Source of the DNA: Dictyophora rubrovolvata
Lineage: Eukaryota > Basidiomycota > Agaricomycetes > Phallales > Phallaceae
NCBI GenBank assembly: GCA_029959195.1
Contig: CP114117.1
Coordinates: 2,542,001-2,606,000, forward strand
Reading direction: 5' to 3'
Length of the DNA: 64,000 bases
Numbering within the stretch: position 1 is the stretch's first letter; every line of letters starts with the position of its first letter. Shown piece after piece: positions 1 through 64,000 of the stretch. The position numbers and the translations under genes were made by a program. The notes below the pieces were generated by a model. The model did no database searches. It was not told where the DNA came from and saw only the letters and a program-made list of their open reading frames with translations.

Positions 1-29
1 CGTTACGTCTACTCGACACCCAGTCCCCA

Positions 30-1415
30 ATGGAATACCCCCATTCTCTGGACTATCAGCCACGCTTTGAATTTGATCTGGCAGTGACCGAGCTAGTCTG
101 GAGGGATCATTATTGCTTTTTATTACAACGCGGGTATCAGCTTAGACCCCGATACAAACCAGGATGGCAGGGTTCTTGGTTAACGAATGGAAAGGACGTA
201 GTAGATTGCGAAGACTTCGTTGTCATAGGCGCTGTATGTACGCTCTACACGATCTATATTAGTGTCTTTGACTACAGCAGAGTCATGTCTTGGATGCGAA
301 ACGGGTCTCGGACGGTGTCAAAGTTGTGCTCAAGCGAGTTTATACTGATCGAGAAGAAATACCCATAGGTCTCTATCTATCGTCGACCTCCCTTCGTTCA
401 GATCCTAAAAATCATTGTGTTCCCATTCTTGATGTTGTTCCAATGCCTAATAACGATGCTTTCGCCTTCATTGTAATGCCTTTGTTGAGGCATTTCAATC
501 ATCCGTTTTTTCAGCGAAAGATTGAATGCTTTGAGGCATTCTATCAGATGTTAGAGGTGATTCTGATTTGTCCCATCTTTTTCTCGATGCTTATCATATT
601 ACTGCAGGGAATAGAGTTCATGCATGAGCATAATGTCGCTCATAGGTAAACTGTTAAAAGCTCCGCACAAATATTGTTAATCTCATGCTTAGAGATGCCT
701 GTTTGCTCAACTTTTATATGGATGCTACAAAATTAATTCCGAAGGGATTCCATTTTGCTAATAATTTCACATCTGACGGAGTCCATTACATATTCCGTTA
801 CAAATCTCGAAAGGCCGTTAGACCGGTTAAGTATTACTGGATTGATTTTGACCTTTCTACCAGATTTCCCAGGTTCGAGAAACGACATTTAGTAGTTGGG
901 AAATTTAGTCAGGAAAAGGACGTCCCAGAATTGTCACGAGATATACCGTATGATCCATTTAAGGTCGATATATTCCAAGTGGGCAAGACTATCAAGCGTG
1001 TTTGCGATGTAAGTGGGACCTTCGGTTTATCACTCACGGGTTGAATTCAAGTTACTACATATAGGATTATGAAGGACTCGAAATTTTTCAGCCTTTCACT
1101 GGTTATCTCACCCAACATGATCCGAAGCTTCGCCCTACTGCCTTAGAAGCATTGTTGGAACTCGAACGACTGATGAAAAGTCTGGATCGTGGAAAGCTCA
1201 ATGGTTACGTTATTCACCGTACATATGGCTTTAAATCGGGAAGACAGCGAAGCCGGCTGAGAAGGAAAAAGATATCTGCTTGGCAAGCACACTCTTATCA
1301 ATACTTTTTATACAGATATTTATTTGGGTGGTATGCTCACAGGAAAAAGCGCAATTTGGGAAGCATTTTAAGTTGGATAAATAACAAGAAGAACAACGAG
1401 AGATCACTGGTGTAG
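30..1415 (+). CDS. Protein-kinase-like gene, copy A (five exons, intact)
   Basis: Hand-built exons 30-233, 281-556, 608-645, 693-1008 and 1065-1415 keep frame through GT..AG introns of 47-56 bp and give 394 residues. Visible kinase landmarks are a VAIK-like strand with Lys at about residue 86, the catalytic loop HRDACLLN at 172-179, and DFD at 224-226 where active kinases have DFG. A PYDPFKVDIFQVG segment follows, then a basic tail rich in Arg and Lys. The start MEYPHSLDYQ aligns with the starts of all other copies. Family knowledge: short kinase-like proteins of this type are strongly expanded in Agaricomycetes, with mostly unknown substrates. Inference: catalysis may be altered because the DFG glycine is Asp. 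It is a near twin of copy B at 4294, with the same introns and similar 3' flank. The window starts 29 bases upstream, so its promoter is not visible. Confidence 0.88.
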
Positions 1416-1941
1416 CTTTATGATTTGTCTTTGCATACGCATTAGCTTTTAACCAGCTTTATTTCATAACCATTGACTGTCTCATAAAAACCTGCATCTC
1501 TAGAAAGAACGTTTTGGTCTCAGGGCTCAATTGCTGAGTCGTTTGAGGCGCTGAGAGAATAGGACTTCTGCTTTGTAAGTGCAAGTTCGATCTCAGTGCG
1601 TTTCAGATAGAAATTACGATTATATGACTTCAAGTTGAAGAAGGGCCAGACTGACAATCTATTTGCAAGACTTGAAATCAAAAGCGGAAAAATATCGAGT
1701 CACTTGACAATTGAATAACAGCAATTTGTATAAGTAGTCAACACGACGCTAATTACAAAATTTCGGGAAGAAAAAGAGAGATGGCATAAGGTGAGACATG
1801 AACGTCGTTACTGCATTTGTTTCTATATTATATCTTCAGACTTCGAAGTTACTCTCTCATAGATATCAAAATTTGACCTTCAAAAAGAGTGGTAATAATT
1901 CTGGGCCAGTTTATGTGCCAAGTTTCTTGTCACTCAAGTTC
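1416..1941. other. Intergenic, 3' flank of kinase A
   Basis: No gene seen. The first ~200 bases resemble the 3' flank of copy B (about 5680-5850), so the tandem duplication reaches past the stop codon. The kinase and CC1 are convergent here. Confidence 0.6.
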
Positions 1942-2914
1942 TTACCCTTCTATGTCTGCGGTGTTTGTTGACCTAGTTTCGTTAGAATTCCGGCTCATAC
2001 TCTGAACACTTTGCATTAGAATGTGCCGAAGAAGCTGTCTGGTAGTAAACCCATACCGTCGAGCTACTACTTCCTCGTAAGGTATTGGCACCCACAAGGG
2101 TTTCGGAACTGCTTCCTCTGATGGTTGGGAAGTATGGGTGGATATTGGCCCCGGTGGGAAGACTTTTTCTAAATTGATGTATAGAATTGGAATGCTGGGG
2201 AGACCTACTGATAGTTGAAGCCTCCCCACGTGCCTCCTGCATTAAAGCCTTGCTGAAATGTTTGTCTAGAAAATGGATTGTGATGTTGTGCCAAGTATTT
2301 TCTCGATGAACTTGAGTTGACATACTGTGGGGGCTCTGGAGCAACATATTCTCTGAATGGAATGAGAGTGAGCTACATGCATATCCGTGATTTTCTTTTA
2401 ATACATACATTGCGTCCGGAGCTATGGCCTGATGGTAATTTGTAGTCATGTTTTGCCGTCTCAGCATTTCCTCTCTGGATGTGAGCTGAAGAAAATTCAG
2501 GATAAACAATGCAAGCCCCGATGAAGCATTACAGCTTACGTGAAACGTCTCCATGATCATTCGTTCTTCGTTATTGAGGGCTGGAGCTAATTCCCCAGGC
2601 TCAAGTTGAATCCTTAAGCGAAACATTCTGCCAAGCACTTCTCTTCCCCACCTTCTCCACCAAGACTCTCCATTCAAAATATAATGGGTTCTTTGGAGAG
2701 CGGCAACCAACGTCGTTTGGAGGCTAAATAATTAGATTTAATTGGTTATAGAGGATGAGCCTTACTCCATTAATCTGTCACGAGCCTGCTCCGCAATAGC
2801 ATGTGTCGTCCGGTCCTCCTGAAGTTCATTAGTTATGGTCCTCATATCGGTGTCGATTCTACGTAATGTACGTCTGTACTCTTCTACCAATAAATTGAGA
2901 GTGTGTCGATTCAT
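1942..2914 (-). CDS. Coiled-coil family gene CC1 (unrecognised family)
   Basis: Exons on the minus strand 2914-2766, 2723-2540, 2485-2209 and 2168-1942 join in phase to 278 residues; introns are 40-54 bp. The N-terminus is charged and helical with LVEEYRRTLRRIDTDM, then a predicted helix around LQTTLVAALQRT, a Trp/Arg-rich stretch (WWRRWGREVLGRM) and an acidic segment (NNEERMIMETFH). The C-terminal exon has PKPLWVPIPYEEVVARRYGF and a polar tail. I do not recognise a known domain. The first two intron positions and phases (2 then 0), and the sequence around them, match CC2 (39934-40693) and CC3 (44522-45870), so the three form one family. It lies between kinase copies A and B and is divergent from B. 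The final intron (2169-2208, 40 bp) is the least certain. Confidence 0.68.
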
Positions 2915-4293
2915 GAGATGAATTATAGGTGATCGAAAGCAGGAACGAATAACAGGAGGTGTTGTATCAGGTTCAGTGAGCCTGAGGTTCGTACAGCAGA
3001 AGAAAGGATCCTTTTATATAGTGCGATACATGGCATCTACACAATTGCCATAAATTAAGTATGAAATTAATTTATTATTAATTTTTGAGAGATTCAAAAG
3101 AATTCTTATAGCCGGACCGTTGCCACAGATTTGACCAGAACCGTTCAAAATACAGCAAGATTTGCCCGAGCGAAAATGGCAGCATACGTAATCTGGACTG
3201 GTTGTCTTTGATTATTCGAGGGTGTCTTGACTCTTGAATTCATTAAATAAATAGGCTAGCACTATCTATCCGCCTCTAAGGCAGTTTGGAACTCAAACGA
3301 CAGCGACAAGTGTGGGCCATGAAAAGATCAATGAATTTGTTTTACACTATACCGGATTAGAAAATAAAACACGTTGACAATTAAATCAGCAGAAAAGATA
3401 CATTTGTTGGGTAATTTTTCATTGAGTCGTTTCATACGGGAATTTACTGAAGCGGCACTGGAGCCATGAAAAACGGAAGTTGGCACATGACAAACGAAAC
3501 AACGAAAAGTCGACGTTGTGACTTCATTGTTCTTTATCTCACACCACTTGCTTTGAAGTTGCTTTGAAGATGTTTTTTTCTTTGCTGTGAAGGTTTTTTA
3601 CGACATAGAAGAAATGTATCTTGTATTTGTGGGATATCTGAACGTAGTTCTAATATGCCTCAAAAAAACTCTGGATTTTAAATTCTAGAAAATATTGCCA
3701 AGTTATTCCCCCGTCTCCAAAATATTTATGTACTTCAATTTCAGTTAACTCATGTCAAGTGACCGGCACCCGAAAGAACAGGTTTTTCCGGCTGGAAAAC
3801 CAAAGAACTTGCCCCCCGTTTAGGGTTGGGGATGGATTGCTGTTGGCTGTGCATGTCCATAAAAACTGTTCACGTTGGGACTCGGTTGCCGAGCCTGTGA
3901 AAGAAAATTACCATCGATAATCAGCCCGACGACTTTTTTGGCAACATCACGCCAATGGTGAGCGCTGAGCGTTTAATCATTTGTCATTGTCCGCGTTCCA
4001 TCGAATGATTATTTATAGATCGACTGGACCTGGGCACCCGACACAGAAACTGGACATATCTCTCGAAAGATTCATTCCTCGGATTTGACACTAAATTGCG
4101 TCGAATATGAGAATTTGAGCTTCCAACGTTTAAATAATTCAAGTATTGCGTAATTGCCTGTTATTGCGCACTAAAACTGCCTACGTGGTAAATTGCCGTC
4201 GCGGGCCAGGTTCTCGGGCCGCTGTGCGCGTTTAAGTTGTTCTTAGTGCATCTATTCCAACGCGTCAGGTTTTCACTCTCCTGCACACCACCA
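2915..4293. other. Intergenic between CC1 and kinase B
   Basis: Apart from the CC1 TATA box, no gene was seen. An AT-rich tract near 3050-3110 and a TTATTTATAG stretch near 4010 could belong to the kinase B promoter. No repeat recognised. Confidence 0.5.
3011..3020 (-). promoter_or_regulatory. TATA box of CC1
   Basis: Minus strand reads TATATAAAAG about 100 bases upstream of the CC1 start. CC2 and CC3 have the same kind of box at a similar distance. Confidence 0.6.
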
Positions 4294-5679
4294 ATGGAAT
4301 ATCCCTGTCCTCTCGACTATCAGCGACGCTTTGACCATGATCTGGCGAGGTATGAGCTAGTCTGGAGGGATCATTATTGCTTTTTGTTACAACGCGGGTA
4401 TCGGCTTAGACCCCGATACAAACCAGGATGGCAGGGTTCATGGTTAACGAATGGGAAGGACGCAGTAGACTGCGAAGACTTCGTTTCAATAAACACTGTA
4501 TGTGCGCTCTGCACGGTCTATACGAACCTCTTTAACTCCAGCAGAGGCATGTCTTGGATGCGAAACGGGTTTCGGACGATGTCAAAGTTGTGCTCAAGCT
4601 AGTGTATACCGATCAAGACGAAATACCCATAGGTCTCTATTTATCGTCCGCCTTCCTTCGCTCCGATCCTAGGAATCATTGTGTTCCCATTCTTGACGTT
4701 ATTCCAATGCCTAATAACGATGTTTTCGCCTTCATTGTAATGCCTTTGTTGAGGCATTTCAATCATCCGTATTTTCAGCGAAAGATTGAATGCTTTGAGG
4801 CATTTTATCAGATGTTAGAGGTGATTCTGATTTGTCCCATCTTTTTCTCGATACTTATCATATTCCTGCAGGGAATAGAGTTCATGCATGAGCATAATGT
4901 CGCTCACAGGTAAACTGTTAAAAGCTCCGCACAAATATTGTTAATCTCATGCTTAGAGATGCCTGTTTGCTCAACTTTTATATGGATGCTACAAGATTAA
5001 TTCCGAAAGGATTTCATTTCAATCGATCTCTCACATACGATGGCGTACATTACATATCCAGACACAAATCTCGAAAGGCCGTTGGACCAATGAAATATTA
5101 CTGGATTGATTTCGACCTTTCTATCCGATTTACCAGTTTCGAGAAACGACATCTGGTAGTTGGGAAGTTTAGTCAGGAAAAGGATGTTCCAGAATTGTCG
5201 TGGGATGTACCGTATGATCCATTTAAGGTCGATATATTCCAAGTAGGAAAGACCATCAAGCGTGTTTGCGATGTAAGTGGAACTTTCGGTTCATTATTCA
5301 TGTGTTGAGTTAAAGTTACTACATACAGGCTTACGAAGGACTCGAAGTATTTCAGCCTTTCATTGATTGTCTCACCCAGCATGATCCCAAGCTTCGTCCT
5401 ACTGCCTCAGAAGCATTGTTGGAACTCGAACGACTGAAGAAAAGTTTGAGTCGTGGAAAGCTCAATGGTTTAGTTGTTCACCGTTCACATGGTTTTAAAC
5501 CGGGAAGACAACGAAGCCGACTAAGAAGGAAAAAGGTATCTACTTGGCAAGTTGACTCTCATCAATACTTTTTATACAGATATTCATTTAAATGGTATTT
5601 CCAAAGGAAAAAGCGCAATTTGGAAAACATTTTAAGTTGGATAAATAACAAGAAGAACAAGGAGAAATTACTAGTGTAG
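4294..5679 (+). CDS. Protein-kinase-like gene, copy B (five exons, intact)
   Basis: Exons 4294-4497, 4545-4820, 4872-4909, 4957-5272 and 5329-5679 have the same lengths as copy A exons and also give 394 residues. The strand-3 lysine (VVLKLV), HRDACLLN catalytic loop and DFD motif occupy the same residues as in A. The open frame runs upstream of 4294, but the ATG at 4294 (MEYPCPLDYQ) aligns with all paralogues and is preferred. Differences from A are mostly substitutions, clustered after KGFHF in exon 4, while introns 2 and 3 are almost identical. This points to a recent tandem duplication or gene conversion. It is divergent from CC1. Confidence 0.88.
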
Positions 5680-7207
5680 CTTTATCATTTGTCTTTGCAT
5701 ACGTATTTGCTTTGAACCTGCTTTATTTCATAATTCTTGACTGTCTTATAAAACAGCCTGTATCTCTAGAAAGAACGTTTTGCTTTCGGGGCTCAATTGA
5801 TGTACGAGATACTGAGTCGCTGTGAGTGCTTCGGTCTCGGTGCGTTTTTCACATAGGAATTGAGATGAGAGTTTGAGCGCTCTCATGAAGACGTGCTCTG
5901 TCTGTTCTAGGGAAGAATTCTCTGACCCCGTGAATTTGGCCTATCTAAATCAGGTCGTCACATGCTAAAAGAGTATTCTTGTTAATAGTGCCAAAAGCTC
6001 CCAGATGATGCGTCGATTCATTAAAGATCCGTGCAATGTGCACAGCCCCGATATCCCCAGTAAAACGATGCTGTAACTTCAATCCGGGTCAAGGATCAAT
6101 TCGTGGACAAAGTCTGTATAAAAGCTAAGTTAACGACTTCCTTTCTGGGAGCTCTTGTCCTTACGAATCAATGCTTCTAGTGCCAAACGATAAGTACTTG
6201 TACTTGACCTATCTCTTTTGAGCGTTGGGCAATAAGCCACTGCTTCCTGACCAGCGCGTGCATGGAAGCGAGTTTTTTTGATGAGAGCGACGTCGTTGTT
6301 CTTTCAGGGGTGTTTTGAAACAAGTGCAATGATGACATGTAGATCCGTGAACGTAATGGGGACATGAATCTTTATGGAGTCACTGTCCGCGGGAGTTATA
6401 TACATGTCATGAAACTGATTGTCCAACCTTTCATTCCCCGCAGGTACCCAGCCACAGCTTTGGCACAGGAGCTGGACTTATCTTTCGGATGGATCTACTC
6501 GTGTGGTCAGACTGTCAAATTCAAATATGCGGGAAGGGTAATCTTTACAATTCAGGAAAAGATCTATTAGATCCATTCCGATATGAGTAGATGATCTCGT
6601 GAAATGATTTTTGAATTGTGCGCCTTTTCTGTACCACGTTTCGGATATGAAAAAAGTCAGAGTCAGCGAATAGAAGCCATCCGATGATCTGTGTATCTTT
6701 ATAGTTGCGGACCTTGCCTGAGCTTCGCGAAGAACAAACTCTGCATGGACATGCACAACCGACGACAAATTTGACTGCAGTAGGCGTTCTTCCATCTCTC
6801 ATGGGATATGGCTTCGAACCACCCCTGCGACCCGCCGACGCGTAATGACCCCTAAGTTAAGAAGTAGCACATAAAGAAGTTGGCCAACAACAAGAAGAAT
6901 CATTTTTGATGAATAAGGGGTATGCACTGCCCCATCCGAACCCGGAATGCTCCCAGGATGCGGTTTAAGTGACGGCGCTCAGGCTAGACATATATGGCAT
7001 TCGAAGTAGGTCAAGTATTCGGTCATTTTTTGCCGGAAACAGATGCTGAGTCAACTTGACAAAAAAATAGCATGAAAATGAAGTGGTGGGGAAACGTCTC
7101 CGAGGCCCACACGATATGTCAGGTCCACTTCCTTAATTTTGATCTCTGTCGGAGGGTTCGTTGAAGTAGCTATGTATTCTATATTTCAAAGCGCCTTCAC
7201 AGCAAAA
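5680..7207. other. Intergenic with weak unassigned ORFs
   Basis: The first ~170 bases repeat the 3' flank of kinase A. A 105-residue minus-strand ORF at 6478-6795 has no recognisable motif and no convincing partner exon, so I do not call it a gene. Nothing else seen. Confidence 0.45.
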
Positions 7208-7322
7208 AGAGCTGATACCTACGCTGTAATAAAAAGCAATAACGGTCCCTCCAGAGGAGCTCGGTTTTGGTCAAATCAAATTTAAAACGCAATTGATACT
7301 CGAGATGACAGGGATATTCCAT
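7208..7322 (-). pseudogene. Kinase-like exon-1 relic (copy D)
   Basis: The minus strand from the ATG at 7322 encodes MEYPCHLEYQLRFKFDLTKT followed by ELLWRDRYCFLLQRRYQ, clearly the first ~37 residues of the kinase-like family. Similarity stops before the conserved RPRYKPGW block, and no later exon is found downstream. It is a truncated duplicate, closer to copies A/B (MEYP start) than to the MGYP subgroup. Confidence 0.8.
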
Positions 7323-8828
7323 TAATAAAAATGTCGGGGAAGTGAAGACAGCGTGTAACATCAGATAGATGTAAGTACATACTACCGAAAAACATTCCCG
7401 TTGCGAGGTTATGTGAGTCGCCGCCGTTCTTTCGGGTTTTAGTGAGCATTGAACCCATGGAAATTGCAAAAATAAACAGACCCTGTGCTGAGAAACAAAC
7501 TTTATCTATTTCCTTCTTGCCCTGGTTATCGGCGATCGCCGATAGATTCAATCTAAGCGCTTGCCAGGGATTCCAGTGCCCCACCAGTGTCCCACAATAA
7601 GAACCGATGATTGGATCTAAGAATGGTAGCAACTTTGTATGCGACTACTCGCGTTTATTTTAATGTTATGGAATAATTTTCTTGCACCTCGGAGGGTGTG
7701 AGAGTGGGACTTTCTGTAAGGGTCTAAGAGTTAGGGTTTAGGGTTAGTATTAGACCGCGCAAGATCTGGAAATTCATACTTACAGAACAGCGGTCGTACT
7801 TTATCAATGAGAACAATCTTCTGAAAGATCATACATGACCATTTAACATTCATGAATTTGATCACAACCTAGACAGCTTTTGAAATTGCCTGAAATCCGC
7901 ATCGCATCCAAGATAAATTCTGTGACTGTGGCAATAATCAGGGAATGCTAACCAGAATTCTGTGATAAACTCGTACCAATTCATGAAAAGGGGATCTTTG
8001 CACTCTCTCATATACTTTCCCTTTATCCACCAAGAAACCTGCTAGCTCGATTTATATCGCGGTCCTCATCTTGAGTTTCGGCAATGACATTAGTATTGCG
8101 TGTTTTTTGCGCGTGCCTAACGCTCAAAAGAACCTTCAAACATTGCAAAACAGTTTAAGCAAGGGACATGACTTCCACAGAGTTGGAGATATTGTTATGA
8201 GAGTTTGAAGCATGCCGCACCACGCGTATCTGTCACGCCGACACCAACAAGCGCACAACTATCGCTTAATGGGGGGGGGGGTTACTTGCTTGTGGAGTAG
8301 GCTAGATTATCACATATATACAACGATTCGAACAAAGAAAGGTGGATTTTAAAAATCTGGTTACGTTGCCGAGAATTAAAGTAGTACGGCAAAAAAAAAA
8401 GTTTTAAACTGTAACGAAAAGAGAAACTGAATAGTAGAAGAAAAAAAGGCAATGCGCACGCAGGCAGGACGGGATCAACCATATCCTCCTAGCAAGTCGA
8501 AATGACCGAAAAGAAAAAGTGTGACTCGAAATGAGATCGGTGGTATATATGTTGTATGTAACAGACTTTGGGAAGATGGGTGGGTGTTCTGAAAGGACAC
8601 TGTTGACTATCGATATATGGTGGGCGGAGACAACGGAGCAGCGAGAGCACAAGTGCAGGAGGTAGCGCAAGAAAGGGCCGAATGAGTGAATCCAGGAGAT
8701 TAGAAGTCGGGAATTATCGTAGAAAATAGATACGACGACGACGATGGTGGTTGGATGTGTATATACCACAAGATCAAGGAGAAGAGTTTAAACAAGTGAG
8801 AGAGTAAATATATCATGTGCGGGGCTTT
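7323..8828. other. Intergenic
   Basis: No supported gene. It holds a short telomere-like tract (7731-7747) and a run of 11 G at 8271-8281. Minus-strand ORFs here are low-complexity Phe/Tyr/Ser-rich translations of AT-rich DNA and look spurious. Confidence 0.5.
7731..7747 (+). repeat. Telomere-like TTAGGG tract
   Basis: Reads TTAGGGTTTAGGGTTAG. TTAGGG is the usual telomere unit of basidiomycetes, but two to three imperfect units are too few to prove telomeric origin. Confidence 0.35.
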
Positions 8829-10473
8829 CTATAGTCGGTCGTCGCTACTGGCCGGATGGACGATCGTGCGGTGCAAACCAGCATGTAGACCTGTGTTAGC
8901 CGCATGTCCATAAACGTGCGATGTAGTCATAGCTTGTGGGTGACTCGGCGTAGCAGGTGATGAAGGATCGTATGACATCATCTTTTTAAATACACCACAC
9001 AAAAAACGGAATGAGCGGCCGCAATAGCACAGGGTTTGATTTTGAAAAAAAAAAAAAACATACCGGAACACTTTCCAAATTGGCTTGTGATGCCATCGCA
9101 CTGCTATTGACGCTTCCACCTCTTGGAGTCAGGCCCAATCCTAAGCCACTATGACCCGCGGGCAATAAGTGTTTGGTGCGAGCCAACACTTCCGAGGCGA
9201 CGTCTGCACCGTATTGGTCAGCCAGTTGACTGTAAACAAACACCAAAGAAAATTAGTAAAGACTTTGAGCTGATAAAAACGCGGTCAGAACGCACCTTGC
9301 ATAATTGTCCATAATAACCGCCATCGAGTTAAGTGAAAGACGATACGCCTTGGGCATCATTCCTTTTCCGAATCTATAGGTCACATGATTGGAACAAAGA
9401 AGGGCGGTAACCATCACACCAATCTGTGCGGGGACAATACCAAACACGATAATATACCATTTTTCAAGTATAAATCGCTGGAAATCCAAAAAGGGACCTT
9501 TACATCCGGGCAGCATAGATCGCGAATAGCAACTCTGGCTGATAGTTGCTTCCGTGAAGGGACTGAAATATCCACAGCAGTCTAGCGCGTTTTGAATGCG
9601 TTCCCGACCGAAGAGACCTAGGTCCCGAGACCACTGAGAGTTCAGCTTACCTTCAAGATTGAAGGTGCGTCGCTTGTAGGTTAAGTAGCCTGGAACGAGG
9701 AGGAAGATGAACGAGATCCAGAGAAGGAGGTTGTAGATGGCTAAGAAGGCGCGGTTGTTCAAGAGAAGACCGGACCATCCGATAAGGGAGGTGATGAGGC
9801 CCACTGATGCGGCACATGTTGATACTGTTACTCATGAATGAGAAAGGAGGGTGTTCAAGTTAAAGTTAGGATAGACTTACGGATGAGTTCAGTACGATTA
9901 GCCACTCGTACAATATCGGCGTGTGTCCAGATATTGAACCACGTAAGGAGACAAAAGATGAGTGCGCCAAGGGAATAAAGAGAGAGCTAGAAACGATATG
10001 ATTGATTGATTGATTGATTGATTAGGGTCCACAGAATAGATTGAGTATAGCATACGTACAAGGAGATTAGAAAAGAACAGCGTCCACTTGAACCTGTTCC
10101 ATCTCATCCTTGGACGTTTCCCGGTTGAATCGGGCATAACACCATCGTAGTCTTCATCAGTAAGACCTGGCATACGAGCTTCGCCTGCGCCAAAAGCCTC
10201 GCGGCCTCCACCTCGTTTAGGTACACCGACACCGTCTTCACCGGCTGCCTCTTCTTTTTTACGACGACGATAACTTGAAGGAGAATGAGGTCTAGAGAAT
10301 TTGGAGGGTAGGTAGTTGACAGATAGTGATACAGCTTCTTTGTCTGAGAAAGGGTTGAAGGAGGTGTCGGCCCCCGCGCCTGTTGCACTGCGAAGAGAGC
10401 CTGGGGATGAAGCGAAATGGTGAAGAGATGGCGGGTGTTGTTGAGGAGATGGAAGAGCTAAGGACGAGGACAT
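8829..10473 (-). CDS. Fungal tetraspanin
   Basis: Five minus-strand exons, 10473-10060, 9986-9881, 9824-9296, 9229-9064 and 8981-8829, stay in phase and give 455 residues. A Ser/Pro-rich cytosolic N-terminus of ~130 residues precedes four membrane segments at about 131-156, 175-195, 200-221 and 297-317. The large extracellular loop between segments 3 and 4 carries the tetraspanin hallmark CCG (256-258) and further cysteines (272, 281). The C-terminal tail is long and polar. Tetraspanins organise membrane microdomains; basidiomycete members of this type are plasma-membrane proteins linked to growth and, in some pathogens, host penetration. Intron 1 contains a (GATT)n microsatellite, and intron 4 has a long T-run right after its donor. 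The last short exon is supported by phase but is the least conserved part. Confidence 0.88.
10000..10023. repeat. (GATT)n microsatellite
   Basis: About six GATT units inside intron 1 of the tetraspanin gene. Confidence 0.9.
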
Positions 10474-12757
10474 TTTTGGGGCGAATGGCTGTGACGGTGG
10501 ACTGAGGGAGTCCGATGAACTGGAAGGAATGTTGTTATATGAAGGAGGGTATCTGTTAGAGAAGGAAAGGCAGAAGGATCGGTGTTGTGAGATAAAAGAA
10601 CAAGAAGCACGGGACGAACACGAAATTTGAGGCGCTGTTGTTGTTGTTGGTGTTGGTGTTGACGATATAATATGGGTCGGACTCTTCCCTAGAAAAAAAC
10701 TGATTGAAAGGTTTCATTAGAAAAAAGAAGAACAGAAGAGGATAATGAATTGAGAATAGAAATGACAAATTCAAAAAAATGTATAAAATATGTAAGGGAG
10801 ACTTATAAGCGAAGCAATACAAATACTGAAATCGGTTGTTGTCGACCGTTATGACTTGCCTGCCGTTGCTGATCTCTTCCGCTGCCATTGCTCTCATCGT
10901 AATACGTACTCCACACTCGCTGCATGATGAATCAAAATCCGGTGGTCGTTGTTTGATCAAGGAAGGTAAAGGGGAAAAGACAGGAAAAGATAAAAAATAA
11001 GGGTATATAATACTATGGGAGAACAAAGTCGAGAGGCGATAATTTCGCGAAGGGTATGGGACCCCGGAACGTATCGGTGGCCTAATAATAGACTCGAAGG
11101 AGCCAATCACACCATCGCATCACCCGGGGTCCTATCAAATTTATTAAAACCACTGCCATGGACAACGCCCACGTATGGCTCGGCAAATACATTTTACGCA
11201 GATTTCAAGGGGGATCATGTCGATCATCATCATCAGCATAGCATCCAAATTTCAGTGAGTGAGTGCAGGTGAGTGCTCGCGGTTAGATTAGAGTGAGTTA
11301 ATCGAGTATGTAGTCAAACTAATTGGCCATCTCCCGATACCAGTCAACCCTCGCTAACCAACCACAGAAGTAACTCATCTTACTAAACAGAAAGGCATTT
11401 GCTTCTCGCGGTCAGAATTCAAATCAAATCAATCAAAGAAAAATGAAGGGCGCGATTGCAGCTAAAAATGGACGTGTCCGAGGTCAAATTTCAAATTCAG
11501 GGCATCACGGAGTTTTCACTGCTCTAGTACATAGATGTATCCCGTGAGGCGATGCCCATTGCCGACATTTGTTTTTGCAATTGCCTCGGACCTAATGTCA
11601 TGATGGGAAAAACATGGTAGAGATTACTTCAATGACTTCAAGTTGTTCGACAACGGTCGTCGTGTTTTTAGGTTCCAATTCGGTACGAGAAGTAAAAGAT
11701 CACAATTGTATCTACAACGTGGTATCTTCAAATGGCCACGGTCGCACGTAGACTCGACGTAAAATGCAGCTTGAAGATTCCGCATCGGAATAGAGTCTAC
11801 TAAGAAATATTATTTCAAATGTCACAATATACGCCTTTCAGCGCTGATAAGATTCTGACAAGATCATCTGCCAAGCCATGTGCAGATAAGGTTCAAGAAG
11901 ACGACTCATAGATAACATAGAGACAGGGGAAAGCACTTGGTTTCCTGGTTTTACAATAGTAGTGTTAGGATCATCGGAATTGAGCAACTCCGAGAAAATT
12001 TGAGTTCAACAACTATGGGTATCGAGCTCTGTCTAAATGAAGCCTATTCAAAGAATCCTTATTATAACGAAGTTTAATCAAAGTTTGACAACTCAGTTAT
12101 TTCAGCCCCGACAGTAGCAACGCCTCATTGATGTTCTTTAAAGCATGATGGTTAGATTAATACGAGATCAGCAAATGGATTCTCAGCTGCATTAATAGCA
12201 AATTCGAATTTGAATTCGCCTCTCCGTGTTTATGCTGTCATGTAAACAAGTTCAAGTTATCCTTGGTTTCCTCCGCTTGAACGCAAGTTCTATACAGAGA
12301 TCTAGAACCGTTGACTAAGTGGACCGGGTACCCTTCGGGATGAGCCTATAGAAATAAATAATTGAAATTCGACTTTGCAGCTCATTGGAGAAGAGAACAT
12401 TATACGAGAATGAGAATTTTGGATTTTCGTCGTGAATGCGAAGCTTGGGAGAAAGCTATAGCATAGTACGGAGAGGTGTTTATAAGTTTTTAGGTATTTA
12501 CAAAAAGACAGAGTGATAGTTTAATAATAAAAAAATATGACTTGAGGAATGCTTCGATTGTTTACAGGGTGCGCGGATGTATGCACCTTCCCGACTTCGT
12601 CTTTTGCGTTCTCACGACACACGATGCATAGATTGGATCGATAAACGTAGATGGTTTAGTCTAAAAGAAAATAAATTATAATAGTGTACATGATATAATC
12701 AATATTTCACAACATTTACGGAATGGTGCGATTCCATAACCTGAAATGAATGAAAAA
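10474..12757. other. Intergenic and tetraspanin 5' region
   Basis: The tetraspanin promoter should lie in 10474-11000. A long minus-strand ORF at 10556-11110 is Phe/Leu/Ser-rich with an Asn repeat and resembles translated 5' leader rather than a gene; part of it (around 10870-10940) could be a non-coding first exon. From 11300 to 12757 I see no gene or repeat. Confidence 0.45.
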
Positions 12758-13801
12758 TCACTTCTTTGCCGTAAGCGCCAGATATTCAACGGGCTGGGAG
12801 TAAATGTCTTTGAATCCGATAAGATCCTGCGGAATCATCTGATGCAAGGGTTGCGTGTAAGTGCATGATGGATTAATCTGTGCGGAACGTTCCGTAGAGG
12901 TCTGCCGCAGGGCGAGATTCAACTCAGTCTGGATATACTGAGTGGCAGAAACGGTAACCTCCTGTATGGCGAGAGCAATTGCCGCTCGGATTTTCGCCTC
13001 CATCTCCACTGTAACGTGTTGAACAGTGCTGGTAGCGATTTTGATCATGGTGTCTCTGACGACCGTTTGCCCCGCCAGAACGGAGAAGTCAGGCTCAGCG
13101 ACAACTTTAAACTTCATCCACGGAACTTCTGTAAACATTTTGGTGAACTTCTCGTCAAAGTTGATAATGACGATACGTCCGTCGTGGATTCTCAGTCTGG
13201 TACTGAGATCGAAAGTGCTGACGACCCAGTTTTTCCCATCGGCAGCTCGACATTTCGCCCTCAGGATGAATCCGTCGATGATATTAATTTCGGTACATGA
13301 GTCTTTGAAGTTTCTGAATTTTATACCATCCCATACGAGTCTGCCATCGATGTTGGCGATGTAATCATTGACATTGAAGGAGGCTTCGACACGAATTCCG
13401 TTCCATTTAAGGCATTGTCCCGTTAAAATACCTATTTCGGAAATCTTTAGCCCGAAGCAAGCTTCAGCCAAAGTGGTCCTCACGACCGTGCTATATACCC
13501 CGAATGTAAATTTACCATCAAAGTAGCTTGGAAACAATAATAAGAACATACGTGGATTGTTCAATTTCTACATTTGTCTGATGGGCAGAGGACGTGCTAA
13601 CAGCTCCCAAGGTAGTAGCCGCAGCTGAGACAATCGAAGACTCGGTGCCAATTTTAGCAACCTCCTGCTTCTGGACGCCATTTTTCAAGGAAACGGGTGA
13701 GACGGCACGGATATCCTTACTAAAAACAAAAGTTGAAACATTCGAATTATGTCTAGTACTAGGGGGAATTCTACGTACGTTTCGGCTGGCTTGGTGGACA
13801 T
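12758..13801 (-). CDS. CVNH (cyanovirin-N homology) domain protein
   Basis: Exons 13801-13779, 13719-13552 and 13490-12758 join in phase to 307 residues. Residues ~75-180 match the CVNH fold: two related halves with paired cysteines (C75, C90 and the later SC..KC pair) and the typical segments ANIDGRLVWDG, RAKCRAADGKNW and STFDLSTRL. Known CVNH proteins in fungi bind mannose-type glycans and are small single-domain lectins. This one is unusual in having a Ser/Thr/Ala-rich N-terminus of ~70 residues and a C-terminal extension of ~120 residues with a predicted amphipathic helix region (VEMEAKIRAAIALAIQEV). No signal peptide is visible, so a cytosolic site is likely. The intron at 13491-13551 was chosen over a 25 bp alternative because of size and frame. 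Confidence 0.78.
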
Positions 13802-13974
13802 ATCTTTAAGACTATTCGAAAGAAGACGTGTAAGTCAAAGAATATGCAGAAGCTTTGGCGAAGTATTAGTTACGTACGGGATAGTTTGCTGGTTACCAAT
13901 AATCGAATGGAGGTAGGAAAAGAGGCTAGGGAAGCTCAGAGCTGGTTTGTAAAATGGAGCTCGACCTCAGTCCA

Positions 13975-13984
13975 CCTTTATACC
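13975..13984 (-). promoter_or_regulatory. TATA box of CVNH gene
   Basis: The minus strand reads GGTATAAAGG about 175 bases upstream of the start codon. Confidence 0.5.
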
Positions 13985-14258
13985 CTTTACTAGTACCTTG
14001 CCAGCAAGGTTTTCGGATATGGCAAGGTTCCGACTCGGAGTCTAAGAAGGTACAACATAGTCGGACCGGCGTGTTGATCCAGATGACTTTTACATTATGG
14101 AAAACCAACGATCATCATCACAGCTATCTCGCAATCTAACACATAATAAACGCGCTGGCGGAGAAACATAAACCGGGTCGTAGTAGATGCCGACGTGTTT
14201 ACCTCCAGAGCCTGCGATCAGAGTCATAAATAGCTGGTTTGCGATCTAAGACATAAAT

Positions 14259-14832
14259 GTAACGAAGCATCGCATTATATTCAACCCCGACGTCGTTACC
14301 TCCAGAAAAGAAGATACACAACATTCTGATTTAGGAACAAGGTTCAGCTGAACGTCTGATGTTCCTATAGACGGTTTAACAGCTGTCAATTGGAGAAGCA
14401 GTGGCTTGTTAAGTATTCGGCCATCGATTTTGCGATGTAACGAAGCATCGCGCTGTATTCAATCCCGACGTCGTTACCTCCAGAAAAGAAGATACGCAGT
14501 ATTAGGATGTGGGAACAGGGTTCAGTTGAATGTCCGATGGTCCTATAAACGGTTTACAGCACTGTTTTAGCTGCCAATTGGAGAGCGGCCATGGTTTGCT
14601 AGTATTCGACCATTGAGTTTGCGATGTAACGAAGCATCGCACTGTATTTAACCCCGATGTTGTTACCTCCAGAAAAAAAAGATACGCAGTATTCTCCTGA
14701 AGCTACACCAGAAAAAAGAAAGACTCGGACGTTTGATATGGGAACAAGGTTCAGTTGAGTGTCCGTTGTTCCTAATATGGAGGGTAAACAGCTGTCAACT
14801 GGAGAGCAGCCGTGGCTTGCTGGTATTCGACC
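14259..14832. repeat. ~180 bp tandem repeat, three units
   Basis: Units start with GTAACGAAGCATCGC at 14259, 14437 and 14626 (periods 178 and 189). Each contains TTACCTCCAGAAAA, a GATACGCAGTATT-like block, AAGGTTCAG and a TGTCAA(C/T)TGGAGA block. Unit 3 carries a short A-rich insertion. The units are clearly related but diverged. No coding potential is evident. Confidence 0.85.
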
Positions 14833-15215
14833 ATTCATAAAAATGCCTAGACCGTTCTTGGAGAATGATCTAAATTAGTACGGAGAGGGCCCAAGCACCG
14901 AGCAGGCACTGCAATGATCGTTTTTTCCCCGACGCTATCGGGACCGAAACTGATCTGCAGCCAATGGCATTGGCGGGACACACGAGAACTTCAATTATGT
15001 GTGATTAATAGGTACTACATAGTGATGATAATGACCTGTGCCATTGTTTCGATGACACCAGCCGTGGCATGACCCTAGACCTTCCAATAAATGGCTTGTA
15101 TGCCACGACACGAGAAGCATCACTAAATCAAAAACCAAGACTAGACCAAATCAAATGGGCAAGATAAAATAATTAAACGCCCAACCGTCAATGCATAAAT
15201 GATACCACCGTCCTT

Positions 15216-17069
15216 TTAGACGAACACACTCTCCCCGATTCCGACAACCCCAAAAACACCTTCCTCAATCCCTGTTTTTGCACATTCCTCTTTCAGTCTC
15301 TCCGCAGGTCCCATGACTTCTTCCGCGCTAAGTACCCAGGTCCTATTGAAGTAGTCAGCGCAATGAACGTTTAACATGGAAAAAGAAACTCTTGTATAAG
15401 TACCCCCAATGCATACCAATCGCCTTCTTTGCTCGAATATCCTTGAAAACGCGTACCGAATCCTGTGGAGCGCAATGCATGGGCGAGAGAGCACCGCGTG
15501 GTTCGTACGCGCTGTAAGCAATATCAACTAGAGCTCGAAAATTTGCCAATGCATTTAGCAATTCTGTCTCACCCAATCGGAATAAGACCCAAATCAATCT
15601 CTCCAAACGCGTCTCCAATTTGTTTAAATGCCGGACAAACAGGCACATTGTCCTCATCCTCGCCATCCCGTACGGACCTATAACCCGTATCACCACCAAA
15701 CCACATTTTCCTATTTGGCATCGACATCGGGAGTGCTAATTCAGGTGATGTGACGGCGAATTCATTAACTGCAAAACCTGTCTCCGGATTTATGGGGTTA
15801 GATTCGACAGCCCATGATGACCAGAGTGTTGTCCATCTGTCAAAAAGATGGCGATTACCCCAGTGTTGTGCTGGAGTGCAATGAAGGCGGAAAGTTGTCT
15901 TTATGGTGCCTGCCGCTGCCGGATTCGACGCTGGTGAGATTTTTGCAAGGGAGGACTTTACTTCAACGGCGGTGCTGGGAGGGCTGGTGGTGGTGTTACC
16001 GTCAATGTCATCGGTGGTAGTCTTGTTAACCTGAGATTCGACGGCTGCGGGTAGGTGGATGGTTACGTCTCGACTTTGCCACCAATCGAGGCAGTGGTAA
16101 TTTGCTTTAGGCGCTGAGATAGACTCGAAGAGATGGTCGTTGTTGAGGGGCGCGAACATGTGCACGCGAGGTGGAATAGAAGGTGATTGGGAGGATGGAA
16201 ACATGAGGGATTTGAGAGTCGGACGGTCCAAGCTTGATGATAGAATTACTGATGAATCAGATTATTACAGGAGAAAAGAACAAACTGGTCATAGTGACAG
16301 TGCTATACGGATATGATTAGTGAGAGCGTGATATAGAAAGGGGAGTCTTACTGAAATAACGACTACATCGATCTCAGGTAATTCTCCAACTGGACAAGGT
16401 ACCGCTTTTAAAACGACATAAAGCATAATAATAATAATAATAATAATAATAAAACGTGAGACCTACGTGTGATTCGTTTTGGGCCAAACCATTGAACGGG
16501 TGCACATCTCTCTGAAAATACGGGATCGAAGAGGATTCGAGGACCGCGGACTGCACCGGGAGGTGTTGGTAACTCGACTAGAAAACAGGCGTGTCTAAAA
16601 ATGAAAGTTGGTTTATAATTCTAAAGATAGAATGGGAACATGCACACCCTAACCAAGTCGCTTTGATCTTGTCTGGTTGTTCTTGGAAGGAAGACCAGAG
16701 AGGTTTGTGCACGCCGATGAGCTGGTGCACGTTCTCCGGCACGACGGGAGATTTCCAGTTGCGTAAAGCCTAGGAGCAGAATAAATTCGATATCATGATA
16801 CTCGGGGTTCCGGAAGTCAGGCTGAGACACACACCCTCCACCAATCAGTCCATCTTGCGTCTCTGTATACGATGTTATCTCATCTCAGTGATATGGTTAT
16901 AATATAGATCTGAAAACACGGCGACAGACCGGAACGATGGCCACGGGTTCGTAAATCTCGTCGCCGCGTCATTTACATGGTGACTCGGTCGACCATCCCC
17001 CACCCCGGGCTTTGGTGCGCCCTGCAGAGCCACGGCTAACACGGACACGGGTGCACTGCTAGTGCTCAT
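15216..17069 (-). CDS. FMP30: NAPE-hydrolysing phospholipase D (metallo-beta-lactamase fold)
   Basis: The minus-strand N-terminus starts at 17069 and carries the family signature [19 protein letters not shown]. Further exons 16769-16648, 16594-16467, 16404-16352, 16302-16286, 16232-15573, 15511-15404 and 15342-15216 join in phase. They read [28 protein letters not shown], the zinc motif [33 protein letters not shown], and finally [19 protein letters not shown] with HWGTW. All are diagnostic of NAPE-PLD, which cleaves N-acylphosphatidylethanolamine to N-acylethanolamine and phosphatidic acid; the yeast homologue Fmp30 is mitochondrial. The zinc motif is encoded by a 17-base microexon, and its usual second residue Asn is Cys. 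A Thr/Ser/Ala-rich insertion follows DWW. The end of the first exon (near 16920) and its intron to 16770 are uncertain. A (TAA)n microsatellite lies in the intron at 16405-16466. Confidence 0.88.
16427..16452. repeat. (TAA)n microsatellite
   Basis: About eight TAA/ATA units inside an intron of the NAPE-PLD gene. Confidence 0.9.
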
Positions 17070-18300
17070 TGTTGCGTTTGTCAAGTATTTGCTGTCTAGT
17101 AGACGTCGACAGTGTGTGAGGAAAACAAAGAAAAAAGCGGATTTTAAACGGGAGGGCGCAGCCAGTGCTTGCTAATGAGTAATGGGTGTGCGTGTACACA
17201 CATCGCTGCTGCCAGTGACATCGAAGCGCGGCACAGATGCAATGGCCTCGCAAGCTGCCGTTTGTGTGACGCGGCCGTCTGTTCCGTTTGCCTGAACTCG
17301 GTGCGCGGAGTTTGAACCTTCCTCTTAGCCACCATACCCAGCATACGCGTAAGGACGGCCGTGGTTGAAAACTTGTTACGCGTCCAGCCGCACAATATCG
17401 TCAATGATTTCGATGGGCACTGGAAAGGAGCGCACGGAGCACCTAACGGTCATTACATAATTGAGGAATCCCATCAAGAAAAAAGGGTTAGGGTGCATTG
17501 CGTTTCTTCGTGAAACAACACCCCGTCGATTCAACACATTCGTTTCGATTAAAAATGTTATCGTGCTGCGTCTGAACTTTATCTAAGACAAGTTTGGATC
17601 AGCTAGTCCATATGCTCAGGAAATGTATATCAGAAGATCGATTACCCCAGAGATTGTGCTTTGTGGGATAGAACACGCGGTGGATGATCGATGAGGGTTT
17701 TGAGGTATAGTTCTGCCTATCTGTGAGTAGTTCTTCTCAGAGCACGAGGAATGCATAGACTGATTCCATGTGTTCGATAGATCCGTCTTCCCGACCACTT
17801 ACCGTGCGTTGAAACGTTGATCGATGACCCATGGCTTCGCATCTGCCACTTTGGAGTATCTACTGGATCTCTGCATGTTTTCTTCCCAGACACAGGTACA
17901 TCGGTCCATGGGTTCAAACAACCCGTAGTAAGCATTGGGGTTTTTGGCTTTGTGAAATTACTGCGAGTACTCCACAATAGAATGAAATTAAATTCAAGAT
18001 TGTGAATCAATCTAATCTCCTATCAGGGTACCGATAAACAGTCCAAATAATTACATCGCAAGCTCGACTAAAATACTTATGCCCTCCGAAGTAAAACCTA
18101 TCAGGGGATATTACGTCGCTACCCCAAAAACAAACGGCTCTTTGCCCTCAAACTTAGTTTCGCGCCCCGTGCAAACCTCGCAGTGAAATGAAACAAATGA
18201 ACCCTGTGGCTGTCACCATTTGTTTCTTGTAACGCAGATAAATAGTCCGATCTCAAAGCCAGTCAGTTCCTCTCAACACTCAAAGTAATCTTGCTCGCTC
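17070..18300. other. Intergenic between NAPE-PLD and the small gene
   Basis: A 97-residue minus-strand ORF at 17717-18010 includes a protein-like stretch (CLNPWTDVPVSGKKTCRDPV) but I could not find matching exons or a family; it may be a gene remnant. GATAAATAG near 18237 is a possible TATA element for the small gene at 18301. Confidence 0.4.
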
Positions 18301-18674
18301 ATGTCTTACTACGAATCATCCAACATCGACGTTTCCGCCAGTTACGACTCCTACGGTAGTGGTGGTTATGGCGCACAGTGAGCTCCCATCCAATTTTTTC
18401 TTTCTGGCTCATGTATCTCATTCTTCTGCTTGCAAGGTCCGATAGCTATGCGTCTTCTTATCAAGATACCACCGTAGTTTCCGACCGTGGAGGCTACGAG
18501 AATACATCCGTGGATTCGTCCACATTTGTCGCTCAACAGGACTCCGGCTTCGGGGGATCATAGTAAATTTTTTTAATCATTCCTGACTTAATTAAGACCA
18601 TTCGGATACTAATCTGTCATGTTAGTTCCGAAGTGGACGTTTCTCAAACTAGCACCGAATACAGTTCATTCTAG
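18301..18674 (+). CDS. Small Ser/Tyr/Gly-rich protein
   Basis: Exons 18301-18377, 18437-18562 and 18626-18674 give 83 residues. The product starts MSYYESSNIDVS and is made almost entirely of Ser, Tyr, Gly, Asp, Thr and Val, with YDSYGSGGYGAQ and a final STEYSSF. No signal peptide, membrane segment or known domain is visible. Without the second intron the frame would stop at 18563; splicing from TCATA|GTAAAT extends it with the same composition, which favours the intron. It lies 220 bases upstream of kinase pseudogene C. Function unknown; a disordered cytosolic protein is likely. Confidence 0.62.
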
Positions 18675-19568
18675 AGGATAGAGTTTCGAAGAATTAGAAA
18701 AGTCTCGATGGGTGGCAGTGAAAGATTCAGTTTTCGCGGTCAACTTCAAATGCTCATGTTCTCGTGTCACTACATCGACATAAATATAACTTGTATTTTT
18801 CTGGATAATTGGGAAGAATGTGGGAGGGAAGAAAAAATTACATAACGAAGAGCGCTAAGCCTTTTTCAGCTGCCCGTTTGAAACTTCCAGTTTAATGGGC
18901 TACCCCGTGCCTCGAAATCATCAACCGCGTTTCGAATTCGATTTACATGTTTTTGAATTGGTCTGAAGGGACAATTATTACTTCTTGCTTCAACGTGGGT
19001 ATCAGCTGAGACCCCGATATAAGCCCGGGTGGCAAGGCTCTTGGTTGACGAACGGAAAGTCAGTGTCAGAATGTGAAGATGGTCTCATTAAAAATGTACG
19101 CATTTTCAATCGAAAGTGTATAATGATTTTTTTTGATTCTTGTAGCATATGCCTGTTTTGGATGCAGTGCGAGTCTCGGACGGCGTTAAAGTCGCGCTCA
19201 AGCTTGTTCATACCGATAGAGAAGAAATACCAATAGGCCTCTACTTCTCGTCGAAGGCTCTCCAGGCAGATCCTCGAAACCACTGTGTTTCAATACTAGA
19301 CATTATCCCAATGGCTGATAACGATATTTTTGCTTTTATTGTCATGCCTCGTCTGCTATATTTCTTTCTTCCGCCTTTCGAACGGAAAATTGAATGTCTA
19401 GAAGCACTAAATGCTAAAGGCACAGCAAGTTCGATCGGGTTCCCACGACATAAGCCACCACTGCCGCCCACGGTTTGAGCCAACAGCCAATGAGATGTGT
19501 CGGAAGCAAATTTTGTCTGATGGTTGTGTGTAGATTGATGTTAAATTAACGATCAATTAAAAGCAAAG

Positions 19569-19641
19569 CGTGTACTCATAGTCTAGTGGTTACTGTCTTA
19601 TTGACTTTGTGATGAGCGTTGGTTCGATTTGTGTGTGCTGT
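19569..19641 (+). other. tRNA-like sequence in left arm
   Basis: TAGTCTAGTGG at 19579-19589 fits the Pol III A-box consensus and GGTTCGATTTG at 19621-19631 resembles a B box, spaced about as in a tRNA; a T-run follows at ~19646. Cloverleaf pairing was not verified, so it is not called a functional tRNA. Confidence 0.5.
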
Positions 19642-20053
19642 GTCTTTTTTTTCAATTTTTTCATGTGACATGGAAAAAAAGGTACGAGTATGAATACAGT
19701 GACTGTTTTTGCTTTTGAGAATAAGTATCGCCCAAATAACAGGCACAATCTGGTAAGTAATTCTCGTTATTTGCTTACAACTTACATTACAAGTTGTTGA
19801 ATTTCAATATTGTAAAATGGACGGAGCACAATAAAACATGCTCAGAAACCGCGGGCACCTAACATGGACAATACAATAAATGGCTGAGCTACAAAGTCAC
19901 AGACCATAGCTTCTCCAAATTGTTGCGGATGATGGGGGAGAACTCAATGCTTTTGAATATAATATTATTCATAGCTCTCAGAGATCTCTGAAAGCTGCAC
20001 TCTTACACTTAGAGGTGTATTTATCAGTGTGCGAAAAGATCATGTGAAAAAAA

Positions 20054-20128
20054 TGCGGCATACAGGAATTGAACTAACACTCATCACAAAGTCAATAAGA
20101 CAGTAACCACTAGACTACGAGTACACAC
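20054..20128 (-). other. tRNA-like sequence in right arm
   Basis: The inverted copy of the left-arm sequence: the same A box (TAGTCTAGTGG), and AGTTCAATTCC in the B-box position, followed by TGCCGCATTTTTTT. Confidence 0.5.
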
Positions 20129-20612
20129 TTTGCTTTTAATTTATCATTAATTTAACGTCAACCTACACATGACCATCAGACAAAATTTGCTTCTGACACA
20201 TCTCATTGGCTGCTGGCTCAAACTGTGGGCAGCAGTGGTGGCTTATGTCATGGGAACCCGATCGAACTTGCTGTGCCTTTAGCATTTAGTTCTAGAAGCA
20301 TTTCATCAAATGCTCGAGGTACTGCATTTCCATTATTTTACTTGACTCATCTATATTCATGCATCGATGTTCGCAGGGATTAGAGTTTATACATAAACAT
20401 AATATAGCTCATAGGTACGAGCCACAGAAAACTGTACCTTGTGATTACTAACTTCTTCACCGAACAGAGATGCTTGCTTTCTCAATTTTCTTGTCGATGC
20501 TACAAAAATCATACCCAAAGGATTTCATTTTTGTCGATACTTCCGTCATCCTGATGGACTAACGTGAATTATCAAAAAATTGAGAAAGGCCGTGGGACCC
20601 ATCAGATATTAC

Positions 20613-21000
20613 TGTCAGGGTACGCTAGTGTCGTCCCCTTATTTTTCTACATTTATCTTCAGTTCTGGTCTATTTTATTTATTCCCATATTTCTCGTATT
20701 CTATTCCATCTCTTGCATTTCCCTCTCCTTCCGTATTCCCATTTTTCCTTCAATGGGCGCTGAGCGCCTGTTCTCATCAGAGCCATGGCCTAGGCCCTGG
20801 CGCGTATCCACGCCCAGTCCATGAACCAAAGGCCATGTGTAGCCTTCGCTGTTTTTCATAGTATATAGTTAGTAGCCCTAGAGGAGGGATCCCTAAGTTT
20901 GTTCTCTTAGGATCCCCTCCCTCTAGGTGAGTTAGTACTATTCCTAGAATATATTTTGCTTAGGATCCCCTCCCTCTAGTCTGAATGAGTAGCCCTGACA
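20613..21000 (+). repeat. LTR-A, 5' LTR of Gypsy-1
   Basis: Begins TGTCAGGG and ends CCCTGACA. Contains the LTR-A signature hairpin built from CCTAGAGG..GGATCC arms, and a TATATAGTTAG stretch. It is followed by GTAGAACAAACTTC, the same sequence that follows the 5' LTR of Gypsy-2. Confidence 0.85.
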
Positions 21001-21840
21001 GTAGAACAAACTTCCACCCTGGGACTGGTCATTTCTATCAACGTTCACCTTCAGAAAATTGTCCTCGACAACGACTTGTTCCATCTCGAGTCCTTCCTCG
21101 TGCTCTGTCTATAACTTGACCCTTCCCATCCTTCTTACTGTGCACCTAGGCTATTTTTACTATCATGGAACCCGACCAGGCTACTCTGAATCTAGAACAA
21201 CACCTCACAGCTATGGAACAAAATTTCCTTATGTGCAATACTCAACTCAAACAACTCCTATCTCGTCTCGAACCGTTTCTTCAACCTCAACTCCCATCTG
21301 ACTCTTTGTCAGAACCTCCAGTAAACCCTCAATTTGCCAATGTTCCCCCTGTCTGAGCATCAGCTCCACCTTCCACATGAGATTCATGAAATTCTTGTAA
21401 TACTCATCCTGCAGTGCCTCAGTCCTTTGATGGTGATAGAAACAAAGGATGCATGTTCTGGAACTCTGTCCAGATCTATATGAGCGCATGTAGCAAGGAT
21501 TTCGTGACCAACCAAGAAATGATCATTTGGACACTGTCGTATATGAACAACAGCCGCACCCATGTTTTTGCTAATAGCCTGCTACAGAAGTACCTCGCAG
21601 GTATCATTCCTTTCACGACTTGGGGAGAATTCCGACTCAAGTTTGAAGAGGAATTTCTGCCCTTAACCGAACACAATGATGCCCTCAACCTCCTCCTATC
21701 CAGCAGATATACTCAAGGAGGTCGAACTGTAGAGGATTATGTGGACTCCTTCAATGTCCTCATAGAACGTGCTGGCTTCACGGATGGCTTTGCCATCACA
21801 ATGCACTTTCAACAAGGACTAGACCTGACAATTCAGTCCA

Positions 21841-23210
21841 TGTCAGGGCTACTGTTAAGTACCGATTCTCGGGTATCAGTGACAAATGTATAAATGTTAA
21901 TAATCGTATTTAATGATGATACAAACGTCACCGTAATGTCGTAGAGCGCGGTCTCAACCTGAGTGGGTTGTACCACGACAGTCCTCTGGACGTTGGCTCT
22001 ACTTGTCTTGATGTCGTTCGGGATCTTCGAGTCGTCGTAGAATCTCGTTGAGCCGAAGCTCTAAGAAGTCTAAAACGATCTGGTAGAATAGATCGTTGAC
22101 TAGAAAGCAGAAGAACAAGAGATGGAAGAAGTAGTGGATCCAATGCTGGAACAGCGTTGTTGCTACGGACGGTTTAGATTTAAAGTGTTTGGAAATGACT
22201 GAAGCACTATTGGGAAATGAAGACTATATTGAGATATCGAACCTAGTTCGATATTAAGTCTGAAGAAAAGTCTAGCTACAAAGTATAGGAGGCTTTATAT
22301 ACAAGTACGCTAGAGGTTTGAATCTCAGTTCGAAATAGATAACGAACTTGAGAACGTATACATGTCATAGCAATTCGTGAGTATCATAGGTATATGCAGG
22401 GTCAGTTTGCCATGTGGCAAACATGAGGCAACAAGAACAAAGGGAAAGCACATAAGGACCTACGACCGTCATAGATGATCTCATGCGCGGTTTGGAACTA
22501 GAATTTATACCAAAGGTCTATCTGCGGCTTACTGTAAGTCCTAGGAAGACGATGGCCTCTAGGACTTCGTAAAAACGGCGATAAAGTCTGATAAGACTTC
22601 TGGTCGTGGCGTCTATGAAGCGATTGTGATAAGATAACGTTTAAGTACGATATGATAAGGGAATATAATAAGGAATCTGTATTGCTAGTGATGTCATGAA
22701 TTGGATCATGACAGCTACTCACTCAGACTAGAGGGAGGGGATCCTAAGCAAAATATATTCTAGGAATAATACTAACTCACCTAGAGGGAGGGGATCCTAA
22801 GAGAACAAACTTAGGGATCCCTCCTCTAGGGCTACTAACTATATACTATGAAAAACAGCGAAGGCCACACGTGGCCTTTGGTTCATGGACTGGGTGCGGA
22901 TATGTGTCGGTCCCGGACTTTTAGCCAGGGCCTAGGCCATGGCTCTGATGAGAACGGGCGCTCAGCGCCCGTTGGAGGAAAAATGGGAATATGGAAGGAG
23001 AGGGAAATGTAAGAGATGGGATAGAATACGAGAAATATGGAAATAAATAAAATAGACCAGAACCGAAGATAAATGTAGAAAAATAAGGGGACGACGCTAG
23101 CATACCCTGACAGATGGGATAGAATACGAGAAATATGGAAGTAAATAAAATAGACCAGAACTGAAGATAAATGTAGGAAAATAAGGGGATGATGCTAGCA
23201 TACCCTGACA
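21841..23210 (-). mobile_element. Solo LTR-A inside Gypsy-1 gag, itself interrupted
   Basis: Flanked by the perfect 5 bp duplication GTCCA (21836-21840 and 23211-23215). A complete LTR-B sits inside it at 21853-22713. The terminal ~100 bp of LTR-A is duplicated in tandem (23013-23112 and 23113-23210). Confidence 0.85.
21853..22713 (-). mobile_element. Solo LTR-B (861 bp)
   Basis: On this strand runs TGTTAAGTACC to GATCATGACA with the 5 bp duplication GCTAC on both sides. Orientation is set by a TATATAAAG box readable on the minus strand. It inserted into the solo LTR-A and is therefore younger than that insertion. Confidence 0.88.
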
Positions 23211-26200
23211 GTCCAAGGTCGCTACCATGCAAAGCTGACCCACATACGAGGATTTCGAAGGCTGGGTCAAGGCTGTGTGCATTTTTGATCAAGATAGAAG
23301 AGCAAACAAAGCTTTCAGTGCCACTCAACGTCGCCAACTCCCAACCCTCTCGATTCCTAATTCCTTAATGATGGCTCCTATGTCTTGTCCTAGACTGGCA
23401 CCCTTCCTACCTCTAAGACCCGCTATCCCCCAGTACCAACCACCTCCATTCCCATTTCCTAGGCCAGTTGCTCCTGGGTTTGCTGCTGCTCCACCTAGGC
23501 CATCGATTCCGGTTCAACCTCCTCAACAGCGTCATGACCCAATGGATGTTGATGCCACACGTCGATAGATGACCGCTGATGCACGAGGGCAGGAGCTAAG
23601 CAGAGAGCTTCAGGGAATCAGTGAATGTGTATCTCACTCAAAAACAAGGGGGAAGCCAAAAGCTAATCTTATTCTAGTGTAAAGAGAATTTTTATATACA
23701 TTTTTGATTATAAGTCTAATGCAAATTCGGAGTTTTAGTATTTGAAAGATGGGAAGGATTTGTGAGGTCATGGGAAAGCTGTGTCAGCACTTGGGAATGG
23801 GAACAGAGATGTGTGGAAAATAAAGAGTTTCTGAATTATAATAAAAATGAACTCAACAAAGGATTCTCCTTGTAAGCTATCATAATCCTCAACACCGCAG
23901 AATCCACTAGATGTTACTGTTGTGGACAAGCTGGGCATCTCATGTGCGATTGTCCTCATATGCATGACATTCATTTTGTGAACACAGACGAGATCGACAA
24001 CCTTGTCGAACTGCTCCTTGCCCAGAAGGACATTGCAGAAGCACAGAGTCATGCAGGGCCTGGACCAACAGAGGAAGAAGAGACTCCTGCTCCAGTAGCA
24101 ACAGAGGATTTTCAGGAAGGCGACGAGGGAGGGATACACTCTCGTTACCGACATTCAATAGATTCGATGTTTTGTACATAGATCGTGAACAAAATGATGA
24201 TAGTAATTCGAATCCTATTACCCCTGCTGTATCTCCTAAAAACCCCCCTCTCCCTACACCTTCTTCTACACCACCACCTCCATGACTCTTGACTTTGAAG
24301 CGGAAGTCATTACCCTCTGAATATCAACTCGCAGCCACCACCAGTACTCAGAAACTTGAAATCTCAGTAGAGCTCCAGAGTACTGACACAGGAGATTTGA
24401 TCACCAGCAAAACCATGCTTGATACGGGTGCTAGTGGTATGTTCCTGGACCGCGAGTTCATTGAGAGACATTGACTCCTGACTGTCAAACTCCTGAAACC
24501 TATTCCTGTATTCAATGTTGATGGTACATCCAACCAGGCCAGTGCTATCACACATGTGATCGATCTGGTTATGAGGTATCAGTCCCACTCTGAATGTGTC
24601 CTATTTGCCATTACCGCACTTGGGAAATATCCCGTATTACTGGGGCTATCTTGGTTCAAGGCCTACAATCTGGTGATTGATTATACTACTGAAGAGGTAG
24701 AACTGATGTGTTGTAGTCCCCAATGTCATTCCTGTGCGCCCAGCTGGCCTTTGGGTCGTCACACTAAATGTTCCTTTCAACAGATCCAAACATCTGCAGA
24801 TGTGAAGCTTGACAACACCGAGGCTGAAGATCCTGACATGCCTGATCTGGCAGACATGGAAGATGAGCTCCAGCTTGAGGATGGCGATCGACTCTTTGGT
24901 ATTTCGATGGTTGACACTGGACCTGAGTTCTATCACATTGGCACAACTGAGACCATCTCACAAAGACTTACTCAAGCTCACGCCAGGAACTCAGATGCTC
25001 CAGCCCCCAAGGGCTTTCGTGATATCATGCCTGAATAATTCCATGACTTTGATGACATCTTTTCCAAAGAATCCTTTGATTCGCCACCAATGTCAAAGAA
25101 ATGGGATCACCCAATAGAACTCGTCTCTGGTTTAGAGCCCAAATCCAGTAAGATCTACCCACTGTCACCAAAGGAACAGGCCAAGTTGGATGCATTTCTA
25201 GAGGAAAACCTCAAATCAGGATGGATCCGACTCTCGAAATTGCCAATGGCCTCACCAGTCTTCTTTATCAAAAAGAAGGATGGTTCCCTTCATCTCATTC
25301 AGGATTACCGGGCTCTGAATGTGATGACGATCAAGAACCGTTATCCATTACCCCTTATCCTGGAACTCGTCAATAAGTTGCAGGGTGCCTGCTACTTCAC
25401 AAAGCTCGATGTTTGATGGGGCTACAACAATATGCGGTTAAAGGAAGGTGATAAGTGGAAGGCCACGTTTTGTACTAACAGAGGCCTTTTCGAATCTTTG
25501 GTGATGTTTTTCGGCCTTACTAACAGTCCAGCCACCTTCCAGACGATGATGAACGAAATCTTTGAGGACATGATCTCAGAAGGTGTCGTCGCTGTGTATA
25601 TTGACGATATCCTCATCTATACACGAGACTTAGAGGAACACCGTCGTATTATTCAATGCGTACTCGAACGGCTTCGTGAGCACCAGCTATACCTTAAGGC
25701 GGAGAAATGCGAGTTCTGCAAGACTAGGATTGAGTACCTCGGGATGGTCATATCTGAGAATACAGTTGAAATGGACCCTGCGAAGGTCTCGGGTGTTAGA
25801 GACTGGCCTGTTCCGAGAAACGTCACTGAAGTTCAATCCTTCCTCGGTTTCGCTAACTTCTATCATTGTTTCATCAAAGACTTCTCTCGTATCGCGCTTC
25901 CAATGTTCAGTCTGAGCAAAAAGGACACCTTGTTCATCTGGTCCAACAATTGTCAGCAAGCCTTCGATGCACTCAAGCTCTCAATCACTTCGGCTCCCAT
26001 CTTGCTCATCCCAGACCCTGCTAAACCCTACAAAGTTGAGGTAGACAGCTCTGACTTTGCTTCTGGCGTGGTTCTCTCGCAGTTATCGGACGAGGATGGT
26101 AAATGGCACCCAGTCGCATTCTTCTTGAAAGCCCTGAGCCCCGTAGAATGCAACTACGAGATTCATGACAAGGAAATGCTGACGATAATTTGAGCCTTGG

Positions 26201-26289
26201 AAGAATAGCGGCACTTTCTTGAAGGCGCAAGTCACCCCATTGACATTTGCATTGACCATAAGAACTTGGAGTACTTTATGACCGCTTGC

Positions 26290-26695
26290 TGTCAAGGCTA
26301 CTCTCTCAGACTAGAGGGAGGGGATCCTAAGCAAAATATATTCCAGGAATAATACTAACTCACCTAGAGGGAGGGGATCCTAAGAGAACAAACTTAGGGA
26401 TCCCTCCTCTAGGGCTACTAACTATATACTATGAAAAACGGCGAAGGCCACATGCGGCCTTTGGTTCATGGACTGGGCACGGATATGCACCGGTCCCAGA
26501 CTTTTAGCTGGGGCCTAGGCCATGGCTCTGATGAGAACAGGCACTCAGCGCCCGTTGGAGGAAAAATGGGAATATGGAAGGAGAGGGAAATGCAAGAGAT
26601 GGGATAGAATACGAGAAATATGGAAATAATTAAAATAGACCAGAACTGAAGATAAATGTAGAAAAATAAGGGGACAACGCTAACGTACCCTGACA
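26290..26695 (-). mobile_element. Solo LTR-A inside Gypsy-1 pol
   Basis: 406 bp with TGTCA..TGACA ends. Flanks CTTGC and CTCGC are a 5 bp target duplication with one change. It interrupts the RNase H region. Confidence 0.82.
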
Positions 26696-27252
26696 CTCGC
26701 AACCTCAATCGTCGACAAGCTCGGTGGTCAGTCTATCTTGCTTGATTCGACTCCACCCTCCAGCACATCCCGGGTAAGTCAATGGGGAAGCCCGACAGCC
26801 TCTCTCGATGTGCAGATCACAGATCGGGAAAGGATGACAATCAAGGGATTACCCTTATCCGACCTGAGATATTTGCAATCAATGCTCTGCAAATATTCCA
26901 TATCCAAGGAGAAGAGGAAGACTTCCTATGTCAGATTCACAAAGCCAATTGAGAAGGCAAGCATGAGGATAGCGTCTCCAAAGCTGTCACTTCTCTTCGA
27001 GCTCTTGGTGGTCATTCGGTGCATACCAGTGAATGGTCTGAAGATCAGGATGTTCTCTACTACTGTGGTAAGATCTACGTTCCCGATGTCGAGGATCTAC
27101 GACGAGAAATCGTTGCATGTCATCATGATACCAAAGTTGGTGGTCACCCTGGTTATTTCAAAACTCCGGAACTGGTCTCTCGAACCTTTTGGTGGCCAGG
27201 TGTGTCTCGGTACATCCAACGATATGTCGAAGCCTGTGATCTCTACTTGCAT

Positions 27253-30200
27253 TGTCACGCACCAAAATCTTCCCCATTTGGTATTTAGGTTATCCTTCCT
27301 AAAGCAGACATTCAAATTCCCCTTCCTGGATAAACAACTTCCAACTACCCAAATTCCTTCATTCAGAAATACTAAAATGTTCAAATTTTGTCTATCATCC
27401 TCTCTTTCCCTCAAAAATCCTACTTCTCCCTCTATTCCTCGAGAACCATCCCCAGAAGAAAATGTCACTCCTCCGTTATTTTGTTATACTCACGATAGTC
27501 CCTGCACTCACGATTTGGATATTGAGACTACTTTGTTCACTTATTACTCGCCTACTCCAATCCTTGAACTTGATCCCATGACTCTCCTCCCCGTTTACTT
27601 GCCTGAGATTCCCCAAGATATCCATAAGTGTCGAAGTTCAGATATCGTACACCCCTTCATGGCCTTTGGAAGAGAAGTCTACATTGAGAAGGAATTAAGA
27701 TGGTTTACAGTAACTCATGTTTATTCTACATCAGAATCAGCCTTACAAGATTCATACTGTGTCTGGTTAACGACACAAGTTGGGTTAGAATACATGATAA
27801 TAGTTCTGGACATTCCTAGTCGATGGATTCTATCATCATGCAATCACCAACCAATCTTAGGATTCTATCGACCTGCCAATCCCCTTCTCAAAGAACCAAC
27901 AAACTCATCATCTAACCATAATTTACCTCCCCAATCTCCAACTTCTTCTTATTTAACAATACACCCTCCTTGGTATCAACAAACAATCTGCACACTTTAA
28001 CATGTTTGTTCTGGATTCCTAGAATGAGCTTGAACAGTTTTGGAGTATAATAAAGAACAAAAATAACGAATAAGGGCAAACTTCTATTTTAATTATCTAG
28101 TCCCTTTTTGTTTCGGAGTTCCAAGTTTCTTCAGCCTTACTCTATCCCTTCTCTACCATAATGATCAACCTCACAGCCTTTTACACCATGTCATCATTCC
28201 ATCGCCCACATGGCAATTTCAAAACGGTCATACGAGAATATGTCCTCCGTCGAAAAGGACTAATCGATGTCAACAAAGAAACCTTGTTACCCTTTCATGA
28301 TAGGTACATCCAACATATGCTCTACTACAATGATTTAAAGTTACTGCCAATACTTTGTCTATATGATTAATATCATATCAGAGTAAAGGGACATTCATAT
28401 GAACTTGCAGCATATCTACAGATGCATCAAGATGGACAGCTAGCTTGGTGACTCATCTTCCAACGATCTGTGCTTTTAGCCAGACAAGTCCTATTCCTTG
28501 ATGCCCCTTTAGACGTGTTCCCATACCCTCCCAGTTTCTACTCTAACCCTCCTAATCCCCTAACTCCATCCCCTCGCTATGAGACAACTAATTCTGTAAC
28601 ATTTTATTTGCTGACAACTAGACAACCTCGACCGATAGAAGAAGAGGATGTACGACTCATAAAGAGGAGAAGAGTAAGAGATTAGGAAAATGGAGGAATT
28701 GTTGCTGTGGCAGTATGATGCAAAAATGGTAAAAAGGAGTGTATCGCTTTTCTTCCAAATTGGAACTGTTTGTGTTTGTTGTACTTCTATTTCCTCTCTG
28801 AAAAATTTCTCATCACTTGTTGTTCTCCCCAAATGTAACTCTTCCTCTCTATTTCTTCTTTTCTTTTTCTTTTATTGTTTCATGAAAACGGTTTACAATT
28901 GCTTATAGTTAAACCTCCTAAAAATTCCATAAATATTTCTTTTGTTCTGAATGGTATTGTTAAGTACTGATTCTCGGGTATCAGCGACGAATGTATGAAT
29001 GTTAATAATCGTATTTAATAATGATACAAATGTCACCGTAATGTTGTAGAGCACGGTCTCAACCTGAGTGGGTTGTACCACGACAGTCCTCTGGGCATTG
29101 GCTCTACTTGTCTTGATGTCATTCGGGATCTTTGAGTCATCGGAGAATATCATTGAGGTGAAGCTCTAGGAAGTCTAGAACGATCTGGTAGAATAGATCA
29201 TCGACTAGAAAGCAGAAGAACAAGAGATGGAAGAAGTAGCAGATCCAATGCCGGAACGGCGTTGTCGCTATGGACGGTTTAGATTTAAAGTGTTTGGAAA
29301 TGACTGAAGCACTATTGGGAAATGAAGACTATATTGAGATATCGAACTAGGTTTGATGATAAGTCTGAAGAGAAGTCTAGCTACGAAGTATAGGAGGCTT
29401 TATATACAAGTACGCTAGAGGTTTGAATCTCAGTTCAAAATAGATAACGAACTTGAGAATGTATACATGTCATAGCAATTCGTGAGTATCATAAGTATAT
29501 GCAGGGTCAGTTTGCCATGTGGCAAACATGAGGCAACAAGAACAAAGGGAAAGCATATAAGGACCTACGACTGTCATAGATGATCTCATGTACAGTTTGG
29601 AACTAGAATATATACCAAAGGTCTATCCGCGGCTTACTGTAAGTCCTAGGAAGACAACGGCATCTAGGACTTTGTGAAAACGGTGATGAAGTCTGATAAG
29701 ACTTCCGGTCGTGGCGTCTATGAAGCGATTGTGATAAGATAACATTTAAGTACGGTAAGATAAGGGAATATAATAAGGAATCCGTATCGCTAGTGATGTC
29801 ATGAATCGGATCATGACAGGTATAAATACTGCATGTAAATACGTATAATAGCAGCAATCTACCAGAATGGTTGTCTCAAGTTTTAGTTCAGTTTAAATCA
29901 AGTTCAAGTCAAAGTTTCATCTCTAGTTTATTTTTATGCTCACATCTATTGCTTTGGATTACTCTGAGTGAGGCCTCGGAGTATAAACTCAACAATTCGT
30001 ATTGTTGTTGAAGCCTTACTAACTTTAACAGATTTCTATCGCTGTTTTATCATCAGCATATTATCGTACCATTTTATTGCAAATCCACATTTATCGTCCC
30101 CCTCATGCACACAAGATCTTAGGATCATTTTATTTATTGTTGTTGTTTGGTTTGTTATCGACACTCGCACACTTGCTATATCATTTATTCCCCTACCACT

Positions 30201-30327
30201 TACTCGTCACAAAATCAGCACCAGGACCCACTCCACGGAGACTAGACAGCCTCAAACAAATATCATCATAGTTTTTCCAATTATATATATAACTACAACA
30301 TTTAGCTATTATCTTCAGATTGTTACA
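27253..30327 (+). mobile_element. LTR-C copy C1: long LTR with two ORFs, inside Gypsy-1
   Basis: Begins TGTCACGCACCAAAATC and ends GATTGTTACA; GCAT borders both sides. Without the nested LTR-B it is ~2.2 kb. ORF alpha (27377-28000) has conserved segments HDLDIETTLF, LDPMTLLPVY, SSDIVHPFMAFG, WFTVTHVYST and LDIPSRW. ORF beta lies at about 28161-28685 and ends in a region with VLFLDAPLD. A TATAAATACTGCATG box lies at ~29822 and a ~500 bp tail follows. Fossil; alpha looks whole here and beta has about two breaks. A solo LTR is the simplest reading. Confidence 0.62.
28958..29818 (-). mobile_element. Solo LTR-B (861 bp) inside LTR-C C1
   Basis: Perfect 5 bp duplication GGTAT on both sides (28953-28957 and 29819-29823). 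Same length and very similar to the copies at 21853 and 55758. Confidence 0.88.
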
Positions 30328-31551
30328 GCATACGAAAATAGCTTGCCATGCACCCTTTGGCAAGTTGCACCCCACCAAGACACCACACCGTCCTTAGGAG
30401 TTCATATCCATCGATTTTATTGTTGAACTCCCAGAATCTAATGGGTATGACGTGATCCTCTCTGTGATAGATTTGCTAACCAAACGAGTTCATTTCATTC
30501 CCACGTTCGCCACTATTGATACATCTAGTCTCACGAGTCTATACCTGTAACATGTGTGAAAGCTGCATGGCCTCCCTGACAAGATCATTTCTGACAGGGA
30601 GTCACAGTTTGTGGCACACTTCATGAAGGAACTCTCTTGACTCCTTGGCATTCGACTCACCACATCCACAGTCTACCATCCCCAAACCAATGGTCAGACT
30701 GAGAGGGTTAATGCAGAAGTCGAACAGTACCTCCGACTCTTCACCTCAGAACAACAGAATGACTGGGATAGACTACTTCCCATGGCCGAGTTCGCATACA
30801 ACAACCACGTGCACTCTGCAACGCAAGCGACACCATTTGAGTTGGACACGGGCCGTCAACCACATATGGGCTTTGAATCTCATATCCCTGAATCAAAGAT
30901 TGAGTCTGTCAATGAGTTCAAAGACCATATGTCATCAACTATTGAAGAAGCCAGAGCTGCTATTATCAAGGCCAAGGATGACATGGCCAAGTACTACAAT
31001 CGTAAATGACTCCCGATTCCCGAATATAAGATTGGTGACAAGGTCTACCTCGATGCCAGTGACATTTGCACTACCAGGCCTTCAGTGAAGTTGTCCCATT
31101 GCTTCCTAGGGCCTTTTCCTATAGCAGCAAGAGTCGGCTCTCATTCATATCGCCTACTCCTACCCAAATCGATGTCATGGCTCCACCCAGTCTTTCATGT
31201 CGTGAAGTTATGTCTGAGAACAGAAGATACCATCACAGATCGTCGTTCTTGAATCCCTCCTCCTCCCAAGATTCACGATGATGGAGAACATTATGTTGTG
31301 GAAGAGGTCTTGGATAGTTGAGTCTAATAGAGCAAACTCGAATTTAAGGTTTGTTGGAAAGGTTATGGCCTGGAGCATGATCAATGGGTACCAGAGAAGG
31401 ACCTTGCAGCCCCCAATCTCTTGGGTAAATTCTATCAAGAGCATTCTAATGCACCACATGCGATAAATGGTCTGTTGTTCTGTCCACGGCCAATCCAACC
31501 TTGGGAGAGACTGCAGGCGTTGGGTTGATGCCTGGTCGAAGGGGGGGGTGG

Positions 31552-31957
31552 TGTCAGGGTATGCTAGCATCGTCCCCTTATTTTCCTATGTTTATCTTCG
31601 GTTCTAGTCTATTTTATTTATTTCCATATTTCTCGTATTTTATCCCATCTCTTGCATTTCCCTCTCCTTCCATATTCCCATTTTTCCTTCAACGGGCGCT
31701 GAGCACCCGTTCTCATCAGAGCCATGGCCTAGGCCCCGGCTAAAAGTCCAGGACCGGTATGTATCTGTGCCCAGTCCATGAACCAAAGGCCGTGTGTGGC
31801 CTTCACCGTTTTTTCATAGTATATAGTTAGTAGCCCTAGAGGAGGGATCCCTAAGTTTGTTCTCTTAGGATCCCCTCCCTCTAGGTGAGTTAGTATTTCT
31901 ACCAAATACATTTTACTTAGGATTCCCTCCCTCTAGTCTGAGTGAGTAGCCCTGACA
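31552..31957 (+). repeat. LTR-A, 3' LTR of Gypsy-1
   Basis: 406 bp, TGTCAGGG to CCCTGACA, directly after the G-rich polypurine tract at ~31538-31551. It differs from the 5' LTR mainly by C/T and G/A changes and a few short length differences. Confidence 0.82.
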
Positions 31958-33145
31958 ATATCCATGAGCTTTGACCCTGTACGAACGAACTAACATCAAT
32001 GTCATGGATGAATCGTACAAGTTTGTCGAGTTCCTTTCAATGAATCGTCAAGAAGAATCAATCTGGAGACTGGTCTTTCATCATCAATTTCGAAGTTATA
32101 CTCAATTCTTATTCATAGACGTATCTCTATCTGCTATCCCGTCCCCTCCCGACTATACCATTGGAAATCAAATCCTCCCTTCCTATTCCAATCTCCAATC
32201 CAATCTCGTTCAAGATCTGATATTGTTAAGTATTGCCATGGCTTTTATTGTTATGCCACAGTCATGAAGAAGAAGATCTCGTCAACAAGAACCAGATCAG
32301 TAAGAAGTTTGGGATGGTAAAGTTATAGTTTTGAGTAAGAGGCAGTGTGAGAAGTGCCAGATGGTGATTTTGGTAAAGCTATGCTGGGAGTCCAGTTTCA
32401 TCGTTTCCTTTTAATCTCTTTTTGTTTTTCCTTTTGTTCTCTTTTGTTTCTCTTTTGTTTCAACATATTTCTTCTATTCCCCTTAACTAATATGTGATTC
32501 CCCTTTTCTGTAATTGTACTCCCTGTCATCCTCTCACAATGCTCCTTTTCTTTTGTTTCTTTGTTCTCTTTTTGTTTTCTTTTTGTTATCATGGCGAATG
32601 ATGAGTGATCATTCCGCTTTCCTCTATGTTTCCAAATGGTATATATACTGCATGTAAATAATTGTAACAGCAGCAATCTACCAGAACGGTTATCTCAAGT
32701 TTAGTTCAGTTTAAGTCAAGTTCAAGTCAAGGTTTCGTCTCTAGTCTATTTCTACACTCACGTCTATTGCTTTGGATTACTCTGAGTGAGGCCTCAGAGT
32801 ATAAACTCAACAATTCGTATTGTTGTTGAAGCCTTACTAACTTTAACAGATTTCTATCGCTGTTTTATCATCAGCATATTGTCATACCATTTTATTGCAA
32901 ATCCACATTTATCGTCCCCCTCATGTACACAAGATCTTAGGATCGTTTTATTTGTTGTTGTTATTTGGTTTGTTATCAATGCTCGCACACTCGCTATATC
33001 ATTTATTCTCCCACCACTTCCTCATCATGAAATCAGTACCAGGACCCACTGCACAGAGACTAGATGGCCTCAAACAAATATCTTCATAGATTTTCCGATT
33101 GTATATATAGCTACGACATTTGACTATTATCTTCGGATCGTTACA
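31958..33145 (+). mobile_element. LTR-C copy C3, 5'-truncated
   Basis: Opens abruptly after the Gypsy-1 3' LTR with the ORF-beta region (31971-32267; conserved SYKFVEF and FLFIDVSLSAIP), then a T-rich stretch, a TATATATACTGCATG box at ~32642 and the same ~500 bp tail as C1, ending GATCGTTACA at 33145. Broken; its ORF-alpha half is missing. Confidence 0.65.
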
Positions 33146-33458
33146 ATGGGAGAATGACTTTATTAATGTTTTGAGGTCATAGTGGAATCAAATCTGCCTT
33201 GAAAACAAAAAATTTCTTACAGGTTCGATGGACTCTGAGATCTATGTATACACTCATGTAATCTTGCATAGATAGAAGGGGGCATATTTTTCAATATGGG
33301 ATCCTGAAAATTGCAGATTTGGTCAGAATAGGATGATACAGCCACACGGTGAATGATGGCAGCATAGTGAGTTCTCACCGGGAATCAACCTGCACCCACC
33401 CCCGACTAACCTTCGGTTCTCCATACAGATTTCTGCTGCATTTATCTCCTGGTCCTCA
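33146..33458. other. Flank between LTR-C C3 and Copia
   Basis: The last ~40 bases resemble 41030-41070, so the host segmental duplication starts here or slightly earlier. The first ~200 bases may be internal sequence of the LTR-C element; no ORF seen. Confidence 0.4.
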
Positions 33459-33682
33459 TAACAACGGCTAGAGTAATATAGCTTATATTACAAGCAGCAG
33501 AATATAGCTAAAGAGTTCAAGGTAAAGCCTTGAATGTTAGATATGTACAGAAAAAAGAATGAAAAAGAAATAGCTCACCTAAAGAGTTCAAGGCGAAGCC
33601 TTGAACCTTTAGGCGAGTGTGTGACTAAGCTAAAACTAACTACACAAGCGCTCACACTTAGTGGCGCTGTCTATCTTCAACA
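33459..33682 (-). repeat. LTR-D, 3' LTR of Copia
   Basis: 224 bp; on the minus strand begins TGTTGAAGATAGACAG after a purine tract GAGTGGGAG and ends CAACAACGG in reverse sense (GTTGTTA). It has a ~70 bp internal segment that the 5' LTR lacks, flanked by repeats of AAAGAGTTCAAGG. Confidence 0.82.
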
Positions 33683-34774
33683 CTCCCACTCAGCACACTA
33701 ACTTGTCGCTCCCACTCCCAATTCGCTCTGGAACCTTTCGAACGTTTCACGCGGCAGTTGCTTTGTGAATATATCCGCCAGCATGTGTTTCGTCAACACG
33801 TATTTGGTTGCAATTTCTGCCATCTCCACCTGCTCTCTGATGAAGTGATACCAGATGTTGATGTGCTTTGCTCTGCTGTGCACTATTGGATTTCGTGCAA
33901 GGGCAATGCAGCTCTGGTTGTCGATGTGCAGGATCAATGCTTTCAACTGTGGGTATCCGAGATCCGCAAGTAGGGTATGCAACCAGATGGCCTCCTTAGT
34001 GGCAGTCGATACAGCCATAAATTCGGCTTCAACGGTTGATAAAGCGACGGTGGGTTGCTTTTTCGATGACCAGGAGATGGCACCGTCTGCTATGTCGAAA
34101 ACAAGGCCTGCTATCGAGTGGTGATCATCCGGATCTTGAGCCCAATCTGAGTCGCTCCACCTTACAACATCAATGGTGGACTCAGTGTTGGATCCAAAGG
34201 TTAGTCTAAATTCAGCGGTCCCTTTCAGATACCTCAAAATCCTTTTTGCGGCTTCTAAATGTATTTTTCCAGGGTTACCGCCAAACTGAGAGACCAAACC
34301 GACTGCAAACTGGATGTCCAGTCGGGTCTGTGTTGCAAACAACAAGGAGCCAACCAACTCGAGGAACTTAATGTTGCTGGCATATTCAAGGTAAGCTTTG
34401 CGTTCCTCATCCGTCAATGGACATTCAGATTTGCATAGGTTGTGTTTAACAGTTAGCGGTGTGCTGATGGGGTTACAGTCTGACATGCTGAAACATTTGA
34501 GTATCTTATGGATATAGGCCGTTTGGTTCAGCGAGATAGTACGTTTTTCTCTATCTCTTTCAACCTGGAGGCCTAAAATATATTTTAGTTCTCCCATGTC
34601 TGTGATGTCAAGATGGGTGTGCAAGTCCATCTTGAATTGCTCGATTTTCTGGCAACGGCCATGTCATCGACATAAACAAGGACCATTAAACCAATGCCAT
34701 CTTCCCCACTTTCCTTCAAAATGTACAGGCAGTCATCTGCAGCGCTTTTTTCAAATTGAAGCTCTGAGAGTATT

Positions 34775-35129
34775 TGTCAGGGTACACTAGCGTCATCCCC
34801 TTATTTTCCTTTGTTTATCTTTGGTTCTGGTTTATCTTATTCATTTCCTTATTTCTCGTATTTTATCCCATTTCCTGCATTCCCCCTTCCTTCCGTATTC
34901 CCTTCTTTCCCTCCAACGGGCGCTGAGCACCCGTTCCCATCAGAGCCATGGCCTAGGCCCTGGCTAAAAGTCCAGGACCGGTGCGTATCCGCGCCCAGTC
35001 CATGAACCAAAGGCCACGTATGGCCTTCGCCGTTTTTTCATAGTATATAGTTAGTAGCCCTAGAGGAGGGATCCCTAAGTTTGTTTTCTTAGGATCCCCT
35101 CCCTCTAGTCTGAGTGAGTAGCCCTGACA
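34775..35129 (+). mobile_element. LTR-A (short variant) inside Copia
   Basis: 355 bp of the second LTR-A subtype (marked by TTCTTTCCCTCCAAC); lacks the ~50 bp between its two CCTCCCTCTAG repeats. Flanks GTATT and GGGTC do not match. Confidence 0.8.
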
Positions 35130-36196
35130 GGGTCTGTGTTAATTGGCAAGTACAATTGACGGCAAAAGGAGAAGGCCAGTGAAACAGCCCTTCTCGCGAC
35201 AAAAGACAAAAAGCACGGAAAGAGGGGTGAAGGTTTCGGACCCAAACCTGATGACGAATGCCGTTATTGTCATGAAAAGGGACATTGGGCCAGGCAGTGT
35301 CCAAAGAAGGACAAGAATAAAACTGGGACAAGCGGAACTGTAGGCACAGCGAATCACACAGCAGTGGTGCAGAACCTTGGTGTGCGTGAAGTCGGACAGC
35401 TGTTCATGGTCCAGGCCAGTCTGTTTTTGAAGTCCAATCTTGTTCTCAATACCGGAGTGACATCACACATGTTTCGCGATCAAAAATTCTTCAAGAACTA
35501 CACGAATGTATCTGGCGAGTTCGTGTCAGTGGGAGATGCGTGGAGTGTGCCAGTTGTCGGCCAAGGATCTGTTACCTTCAAGAGTAGATTGCCGACAGGC
35601 TCTTATGAAGTGGCTTTGCACAAAGCGTTGCATGTTCCATCATTAGCTGTCAACCTTGTCAGTCTTGGGCAATTACAGAAGAATGGAGTCACTTACAGCA
35701 GCTGTGATGGTGGAATCAGTGTCTGGCAGGGTGGCAATGAGATTTTCAGAGCTTCACTAGCAGGCGGCACCGGGACATTGTACCACATCGACTGTTTGGA
35801 AGACCAGAATGAAGCTGCACTTGCTGCGACAAGTGGGAGCTTACAAGTCTGGCACTGTTGCTTAGGTCATCTTCACCTTGATGCAATCTGAGAGATGACA
35901 CGCAAAGATATGGTGAAAGGTCTGCAGATTTCAGCGATGAATGAGTTTGATCATGTGTGTGAAGGATGTGTGACTGGAAAGTCTCACCAATTGCCATTCC
36001 CGAAAGCAAGTGATACTGAGCATGCCAAGATGGATTTAGTCACGGTTGATCTGACTGGTCTGTTCTGTGTCAAAACTTGGTCCAGGATGAGATTCGCGCT
36101 TCTAGTAGTGGAAGCGGCTACAAGATTCCCGGTCGGTTGATTGCTACGCACAAAGGGCAAAGCGATACAAGCCCTACGAGAAATAATCGCCATGCT

Positions 36197-36604
36197 TGTC
36201 AGGGCTACTCTCTCAGACTAGAGGGAGGGGATCCTAAGCAAGATATATTCTAGGAATAATACTAACTCACCTAGAGGGAGGGGATCCTAAGAGAACAAAC
36301 TTAGGGATCCCTCCTCTAGGGCTACTAACTATATACTATGAAAAAATGGCGAAGGCCATACATGGCCTTCGGTTCATGGACTGGGCGTGGATACGCGCCG
36401 GTCCCAGACTTTTAGCTGGGGCCTAGGCTATGGCTCTGATGGGAACGGGTGCTCAGCGCCCGTTGGAGGGAAAGAAGGGAATACAGAAGGAAGGGGGAAT
36501 GCAGGAAATGGGATAAAATACGAGAAATAAGGAAATGAATAAGATAAACCAGAACCGAAGATAAACAAAGGAAAATAAGGGGACGACGCTAGCGTACCCT
36601 GACA
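36197..36604 (-). mobile_element. LTR-A inside Copia, opposite orientation
   Basis: 408 bp, same subtype as the copy at 34775 and inverted relative to it. Flanks ATGCT and CTTAA do not match. Confidence 0.82.
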
Positions 36605-36977
36605 CTTAACATATAGATCTTCCCACCCATCCCACACTTCTTTTGACGTTGCTTTGTTCTTGACATGCGGCCACTGTGATGTATCGGCCGTACCAAGCAT
36701 CATACCCTGTGCCGCTTGATCTCTCTGCATCCACTCCAGATACTCCTTCTTTTCAGCTTTCCAGGCAGCCTCAGTTACTTTGTCAGGCTGAGAGCTTGCA
36801 GGCTTTTTCGGACATGTCTCTGTCCCTTGGACTACAAGCCACAAGTATCGAGCTTGAAGGGCTGACTTCATATAGCCTGCCCACAAGGTGTAGTTCTGAC
36901 CATTCAACTTCGGAAACTTAAATGCTTGACACAGGTCATTAGAAGAACTGGATGGATCGCTAGTGGGGCCCATAACC

Positions 36978-37130
36978 TAACAACAGCTAGAGTAATATAG
37001 CTTATATTACAAGCAGCAGAATATAGCTAAAGAGTTCAAGGCGAAGCCTTGAACCTTTAGGCGAGTGTGTGACTAAGCTAAAACTAACTACACAAGCACT
37101 CACACTTAGTGGCGCTGTCTATCTTCAACA
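36978..37130 (-). repeat. LTR-D, 5' LTR of Copia
   Basis: 153 bp, otherwise nearly identical to the 3' LTR, which suggests a fairly recent insertion. The gag start codon lies only a few bases inside. Confidence 0.82.
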
Positions 37131-37135
37131 CCTCA

Positions 37136-38062
37136 ATGTGTTTTTACTCTCAGCAACAAGTTTCATTATCAACAAGATCATTGAAAATCGTGAAAGGCGA
37201 ATCACACAGTTAAAGTTTGAATTTGCTATTTATCATCACAGTAAGTTTTTTGATTCAACAATCTCCACCCTAAGTAATCCATTCGGTAGACAACTCTGCT
37301 GTCCTCGTCCGATGAGCTTATATAGCTCTTTAATTAAGATGTATAAATTTTTATCTCGCATGTGAACAATTTGTCCCAATCCTGTCAATTGAGACGACAT
37401 TCTAACATTAGCCCGACATATATTGAGTGAAACTCATGGCAGGCAAGGAGCGACCCGAAATCGAAACTGATTACTCAAGAATTTGAGATATTTAGTAGTC
37501 TAATGGAGTTGAAAAGAGACGTCCACGCCAGTGATGGACAATGTATTAACCTTAATCGAAAGTGCGGTGCAACGCAATGTAAGAACATGAAGTGTTTCTA
37601 TTTGCTAGCAAAAAAAGGAGCTATTTAACCCTTTGTAAGAATTTAGAAGGGAAAGGGCGTCAGGAAGCCGATATATTACTCCGACCCTCACTTGACGACA
37701 AGCGAAGAAAGGGTTGCGAATCCAAAAGTGGAAGTTTGAGTTCACTTTCGACCAGAGAAGTTCACAAAGTTTGCAGATCGTCCTTTAGGTTCTCCTGTTT
37801 CCTTCATGAAATTGGATTAACTGAAGGGCGTACAGTGTATTAAAATTAGATATATCTTACTTACCATCTGGGGAATCACCAGTTTCAATTGTGACTTTCC
37901 AAATTCGTACATGAGAGTAAGACACCGTTTTAAATTAGATATGAGAATGAGGTATTGGGAAACACTTTTGACATAGCAGAATCGAGGGCACATTCATCGC
38001 AAGCGAATGATACAGGATAAAATAATGAAGAAAAGAGTCAAGACTAGTACACCGGAGGTCTT
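37136..38062. other. Intergenic, part of segmental duplication
   Basis: No gene. It aligns by eye with 41070-41873 in several blocks (for example around 37150-37230, and 37690-37800 against 41660-41770), downstream of kinase E and kinase G respectively. Confidence 0.6.
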
Positions 38063-39454
38063 TCATGTTTTATGTTTTTGTTTTTCAGCATTTAGCCAAT
38101 TGAGTAAATTTGCCAACTTGCGCTTCTTCCTGCAAAGATTCCCCTCTCTTAACCTTCTGCCTGAAAACATCTATATTGACCGACTTACCAAGCAGATATC
38201 CTTTTCCTTCTTATCCGGCTTTGTTTTTGAGATTTAGTACCTGATATATGATCTATTACCAGCCCGTTTAGCTTCCCGCGACTCAATGTTTTCCAAAGTC
38301 GTTCGAGTTCCCTTAGCGCTTCCGAAGCAGATGGTCGTCGCTGTGGATCCTCCTGAGTCAGATAGGCAATGAAAGGCTGCATGAATTCGAGCCCATCATA
38401 TTTCTGTCGAGATACAAATTGACATATTGCCGGTGAGGATGAAGGTATTTAACTCACTTCGCAAGTGCGTTTCATAGCCATACCTACTTGGAATATATCT
38501 ACCTTAAACGGATCATAGGGCACCGTCCACGACAGTTCTGGAACGTCCTTTTCTTGTCCGAGTTTTCCAACCAGCCAATGACGTTCTTCAAAGCTACGAA
38601 ATCGATATGAAAGTCCAAAATCAATCCAGTAATATCTGATGGGTCCCACGGCCTTTCTCGACTTTTTGATAATTCGCCTTACTCCGTCAGGACGGCGGAA
38701 GTATTGACAAAAATGAAATCCTTTGGGTATAATTTTTGTAGCATCGACGAGAAAATTGAGAAAGCAAGCATCTCTGTTCGGTGAAGAAGTTAGTAATCAC
38801 AAGGTACAGTTTTCTGTGGCTCGTACCTATGAGCTATATTATGTTCGTGTATAAACTCTAATCCCTGCGAACATTGATGTATGAGTATAGATGAGTCAAG
38901 TAAAACCAAAGGAACGCAGTACCTCGAGCATTTGATGAAACGCTTCTAGACATTCAATTTTCCGTTCGAAAGGCGGAAGAAAGAAATATAGCAGACGAGG
39001 CATGACAATAAAAGCAAAAATGTCGTTATCAGCCATTGGGATAATGTCTAGTATTGAAACACAGTGGTTTCGAGGATCTTCTCGGAGGGCTTTCGATGAG
39101 AAGTAGAGGCCTATTGGTATTTCTTCTCTATCGGTATGAACAAGCTTGAGCGCGACTTTGACACCATCCGAGACTCGCACTGCATCCAAAACAGGTTTAT
39201 GCTACAAGAATTAGCAAAAAAACATTATACACTTTGATATAAAAAATGCGTACATTTTTAATACGACCATCTTCACATTCTGAAACTGACTTTCCGTTCG
39301 TCAACCAAGAGCCTTGCCACCCGGGTTTGTATCGGGGTCTCAGCTGATACCCGCGTTGAAGCAAGAAGTAATAATTGTCTCTCCATACCAATTCCGAGGC
39401 ATGCAGATCGAATTCGAAACGCTTTTGACAATCTCGAGGAACGGGGTAGCCCAT
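38063..39454 (-). CDS. Protein-kinase-like gene, copy E (six exons, intact)
   Basis: Exons 39454-39254, 39201-38923, 38864-38827, 38773-38458, 38403-38189 and 38129-38063 stay in phase and give 371 residues. Kinase landmarks: VALKLV with Lys 86, HRDACFLN at 172-179 and a canonical DFG at 224-226 (DFGLSYRF), so this copy keeps the standard catalytic residues. Compared with A and B there is one extra intron, after the SAW triplet, giving a short last exon that reads KKRKLANLLNWLN; the same arrangement is found in F and G. CC2 lies upstream in the same orientation. Confidence 0.86.
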
Positions 39455-39933
39455 TGATTGAAAGGTGAGTGAACCGTAAGGGAAACAAGTTTTGCTTTAG
39501 CGCCTATCACATAAGCTTAGGGTTTACAAAAAGGTTTGAAAGGAGAAGTTTTCGCAAAGTTTTCGTTGAGTTTTCCTTATGTAATTTTTATTTTGGCGCA
39601 AATTATGTGAAAAATCTTGACAAAAGGGGACTAAATGGATCTCATTCGACCCAAAGCGAAGCCTCGAGGCCTCAATGTAACGAACGTTTAGGGTCTTACA
39701 TCAGAAAGAAGGTTCCGAAACTTGTAGTTGTTTACGCATGTTGATATTCACCTTTGCAAGCCGTGTAAATTCCCTCTCACCTATGTCACTCCACATTGCG
39801 CAGTCAAATTTCAAAGCTCCCGACGTAATTTTCTATGAAGACACGAGAGTTTGTGATTTCAAGGTGAGTATGGATCTTTGGTATTTTTCTATCATTTATA
39901 AAGCGCTATTGATTTACTAGGTAAGTTTACCAT
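39455..39933. other. Intergenic between kinase E and CC2
   Basis: No gene. TTAGGGTTTAC near 39517 also occurs upstream of kinase G (near 43318), a conserved promoter block of the duplicated kinases. Confidence 0.5.
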
Positions 39934-40693
39934 CTACGAGCTTGAGATTTGAATCATTTTGAACATTGGAAGTTTCATAGCTTGATACTGAGCACGCTAG
40001 GATGTCTATGCAGTGAAACAATGGAAAAAGGCGGAAACATACATGAATTAGAGTATAATTTTCCACCCCAGCTTCGTTAATCTGCCGGATAACCTGAGCT
40101 ATAATCATGATTAGACTGAAAAGACTCGGAGTTGTCACTGGCGGCAGTACGACATACATGTCAGAGGGACCTGCCAAACGCTGAAGCTGGCGTGCTTCGA
40201 GTAATTCTCCAGATTTTAGCTGAAAACGTTTGCCCGACGTGAATTTATCAAATCGCTACAGTGACTGGAGTCAAGCTCACACTGAACTCTGCCATGATAA
40301 GCTCTTCCTCGTGTATTGCGTCCTCCGGAGATATTAACCCGGACTCTTTCTTCTTCAACGTCAAGGCTTTCAGAATCCTTCTTACAAACGCTCTAATGGA
40401 CGATTCGGTCAATGATTTTCGATGTTGTTTTAGAACGACCCAGAGGTCCTTGTCGAGCCTAGTGGATGGTTAAATAAACAAGGGCTAATATATTCATTAA
40501 AATTCGCAAGTTCTTACTCCTTTAAACGGGTCAACGCCTGTTCTGTTATATCATACAACTCAGGTATGTCCAAATTTTCGTATCTGATGATCTCGATGGA
40601 GTCGATATCATCTTCGACTTTGATGAGGGCATCCTTACATTCGCGTATAGCGACCTCTTTTGGATTTTCAGGTGGTTGGATGTTTGAACTCAT
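39934..40693 (-). CDS. Coiled-coil family gene CC2
   Basis: Minus-strand exons 40693-40518, 40458-40281, 40219-40043 and 39987-39934 give 194 residues. The ATG at 40693 (MSSNIQPP) was chosen because CC3 starts MSSGEDNP. Shared blocks with CC3 are CKDALIKVEDDIDSI, RLKELDKDLWVVLKQHRKSL, an Arg/Lys-rich helix (FVRRILKALTLKKKESGL) and EEELIMAEFS; introns 1 and 2 lie at the same places and phases as in CC1 and CC3. Exon 3 (LKSGELLEARQLQ..) matches CC1 exon 3. It lacks the long disordered C-terminus of CC3. No known domain; helical, probably soluble. The last exon is tentative. Confidence 0.62.
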
Positions 40694-41873
40694 ATCGGAA
40701 AACACAGGAGAGGAGTGTGAATGAGCTTGTAATATAGAAAAATTCTTCGCCTTCTTATAGAGTGGCCTTAGCCGGGAAGTCGCAAAGATTCCTCGGATAC
40801 AGGTATTTGGAAGGACTTATCGATACTCATCATTAACATTGCTTCAAAGCAAATTGAAGTGGTTTATATGAAAAAGGAATACCATATTATTATGTAACCT
40901 CAAAATTAATAAAGGTTGTCGATCGATATAGATGTTTTCTGGCAGAAAGTTTAGAAAGTGGAATTTTTATAGTATAACTTGGGCTATGTATATAATCAGC
41001 ATTTTCAATATACGCAATGATTTCAAAAACACATACGGATTTCTGGGCTGCGTTTACCTCCTGACATTCAACATGTTGTTACTCTTAGTAACGAGTTTCA
41101 TTGTTGACAAGACCGTTGAAAATCGCGAAAGGCGCCGAAAGGTCCATGACACGAATCACACGGTTAAGGTTTGAATTTGCTATTTATCACATTAAGTTTT
41201 TTGTTTTCGGTTCGACAATCTGCACCCTAAGTTATCCATGCGGTAGACAACTTCGCTGTCTTCGTCCGACGAGCTTAAATTTTTTTCTCGCATGTAAACA
41301 ACTTGTCCCATACTTCGAACGTAGCAGAATAGAACGCAAGTAAATGATATGAGATAAATTAATAAAATAAAGATTGCATCTGAGGCCGAGGTCTTTCATG
41401 GTTTTCGTTAATTTTAGCCAGTCTCGCACATTTTCCGACTTGCGCTAAAAGTGATTTACCATAACTCTCTGTTCATCTATCGGAGTTTCGATGGTCGGGT
41501 TTTTTTTTCTTTTTCGACATAAATGACAGAAACATGTTTAAGTGCTGGAGATCTCAGCCGGAGCTTCGCGTCGCCGCCACAGCCCATTACGGTAACAACA
41601 ATTCTAATTTTGGAAGTGAGGAATTGGGGATATGTTACCCCGACCTTTCCTTGACGACAAGTGAAGGGAAGGGCCGCGAATCCAAAAGTGGAAGTATGGG
41701 TTCACTTTGGACTAGAGAAGCCCACAAAGTTTGCAGATCGTCCTTTGGGTTCTCTTGTTTCTTTCGGGCAAAGATAATAAGCCTATTGTATTCGAAGTAT
41801 GATTAAATTGAATTAACTGAAAGGTGTACAGTGCAGAATGAAAGAATGAAGCAAAAACTAAACCGGAGGTCTT
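40694..41873. other. CC2 upstream region and kinase G 3' flank
   Basis: 40800-40920 matches the CC3 upstream region (about 45990-46110), but no kinase start follows on the plus strand, so the divergent partner seen for CC3 is missing here. 41070-41873 matches 37136-38062. No gene seen. Confidence 0.55.
40751..40759 (-). promoter_or_regulatory. TATA box of CC2
   Basis: Minus strand CACTCTATAAGAAGG, the counterpart of CACTCTATAAAAGGG upstream of CC3. Confidence 0.6.
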
Positions 41874-43236
41874 TCATGTTTTTGTCTCATCATTTAGCCA
41901 ACTGAGAATATTTGCCAACTTGCGCTTCTTCCTGTAGGGATTTCCTGAATCTTCTGCCTAAAAACATCTATATTGACCGACTTACCAAGCAGATATCCTT
42001 TTTCTTCTTATCCGGCTTTGTTTTTGAGATTTAGTGCCTGATATATGATTTATCACCAGCCCGTTCAGCTTTCCACGACTCAATATCCTCCGGAACCGCT
42101 CGAGTTCCTCTAGCGCTTCTGAAGCAGATGGTCGTAACTGCGGGTCCTCTTGTGTGAGATAGACAATGAAAGGCTGCATAAATTCGAGCCCATCATATCT
42201 CTATCGAAATACTAAATTGACGTGTTATTGGTGAGGATAAAAACTTCACTCACTTCGCAAGTACGTTTGATAGCCATACCTACTTGGAATATATCTACCT
42301 TGAAGGGATCATAAGGGGCCGTCCATGATGCTTCCGGAACGTTCTTTTCTTGTCCAAGTTTTCCAACCAACCAATGCCTTTCTTCAAAGCTACGAAATCG
42401 GTATGAAAGTCCAAAATCAATCCAGTAATATCTGATAGGACCTTCGGGATTTATGGACGATTGGAGTTACTCCGTCGGCGTGATTGAACACTTACAATAA
42501 TGAAATCCTTTGGGTATGACTTTCGTGGCATCCATTAGGAAATTGAGAAAGCAAGCATCTCTGGGCGAAGAAAGTTAGCAATGACATGCTACAGTATTGT
42601 TTTCGTACTAGCTCGTACCTATGAGCTGTGTTATGTTCGTGTATGAACTCTAATCCCTGCAAACATTGATATATGAGTATAGATAAATCAAGTAAATCCA
42701 TACACAGTACCTCGAGCATTTGATAAAACGCTTCCAGACATTCGATTTTCCGCTCAAAAGGATAGAAAGATAGCAGAAGAGGCATAACAATGAAAGCAAA
42801 AATGTCATTATGAGCCATTGGAATAACGTCCAGTATTGGAGCACAGTGGTTTCGAGGATCAGACTGAAGAGCTTTCGACGAGAAGTAGATACCTATCGGT
42901 ATTTCTTCTCCATCGGTATGAACAAGCTTGAGCGCGACTTTGACGCCGTCCGAGACTCGCACTGCATCCAAAACAAGTTTATGCTATGAGAAGCAAGACT
43001 TACTATACATCTTGGTAAAGAGAATGCGTAAGTACATTTTTGAAGCGACCATCTTCACATTCCGATATGGACTTTCCGTTCGTCAACCAAGAACCTTGCC
43101 ACCCGGGCTTATATCGGGGTCTCAGCTGATACCCGCGTTGACGTAAAAAGTGATAGTTGTCCCTCCATACCAATTCCGAGGCATGCAGATCGAATTCGAA
43201 ACGCTCTTGATAATATGGAGGCACGGGGTAGTCCAT
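41874..43236 (-). CDS. Protein-kinase-like gene, copy G, with a possible new intron
   Basis: Exons 43236-43036, 42983-42711, 42656-42619, 42560-42496, 42441-42254, 42200-41986 and 41931-41874 keep frame and give 345 residues. Landmarks VALKLV, HRDACFLN and DFGLSYRF are present. In all other copies the stretch between the catalytic loop and YYWIDF is coding; here it has small deletions and an in-frame stop, but begins GTAAGTG and ends AG. Removing these 54 bases restores the frame (KGFHYC then PIRYYWIDFG). If that intron is not used, the gene is a pseudogene. Predicted loss is 21 residues of a variable loop, not of catalytic motifs. Confidence 0.7.
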
Positions 43237-44521
43237 TGATTAGTCTGCACGAAGATAAGTAAGTGAACCGAAAGAGAACGAGCTTTGCTGTCTTTATGTA
43301 ACGCCCATCACATAAGCTTAGGGTTTACACGTTTACGCGTTAGGGTTTAAATTTGGAAGAAATTTTCTTTATGCAATCTTTTGATTTTGCGCGAATTATG
43401 TAGCAAAACCTTGAAGACAAAAGGGGGCTATATAAGTCTCAATCGACCTAAAACGAAGCCTCAACTGTTCCTTCCTACCCATCACACTGCCCCCCTACTC
43501 TTTTTCTGTACATATCTAACGTTAAAGGCTTTGCCTTGAACTCTTTAGCTATATTCTGCTGCTTGTAATATAGGCTATATTACTCTAGCCGTTGTTATGC
43601 CCCCCTACTCAGGCTACTATTGTACATTGCTCGCTGTTTGAAATTTCCACAACAAGCTTGAACTCCAAATCCGACGCCAACTGTAAGTAATCGCAATATT
43701 CCCGCTCTTCACCACGCTTTATCACGCGTTTGGCCGCGTTCTGCAGGAACTGATTGGCGTCATTGTCCATGGTACCCGTAAAGCTCATACTCTATGCCCC
43801 CAGGATATGCTTCGAATCGCCCTTCTTCGGGCCCCTTGCGCTCATCCTTACCCTTGTCTCAGGCAAACATCTGGCTTCGTCGCTCATTTCTATTTTTAAG
43901 GCTTATTTGACATCCGTGACAAAAAAGTGAGGAAGGTGTCGAACACTAAGTTTTGAAACTCTCATGGGTAAGCTCGGTAATCGAGTACCTAGTATATTGA
44001 GGCCTGACTCGACTTATACCACCAGTACAGTCGGTTTGTGTGAGCCGTGTCGGTTTTTTTTCTTGAAGCTTTGAAATAGATGTCGTATCATGTTGAAATT
44101 CTTTACATGTGAAATCAATGATTATGCCGTGCTCAAGTTCCCTTATATTGCTAATAAATTAAAAGCGAGTGTATGCAAACTCTGCTACAGGTTCTACTAA
44201 ACGTGTTGAGATCCCGATGTTTAGAGTTATGTATGTACAATATATTTCAAGGCTAATTCTTCGATACAAGCGATGATATATCTGTCTACGTGTATGCAGG
44301 TATTCAAAGTGATCGATTGGATTTCAAACATTTGAGGAAAATAGAGCAGCGGATGTAGTCTTAGCATAAATTTCTTTTACTAGTGCGCACCATAGCGATA
44401 GCCTGAGTTGCCACTGGCGGCAGGACCGGGAGGATATTCTCCACGTCGAGATTGGCGTGCACTTTGGTTTCTAAGACTCGTTTCTGAATGGGTTGAAGAA
44501 AAGGCTCAGCCGAACATGGAC
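43237..44521. other. Intergenic between kinase G and CC3
   Basis: Holds the kinase G promoter, an LTR-D fragment (43501-43597), and downstream sequence of CC3. Near 44400-44470 the minus strand encodes a short Gly/Pro-rich stretch (RRGEYPPGPAASGNSGYRYG) after the CC3 stop; it may be a remnant of a longer C-terminus. No other gene seen. Confidence 0.5.
43501..43597 (+). mobile_element. LTR-D fragment with 13 bp direct repeats
   Basis: 97 bp matching the end of the longer (3') form of LTR-D, flanked on both sides by TGCCCCCCTACTC (43488-43500 and 43598-43610). Confidence 0.78.
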
Positions 44522-45870
44522 TCACTGAGGGTTGAAATGGTCAAATGGGACACCCTCCTCTTCCTCCTCGATAAAGTTTGGATCGTCCACTGAGCCATAA
44601 GTAGCCTCACTACTATAATACTCTTCACTGAAACGAGGGCCGTCAGAGGACACCCGTGCACCTCGACTTAATTCAGCGTCTCGTGGATCGTAAGATCCGC
44701 CTGAAGGGGTAGATCGGTGGCTGCCCCGGGTGACTACATCCGAGTGGACACTCTCAAAACCAGAATTCCGATCCCATTGAGAAGAACCGATGCTCCCACC
44801 AGATTGATGCCTACAAAATATGAATATGAAATGTAGCATTGTTATTACTCTTACCCTTGCGAGCTTCTCATAGAGCGGTATGGAGGAGGAGGATCGTTGA
44901 TTATCGATTCCTGATCATAATTGACTTCTACTCTCCTTTGAGAGCTATAATAGTTTCGCTGGGAAGGGAGGTCCGTGTAAGAACCCCGGGGTTCTCTACA
45001 TCACCGTGCGGATCACGCGGCTATTGAATACGAGGGTTTTTATTGCTCACCTAGAAGTCAAACCTGAGGATCCTTCGTAAATGCGATTAGTTGAAGAACT
45101 ATCCTGTTTGTCAGTTTTCCTGTCCTTCTCTCAGGACGAGTACATACGGTTGATCATTGCGATTACTACGGGAGCCCAAGTATGCCTTAGATTGTGCTTT
45201 GTATGCCATCGGGCTGGAAAATAAGTGAGATGTAATTAAATCCTGCATACATATATCTCTGAAAAAAATACATACGCAGAGCGGTTTGGAGTCCTATTCC
45301 TAAATAAATAAAACGGCCATAAATTCGCAAAGGCGAAGTCAAAAAGCCTCAAATGCACGATGTAGAAGCAGACGGCTGAGGTTGGTGAGATGCCTGATAT
45401 GTGAGCAATATTTTGTCGGATTCCAGCTGGACGTTTGCTTAGCGTGAACTTGTCACATCTCTTCAGCGACAAGAGGCCAACTCACATTAAACTGGGCCAT
45501 TATCTCTTGTTCCTCATCCTCTGCGGCCTGCAGAGATAATCCGGATTCCTGTTTGGATAAACTCAATTTTGACAGTATCTTCCTTGCCAATCGTTTGAGA
45601 GTAGAATCGTATAACGATTGTCGGTGTTGGTTGAGGACCTCATTTAACTTCCTGTCCAGCCTAATGATGGGTAAACAAGGAAGGACTATATTCAATTAAA
45701 ACCGCAAGATCATACGTTTTCAGTTGGTTCAACGCCGGGTCTGTTACTTCCCAGAGCTCCGGTTTATCCATGTTGGTATACTTTAAGGTATTAATTGAGT
45801 CAATAGCGTCTTCAATTCTGATTAACGCCCGTTTGCATTGATCGAGAGGGTTATCTTCGCCCGAACTCAT
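44522..45870 (-). CDS. Coiled-coil family gene CC3 with disordered tail
   Basis: Eight minus-strand exons join in phase to 321 residues: 45870-45716, 45660-45486, 45426-45359, 45299-45276, 45213-45148, 45098-45051, 44995-44855 and 44810-44522. The N-terminal ~110 residues are charged and helical (CKRALIRIEDAIDSI, LDRKLNEVLNQHRQSL, ARKILSKLSLSKQESGL, EDEEQEIMAQF) and match CC1 and CC2. The C-terminal ~190 residues are polar and apparently disordered, with DPPPPYRSMRSS, several SSQ/RGS blocks, and an acidic end EEEEEGVPFDHFNPQ. The PPPPY run could bind SH3 or WW domains (inference). No known domain. Divergent from kinase F, starts 306 bases apart. Exons 3-6 are short and are supported only by phase and splice signals. 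Confidence 0.62.
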
Positions 45871-46176
45871 ATTGGAATTTGCAGAAAGTTATAAGAAAAG
45901 AGAAGGGTAAGATTCAAGAATGGGTATGTAATCGTATAGGAAATTTCATCGCCCTTTTATAGAGTGGCATTACAAGAATTCCTCGGATATGAGTTTTTGA
46001 AAGGATGGATGGACTCACTCATTATAGCTTCAAAGTAAATTAAAATGAGTTGGTTTATACGAAAAAGGAATACAGTATTATGTAATCATAAAATTAATAA
46101 TTCGATGCTTTACGTAAGCACCTCAAGGTCGCTCCCCAAACAAACTCCCGACCCAGAATTCTGAATTCTGAATAAC
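45871..46176. promoter_or_regulatory. Shared divergent upstream region of CC3 and kinase F
   Basis: 306 bases between two outward-facing start codons. On the minus strand TATAAAAGG at 45953-45961 serves CC3. The plus side has an AT-rich tract with TGTAATCATAAAATTAATAA at ~46080. The block is conserved upstream of CC2 (40750-40920). Confidence 0.6.
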
Positions 46177-47572
46177 ATGGGCTACCCCGTACCTCGAAAT
46201 TATCGAGAGCGTTTCGAATTTGACTTGCAAGCTTCAGAATTGGTTTGGAGGGACAATTATTACTTTTTGCTTCAACGCGGGTATCAGCTCAGACCCCGAT
46301 ACAAACCCGGATGGCAAGGTTCTTGGTTGACGAACGGGAAGTCCATAACAAAATGTGAGGATGGACATCTGAAAAGTGTATGTATTGATTTTCATAAGTC
46401 AAGATGTTTCATGAATTTTGTCGATCCTCATAGCATAAGCCTGTTTTGGATGCAATACAAACCTCGGACGGTGACCGGGTCGCTCTTAAGCTTGTTCATG
46501 CCGATATAGAGGAAATACCAATAGCCCTCTACTTCTCATCGACAACTTTACAATCAGATCCTAGAAACCACTGTGTTCCAATCCTAGACGTCATCCCAAT
46601 GTCTCATAATGATGATTTCGCTTTTATTGTCATGCCTTTGCTTTTACCCTTCTATTATCCGACTTTTGAGCGGAAAATCGAATGTATTGAAGCGTTTCAG
46701 CAAATGCTAGAGGTAGGACCTTCGAGTGGTTTGAACTACTTGTACGGGACTTATGATTATTGCATGCAGGGATTAGAGTTCATACACGAACACAACATAG
46801 CTCATAGGTATGACAAAAAGAAAACTGTAGCATATGATTACTAACTTCTTCATCGAGCAGAGATGCTTGCTTTCTCAATTTTCTCGTAGATCCTTCAAAA
46901 ATCGTGCCCAAAGGATTTCATTTTTGTCAACACTTCCATCAGCCTGACGGATTAACTCCAATTATCAAAAATTCGAGACGAGCCGTAGGGCCTATCAAGT
47001 ATTATTGGATTGATTTCGAACTTTCATACCGATTTCGTAGCTTTGAAGAACGTCATTGGTTGGTTGGAAAACTCGGCCAAGAAAAGAACGTTCCGGAAGC
47101 GTCGTGGACTGTGCCCTATGATCCATTCAAGGTAGATATATTCCAAGTGGGTATGGCTATAAAACGTACTTGCGAAGTAAGTAACTCATTTTCATTCTCA
47201 TTGGTAACCCGCCGTTTAGGAGTTCGACAGAGATATGATGGACTAGAATTCATGCAGCCTTTCATCGCTTCTCTGACTCAAGAGGATCCGCAGCTACGAC
47301 CATCCGCTTCGGAAGCGCTAAGGGAACTTGAACGGGTTAGGAAAACTATGAGTCGTGGAAAGCTACACGGGGTGGTGATAAATCATATATACGGTACTAA
47401 ATCTCAAAAAAAAAGCCGGCTAAGAAGGAAAAGGATATCCGCTTGGTAAGCCGCTCAATATAGATACTTTCGGGCAGAAGATGTAGGGAATCTTTACAGG
47501 AAGAAGCGCAAGTTGGAAAATATGCTCAATTGGCTAAATAGTCAAACAGAAACTGCAAAATCTCCGGTGTAG
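46177..47572 (+). CDS. Protein-kinase-like gene, copy F (six exons, intact)
   Basis: Exons 46177-46377, 46434-46712, 46770-46807, 46861-47176, 47231-47445 and 47500-47572 give 373 residues with introns of 52-57 bp. Landmarks: VALKLV (Lys 86), HRDACFLN, and DFE at the DFG position (DFELSYRF). The N-terminus MGYPVPRNYRERFEFDL places it with E, G and pseudogene C. The last exon reads KKRKLENMLNWLN as in E and G. It is divergent from CC3, with which it may share a promoter. Confidence 0.87.
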
Positions 47573-48683
47573 TCTTTACTCCTTTCTCTCATTCACGTGC
47601 GTTGAATATGCTTTCTATATCGCTGTGTTGAAAGTGTTTCCCAATATTGGAGAAATGATTATGTATTTAATCACCGTCATTTCCTGTGTTTCTAAATTAT
47701 ACTGCGCTTTCTTAATAATACTCTGGACATATGGACTTAACAAAAAGCAATTGTCCGCAAGGTGGTAAGTACCATCAATTCTTGAAATGAGCATGACCTT
47801 AAGTTAACCTAACTTGAAGAATCATGTTAATTACCATGAGAGGCAATCCCCCCTTAAACAACAAAGAGAAAACTTTATGTAAGTTGTCCAAGCTTCTTCT
47901 GTCCAAACCGAATTAATCTTTCCGCTTATCGGTCATAATACTGCCAGGGCTACCATGTCGTCGAGTCAAATTTGTAATAGGGAATAGACCTCCCGGTCAG
48001 AAACACCTTTTAATTCCCATCCATAATGGGAAAAACCGGATCTTCGTTGTTGTTGACCAAACTTCTTCACGTGTTGCATCGCATTTTCTTCTAAGTGTCC
48101 ATCGATGGCATTGCAAGGGTCGATATGATTAAACGAGCACTCGTGCCTTCTTCAATTCATGGGGAAAACGGTTCGCTGGCACCTCGGCAACTACCGCCTC
48201 TATATATGTCATAAAGGCCTTTGCATGCCATGATACTGTCACACCACTGTCCATAACGGTCACCCCACTGTCTGTAACGGGATTTCAATAGTCTGATACC
48301 CGACGGACTTGAACCCACGCCGTCTGGGCACAACTCGTCATTGTCCTGCACAGTCCCAACTTTCAATTCCTCCACATCCACATCTCAGAATTAGGTCGTT
48401 CAAAGACGAAAAAATTTGTAACCATATGTATAGTTTTAATAAAATATTTCCAGCCTTTAATCCCCATAAATAATCAAACCCAGGCATTATTATATGCTAT
48501 AATGTCCATGTCGCATAAGCCCTAATCGTCCCAACTTTCGTTTTGTCCAGAACCACATATTTAATTTGTAAGAGATAAACATTTCTAAGGATGGTTACAT
48601 AAATAGAATTCAAATAAATTATTTACAATGAAAATAAAGCTGAACAGAAGGTTACAGAATATAATTACAGGTGTTACTCAATT
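47573..48683. other. Intergenic
   Basis: Downstream of kinase F. AT-rich with no convincing ORF; a 74-residue minus-strand ORF at 48157-48381 has no recognisable features. No repeat recognised. Confidence 0.5.
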
Positions 48684-48808
48684 TGTTATGTATGGCGGTC
48701 CAGGACTATCCCGGATATCTCCGAGAAAGTCCAGACTGCCAGGGGACGGGCGGAAGGACAGAGTACAGAAGTACGGGATGAGGGACTCGGCTTCAGCTTA
48801 TAAGCTGC
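48684..48808 (+). mobile_element. LTR-E fragment
   Basis: Starts TGTTATGTATGGCGGTCC and matches the first ~125 bp of the LTR-E copy at 63307 (shared GGACTATCCC, GAAAGTCC and CTTCAGCTTATAAGCTGC), then is cut by the LTR-F block. Confidence 0.7.
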
Positions 48809-49377
48809 TGTCACGGTATGCTAGTGACACTTTCCATCACTTTCCATTTTCCTGTTTTCCAGTATACCTGTATTCACGCTCTCTCTGTGTTTATTCCATC
48901 CTTTCTCACTTTCTCATATTTCTGACTATTTCTCGTTTTCAACTCGCTCTCTCGAATTCAGTCTTTGACCAAATTCTCATTCTCACTTGTTTTCATTCAT
49001 TATCACTGCAGATCCCATGGGGATGAACCGAGCACCTGTACTTGTAGATATATAGTTGTTTTCCCTAGAGGAGGATTGTTAGGGTGACTCAGGGCATACA
49101 CCTAGAGGGAGGAAAACCTAAGAGATCTATTGAGCAGAACTACTAACTACACACCTAGAGGGAGGAAAACCTAAGAGAACAAGCTTAGGGTCTTCCCTCT
49201 AGGGATAGAGACTATATATACTACAGGACAAGTGCTCGTAATCAATAGAAAGATCTCCGTGGGATCCGCAGTGATAAGTTCAAGGATCATGAAGCGATTT
49301 GAGAGTTCAATTGAAGATTGAACAAAGGAAATGGAAAATGAATAGAACTAAGAGAAGTGGTTTGGAATGATGAAATG

Positions 49378-49679
49378 TGTCAGGGCTACTCACTCAGACT
49401 AGAGGGAGGGGATCCTAAGCAAAATATATTCTAGGAATAATACTAACTCACCTAGAGGGAGGGGATCCTGGGGGAACAAACTTAGAGATCCCTCCTCTAG
49501 GGCTACTAACTATATACTATGAAAAACGGTGAAGGCCCCACGCAGCCTTTGGTTCATGGACTGGGCGCAGATATGCACCAGTCCCGGACTTTTAGCCAGG
49601 GCCTAGGCCATGGCTCTGATGAGAACGGGTGCTCAGCGCCCGTTGAAGGGAGAATGAGAATATGGAAGGAGAGGGAAAC
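49378..49679 (-). mobile_element. LTR-A, truncated
   Basis: 302 bp starting TGTCAGGGCTACTCACTC; cut at its far end where the next LTR-A begins in opposite orientation. Confidence 0.8.
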
Positions 49680-50087
49680 TGTCAGGGTATGCTAGCGTCA
49701 TCCCCTTATTTTCCTTCATTTATCTTCGGTTCTGGTTTATCTTATTCATTTCCTTATTTCTCGTATTTTATCCCATTTCCTGCATTCCCCCTTCCTTCTG
49801 TATTCCCTTCTTTCCCTCCAACGGACACTGAGCGCCCTTTCCCATCAGAGCCATGGCCTAGGCCCCAGCTAAAAGTCCGGGACCGGCGCGTATCCACGCC
49901 CAGTCCATGAACCGAAGGCCGCATATGGCCTTCGCCGTTTTTTCATAGTATATAGTTAGTAGCCCTAGAGGAGGGATCCCTAAGTTTGTTCTCTTAGGAT
50001 CCCCTCCCTCTAGGTGAGTTAGTATTATTCCTAGAATATATTTTGCTTAGGATCCCCTCCCTCTAGTCTGAGAGAGTAGCCCTGACA
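49680..50087 (+). mobile_element. LTR-A, complete
   Basis: 408 bp, TGTCAGGG to CCCTGACA, second subtype (TTCTTTCCCTCCAAC). Confidence 0.82.
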
Positions 50088-50153
50088 ATCTTCGTAGTTT
50101 TTCCAATTGTATATTTAGCTACGACATTTAGCTATTATCTTCAGATCGTTACA
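50088..50153 (+). mobile_element. LTR-C tail fragment
   Basis: Matches the last ~65 bp of the LTR-C copies at 30327 and 33145 (TTTTTCCAATTGTATAT .. TCAGATCGTTACA). Confidence 0.7.
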
Positions 50154-50206
50154 ACGGAAGAATGGGAAAATGGGAAAACGGAAAGTGTCGCTAGCATACC
50201 ATGACA

Positions 50207-50408
50207 GGTCTCACCATTACGACATATTATTGATCTGGCCTTGACTGTGACATCCACGTGCAAGTGGGGACCATGATAAACAGATGTAACAGTTCTGCTT
50301 CTATAGCAAATGCATATCCTATGGACTTAGGCATAAGTCTATTATACTACAACACACGACTTAGCATGTGCACTATGTAGTATGATTATGTAATAGTATG
50401 TAGGCGCC
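50207..50408. other. Unassigned sequence between LTR blocks
   Basis: No ORF or recognisable repeat seen. Confidence 0.4.
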
Positions 50409-51039
50409 TATCACACTCTGCATACTCCAGAGTCCAAACCCAGACTATTCCAAACTCCATTTCACATACCCTGTACTTCCCCTTAACTCTAAGACCCATA
50501 CTATACTCCATATCAGACACCTTCCTTAAGGGGATGTGTATCCCAGTCGCTTAGTAATAAGGTACCTTGTTGTCATCTTGGCTCACACTAGTCGATTCCC
50601 ACCTTTACTTATTTGTCATTATCCCCATTTACATAATTCCACTCCCTCCTGTATTTAAACCCCAGCTCTCTCAGCTATGGATCCTCAGTCTGAATATAAT
50701 CAGTTATTCTCTCATCACTAGTCCGTCTCATACTCTTAATCTGTATTGCGTAGTTGGCTCAGACTTAATGTTCGAGTCAACTCATACTTGTCATTCACAT
50801 TGTCTATGACAACATGGAATTGTACTCCATTACTATATCACACATCATCGGATTAGTGCGTACTTGCATACTTCCTCATATTCCGAAATCAAGGGATATC
50901 GTAAGCTGGGCAAGTGGGTGCAATATATAAGTTGAAGGCAAGTCCCTCACCCCGTACTTCAGTACTTCATCTCCATCACACCCTGTGGCCCGGACTTCTT
51001 CGGAACTATCCAGAATAGTCCCGGCTACTGTACATAACA
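50409..51039 (-). mobile_element. LTR-E, diverged copy
   Basis: Aligns in reverse to LTR-E at 63307-63832 (shared CACCTTCCTTA, CTTAGTAATAAGG, and the GGCCCGGACTTCTT and ATAGTCCCGG blocks at its end). Ends CATAACA at 51039, where the ORF-alpha region of an LTR-C copy resumes. The left end is approximate. Confidence 0.55.
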
Positions 51040-51634
51040 TTAAGTATTTATGCCTTTCATGACTACCCAACAACTTGGCATGTCCAATACCATAAATATG
51101 AATTCGAATCCATCTTGAGTAGCTAACCAAATCTGATACAAATCTTGTATTGCAGATTCTGGAGTCGAATACACATTCATAACCGTAAACCAATCTAATT
51201 TTTCTTCGATATAGACCTTTTCTCTGAACATGAGACCAGGGTGAACCAAATCTGAACTTCTACATGAACAGACAATGTTAGGAGAAGGGTGTTTCAGCAA
51301 GTATGTTTCTGGGTCAATGCTAAGACTTGCATACTGGGAAGTATAGATATATAAAGTTGTAGAGAGATCCAAATCACATGGTCGTGGGCTGGTAGGAGAA
51401 TAATGAAATGGAGAAATAGATTCATTGGTAGAGTGAACTGATGAATTGGTGAGGGATAGAGGAACTGGAAGTGAAATAGACAAAGAATAATGAAAAGAGA
51501 AAGTCGTTATTTTTGTTGTTTCGTTCTTTAGGGTAAATGCTTGGTCATTTGAAGTTTCTGGTAGATTAGAACTTCGCATTAAACCAAAAATTGGAACTTG
51601 TCCTAATTGGGAAGATTTTAGTATGTGATAGCAT
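51040..51634 (-). mobile_element. LTR-C copy C2, partial (ORF alpha)
   Basis: Minus-strand ORF (its frame runs 51822-51040) with the alpha family segments CDLDLSTTLYIY, SIDPETYL, CRSSDLVHPGLMF, WFTVMNVYSTPE and VLDMPSCW. The LTR start is placed near 51634 (TGCTATCACATACTAAAATC in reverse). Its far part is cut by the LTR-E copy. Fossil, partial. Confidence 0.55.
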
Positions 51635-52603
51635 GCACCCAATTGAAGATCTGGAGACCAGATCTTGTTTATCACACTCAGTGGCAATGGGATTATGAAA
51701 ATCCCTAACTCGGGTGCTACTCTGAAATACAGAGTATAAAAGACTCTGTATACAACCACCCCAGGTTTGTCATACCTATCCTGCATTATGTTCTCAACAC
51801 CCATACCTATCATATTCCCCACTACATCATCCTCATTTCAAAAGGGACAATTTGAAAGTGTCAAACAACACTTGGCAGAAACTGTCACAGAATGGAGTAT
51901 AGATTCTATGAGAGATTGTGTAAGGGATTTGTTTTAGATTTAGAATAGACTTAGCTCCTAAAATATAAAAGAGTTTTGTTTAGAGATTGTTCAGCAACTA
52001 AAAGTCCTGTTATTGAAGGTGAGACACTTGAAGGAAGATTTGAACTTTAAGAATTAAGTTCAAATCAGTAGAGATAGATGGGGACTTATTACTAAGTCCT
52101 TGAGAATAGAGAAAGATAAGAGGAAAAAAGACTAATTTGATTGGTAAGCACTTTGGTGCACAACAGTAGTTACAAGATGGATTATTTACAAGAGAAATGA
52201 GCCCCTATTTATACACCTTGAGCAAGTACAAATAGCTCCAAACATTAGTAAGAGAAACATCATGTGAAAGATAAGAAATTACTTAAAAAGGAAGCGAATG
52301 AATAATAGTAGATCAGGGAAAATTATAGTGAGACAGGGAAGTGGAGAGAGATGATAAGAAAATAAAAGGGTTCTTAGAACTAAGTCATCTGACTGTTCCT
52401 GAAAGATAAGATATATTACAAATAAAGGATTATTAAAGCAAGCAGGAACTAAAAAAAGAATAAAGGAAATACTTGTTTTTGGGTAGATAAGGGAGGAAAT
52501 CATGAAATACATAACAGGTTGCGTAGCCATTACCCACAAAGAGGGTAAATGTGAGAAGTGTGACAAATACATAGCACATCTCAGCAAGTCAGCTGAGCAA
52601 TGC
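51635..52603. other. Unassigned, probable LTR-related
   Basis: A stretch 51859-52564 has TGTCA..TGACA ends and, on the minus strand, a GTATAAATAGGGG promoter-like box at ~52205-52217, as an LTR would. Its flanks (GAAAG and AATAC) do not match and no second copy exists in the window, so the call is open. Confidence 0.35.
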
Positions 52604-54014
52604 TGTCGCGCACCAAAATCTATATTTGGCAAAAATTAGGGTAAATGTTCTGAAGATTCCCTAATCCCACGATATGTCCCTCGGAGCTTGAATTCACTTT
52701 TGCAACTACCCAAAACCCATGTCCAAAACATTTTTTTATCCCAAAAACATTGATACAAAAGATATGTCCTCACTCCAGATTCGCTCTTCTTGTTCCCTGC
52801 CATCCCTTTACACTCCTTCTATTGATGACTCTGATTGTTTTCATTTTGTCCCTCCTACTCCTGATGTCAATCTCTGTGATTTGGACACTCAGTACTACGT
52901 CTACTTCACATCCTATGTGCACCTCAACCTCGATCCCTCCACCTTATTACCACTATACCCGAACCCCATTATTATTGGTCAACATAAAGCTTTGGATCTG
53001 ATCTTGTATTCAGATGCGGGCGATAAGAAGGTTTGTTTTGGAACACGATTATGGTTAGAAGGATATGAAGAATGGTTCGTTGTGGTGAATATGTACATGA
53101 TTCACATAGGTCTACTAGACACGGTTACTAGGATATGGGCTACTACCGAACATGGACATGCATTCTGGCACATTGTATTCGATGTCTCTTGTTCATGGAT
53201 CCATCATTGATATCAGCACATGCCAGAACCTGAATTTTTCCTTCCTTTCTATGATTCTGGTACTCCACAATTTCCCATGACTCCAAAACCTCCTATCTCC
53301 ACCTTTGATCCTCCCACCAAACCTTCATCACCTTCTTTTTGTCCTACAACTTCTGTTTCTACTGTCCCCAAGCTACATCAACTTCGGAAATTCTGTTCGG
53401 CTATATTTAAGACATCTGGGATAACGCTATAGGAAGTACTTCATTTGAATAATCAGGACTAATTAAAATGAAAAACAAGGACTTCTTTATTTTTTTATTC
53501 CCCTCTTTTGTTGTCTCGTTTCTTTTCTTTCGGAGTCTAAATTAATTCCATCCTTTCTTATCCTTCTCTTCCATCATGAGCCTCATACAACCTCTTGGCT
53601 ACGAATCACTTGCCCCCACTTCCTTCCTTCCTTACCCCTTTTATCCTTTTACAGGGATAACTTTAGACGAATGATATGCCAACTTTGAATCAACAATACA
53701 GATTTATCGCATCTCTGGTACAAACATTGAGGTAGACAGAAGTACGTTATGGCTGCATTCTCTAGTCCCCATTCAAGAATACCAGGTACCCTACGAGAAA
53801 CTGGAATTCCCAGAGAATCCAAAAGTGAACGAAATAATCCATATCAACATACTCACTCGTTCATATGAATTGGTTTGGGTTTGCCAGTTTCATCATAGCG
53901 AACAACCTGTTTGGTGGTTCATATTCCATCGACCACTTCTTTATCATGATGAATTTCTTTTCATGGATGCTCCCACTAATGCGATTGACAATCATCCTGC
54001 CCCTGACTACTGTC

Positions 54015-54420
54015 TGTCAGGGCTACTCACTCAGACTAGAGGGAGGGGATCCTAAGTAAAATGTATTTGGTAGAAGTACTAACTCACCTAGAGGGAGGGG
54101 ATCCTAAGAGAACAAACTTAGGGATCCCTCCTCTAGGGCTACTAACTATATACTATGAAAAAATGGCGAAGGCCATACACGGCCTTCGGTTCATGGACTG
54201 GGCACAGATACGCACTGGTCCCGGACTTTTAGCCGGGGCCTAGGCCATGGCTCTGATGAGAATGGGCACTGAGCGCCTGTTGGAGGAAAAATGGGAATAC
54301 GGAAGGAGAGGGAAATGCGTGAGATGGGATAGAATACGAGAAATATGGAAATAAATAAAATAGACCAGAACCGAAGATAAATGTAGAAAAATAAGGGGAC
54401 GACGTTAGTGTACCCTGACA
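54015..54420 (-). repeat. LTR-A, 3' LTR of Gypsy-2
   Basis: 406 bp, first subtype (TTTTTCCTCCAAC in reverse). Confidence 0.85.
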
Positions 54421-55757
54421 GAGGAGGGACTCGAGAACGACGACCTGGGATGGTGTCTTCTGGTCTCGAATGTAACTTCACAACATGAAAGACCGGGTGG
54501 AGCCGTGACATCGATTTAGGTAGGAGTAGACAATATGAATGAGAGCCAACTCTTGCTGCTATAGGAAAAGGCCCCAGGAAGCGATGGGACAACTTCGCAG
54601 AAGGCCTGGTGGTGCGAATGTCACTGGCATCAAGGTAGACCTTGTCACCAATCTTATACTTGGGAGTCGGAAGTCGTTTATGATCGTAGTACTTGGCCAT
54701 GTCATCCTTGGCCTTGATGATAGCAGCTCTGGCTTCTTCAATAGTCGATGACATACAGTCTTTGAACTCGTTGACAGACTTAATTTTTGATTCAGGGATA
54801 TGAGGTTCGAAGCCCATACGTGGTTGACGGCCCGTGTCCAACTCAAAAGGTGTCACTTGCGTCACTGAGTGTACGTGGTTGTTGTATGCGAACTTGGCCA
54901 TGGGAAGCAGCCTATCCCAATCATCCTGTCATTCCGAGGTGAAGAGTCGGAGGTACTGTTTGACTTCCACATTAACCCTCTTGGTCTGACCATCAGTTTG
55001 GGGATGGTAGGCTGTGGATGTGGCGAGTCAAATGCCAAGGAGTCAAGAGAGTTCCTTTGTGAAGCGTGCCACGAACTGTGGCCCCCTGTCGGAAATGATC
55101 TTGTCAGGGAGACCATGCAACTTCCACACATGTTGCAGGTATAGACTCGCAAGACCAGATGTGTCGATGGTGGTGAACGTGAGAATGAAATGAACTCGTT
55201 TGGTTAGTGAATCTACCACAGAGAGGATCACGTCATACCCATTAGATTCTGAGAGTTCCACGATAAAATCGACGGATATGAACTCCCAAGGATGGTGTGG
55301 TGTCTCAGTGGGGCGCAACTTGCCAAAGGGTGCATGGCGAGCTATTTTCATACGCAGGCAGAGATTGCAGGCTTTGACATACTGTTGGATGTATTGAGAC
55401 ACACCTGGCCACCAAAAGGTCCGGGAGACCAGTTCAAGAGTTTTAAAATGACCAGGGTGACCACCGACTTTGGTATCATGATGACGTGTAACAATTTCTC
55501 ATCGCAGATCCTCGACATTGGGAATGTAGATCTTACCACGGTAGTAGAGAACATCCTGATCTTCAGACCATTCACTGGTATGCACTGAACGACCACTGAG
55601 GGCTCAAAGAGAAGTGATGGCTTTGGAGACGCTATCCTCATGCTTGCCTTCTCGATTGGCCTTGCGAATCTGACGTAGGAAGTCTCCCTCTTCTCCTCGG
55701 ATACGGAATGTTTGCAGGGCATTGATCGCAAACATCTCGGGTCAGATAAGGGTGATC

Positions 55758-56618
55758 TGTCATGATCCGATTCATGACATCACTAGCAATACGGATTCCT
55801 TATTATATTCCCTTATCTTATCGTACTTAAACGTTATCTTATCACAATCGCTTCATAGACGCCACAACCGGAAGTCTTATCAGACTTCATCGCCGTTTTC
55901 ACAAAGTCCTAGACGCCATTGTCTTCCTAGGACTTACAGTAAGCTGCGGATAGACCTTTGGTATATATTCTAGTTCCAAACTGTACATGAGATCATCTAT
56001 GACAGTCGTAGGTCCTTATGTGCTTTCCCTTTGTTCTTGTTGCCTCATGTTTGCCACATGGCAAACTGACCCTGCATATACTTATGATACTCACGAATTG
56101 CTATGACATGTATACATTCTCAAGTTCGTTATCTATTTTGAACTGAGATTCAAACCTCTAGCATACTTGTATATAAAGCCTCCTATACATCGTAGCTAGA
56201 CTTCTCTTCAGACTTAATATCGAACCTAGTTCGATATCTCAATATAGTCTTCATTTCCCAATAGCGCTTCAGTCATTTCCAAATGCTTTAAATCTAAACC
56301 GTCCGTAGCGACAACGCCGTTCCGGCATTGGATCCGCTACTTCTTCCATCTCTTGTTCTTCTGCTTTCTAGTCGACAATCTATTCTACCAGATCATTCTA
56401 GACTTCCTAGAGCTTCGACTCAACGATATTCTCTGACAACTCGAAGATCCCAAATGATGTCAAGACAAGTAGAGCCAACATCCAGAGGACTGTCGTGGTA
56501 CAACCCACTCAGGTTGAGACTGCGCTCTACAACATTACAGTGACATTTGTATCATTATTAAATACGATTATTAACATTCATACATTCGTCGCTGATACCC
56601 GAGAATTGGTACTTAACA
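55758..56618 (+). mobile_element. Solo LTR-B (861 bp) inside Gypsy-2
   Basis: Runs TGTCATGATCC to GTACTTAACA with the perfect 5 bp duplication TGATC on both sides. In this orientation TATATAAAGCC lies at ~56170, fixing the sense strand. It separates the RNase H and integrase regions. Confidence 0.9.
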
Positions 56619-59600
56619 TGATCCCTTGGTTATCGTCCTTTCCTGATCCATGATCTGCATGTCGAGAGAGGCTGTCGGGCTTCCCCATTGACTTACCCGG
56701 GATGTGCTGGAGGGTGAAGTCGAATTGAGCAAGATAGACTGACCACCGAGCTTGCCGACAATTGAGGTTGCAAGCGGTCATAAAGTACTCTAAGTTCTTA
56801 TGGTCAGTGCGAATGTCGATGGGGTGACTTGCGCCTTCGAGAAAGTGTCGCCATTCTTCCAAGGCTCGAATTATCGCCAGCATTTCCTTGTCATGAATCT
56901 CGTAGTTGCGTTCTACGGGGCTCAGGGCTTTCGAGAAGAACGCAACAGGGTGCCATTTACCATCCTCGTCCAATAGCTGCAAGAGAACCGCGCCAGAAGC
57001 AAAGTTGGAGCTGTCCGCCTCAACCTTGTAGGGTTTAGCAGGGTCTGGGATGAGCAAGATGGGAGCCAAAGTGATTGAGAGCTTGAGTGCATTGAAGGCT
57101 TGCTGACAATTGTCGGACCAGACGAACAAGGTGTCCTTTTTGGTCAGACTGAACATCGGGAGTGCGATACGAGAGAAGTCTTTGATGAAACGACGATAGA
57201 AGTTAGCGAAACCGAGGAAGGATTGAATTTTGGTGACGTTTCTTGGGACAGGCCAGTCTTTGACACCCGAGACCTTCGCAGGATCCATTTCGACAGCGTT
57301 CTTGGATATGACCATCCCAAGGTACTCAATCTTGGTCTTGCAGAACTCACATTTCTCCGCCTTAAGGTATAGCTGGTGCTCACGAAGCCGTTCGAGTACG
57401 CATCGAGTAATATGATGATGTTGTTCCAAATCTCATGTATAGATGAGGATATCGTCAATATACACGGCGATGACACCTTCCAAGATCATGTCCTCAAAGA
57501 TTTCGTTCATCATCGTCTGGAAGGTGGCCGGACTGTTAGTAAGGCCGAAGAACATCACCAAAGGTTCGAAAAGGCCTCTGTTAGTATGAAACGCAGCCTT
57601 CCACTCATCACCTTCCTTTATCCGCATGTTGTTGTAGCCCCATTAAACATCGAGCTTCATGAAGTAGCGGGCACCCTGCAACTTGTTGACGAGTTCTGGG
57701 ATAAGGGGCAATGGATAGCGGTTCTTGATCGTCATCGCATTCAGAGCCCAGTAATCCTGGATGAGACGAAGGGAACCATCCTTCTTTTTGATAAAGAAGA
57801 CCGGTGAGGCCATTGGCGATTTCGAGAGTCGGATCTGTCCTGATTTAAGGTTTTCCTCTAGAAACGCATCCAACTCGGCCTGTTCCTTCGGTGACAGCGG
57901 ATAGATCTTACTGGATTTGGGCTCTGAACCAGAGACGAGTTCTATTGGGTGATCCCATTTCTTTGACATCGGTAGAGAATCAAAGGATTCTTTGGAAAAG
58001 ATGTCGTCAAAGTCATAGAATTGTTCAGGCACAATATCATGAAAACCCTTGGGGGCTGGAGCATCTGAGTTCCTGGCATGAGCTTGAGCAAGTCTCTGTG
58101 AGATGGTCTCGGTTGCACCAATGTGATGGACCTCGGGTCTAGCGTCAACCATCGAAATACCAAAGAGTCGATCGCCATCCTCTAGTTGGAGCTCATCCTC
58201 CATGTCTACCAGATCAGGCATGTCAGGATCTTCAGCCTCGGTGTTGTCAAGCTTCATGTCTGCAGACATTCGGATCTATTGAAAGGAACATTTAGTGCGA
58301 CGACCCGAAGGCCAGCTGGGCACACAGGAACGACATTGGGGACTACAACACATCAGTTCCACCTCTCCAGCAGTATAATCAATCACTGGGTTGTGGGCCT
58401 TGAACCAAGGTAGCCCCAGTAATACGGGATATTTCCCAAGTGCGGTAACAGCAAATAGGATGTGTTCAGAGTGGGACCGATACCTCATAACCAGATCGAC
58501 CACATGTGTGATGGCACCAGCCTGGTTGGGTGTACCATCAACATTGAATACGGGAATAGGTTTCAGAAGTTTGACAGTCGGGAATCGATGTCTCTCAACG
58601 AAATCTCGGTCCAGGAACATACCACTAGCACCCGTATCAAGCATGGTTTTGCTGGTGATCAAATCTCCTGTGTCAGTACTCTGGAGCTCTACTGAGATTT
58701 CAAGTTTCTGAGTACCGGTGGTGGTTGCAAGTCGATATTCAGAGGGTAATGACTTCCACTTCGAAGTCGAAAGTTGTGGAGGTGGCAGCATAGAAGAGGG
58801 CGTAGGGAGAGGGGGTTTTTTAGGAGATACAGCAGGGGTAATAGGATTCGAATTACTATCATCATTTTGTTCATGATCTATGTACAAAACGTCGAATCTA
58901 TTAAATGTCGGCAACGAGGGTGTATCCTTCACTCACCACTTTCCTGAAAATCCTCTGTTGCTACCAATGCAGGAGTCTCTTCTTCCTCTGTTGGTCCAGG
59001 CCCTGCACGACTCTGTGCTTCTGCAACGTCTTTTTGGGCAAGGAGCAGTTCGACAAGGTTGTCAATCTCATCTGTGTTTATGAAATGAATGTCATGCGTG
59101 CGAGGACAGTCATGCATGAGATGCCCAGCTTGTCCACAACGGTAACATCTAGTGGATTCCGTGGTCATCCGTCGATGTGTGGCATCAACATCCATCGGGT
59201 CTTAACGTTGTTGAGGAGGTTGAACTGGAATTGATGGCCTAGACGGGGCAGCAGCAAACCCAGGAGCAACGGGCCTAGGAGGCGGGAATGGAGGTGGTTG
59301 ATACTGGGGGATAGTGGGTCTTAAAGGTAGGAAGGGTACTGGTCTAGGACGAGACATAGGAGCCATCATCAAGGAGCTAGGAACTGACAGGGTTGGGAGT
59401 TGTTGACGTCGAGTGGCACTGAAGGCTTCGTTTGCTCTTCTATCTTGATCAAAAATGCATGCAGCCTTGACCCAGCCTTCGAAATCCTCATATGTGGGTC
59501 GGCTCTGCATGGTAGCAACCTTGGACTGAATTGTCGGGTCTAATCCCTGCCGAAAATGCGTTGTGATGGCTAAGCCATCCGTGAAGCCAGCACGCTCTAT

Positions 59601-60369
59601 GAGGACATTGAAAGAGTCCACATAATCCTCTACAGTTCGACCTCCTTGAGCATATCTGCCGGATAGGAGGAGGTTGAGAGCGTCATCGTGTTTGGTTAAG
59701 GGCAGAAACTCCTCTTTGAACTTGAGTCGGAATTCCCCCCATGTCGCGAAAGGAATGATACCTGCAAGGTACTTCTGTAGCAGGCTATTGGCAAAAACAT
59801 GGGCGCGGCCGTCATTCATATACGATAGTGTCCAAATGATCATTTCTTGGTCGGTCGCGAAATCCTTGCTACATACGCTCATATAGATCTGGACAGAGTT
59901 CCAGAACATGCGTCCTTGGTTTCTATCACCATCAAAGGACTGAGGCACTGCAGGACGGGTATTACGAGAATTTCGTGAATCTTGCGTGGAAGGTGGAGCT
60001 GATGCTTGGACAGGGGGAACATTGGTGGATTGAGGGTTTACTGGAGGTTCTGATGGAGAGTCAGACGGGAGTTGAGGTTGAAGAAATGGTTCGAGACGAG
60101 ATAGGAGTTGTTCGAGTCGAGTGTTGCACATAAGGAAATTTTGTTCCATAGCCGCGAGGTGTTGCTCTAGATTCAGAGTAGCCTGGTCGGTTTCCATGAT
60201 AGTAAAAATAGCCTAGGTGCACAGTAAGAAGGATGGGAGGATGGGAAGGGTCAAGTTATAGACGGAGCATGAGGAAGGACTCGAGATGGAATGAGTCATT
60301 GTCAAGGACAATTTTCCGAAGGTGAACATTGATAGAAATGACCGGTCCCGGGGTAGAAGTTTGTTCTAC

Positions 60370-60767
60370 TGTCAGGGCTACTCATTCAGACTAGAGGGAG
60401 GGGATCCTAAGTAAAATGTATTTGGTAGAAGTACTAACTCACCTAGAGGGAGGGGATCCTAAGAGAACAAACTTAGGGATCCCTCCTCTAGGGCTACTAA
60501 CTATATACTATGAAAAAACAGCGAAGGCCATACACGGCCTTCGGTTCATGGACTGGGCGTGGATATGCGCCGGTCCTGGACTTTTAGCCGGGGCCTAGGC
60601 CATGGCTCTGATGAGAACGGGCGCTCAGCGCCCATTGGAGGGAAAGAAGGGAATACAGAAGGAAGGGGGAATGCAGGAAATGGGATAAAATACAAGAAAT
60701 AAGGAAATGAATAAGAACCGAAGATAAACGAAGGAAAATAAGGGGATGATGCTAGCGTACCCTGACA
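60370..60767 (-). repeat. LTR-A, 5' LTR of Gypsy-2
   Basis: 398 bp. The LTR half next to the gag side is almost identical to the 3' LTR, but the outer half belongs to the second LTR-A subtype, so the two LTRs are mosaic. Confidence 0.85.
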
Positions 60768-61169
60768 CTGTCCACTAGAGGTTGATACTTCCCAACCGCT
60801 TCCCGAGTACCTTGAGCGGAGACCTTTAGTTCTGTATGATTGGAGCTCTTTAACAAGAGTTCAATAATGAAATACACGGATACATATGGCAGTGGCGAAC
60901 GCACATTGATTCCGAGGTTAAAGGAAGGAGATGAAGATCGAAAATCTGAGGCTGTGAAGCGCTTATCGATAGTGATGTCTATTTTGGGAAAATTAGTAAG
61001 GATGAATAAAATGACCTCCTATCCTCATCATTTCCTTTCTTGTTTGCTCCTTTTTCTTTCCTTTTGTACTTGTATTGATTCTAAATCCATTCTTTTGCGT
61101 TGCTCCTTTCTTTCTTTTTGTTTGTCATCGCCTTGAAATTCTTTTGTTCGCTCTTTATAATAGTATAGT

Positions 61170-61575
61170 TGTCAGGGCTACTCTCTCAGACTAGAGGGAG
61201 GGGATCCTAAGCAAGATATATTCTAGGAATAATACTAACTCACCTAGAGGGAGGGGATCCTAAGAGAACAAACTTAGGGATCCCTCCTCTAGGGCTACTA
61301 ACTATATACTATGAAAAACAGTGAAGGCCACACGCGGTCTTCGGTTCATGGACTGGGCGCAGATACGCGCCAGTCCTGGACTTTTAGCAGGGGCCTAGGC
61401 CATGGCTCTGATGAGAACGGGCACTCAGCGCCCATTGGAGGAAAAATGGGAATATAGAAGGAGAGGGAAATGCAAGAGATGGGATAGAATACAAGAAATA
61501 TGGAAATAAATAAAATAGACCAGAACTGAAGATAAATGTAGAAAAATAAGGGGACGACGCTAGCATACCCTGACA
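61170..61575 (-). mobile_element. Solo LTR-A in LTR-C copy C4
   Basis: 406 bp with perfect 5 bp duplication ATAGT (61165-61169 and 61576-61580). First subtype. Confidence 0.88.
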
Positions 61576-62127
61576 ATAGTCTCACTGACTCATATGCCCC
61601 TTTTTTTATTTTACTCGCTTTTCTCTTTGTTTCTTTTCTTCCTTATTACAAATCCGGCTCACAATTACTAATTGTGTTGCCACTCAAAGCCCAAAAACAT
61701 TCTTATTGTTCCAAAACGTATAAATACTGCATGTAAATACCTGTAACAGCAGCAATACCTACATTGGTTTGACTCAAGTTTAAGTTTGTGGTTTTTGTTT
61801 AGTATTTTTGGTTTTGCCTCTTGTCTATCTCTATGCTCACGTCTTTACCTTTGGAAAACTCTGAGACCGTACATTTCAGAGTATAAACTTGCGATCTGAG
61901 TTATCGCGATTATCGTACTTTGCCTTACAAGCAATCTTTGATTTGTTAACAATAACTGTCTTTTAGTTATTGTTGTTTGTTGTTGTTTCCATCACCTCCC
62001 CCTTTTTATTTCGCACTAAGCAGCACCTGGACTCGCTCTGCAGAGATTGACTACCTCACTCATTCTTTTCTTGTGTATTTCGCTAGGCGTATTATTTTTC
62101 CTTTTGCGCATAGTGAAGCTTACAACA

Positions 62128-63188
62128 CGCAATCATACTTGACAAGAAACTCATCAAAAAGAGCCTATTTGTTAAGTACCAATTCTTGGGTATTGATGAC
62201 GAATGTATATGTGTTAGAATCCATATCTAATAGTAATACAAACTTTACCGGGTTGGCATAGAGCATGGTCTCAACCTGAGTGAGTTGTATCACGACAGTC
62301 CTCTGAGCGTTAGCTCTACTTGTCTTGACGATGTTCGGGACCTTTGAGTCTGCGGAGGATATCATTGAGCCGAAGCTCTAGGAAATCTAGAATGATCTGT
62401 AGGAATAGATTATCGACAAGGAAGCAGAAAAAGAGTAGGTTAAAGAAGTAGTGGATCCAACACCGGAACAGCATTGTTGCTACAGACAGTTTAGATTTGG
62501 AGCATTTAGAAATGACTGAAGTGGTAATGAGTAAGAAAGACTATATTGAGATATTGAACTAGGTTCAATATTAAGTCTAAAGAGAAGTCTAGCTACGATG
62601 TATAGAAGGCTTTATATACAAGTACGCTAGAGGTTTGAATCTCAGTTCAAAATAGATAATGAACTTGAGAACGTATACATGTCATAGTAATTTGTGAGTA
62701 TCATAAGTATATGCAGGGTCGGTTTACCATGTGGCAAACATGAGGCAACAAGAACAAAGGGAAAACACATACAAGGACCTACAACTATCATAGATGATCT
62801 CATGTGTAGTTTGGAACTAGAATGTAGACCAAAGGTCTATCTGCGGCTTACTGTAAGTCCTAGGAAGACGACAGTGTCTAGGACTTTGTGAAATAGCAAT
62901 GAAGTCTGGCAAGACTTCTGGTTGTAGCATCTGCGAAGTGATTGTGATAAGATAATGCTTAAATACGATAAGATAAGGAAATAAGATAGGGAATCCATAT
63001 TGCTAGTAATGTCATGAATTCGGATCATGACACTATTCAAGGCTTTCCCATTTCTCCAACGGGACTGGGATGAACTACATGAACACATCAACAGTGCCAA
63101 CAATTATGCTGACCAGCTGATACAGGACTTAAAGTCAGCAGAGTGTGCTGAGAATGATCTAAAGGATCGGATTAGGGACCTGGAGGAC
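62128..63188 (+). mobile_element. Possible internal start of an LTR-C element, with solo LTR-B
   Basis: Immediately after the C4 LTR a short leader is interrupted by LTR-B; beyond it (63033-63188) the plus strand encodes a gag-like coiled coil (WDELHEHINSANNYADQL, then KSAECAENDL). If correct, C4 is the 5' LTR of a longer element that continues until the LTR-A at 63189. Fossil, partial. Confidence 0.45.
62170..63032 (-). mobile_element. Solo LTR-B, older copy
   Basis: 863 bp with perfect 5 bp duplication CTATT (62165-62169 and 63033-63037). It is clearly more diverged from the other three LTR-B copies than they are from each other. Confidence 0.87.
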
Positions 63189-64000
63189 TGTCAGGGTATG
63201 CTAGCATTGTCCCTTTCGTTTCTTCCATTTATCTTCGGTTCCTATCTATTTTATTTATTTCCACATTTCTCATATTTTATTCCACTCCTTGTCTTCCCCT
63301 TTCTTTTGTTACATACGGCGGTCCGGGACTATCCCAGATGTCTCCAAGAAAGTCCGGACCGCTGGGGACAGGTGGGAGATGGAATACGGAAGTACGGGAC
63401 AAGGGACTCAGCTTCAGCTTATAAGCTGCGCCTACTCGCCCAGCTTTATATATCCCTCAATTTTGGAGTGGCAGGGACTTAGAAAGTACGAGATGAGACT
63501 AATAAAGCTGATATTCAGACTAGGGATCCATAGCTGGAAACTGGGGGTTTAAATACAAGAGGGAACGGAACTACGGGAATGGGGATAAGAATAAATAAGG
63601 AAAGGTAGCATATGGTTGTACACAGCTAGGGGTGATGATTATAAAATCTTCATTCCTTATTACTAAGAGTCAGGAGCCGGTTTCCCCATAAGGAAGGTGA
63701 CAGACTTGAAGTCCGGACAGAGTACTGACAAGTACGGGATGGGATTGCTACGGAGATGCGGGGTGAGTATGGAAATAAGCGGAATGGGATTGGACTTCCA
63801 AATAAGGAAGGTGTGGCACACAGAGCGTGACATCTTTCCATAGTCCCATTCTTCTCTTCAATGAGCGCTGAGTGTCCATTCCCATCAGTGCCATGGCCTA
63901 GGCCCCAGCTAAAGATCCGGGACTGACGCGTATCCGCACCCAGTCCATGAACCAAAGGCCGCATATGACCATCGTCATTTTTCATAGTGTATAGTTAGTA
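63189..64000 (+). mobile_element. LTR-A, running off the window, interrupted by LTR-E
   Basis: Starts TGTCAGGGTATGCTAGC at 63189, is split by LTR-E (63307-63832), resumes with the CAATGAGCGCTGAG, GCCATGGCCTAGGCC and CAGTCCATGAACC blocks, and is cut by the end of the window at TATAGTTAGTA. Confidence 0.8.
63307..63832 (+). mobile_element. Solo LTR-E (526 bp)
   Basis: Runs TGTTACATACGGCGG to GAGCGTGACA with the perfect 5 bp duplication TCTTT (63302-63306 and 63833-63837). The reference copy for the LTR-E fragments at 48684 and 50409. Confidence 0.86.

What the first reader, a model, noticed from the sequence alone, without database searches (positions are those of the whole stretch)
1942..47572. 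Kinase-like genes repeatedly paired with an unrecognised coiled-coil gene family
Three coiled-coil genes (CC1 1942-2914, CC2 39934-40693, CC3 44522-45870) share intron 1 (phase 2) and intron 2 (phase 0), aligned helical blocks (for example RLMDLQTTLVAAL, RLKELDKDLWVVL, QLKTLDRKLNEVL) and a TATA-box promoter. Each is next to members of the kinase-like family, and CC3 with kinase F is a tight divergent pair. Seen: the homology, intron conservation and adjacency. Inferred: the two genes duplicate and work as a module, for example a kinase with its scaffold, substrate or antagonist. I know of no described system that fits.
Basis: partly seen in the sequence, partly recalled or inferred. Interest (0 to 1): 0.78.

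Follow-up and report, generated by a model that had tools for sequence, protein, structure and literature searches.

The report
Kinase cluster with fast-changing helical genes
In a transposon-rich stretch of what looks like a fungal genome, a small family of helical proteins sits between members of a kinase-like gene family; one kinase-plus-helical-gene block was copied, and its helical genes then came to differ far more than the rest of the block, as if they were the variable partner of a constant kinase, although no functional link is shown.

Summary
Three related genes (CC1-3) share two intron positions and phases and a CACT-TATA promoter motif (3 in the window); each lies between kinase-like genes. 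A CC2+CC3 profile scores CC1 21.3 bits, the best of 4000 shuffles 11.9. Exon-only models are helical. No Pfam, NCBIfam or PDB family fits.

"Repeated pairing" is weaker than claimed: kinase D+CC2 and kinase E+CC3 are one tandem duplication. Counted once, flanking by kinases is borderline (p 0.051). Kinase C and a kinase fragment have no CC neighbour.

New: inside that block kinase introns, CC introns and CC promoter are about 75% identical (kinase 3' flank 69%), but CC2/CC3 exons are a peak of divergence, even at synonymous sites (17 of 42 same, against 197 of 250 in kinases D/E; p 2e-6), while codon pattern shows protein constraint. This fits selection keeping CC proteins different in a homogenised array (opsin-like), or exon-specific acceleration. 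CC is then the likely variable partner of a conserved kinase; a functional module is inference. No fungal genomes could be searched, so recurrence is untested.

The parts
30..1415 (+). kinase-like gene A, 394 aa, 5 exons, open; promoter cut off by the window start
1942..2914 (-).
4294..5679 (+). kinase-like gene B, 394 aa, 5 exons, open; 88% nt to A
7209..7322 (-). fragment of kinase exon 1, no CC neighbour
18895..20614 (+). kinase C, 92-93% nt to D in two pieces, split by an inverted-repeat element (19406-20290) and cut at its 3' side by a dispersed repeat; no CC neighbour
37133..40912 (.). tandem unit 1: 3' flank, kinase D, CC2, CC2 promoter
38063..39454 (-). kinase-like gene D, 371 aa, 6 exons, open, HRD and DFG present
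39917..40693 (-). CC2; exons 40693-40518, 40458-40281, 40219 onward (218 aa if no further intron; C-terminus uncertain)
40918..40968 (+). 51-bp remnant of a kinase 3' end on the plus strand, 84% to D, at the place where intact kinase F stands beside CC3
41068..46100 (.). tandem unit 2: 3' flank, kinase E, CC3, CC3 promoter
41874..43236 (-). kinase E; stop after 201 codons unless an extra intron with an AAG acceptor is used; pseudogene-like
44522..45870 (-). CC3; exons 45870-45716, 45660-45486, 45426 onward; Ser/Tyr-rich C-terminal exons uncertain, may run to about 44380 (by eye)
46177..47572 (+). kinase-like gene F, 373 aa, 6 exons, open; 306 bp from CC3, divergent

Best explanation
Shown: in a transposon-rich cluster a kinase-like gene and a small helical (CC) gene were copied together as one block of about 4-5 kb, and an older, much diverged CC copy (CC1) also lies between two kinase copies. 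In the block the kinase coding DNA, kinase introns, CC introns and CC promoter stayed alike, while the CC exons became very different yet kept frame, introns and codon-position pattern. Inferred: selection keeps the CC proteins distinct, and CC is the variable, specificity-giving binding partner (regulator, adaptor or target) of a nearly constant kinase, coupled through its conserved N-terminal helices.
For: Collinear tandem unit. CC2/CC3 protein 47% identical, kinases D/E 87%. Synonymous sites in conserved codons: fourfold 9 of 23 same in CC2/CC3, 87 of 121 in D/E; twofold 8 of 19 against 110 of 129; together 17 of 42 against 197 of 250, p 1.7e-6. CC introns without splice signals 69 of 93, D/E introns 121 of 161; in the kinase pairs intron identity follows fourfold identity. 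CC exons 1-2 199 of 330 nt against introns plus promoter 236 of 314, p 7e-5. Codon position identity 0.63, 0.68, 0.40 shows protein constraint. Exon-only models: two-helix hairpin, pLDDT 89.8, for exon 1; three helices, pLDDT 76.6, for exon 2. An exon divergence peak between alike introns, read as selection restricting gene conversion, is described for human opsins (PMC3924837, passages).
Against: No evidence of interaction, co-expression or transcription. Kinase C and the fragment lack a CC. Kinase E next to CC3 looks broken. With the tandem copy collapsed, flanking by kinases has p 0.051. Orientations differ: A and CC1 converge, D/E and CC2/CC3 share a strand, F and CC3 diverge. The kinase 3' flank is only 68.5% identical over 658 aligned bases, so neutral identity in the block is not uniform, and the drop in CC identity begins a few tens of bases upstream of the ATG. 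The peak rests on two sequences and 42 synonymous sites; dS of CC2/CC3 is saturated and NG86 dN/dS is 0.09, so dN/dS gives no sign of positive selection, and in the bootstrap 0 of 502 finite replicates had dN above dS.
Confidence: 0.4

Rival explanations
1. Ordinary tandem cluster: kinase and CC are neighbours only because one segment holding both was duplicated in a repeat-rich region; the proteins have no common job, and CC is simply a fast-evolving family.
For: Two of three pairings are one duplication, and A and B are another local duplication, 88%; kinase copies without CC exist; collapsed adjacency p 0.051; retrotransposon frames through the window.
Against: Does not by itself explain why CC introns and promoter are as alike as the kinase introns while CC synonymous sites are not, nor why the much older CC1 still lies between kinases.
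Confidence: 0.42
2. Conflict locus: an allorecognition or selfish killer-and-resistance pair, in which the CC protein and a kinase act against each other or recognise non-self, driving CC exon diversity and copy turnover.
For: Diverged CC exons, broken or cut copies (E, C, the 40918-40968 remnant) and a transposon-rich setting. Spok spore killers exist in a fungus (PMC6660238, seen only in a listing; their kinase domain is recalled).
Against: No homology to such systems was tested; the genes are separate; several kinases per CC is not one-to-one; no population data.
Confidence: 0.1
3. The CC frames are decaying or wrongly modelled genes, and the exon divergence is an artefact of alignment or of relaxed constraint.
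For: C-termini cannot be modelled with confidence; only 42 informative synonymous sites.
Against: Two introns and their phases and the promoter motif are kept in 3 of 3; codon position pattern 0.63, 0.68, 0.40; 91 gap-free codons still give third positions 0.396 and fourfold 6 of 16; non-homologous introns align at 0.49 on average and at most 0.64 in 43 pairs, CC2/CC3 introns at 0.74. Relaxed constraint would not push synonymous sites beyond introns.
Confidence: 0.08

Closest known systems
FunK1 fungal-specific kinases
   Same: Fungal lineage-specific expansion of atypical kinases that resemble Pkinase mainly in the C-lobe (PMC3203195, passages)
   Different: [quoted passage not shown] no fungal-kinase Pfam model was hit in 4 of 4 scanned
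FslK kinases of Agaricomycetes
   Same: Expanded, partly species-specific kinase lineage of mushroom fungi (PMC3937382, passages)
   Different: FslK is closest to tyrosine kinases; here the general Pkinase model (4 of 4, best 4e-7) beats the tyrosine kinase-like model (2 of 4, best 0.0075)
[quoted passage not shown]
   Same: Tandem copies with alike introns and a peak of exon divergence (PMC3924837, passages)
   Different: There conversion was shown with several species; here only two copies in one genome, and the peak covers exons 1 and 2 and part of exon 3, not one exon
Spok spore killers of Podospora
   Same: Fungal conflict genes with a coiled coil and a kinase domain (recalled; the paper was seen only in a listing)
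   Different: Spok is one protein with killing and resistance (recalled); here separate genes, homology not tested

Membership tests
Protein kinase superfamily | Pfam Pkinase at gathering score | tested here: inconclusive
   4 of 4 members (A, B, D, F) match; F scores 30.1 bits, cut-off 31.7 (scores of the other three not shown there)
Protein kinase superfamily | catalytic Lys, HRD...N loop, DFG | tested here: inconclusive
   Lys 86, HRD 172-174, Asn 179 and Asp 224 invariant in A, B, D, F (F numbering; that Lys 86 is the catalytic one is by motif); DFG in D and E, DFE in F, DFD in A and B
FunK1 | Ser instead of Lys in the active-site loop | tested here: not met
   Cys at that place (HRDAC) in A, B, D, E, F; feature from PMC3203195 passages
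FunK1 | match to the fungal kinase Pfam model (PF17667, name and number recalled) | tested here: not met
   not among matches up to E 10 in 4 of 4 scanned (HMMER filters drop most weak matches)
FslK | closest to tyrosine kinases in a kinase tree | tested here: inconclusive
   profile scores favour general Pkinase; no tree was built
Spok spore killers | one protein carrying coiled coil, nuclease and kinase parts (recalled) | tested here: not met
   CC and kinase are separate gene models
Any library family for the CC proteins | Pfam or NCBIfam model at cut-off, or a relative in the PDB | tested here: not met
   best Pfam 16.6 bits, cut-off 27; NCBIfam 13.5 bits, cut-off 469; PDB profile search best E 0.18; Foldseek with the exon 1 model best E 4.9

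The most novel reading that the evidence does not exclude
A two-gene recognition or signalling unit of a mushroom-type fungus: a conserved kinase-like enzyme with a hypervariable helical specificity protein, held together by linkage, in a tandem array that homogenises kinases and non-coding DNA while selection preserves different CC proteins.
Probability: 0.2. Interest if true: 0.8.

Novelty: new variant of a known kind. Interest (0 to 1): 0.5.

Why it matters
Expanded atypical kinase families of mushroom-forming fungi have no established function (so stated for FunK1 and FslK in the passages seen). A linked partner whose exons alone diversify would give a handle on what such kinases sense or act on, and a fungal test bed for recognition-type evolution. 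The claim is cheap to test in any well-sequenced fungal genus.

Tried and rejected
Related loci: kinase and CC profiles against viral contigs and genome contigs gave 0 confirmed relatives; these collections are viral and prokaryotic, so this says nothing about fungi. No own genome is held. Solved structures: for kinase D 351 matches up to E 1 (60 shown), generic kinases, best E 8e-4; for CC 12 matches up to E 10, best 0.18. PADLOC matches of the kinases (mad6 and MkoA in 4 of 4, several PD-T4-6) I take as generic kinase-domain similarity. Rfam: 0 matches at gathering score. Positive selection by dN/dS: not supported, dS saturated. The remnant at 40918-40968 as the lost F-type partner of CC2 is only partly supported: it is closest to D (84% over 51 bp), then E, then F, so a small inverted duplication of D's tail is possible. 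TTACATAA upstream of six of eight genes was noticed after looking; CC3 and F share one site and copies are not independent. Papers: 9 searches showed, in the rows listed, no paper on a kinase paired with such a family; most lists were capped and the library is open-licence only. Passages were seen in PMC3203195, PMC2838846, PMC3937382, PMC3924837 and PMC6145500; all other papers in listings only; no paper was read whole.

Full report
What was checked. The window is 43% G+C with introns of 42-61 nt, and no genome is held for it. I take it for fungal, probably a mushroom-type basidiomycete; this rests on intron style and recall, not on a test. Kinase-like copies found by tblastn with kinase F are A, B, C, D, E, F and fragments between 7.2 and 8.1 kb. 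A, B, D and F have complete frames of 394, 394, 371 and 373 aa with four introns in common; D, F and E use a fifth intron of 54-59 nt near the C-terminus that A and B read through. E meets a stop after 201 codons unless an unusual intron is used. C is interrupted by an inverted-repeat element with a 9-bp target duplication and cut by a dispersed repeat.

The CC genes are real. Introns 1 (phase 2) and 2 (phase 0) lie at the same places in 3 of 3. CC1 has a third modelled intron (phase 2) where CC2 shows a similar GTATGT context, but CC2 is not certainly spliced there. CC2 and CC3 are clear homologues (45.7%, E 7e-34). CC1 is distant, but a profile of the other two scores it 21.3 bits against at most 7.3 in 2000 plain shuffles and 11.9 in 2000 shuffles that keep the hydrophobic pattern. 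The CACT-TATA motif was counted three times in the window, and each CC promoter holds one. No fourth CC was found among 2134 ORFs. Exon 1 folds as a two-helix hairpin (mean pLDDT 89.8) and exon 2 as three helices (76.6), each from a three-row alignment of CC exons. No library family or solved structure matches.

The pairing. Self-comparison shows 37133-40912 and 41068-46100 to be tandem copies: 3' flank of the kinase, kinase on the minus strand, CC on the minus strand, CC promoter. So D-CC2 and E-CC3 go back to one duplication. Right of the CC3 promoter stands kinase F on the plus strand. Right of the CC2 promoter, 5 bp after the homology ends, stands a 51-bp piece of a plus-strand kinase tail, closest to D. 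It may be what is left of a second kinase of that unit, or a small inverted copy of D's tail. CC1 lies between A and B, which are a local duplication of their own (88%). Over 14 loci, three CC all flanked by kinases has p 0.012 by permutation; with the tandem copy collapsed to 12 loci 0.051. The four non-kinase, non-CC loci in that permutation are a rough count of mine, so these values are guides only.

The divergence peak. If the block was copied once, neutral sites in it should differ about alike. Kinases D/E: fourfold sites 87 of 121 same, twofold 110 of 129, introns 121 of 161 without splice signals. CC2/CC3: introns 69 of 93, promoter 150 of 200. Kinase 5' flank 0.75 over 202 aligned bases, 3' flank 0.685 over 658. 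But CC2/CC3 fourfold sites are 9 of 23 and twofold 8 of 19. Pooled, these differ from the kinases' with p 1.7e-6. In the kinase pairs for which both were computed intron identity follows fourfold identity: A/B 0.86 and 93 of 117; D/F 0.62 and 81 of 117; E/F 0.63 and 66 of 105; A/D 0.45 and 41 of 96. The CC pair is the exception. Codon positions match at 0.63, 0.68 and 0.40 over 129 codons, so the proteins are constrained. In windows of 50 columns identity is 0.67-0.88 in the promoter, falls to 0.57 in the window that spans the last bases before the ATG, is 0.37-0.66 in exon 1, 0.77 at the core of intron 1 and 0.54-0.68 in exon 2.

Reading. Either the block was homogenised by conversion except where CC proteins must stay different, as described for opsins (PMC3924837, passages), or CC exons change faster. 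Two copies cannot tell these apart, and dN/dS gives no sign of positive selection because dS is saturated. Both readings make CC the varying member next to a conserved kinase; neither proves that the two proteins meet. An ordinary cluster without a shared function remains about as likely as the module.

What it is not. The kinases do not meet the FunK1 signature (Cys, not Ser, in the loop) or hit a fungal kinase Pfam model, and the tyrosine-kinase-like FslK lineage is not favoured by profile scores. No fungal proteome could be searched, so whether the CC family is already listed elsewhere under some name is unknown.

Noticed in passing
window 19403-20293: Element with about 250-bp inverted ends (90% alike, outermost 40 bases identical) and a 9-bp target duplication, inserted in exon 2 of kinase C; the size of the duplication recalls Mutator-like elements (recalled).
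   Followed up: partly
window 20613-21000 and 14 further matches: A dispersed repeat of about 400 bp, matches 74-92% alike on both strands; it truncates kinase C; could be solo long terminal repeats.
   Followed up: no
window starts of kinases A, B, C, F and fragment 7322: Blastn homology between these kinase copies starts within about 3 bases of the ATG even where coding DNA is 88-92% alike (only D and E share upstream DNA; A has 29 bases upstream in the window), so promoters differ much more than genes; the reverse of the CC genes.
   Followed up: partly
kinases A, B, D, E, F: Third residue of the DFG motif varies within the cluster: DFG in D and E, DFE in F, DFD in A and B.
   Followed up: no
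window 7731: TTAGGGTTTAGGG, telomere-like; TTAGGG and CCCTAA hexamers occur 20 and 12 times in the window.
   Followed up: no
window promoters of C, D, E, F, CC2, CC3: TTACATAA lies within 300 bp upstream of six of eight genes examined (CC3 and F share one site); 10 matches counted in the window. Found after looking, copies not independent.
   Followed up: partly
window 12761-13567 and 9256-9831, minus strand: ORFs with a CVNH (cyanovirin-like) domain and a tetraspanin domain between the kinase clusters.
   Followed up: no
window 21390-26190, 33701-35888, 54194-60212: Ty3-type and Copia-type retrotransposon reading frames (Pfam RVT_1, RVT_2, Retrotrans_gag, RNase H, Tf2-1-like SH3, Pol_BBD).
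   Followed up: no
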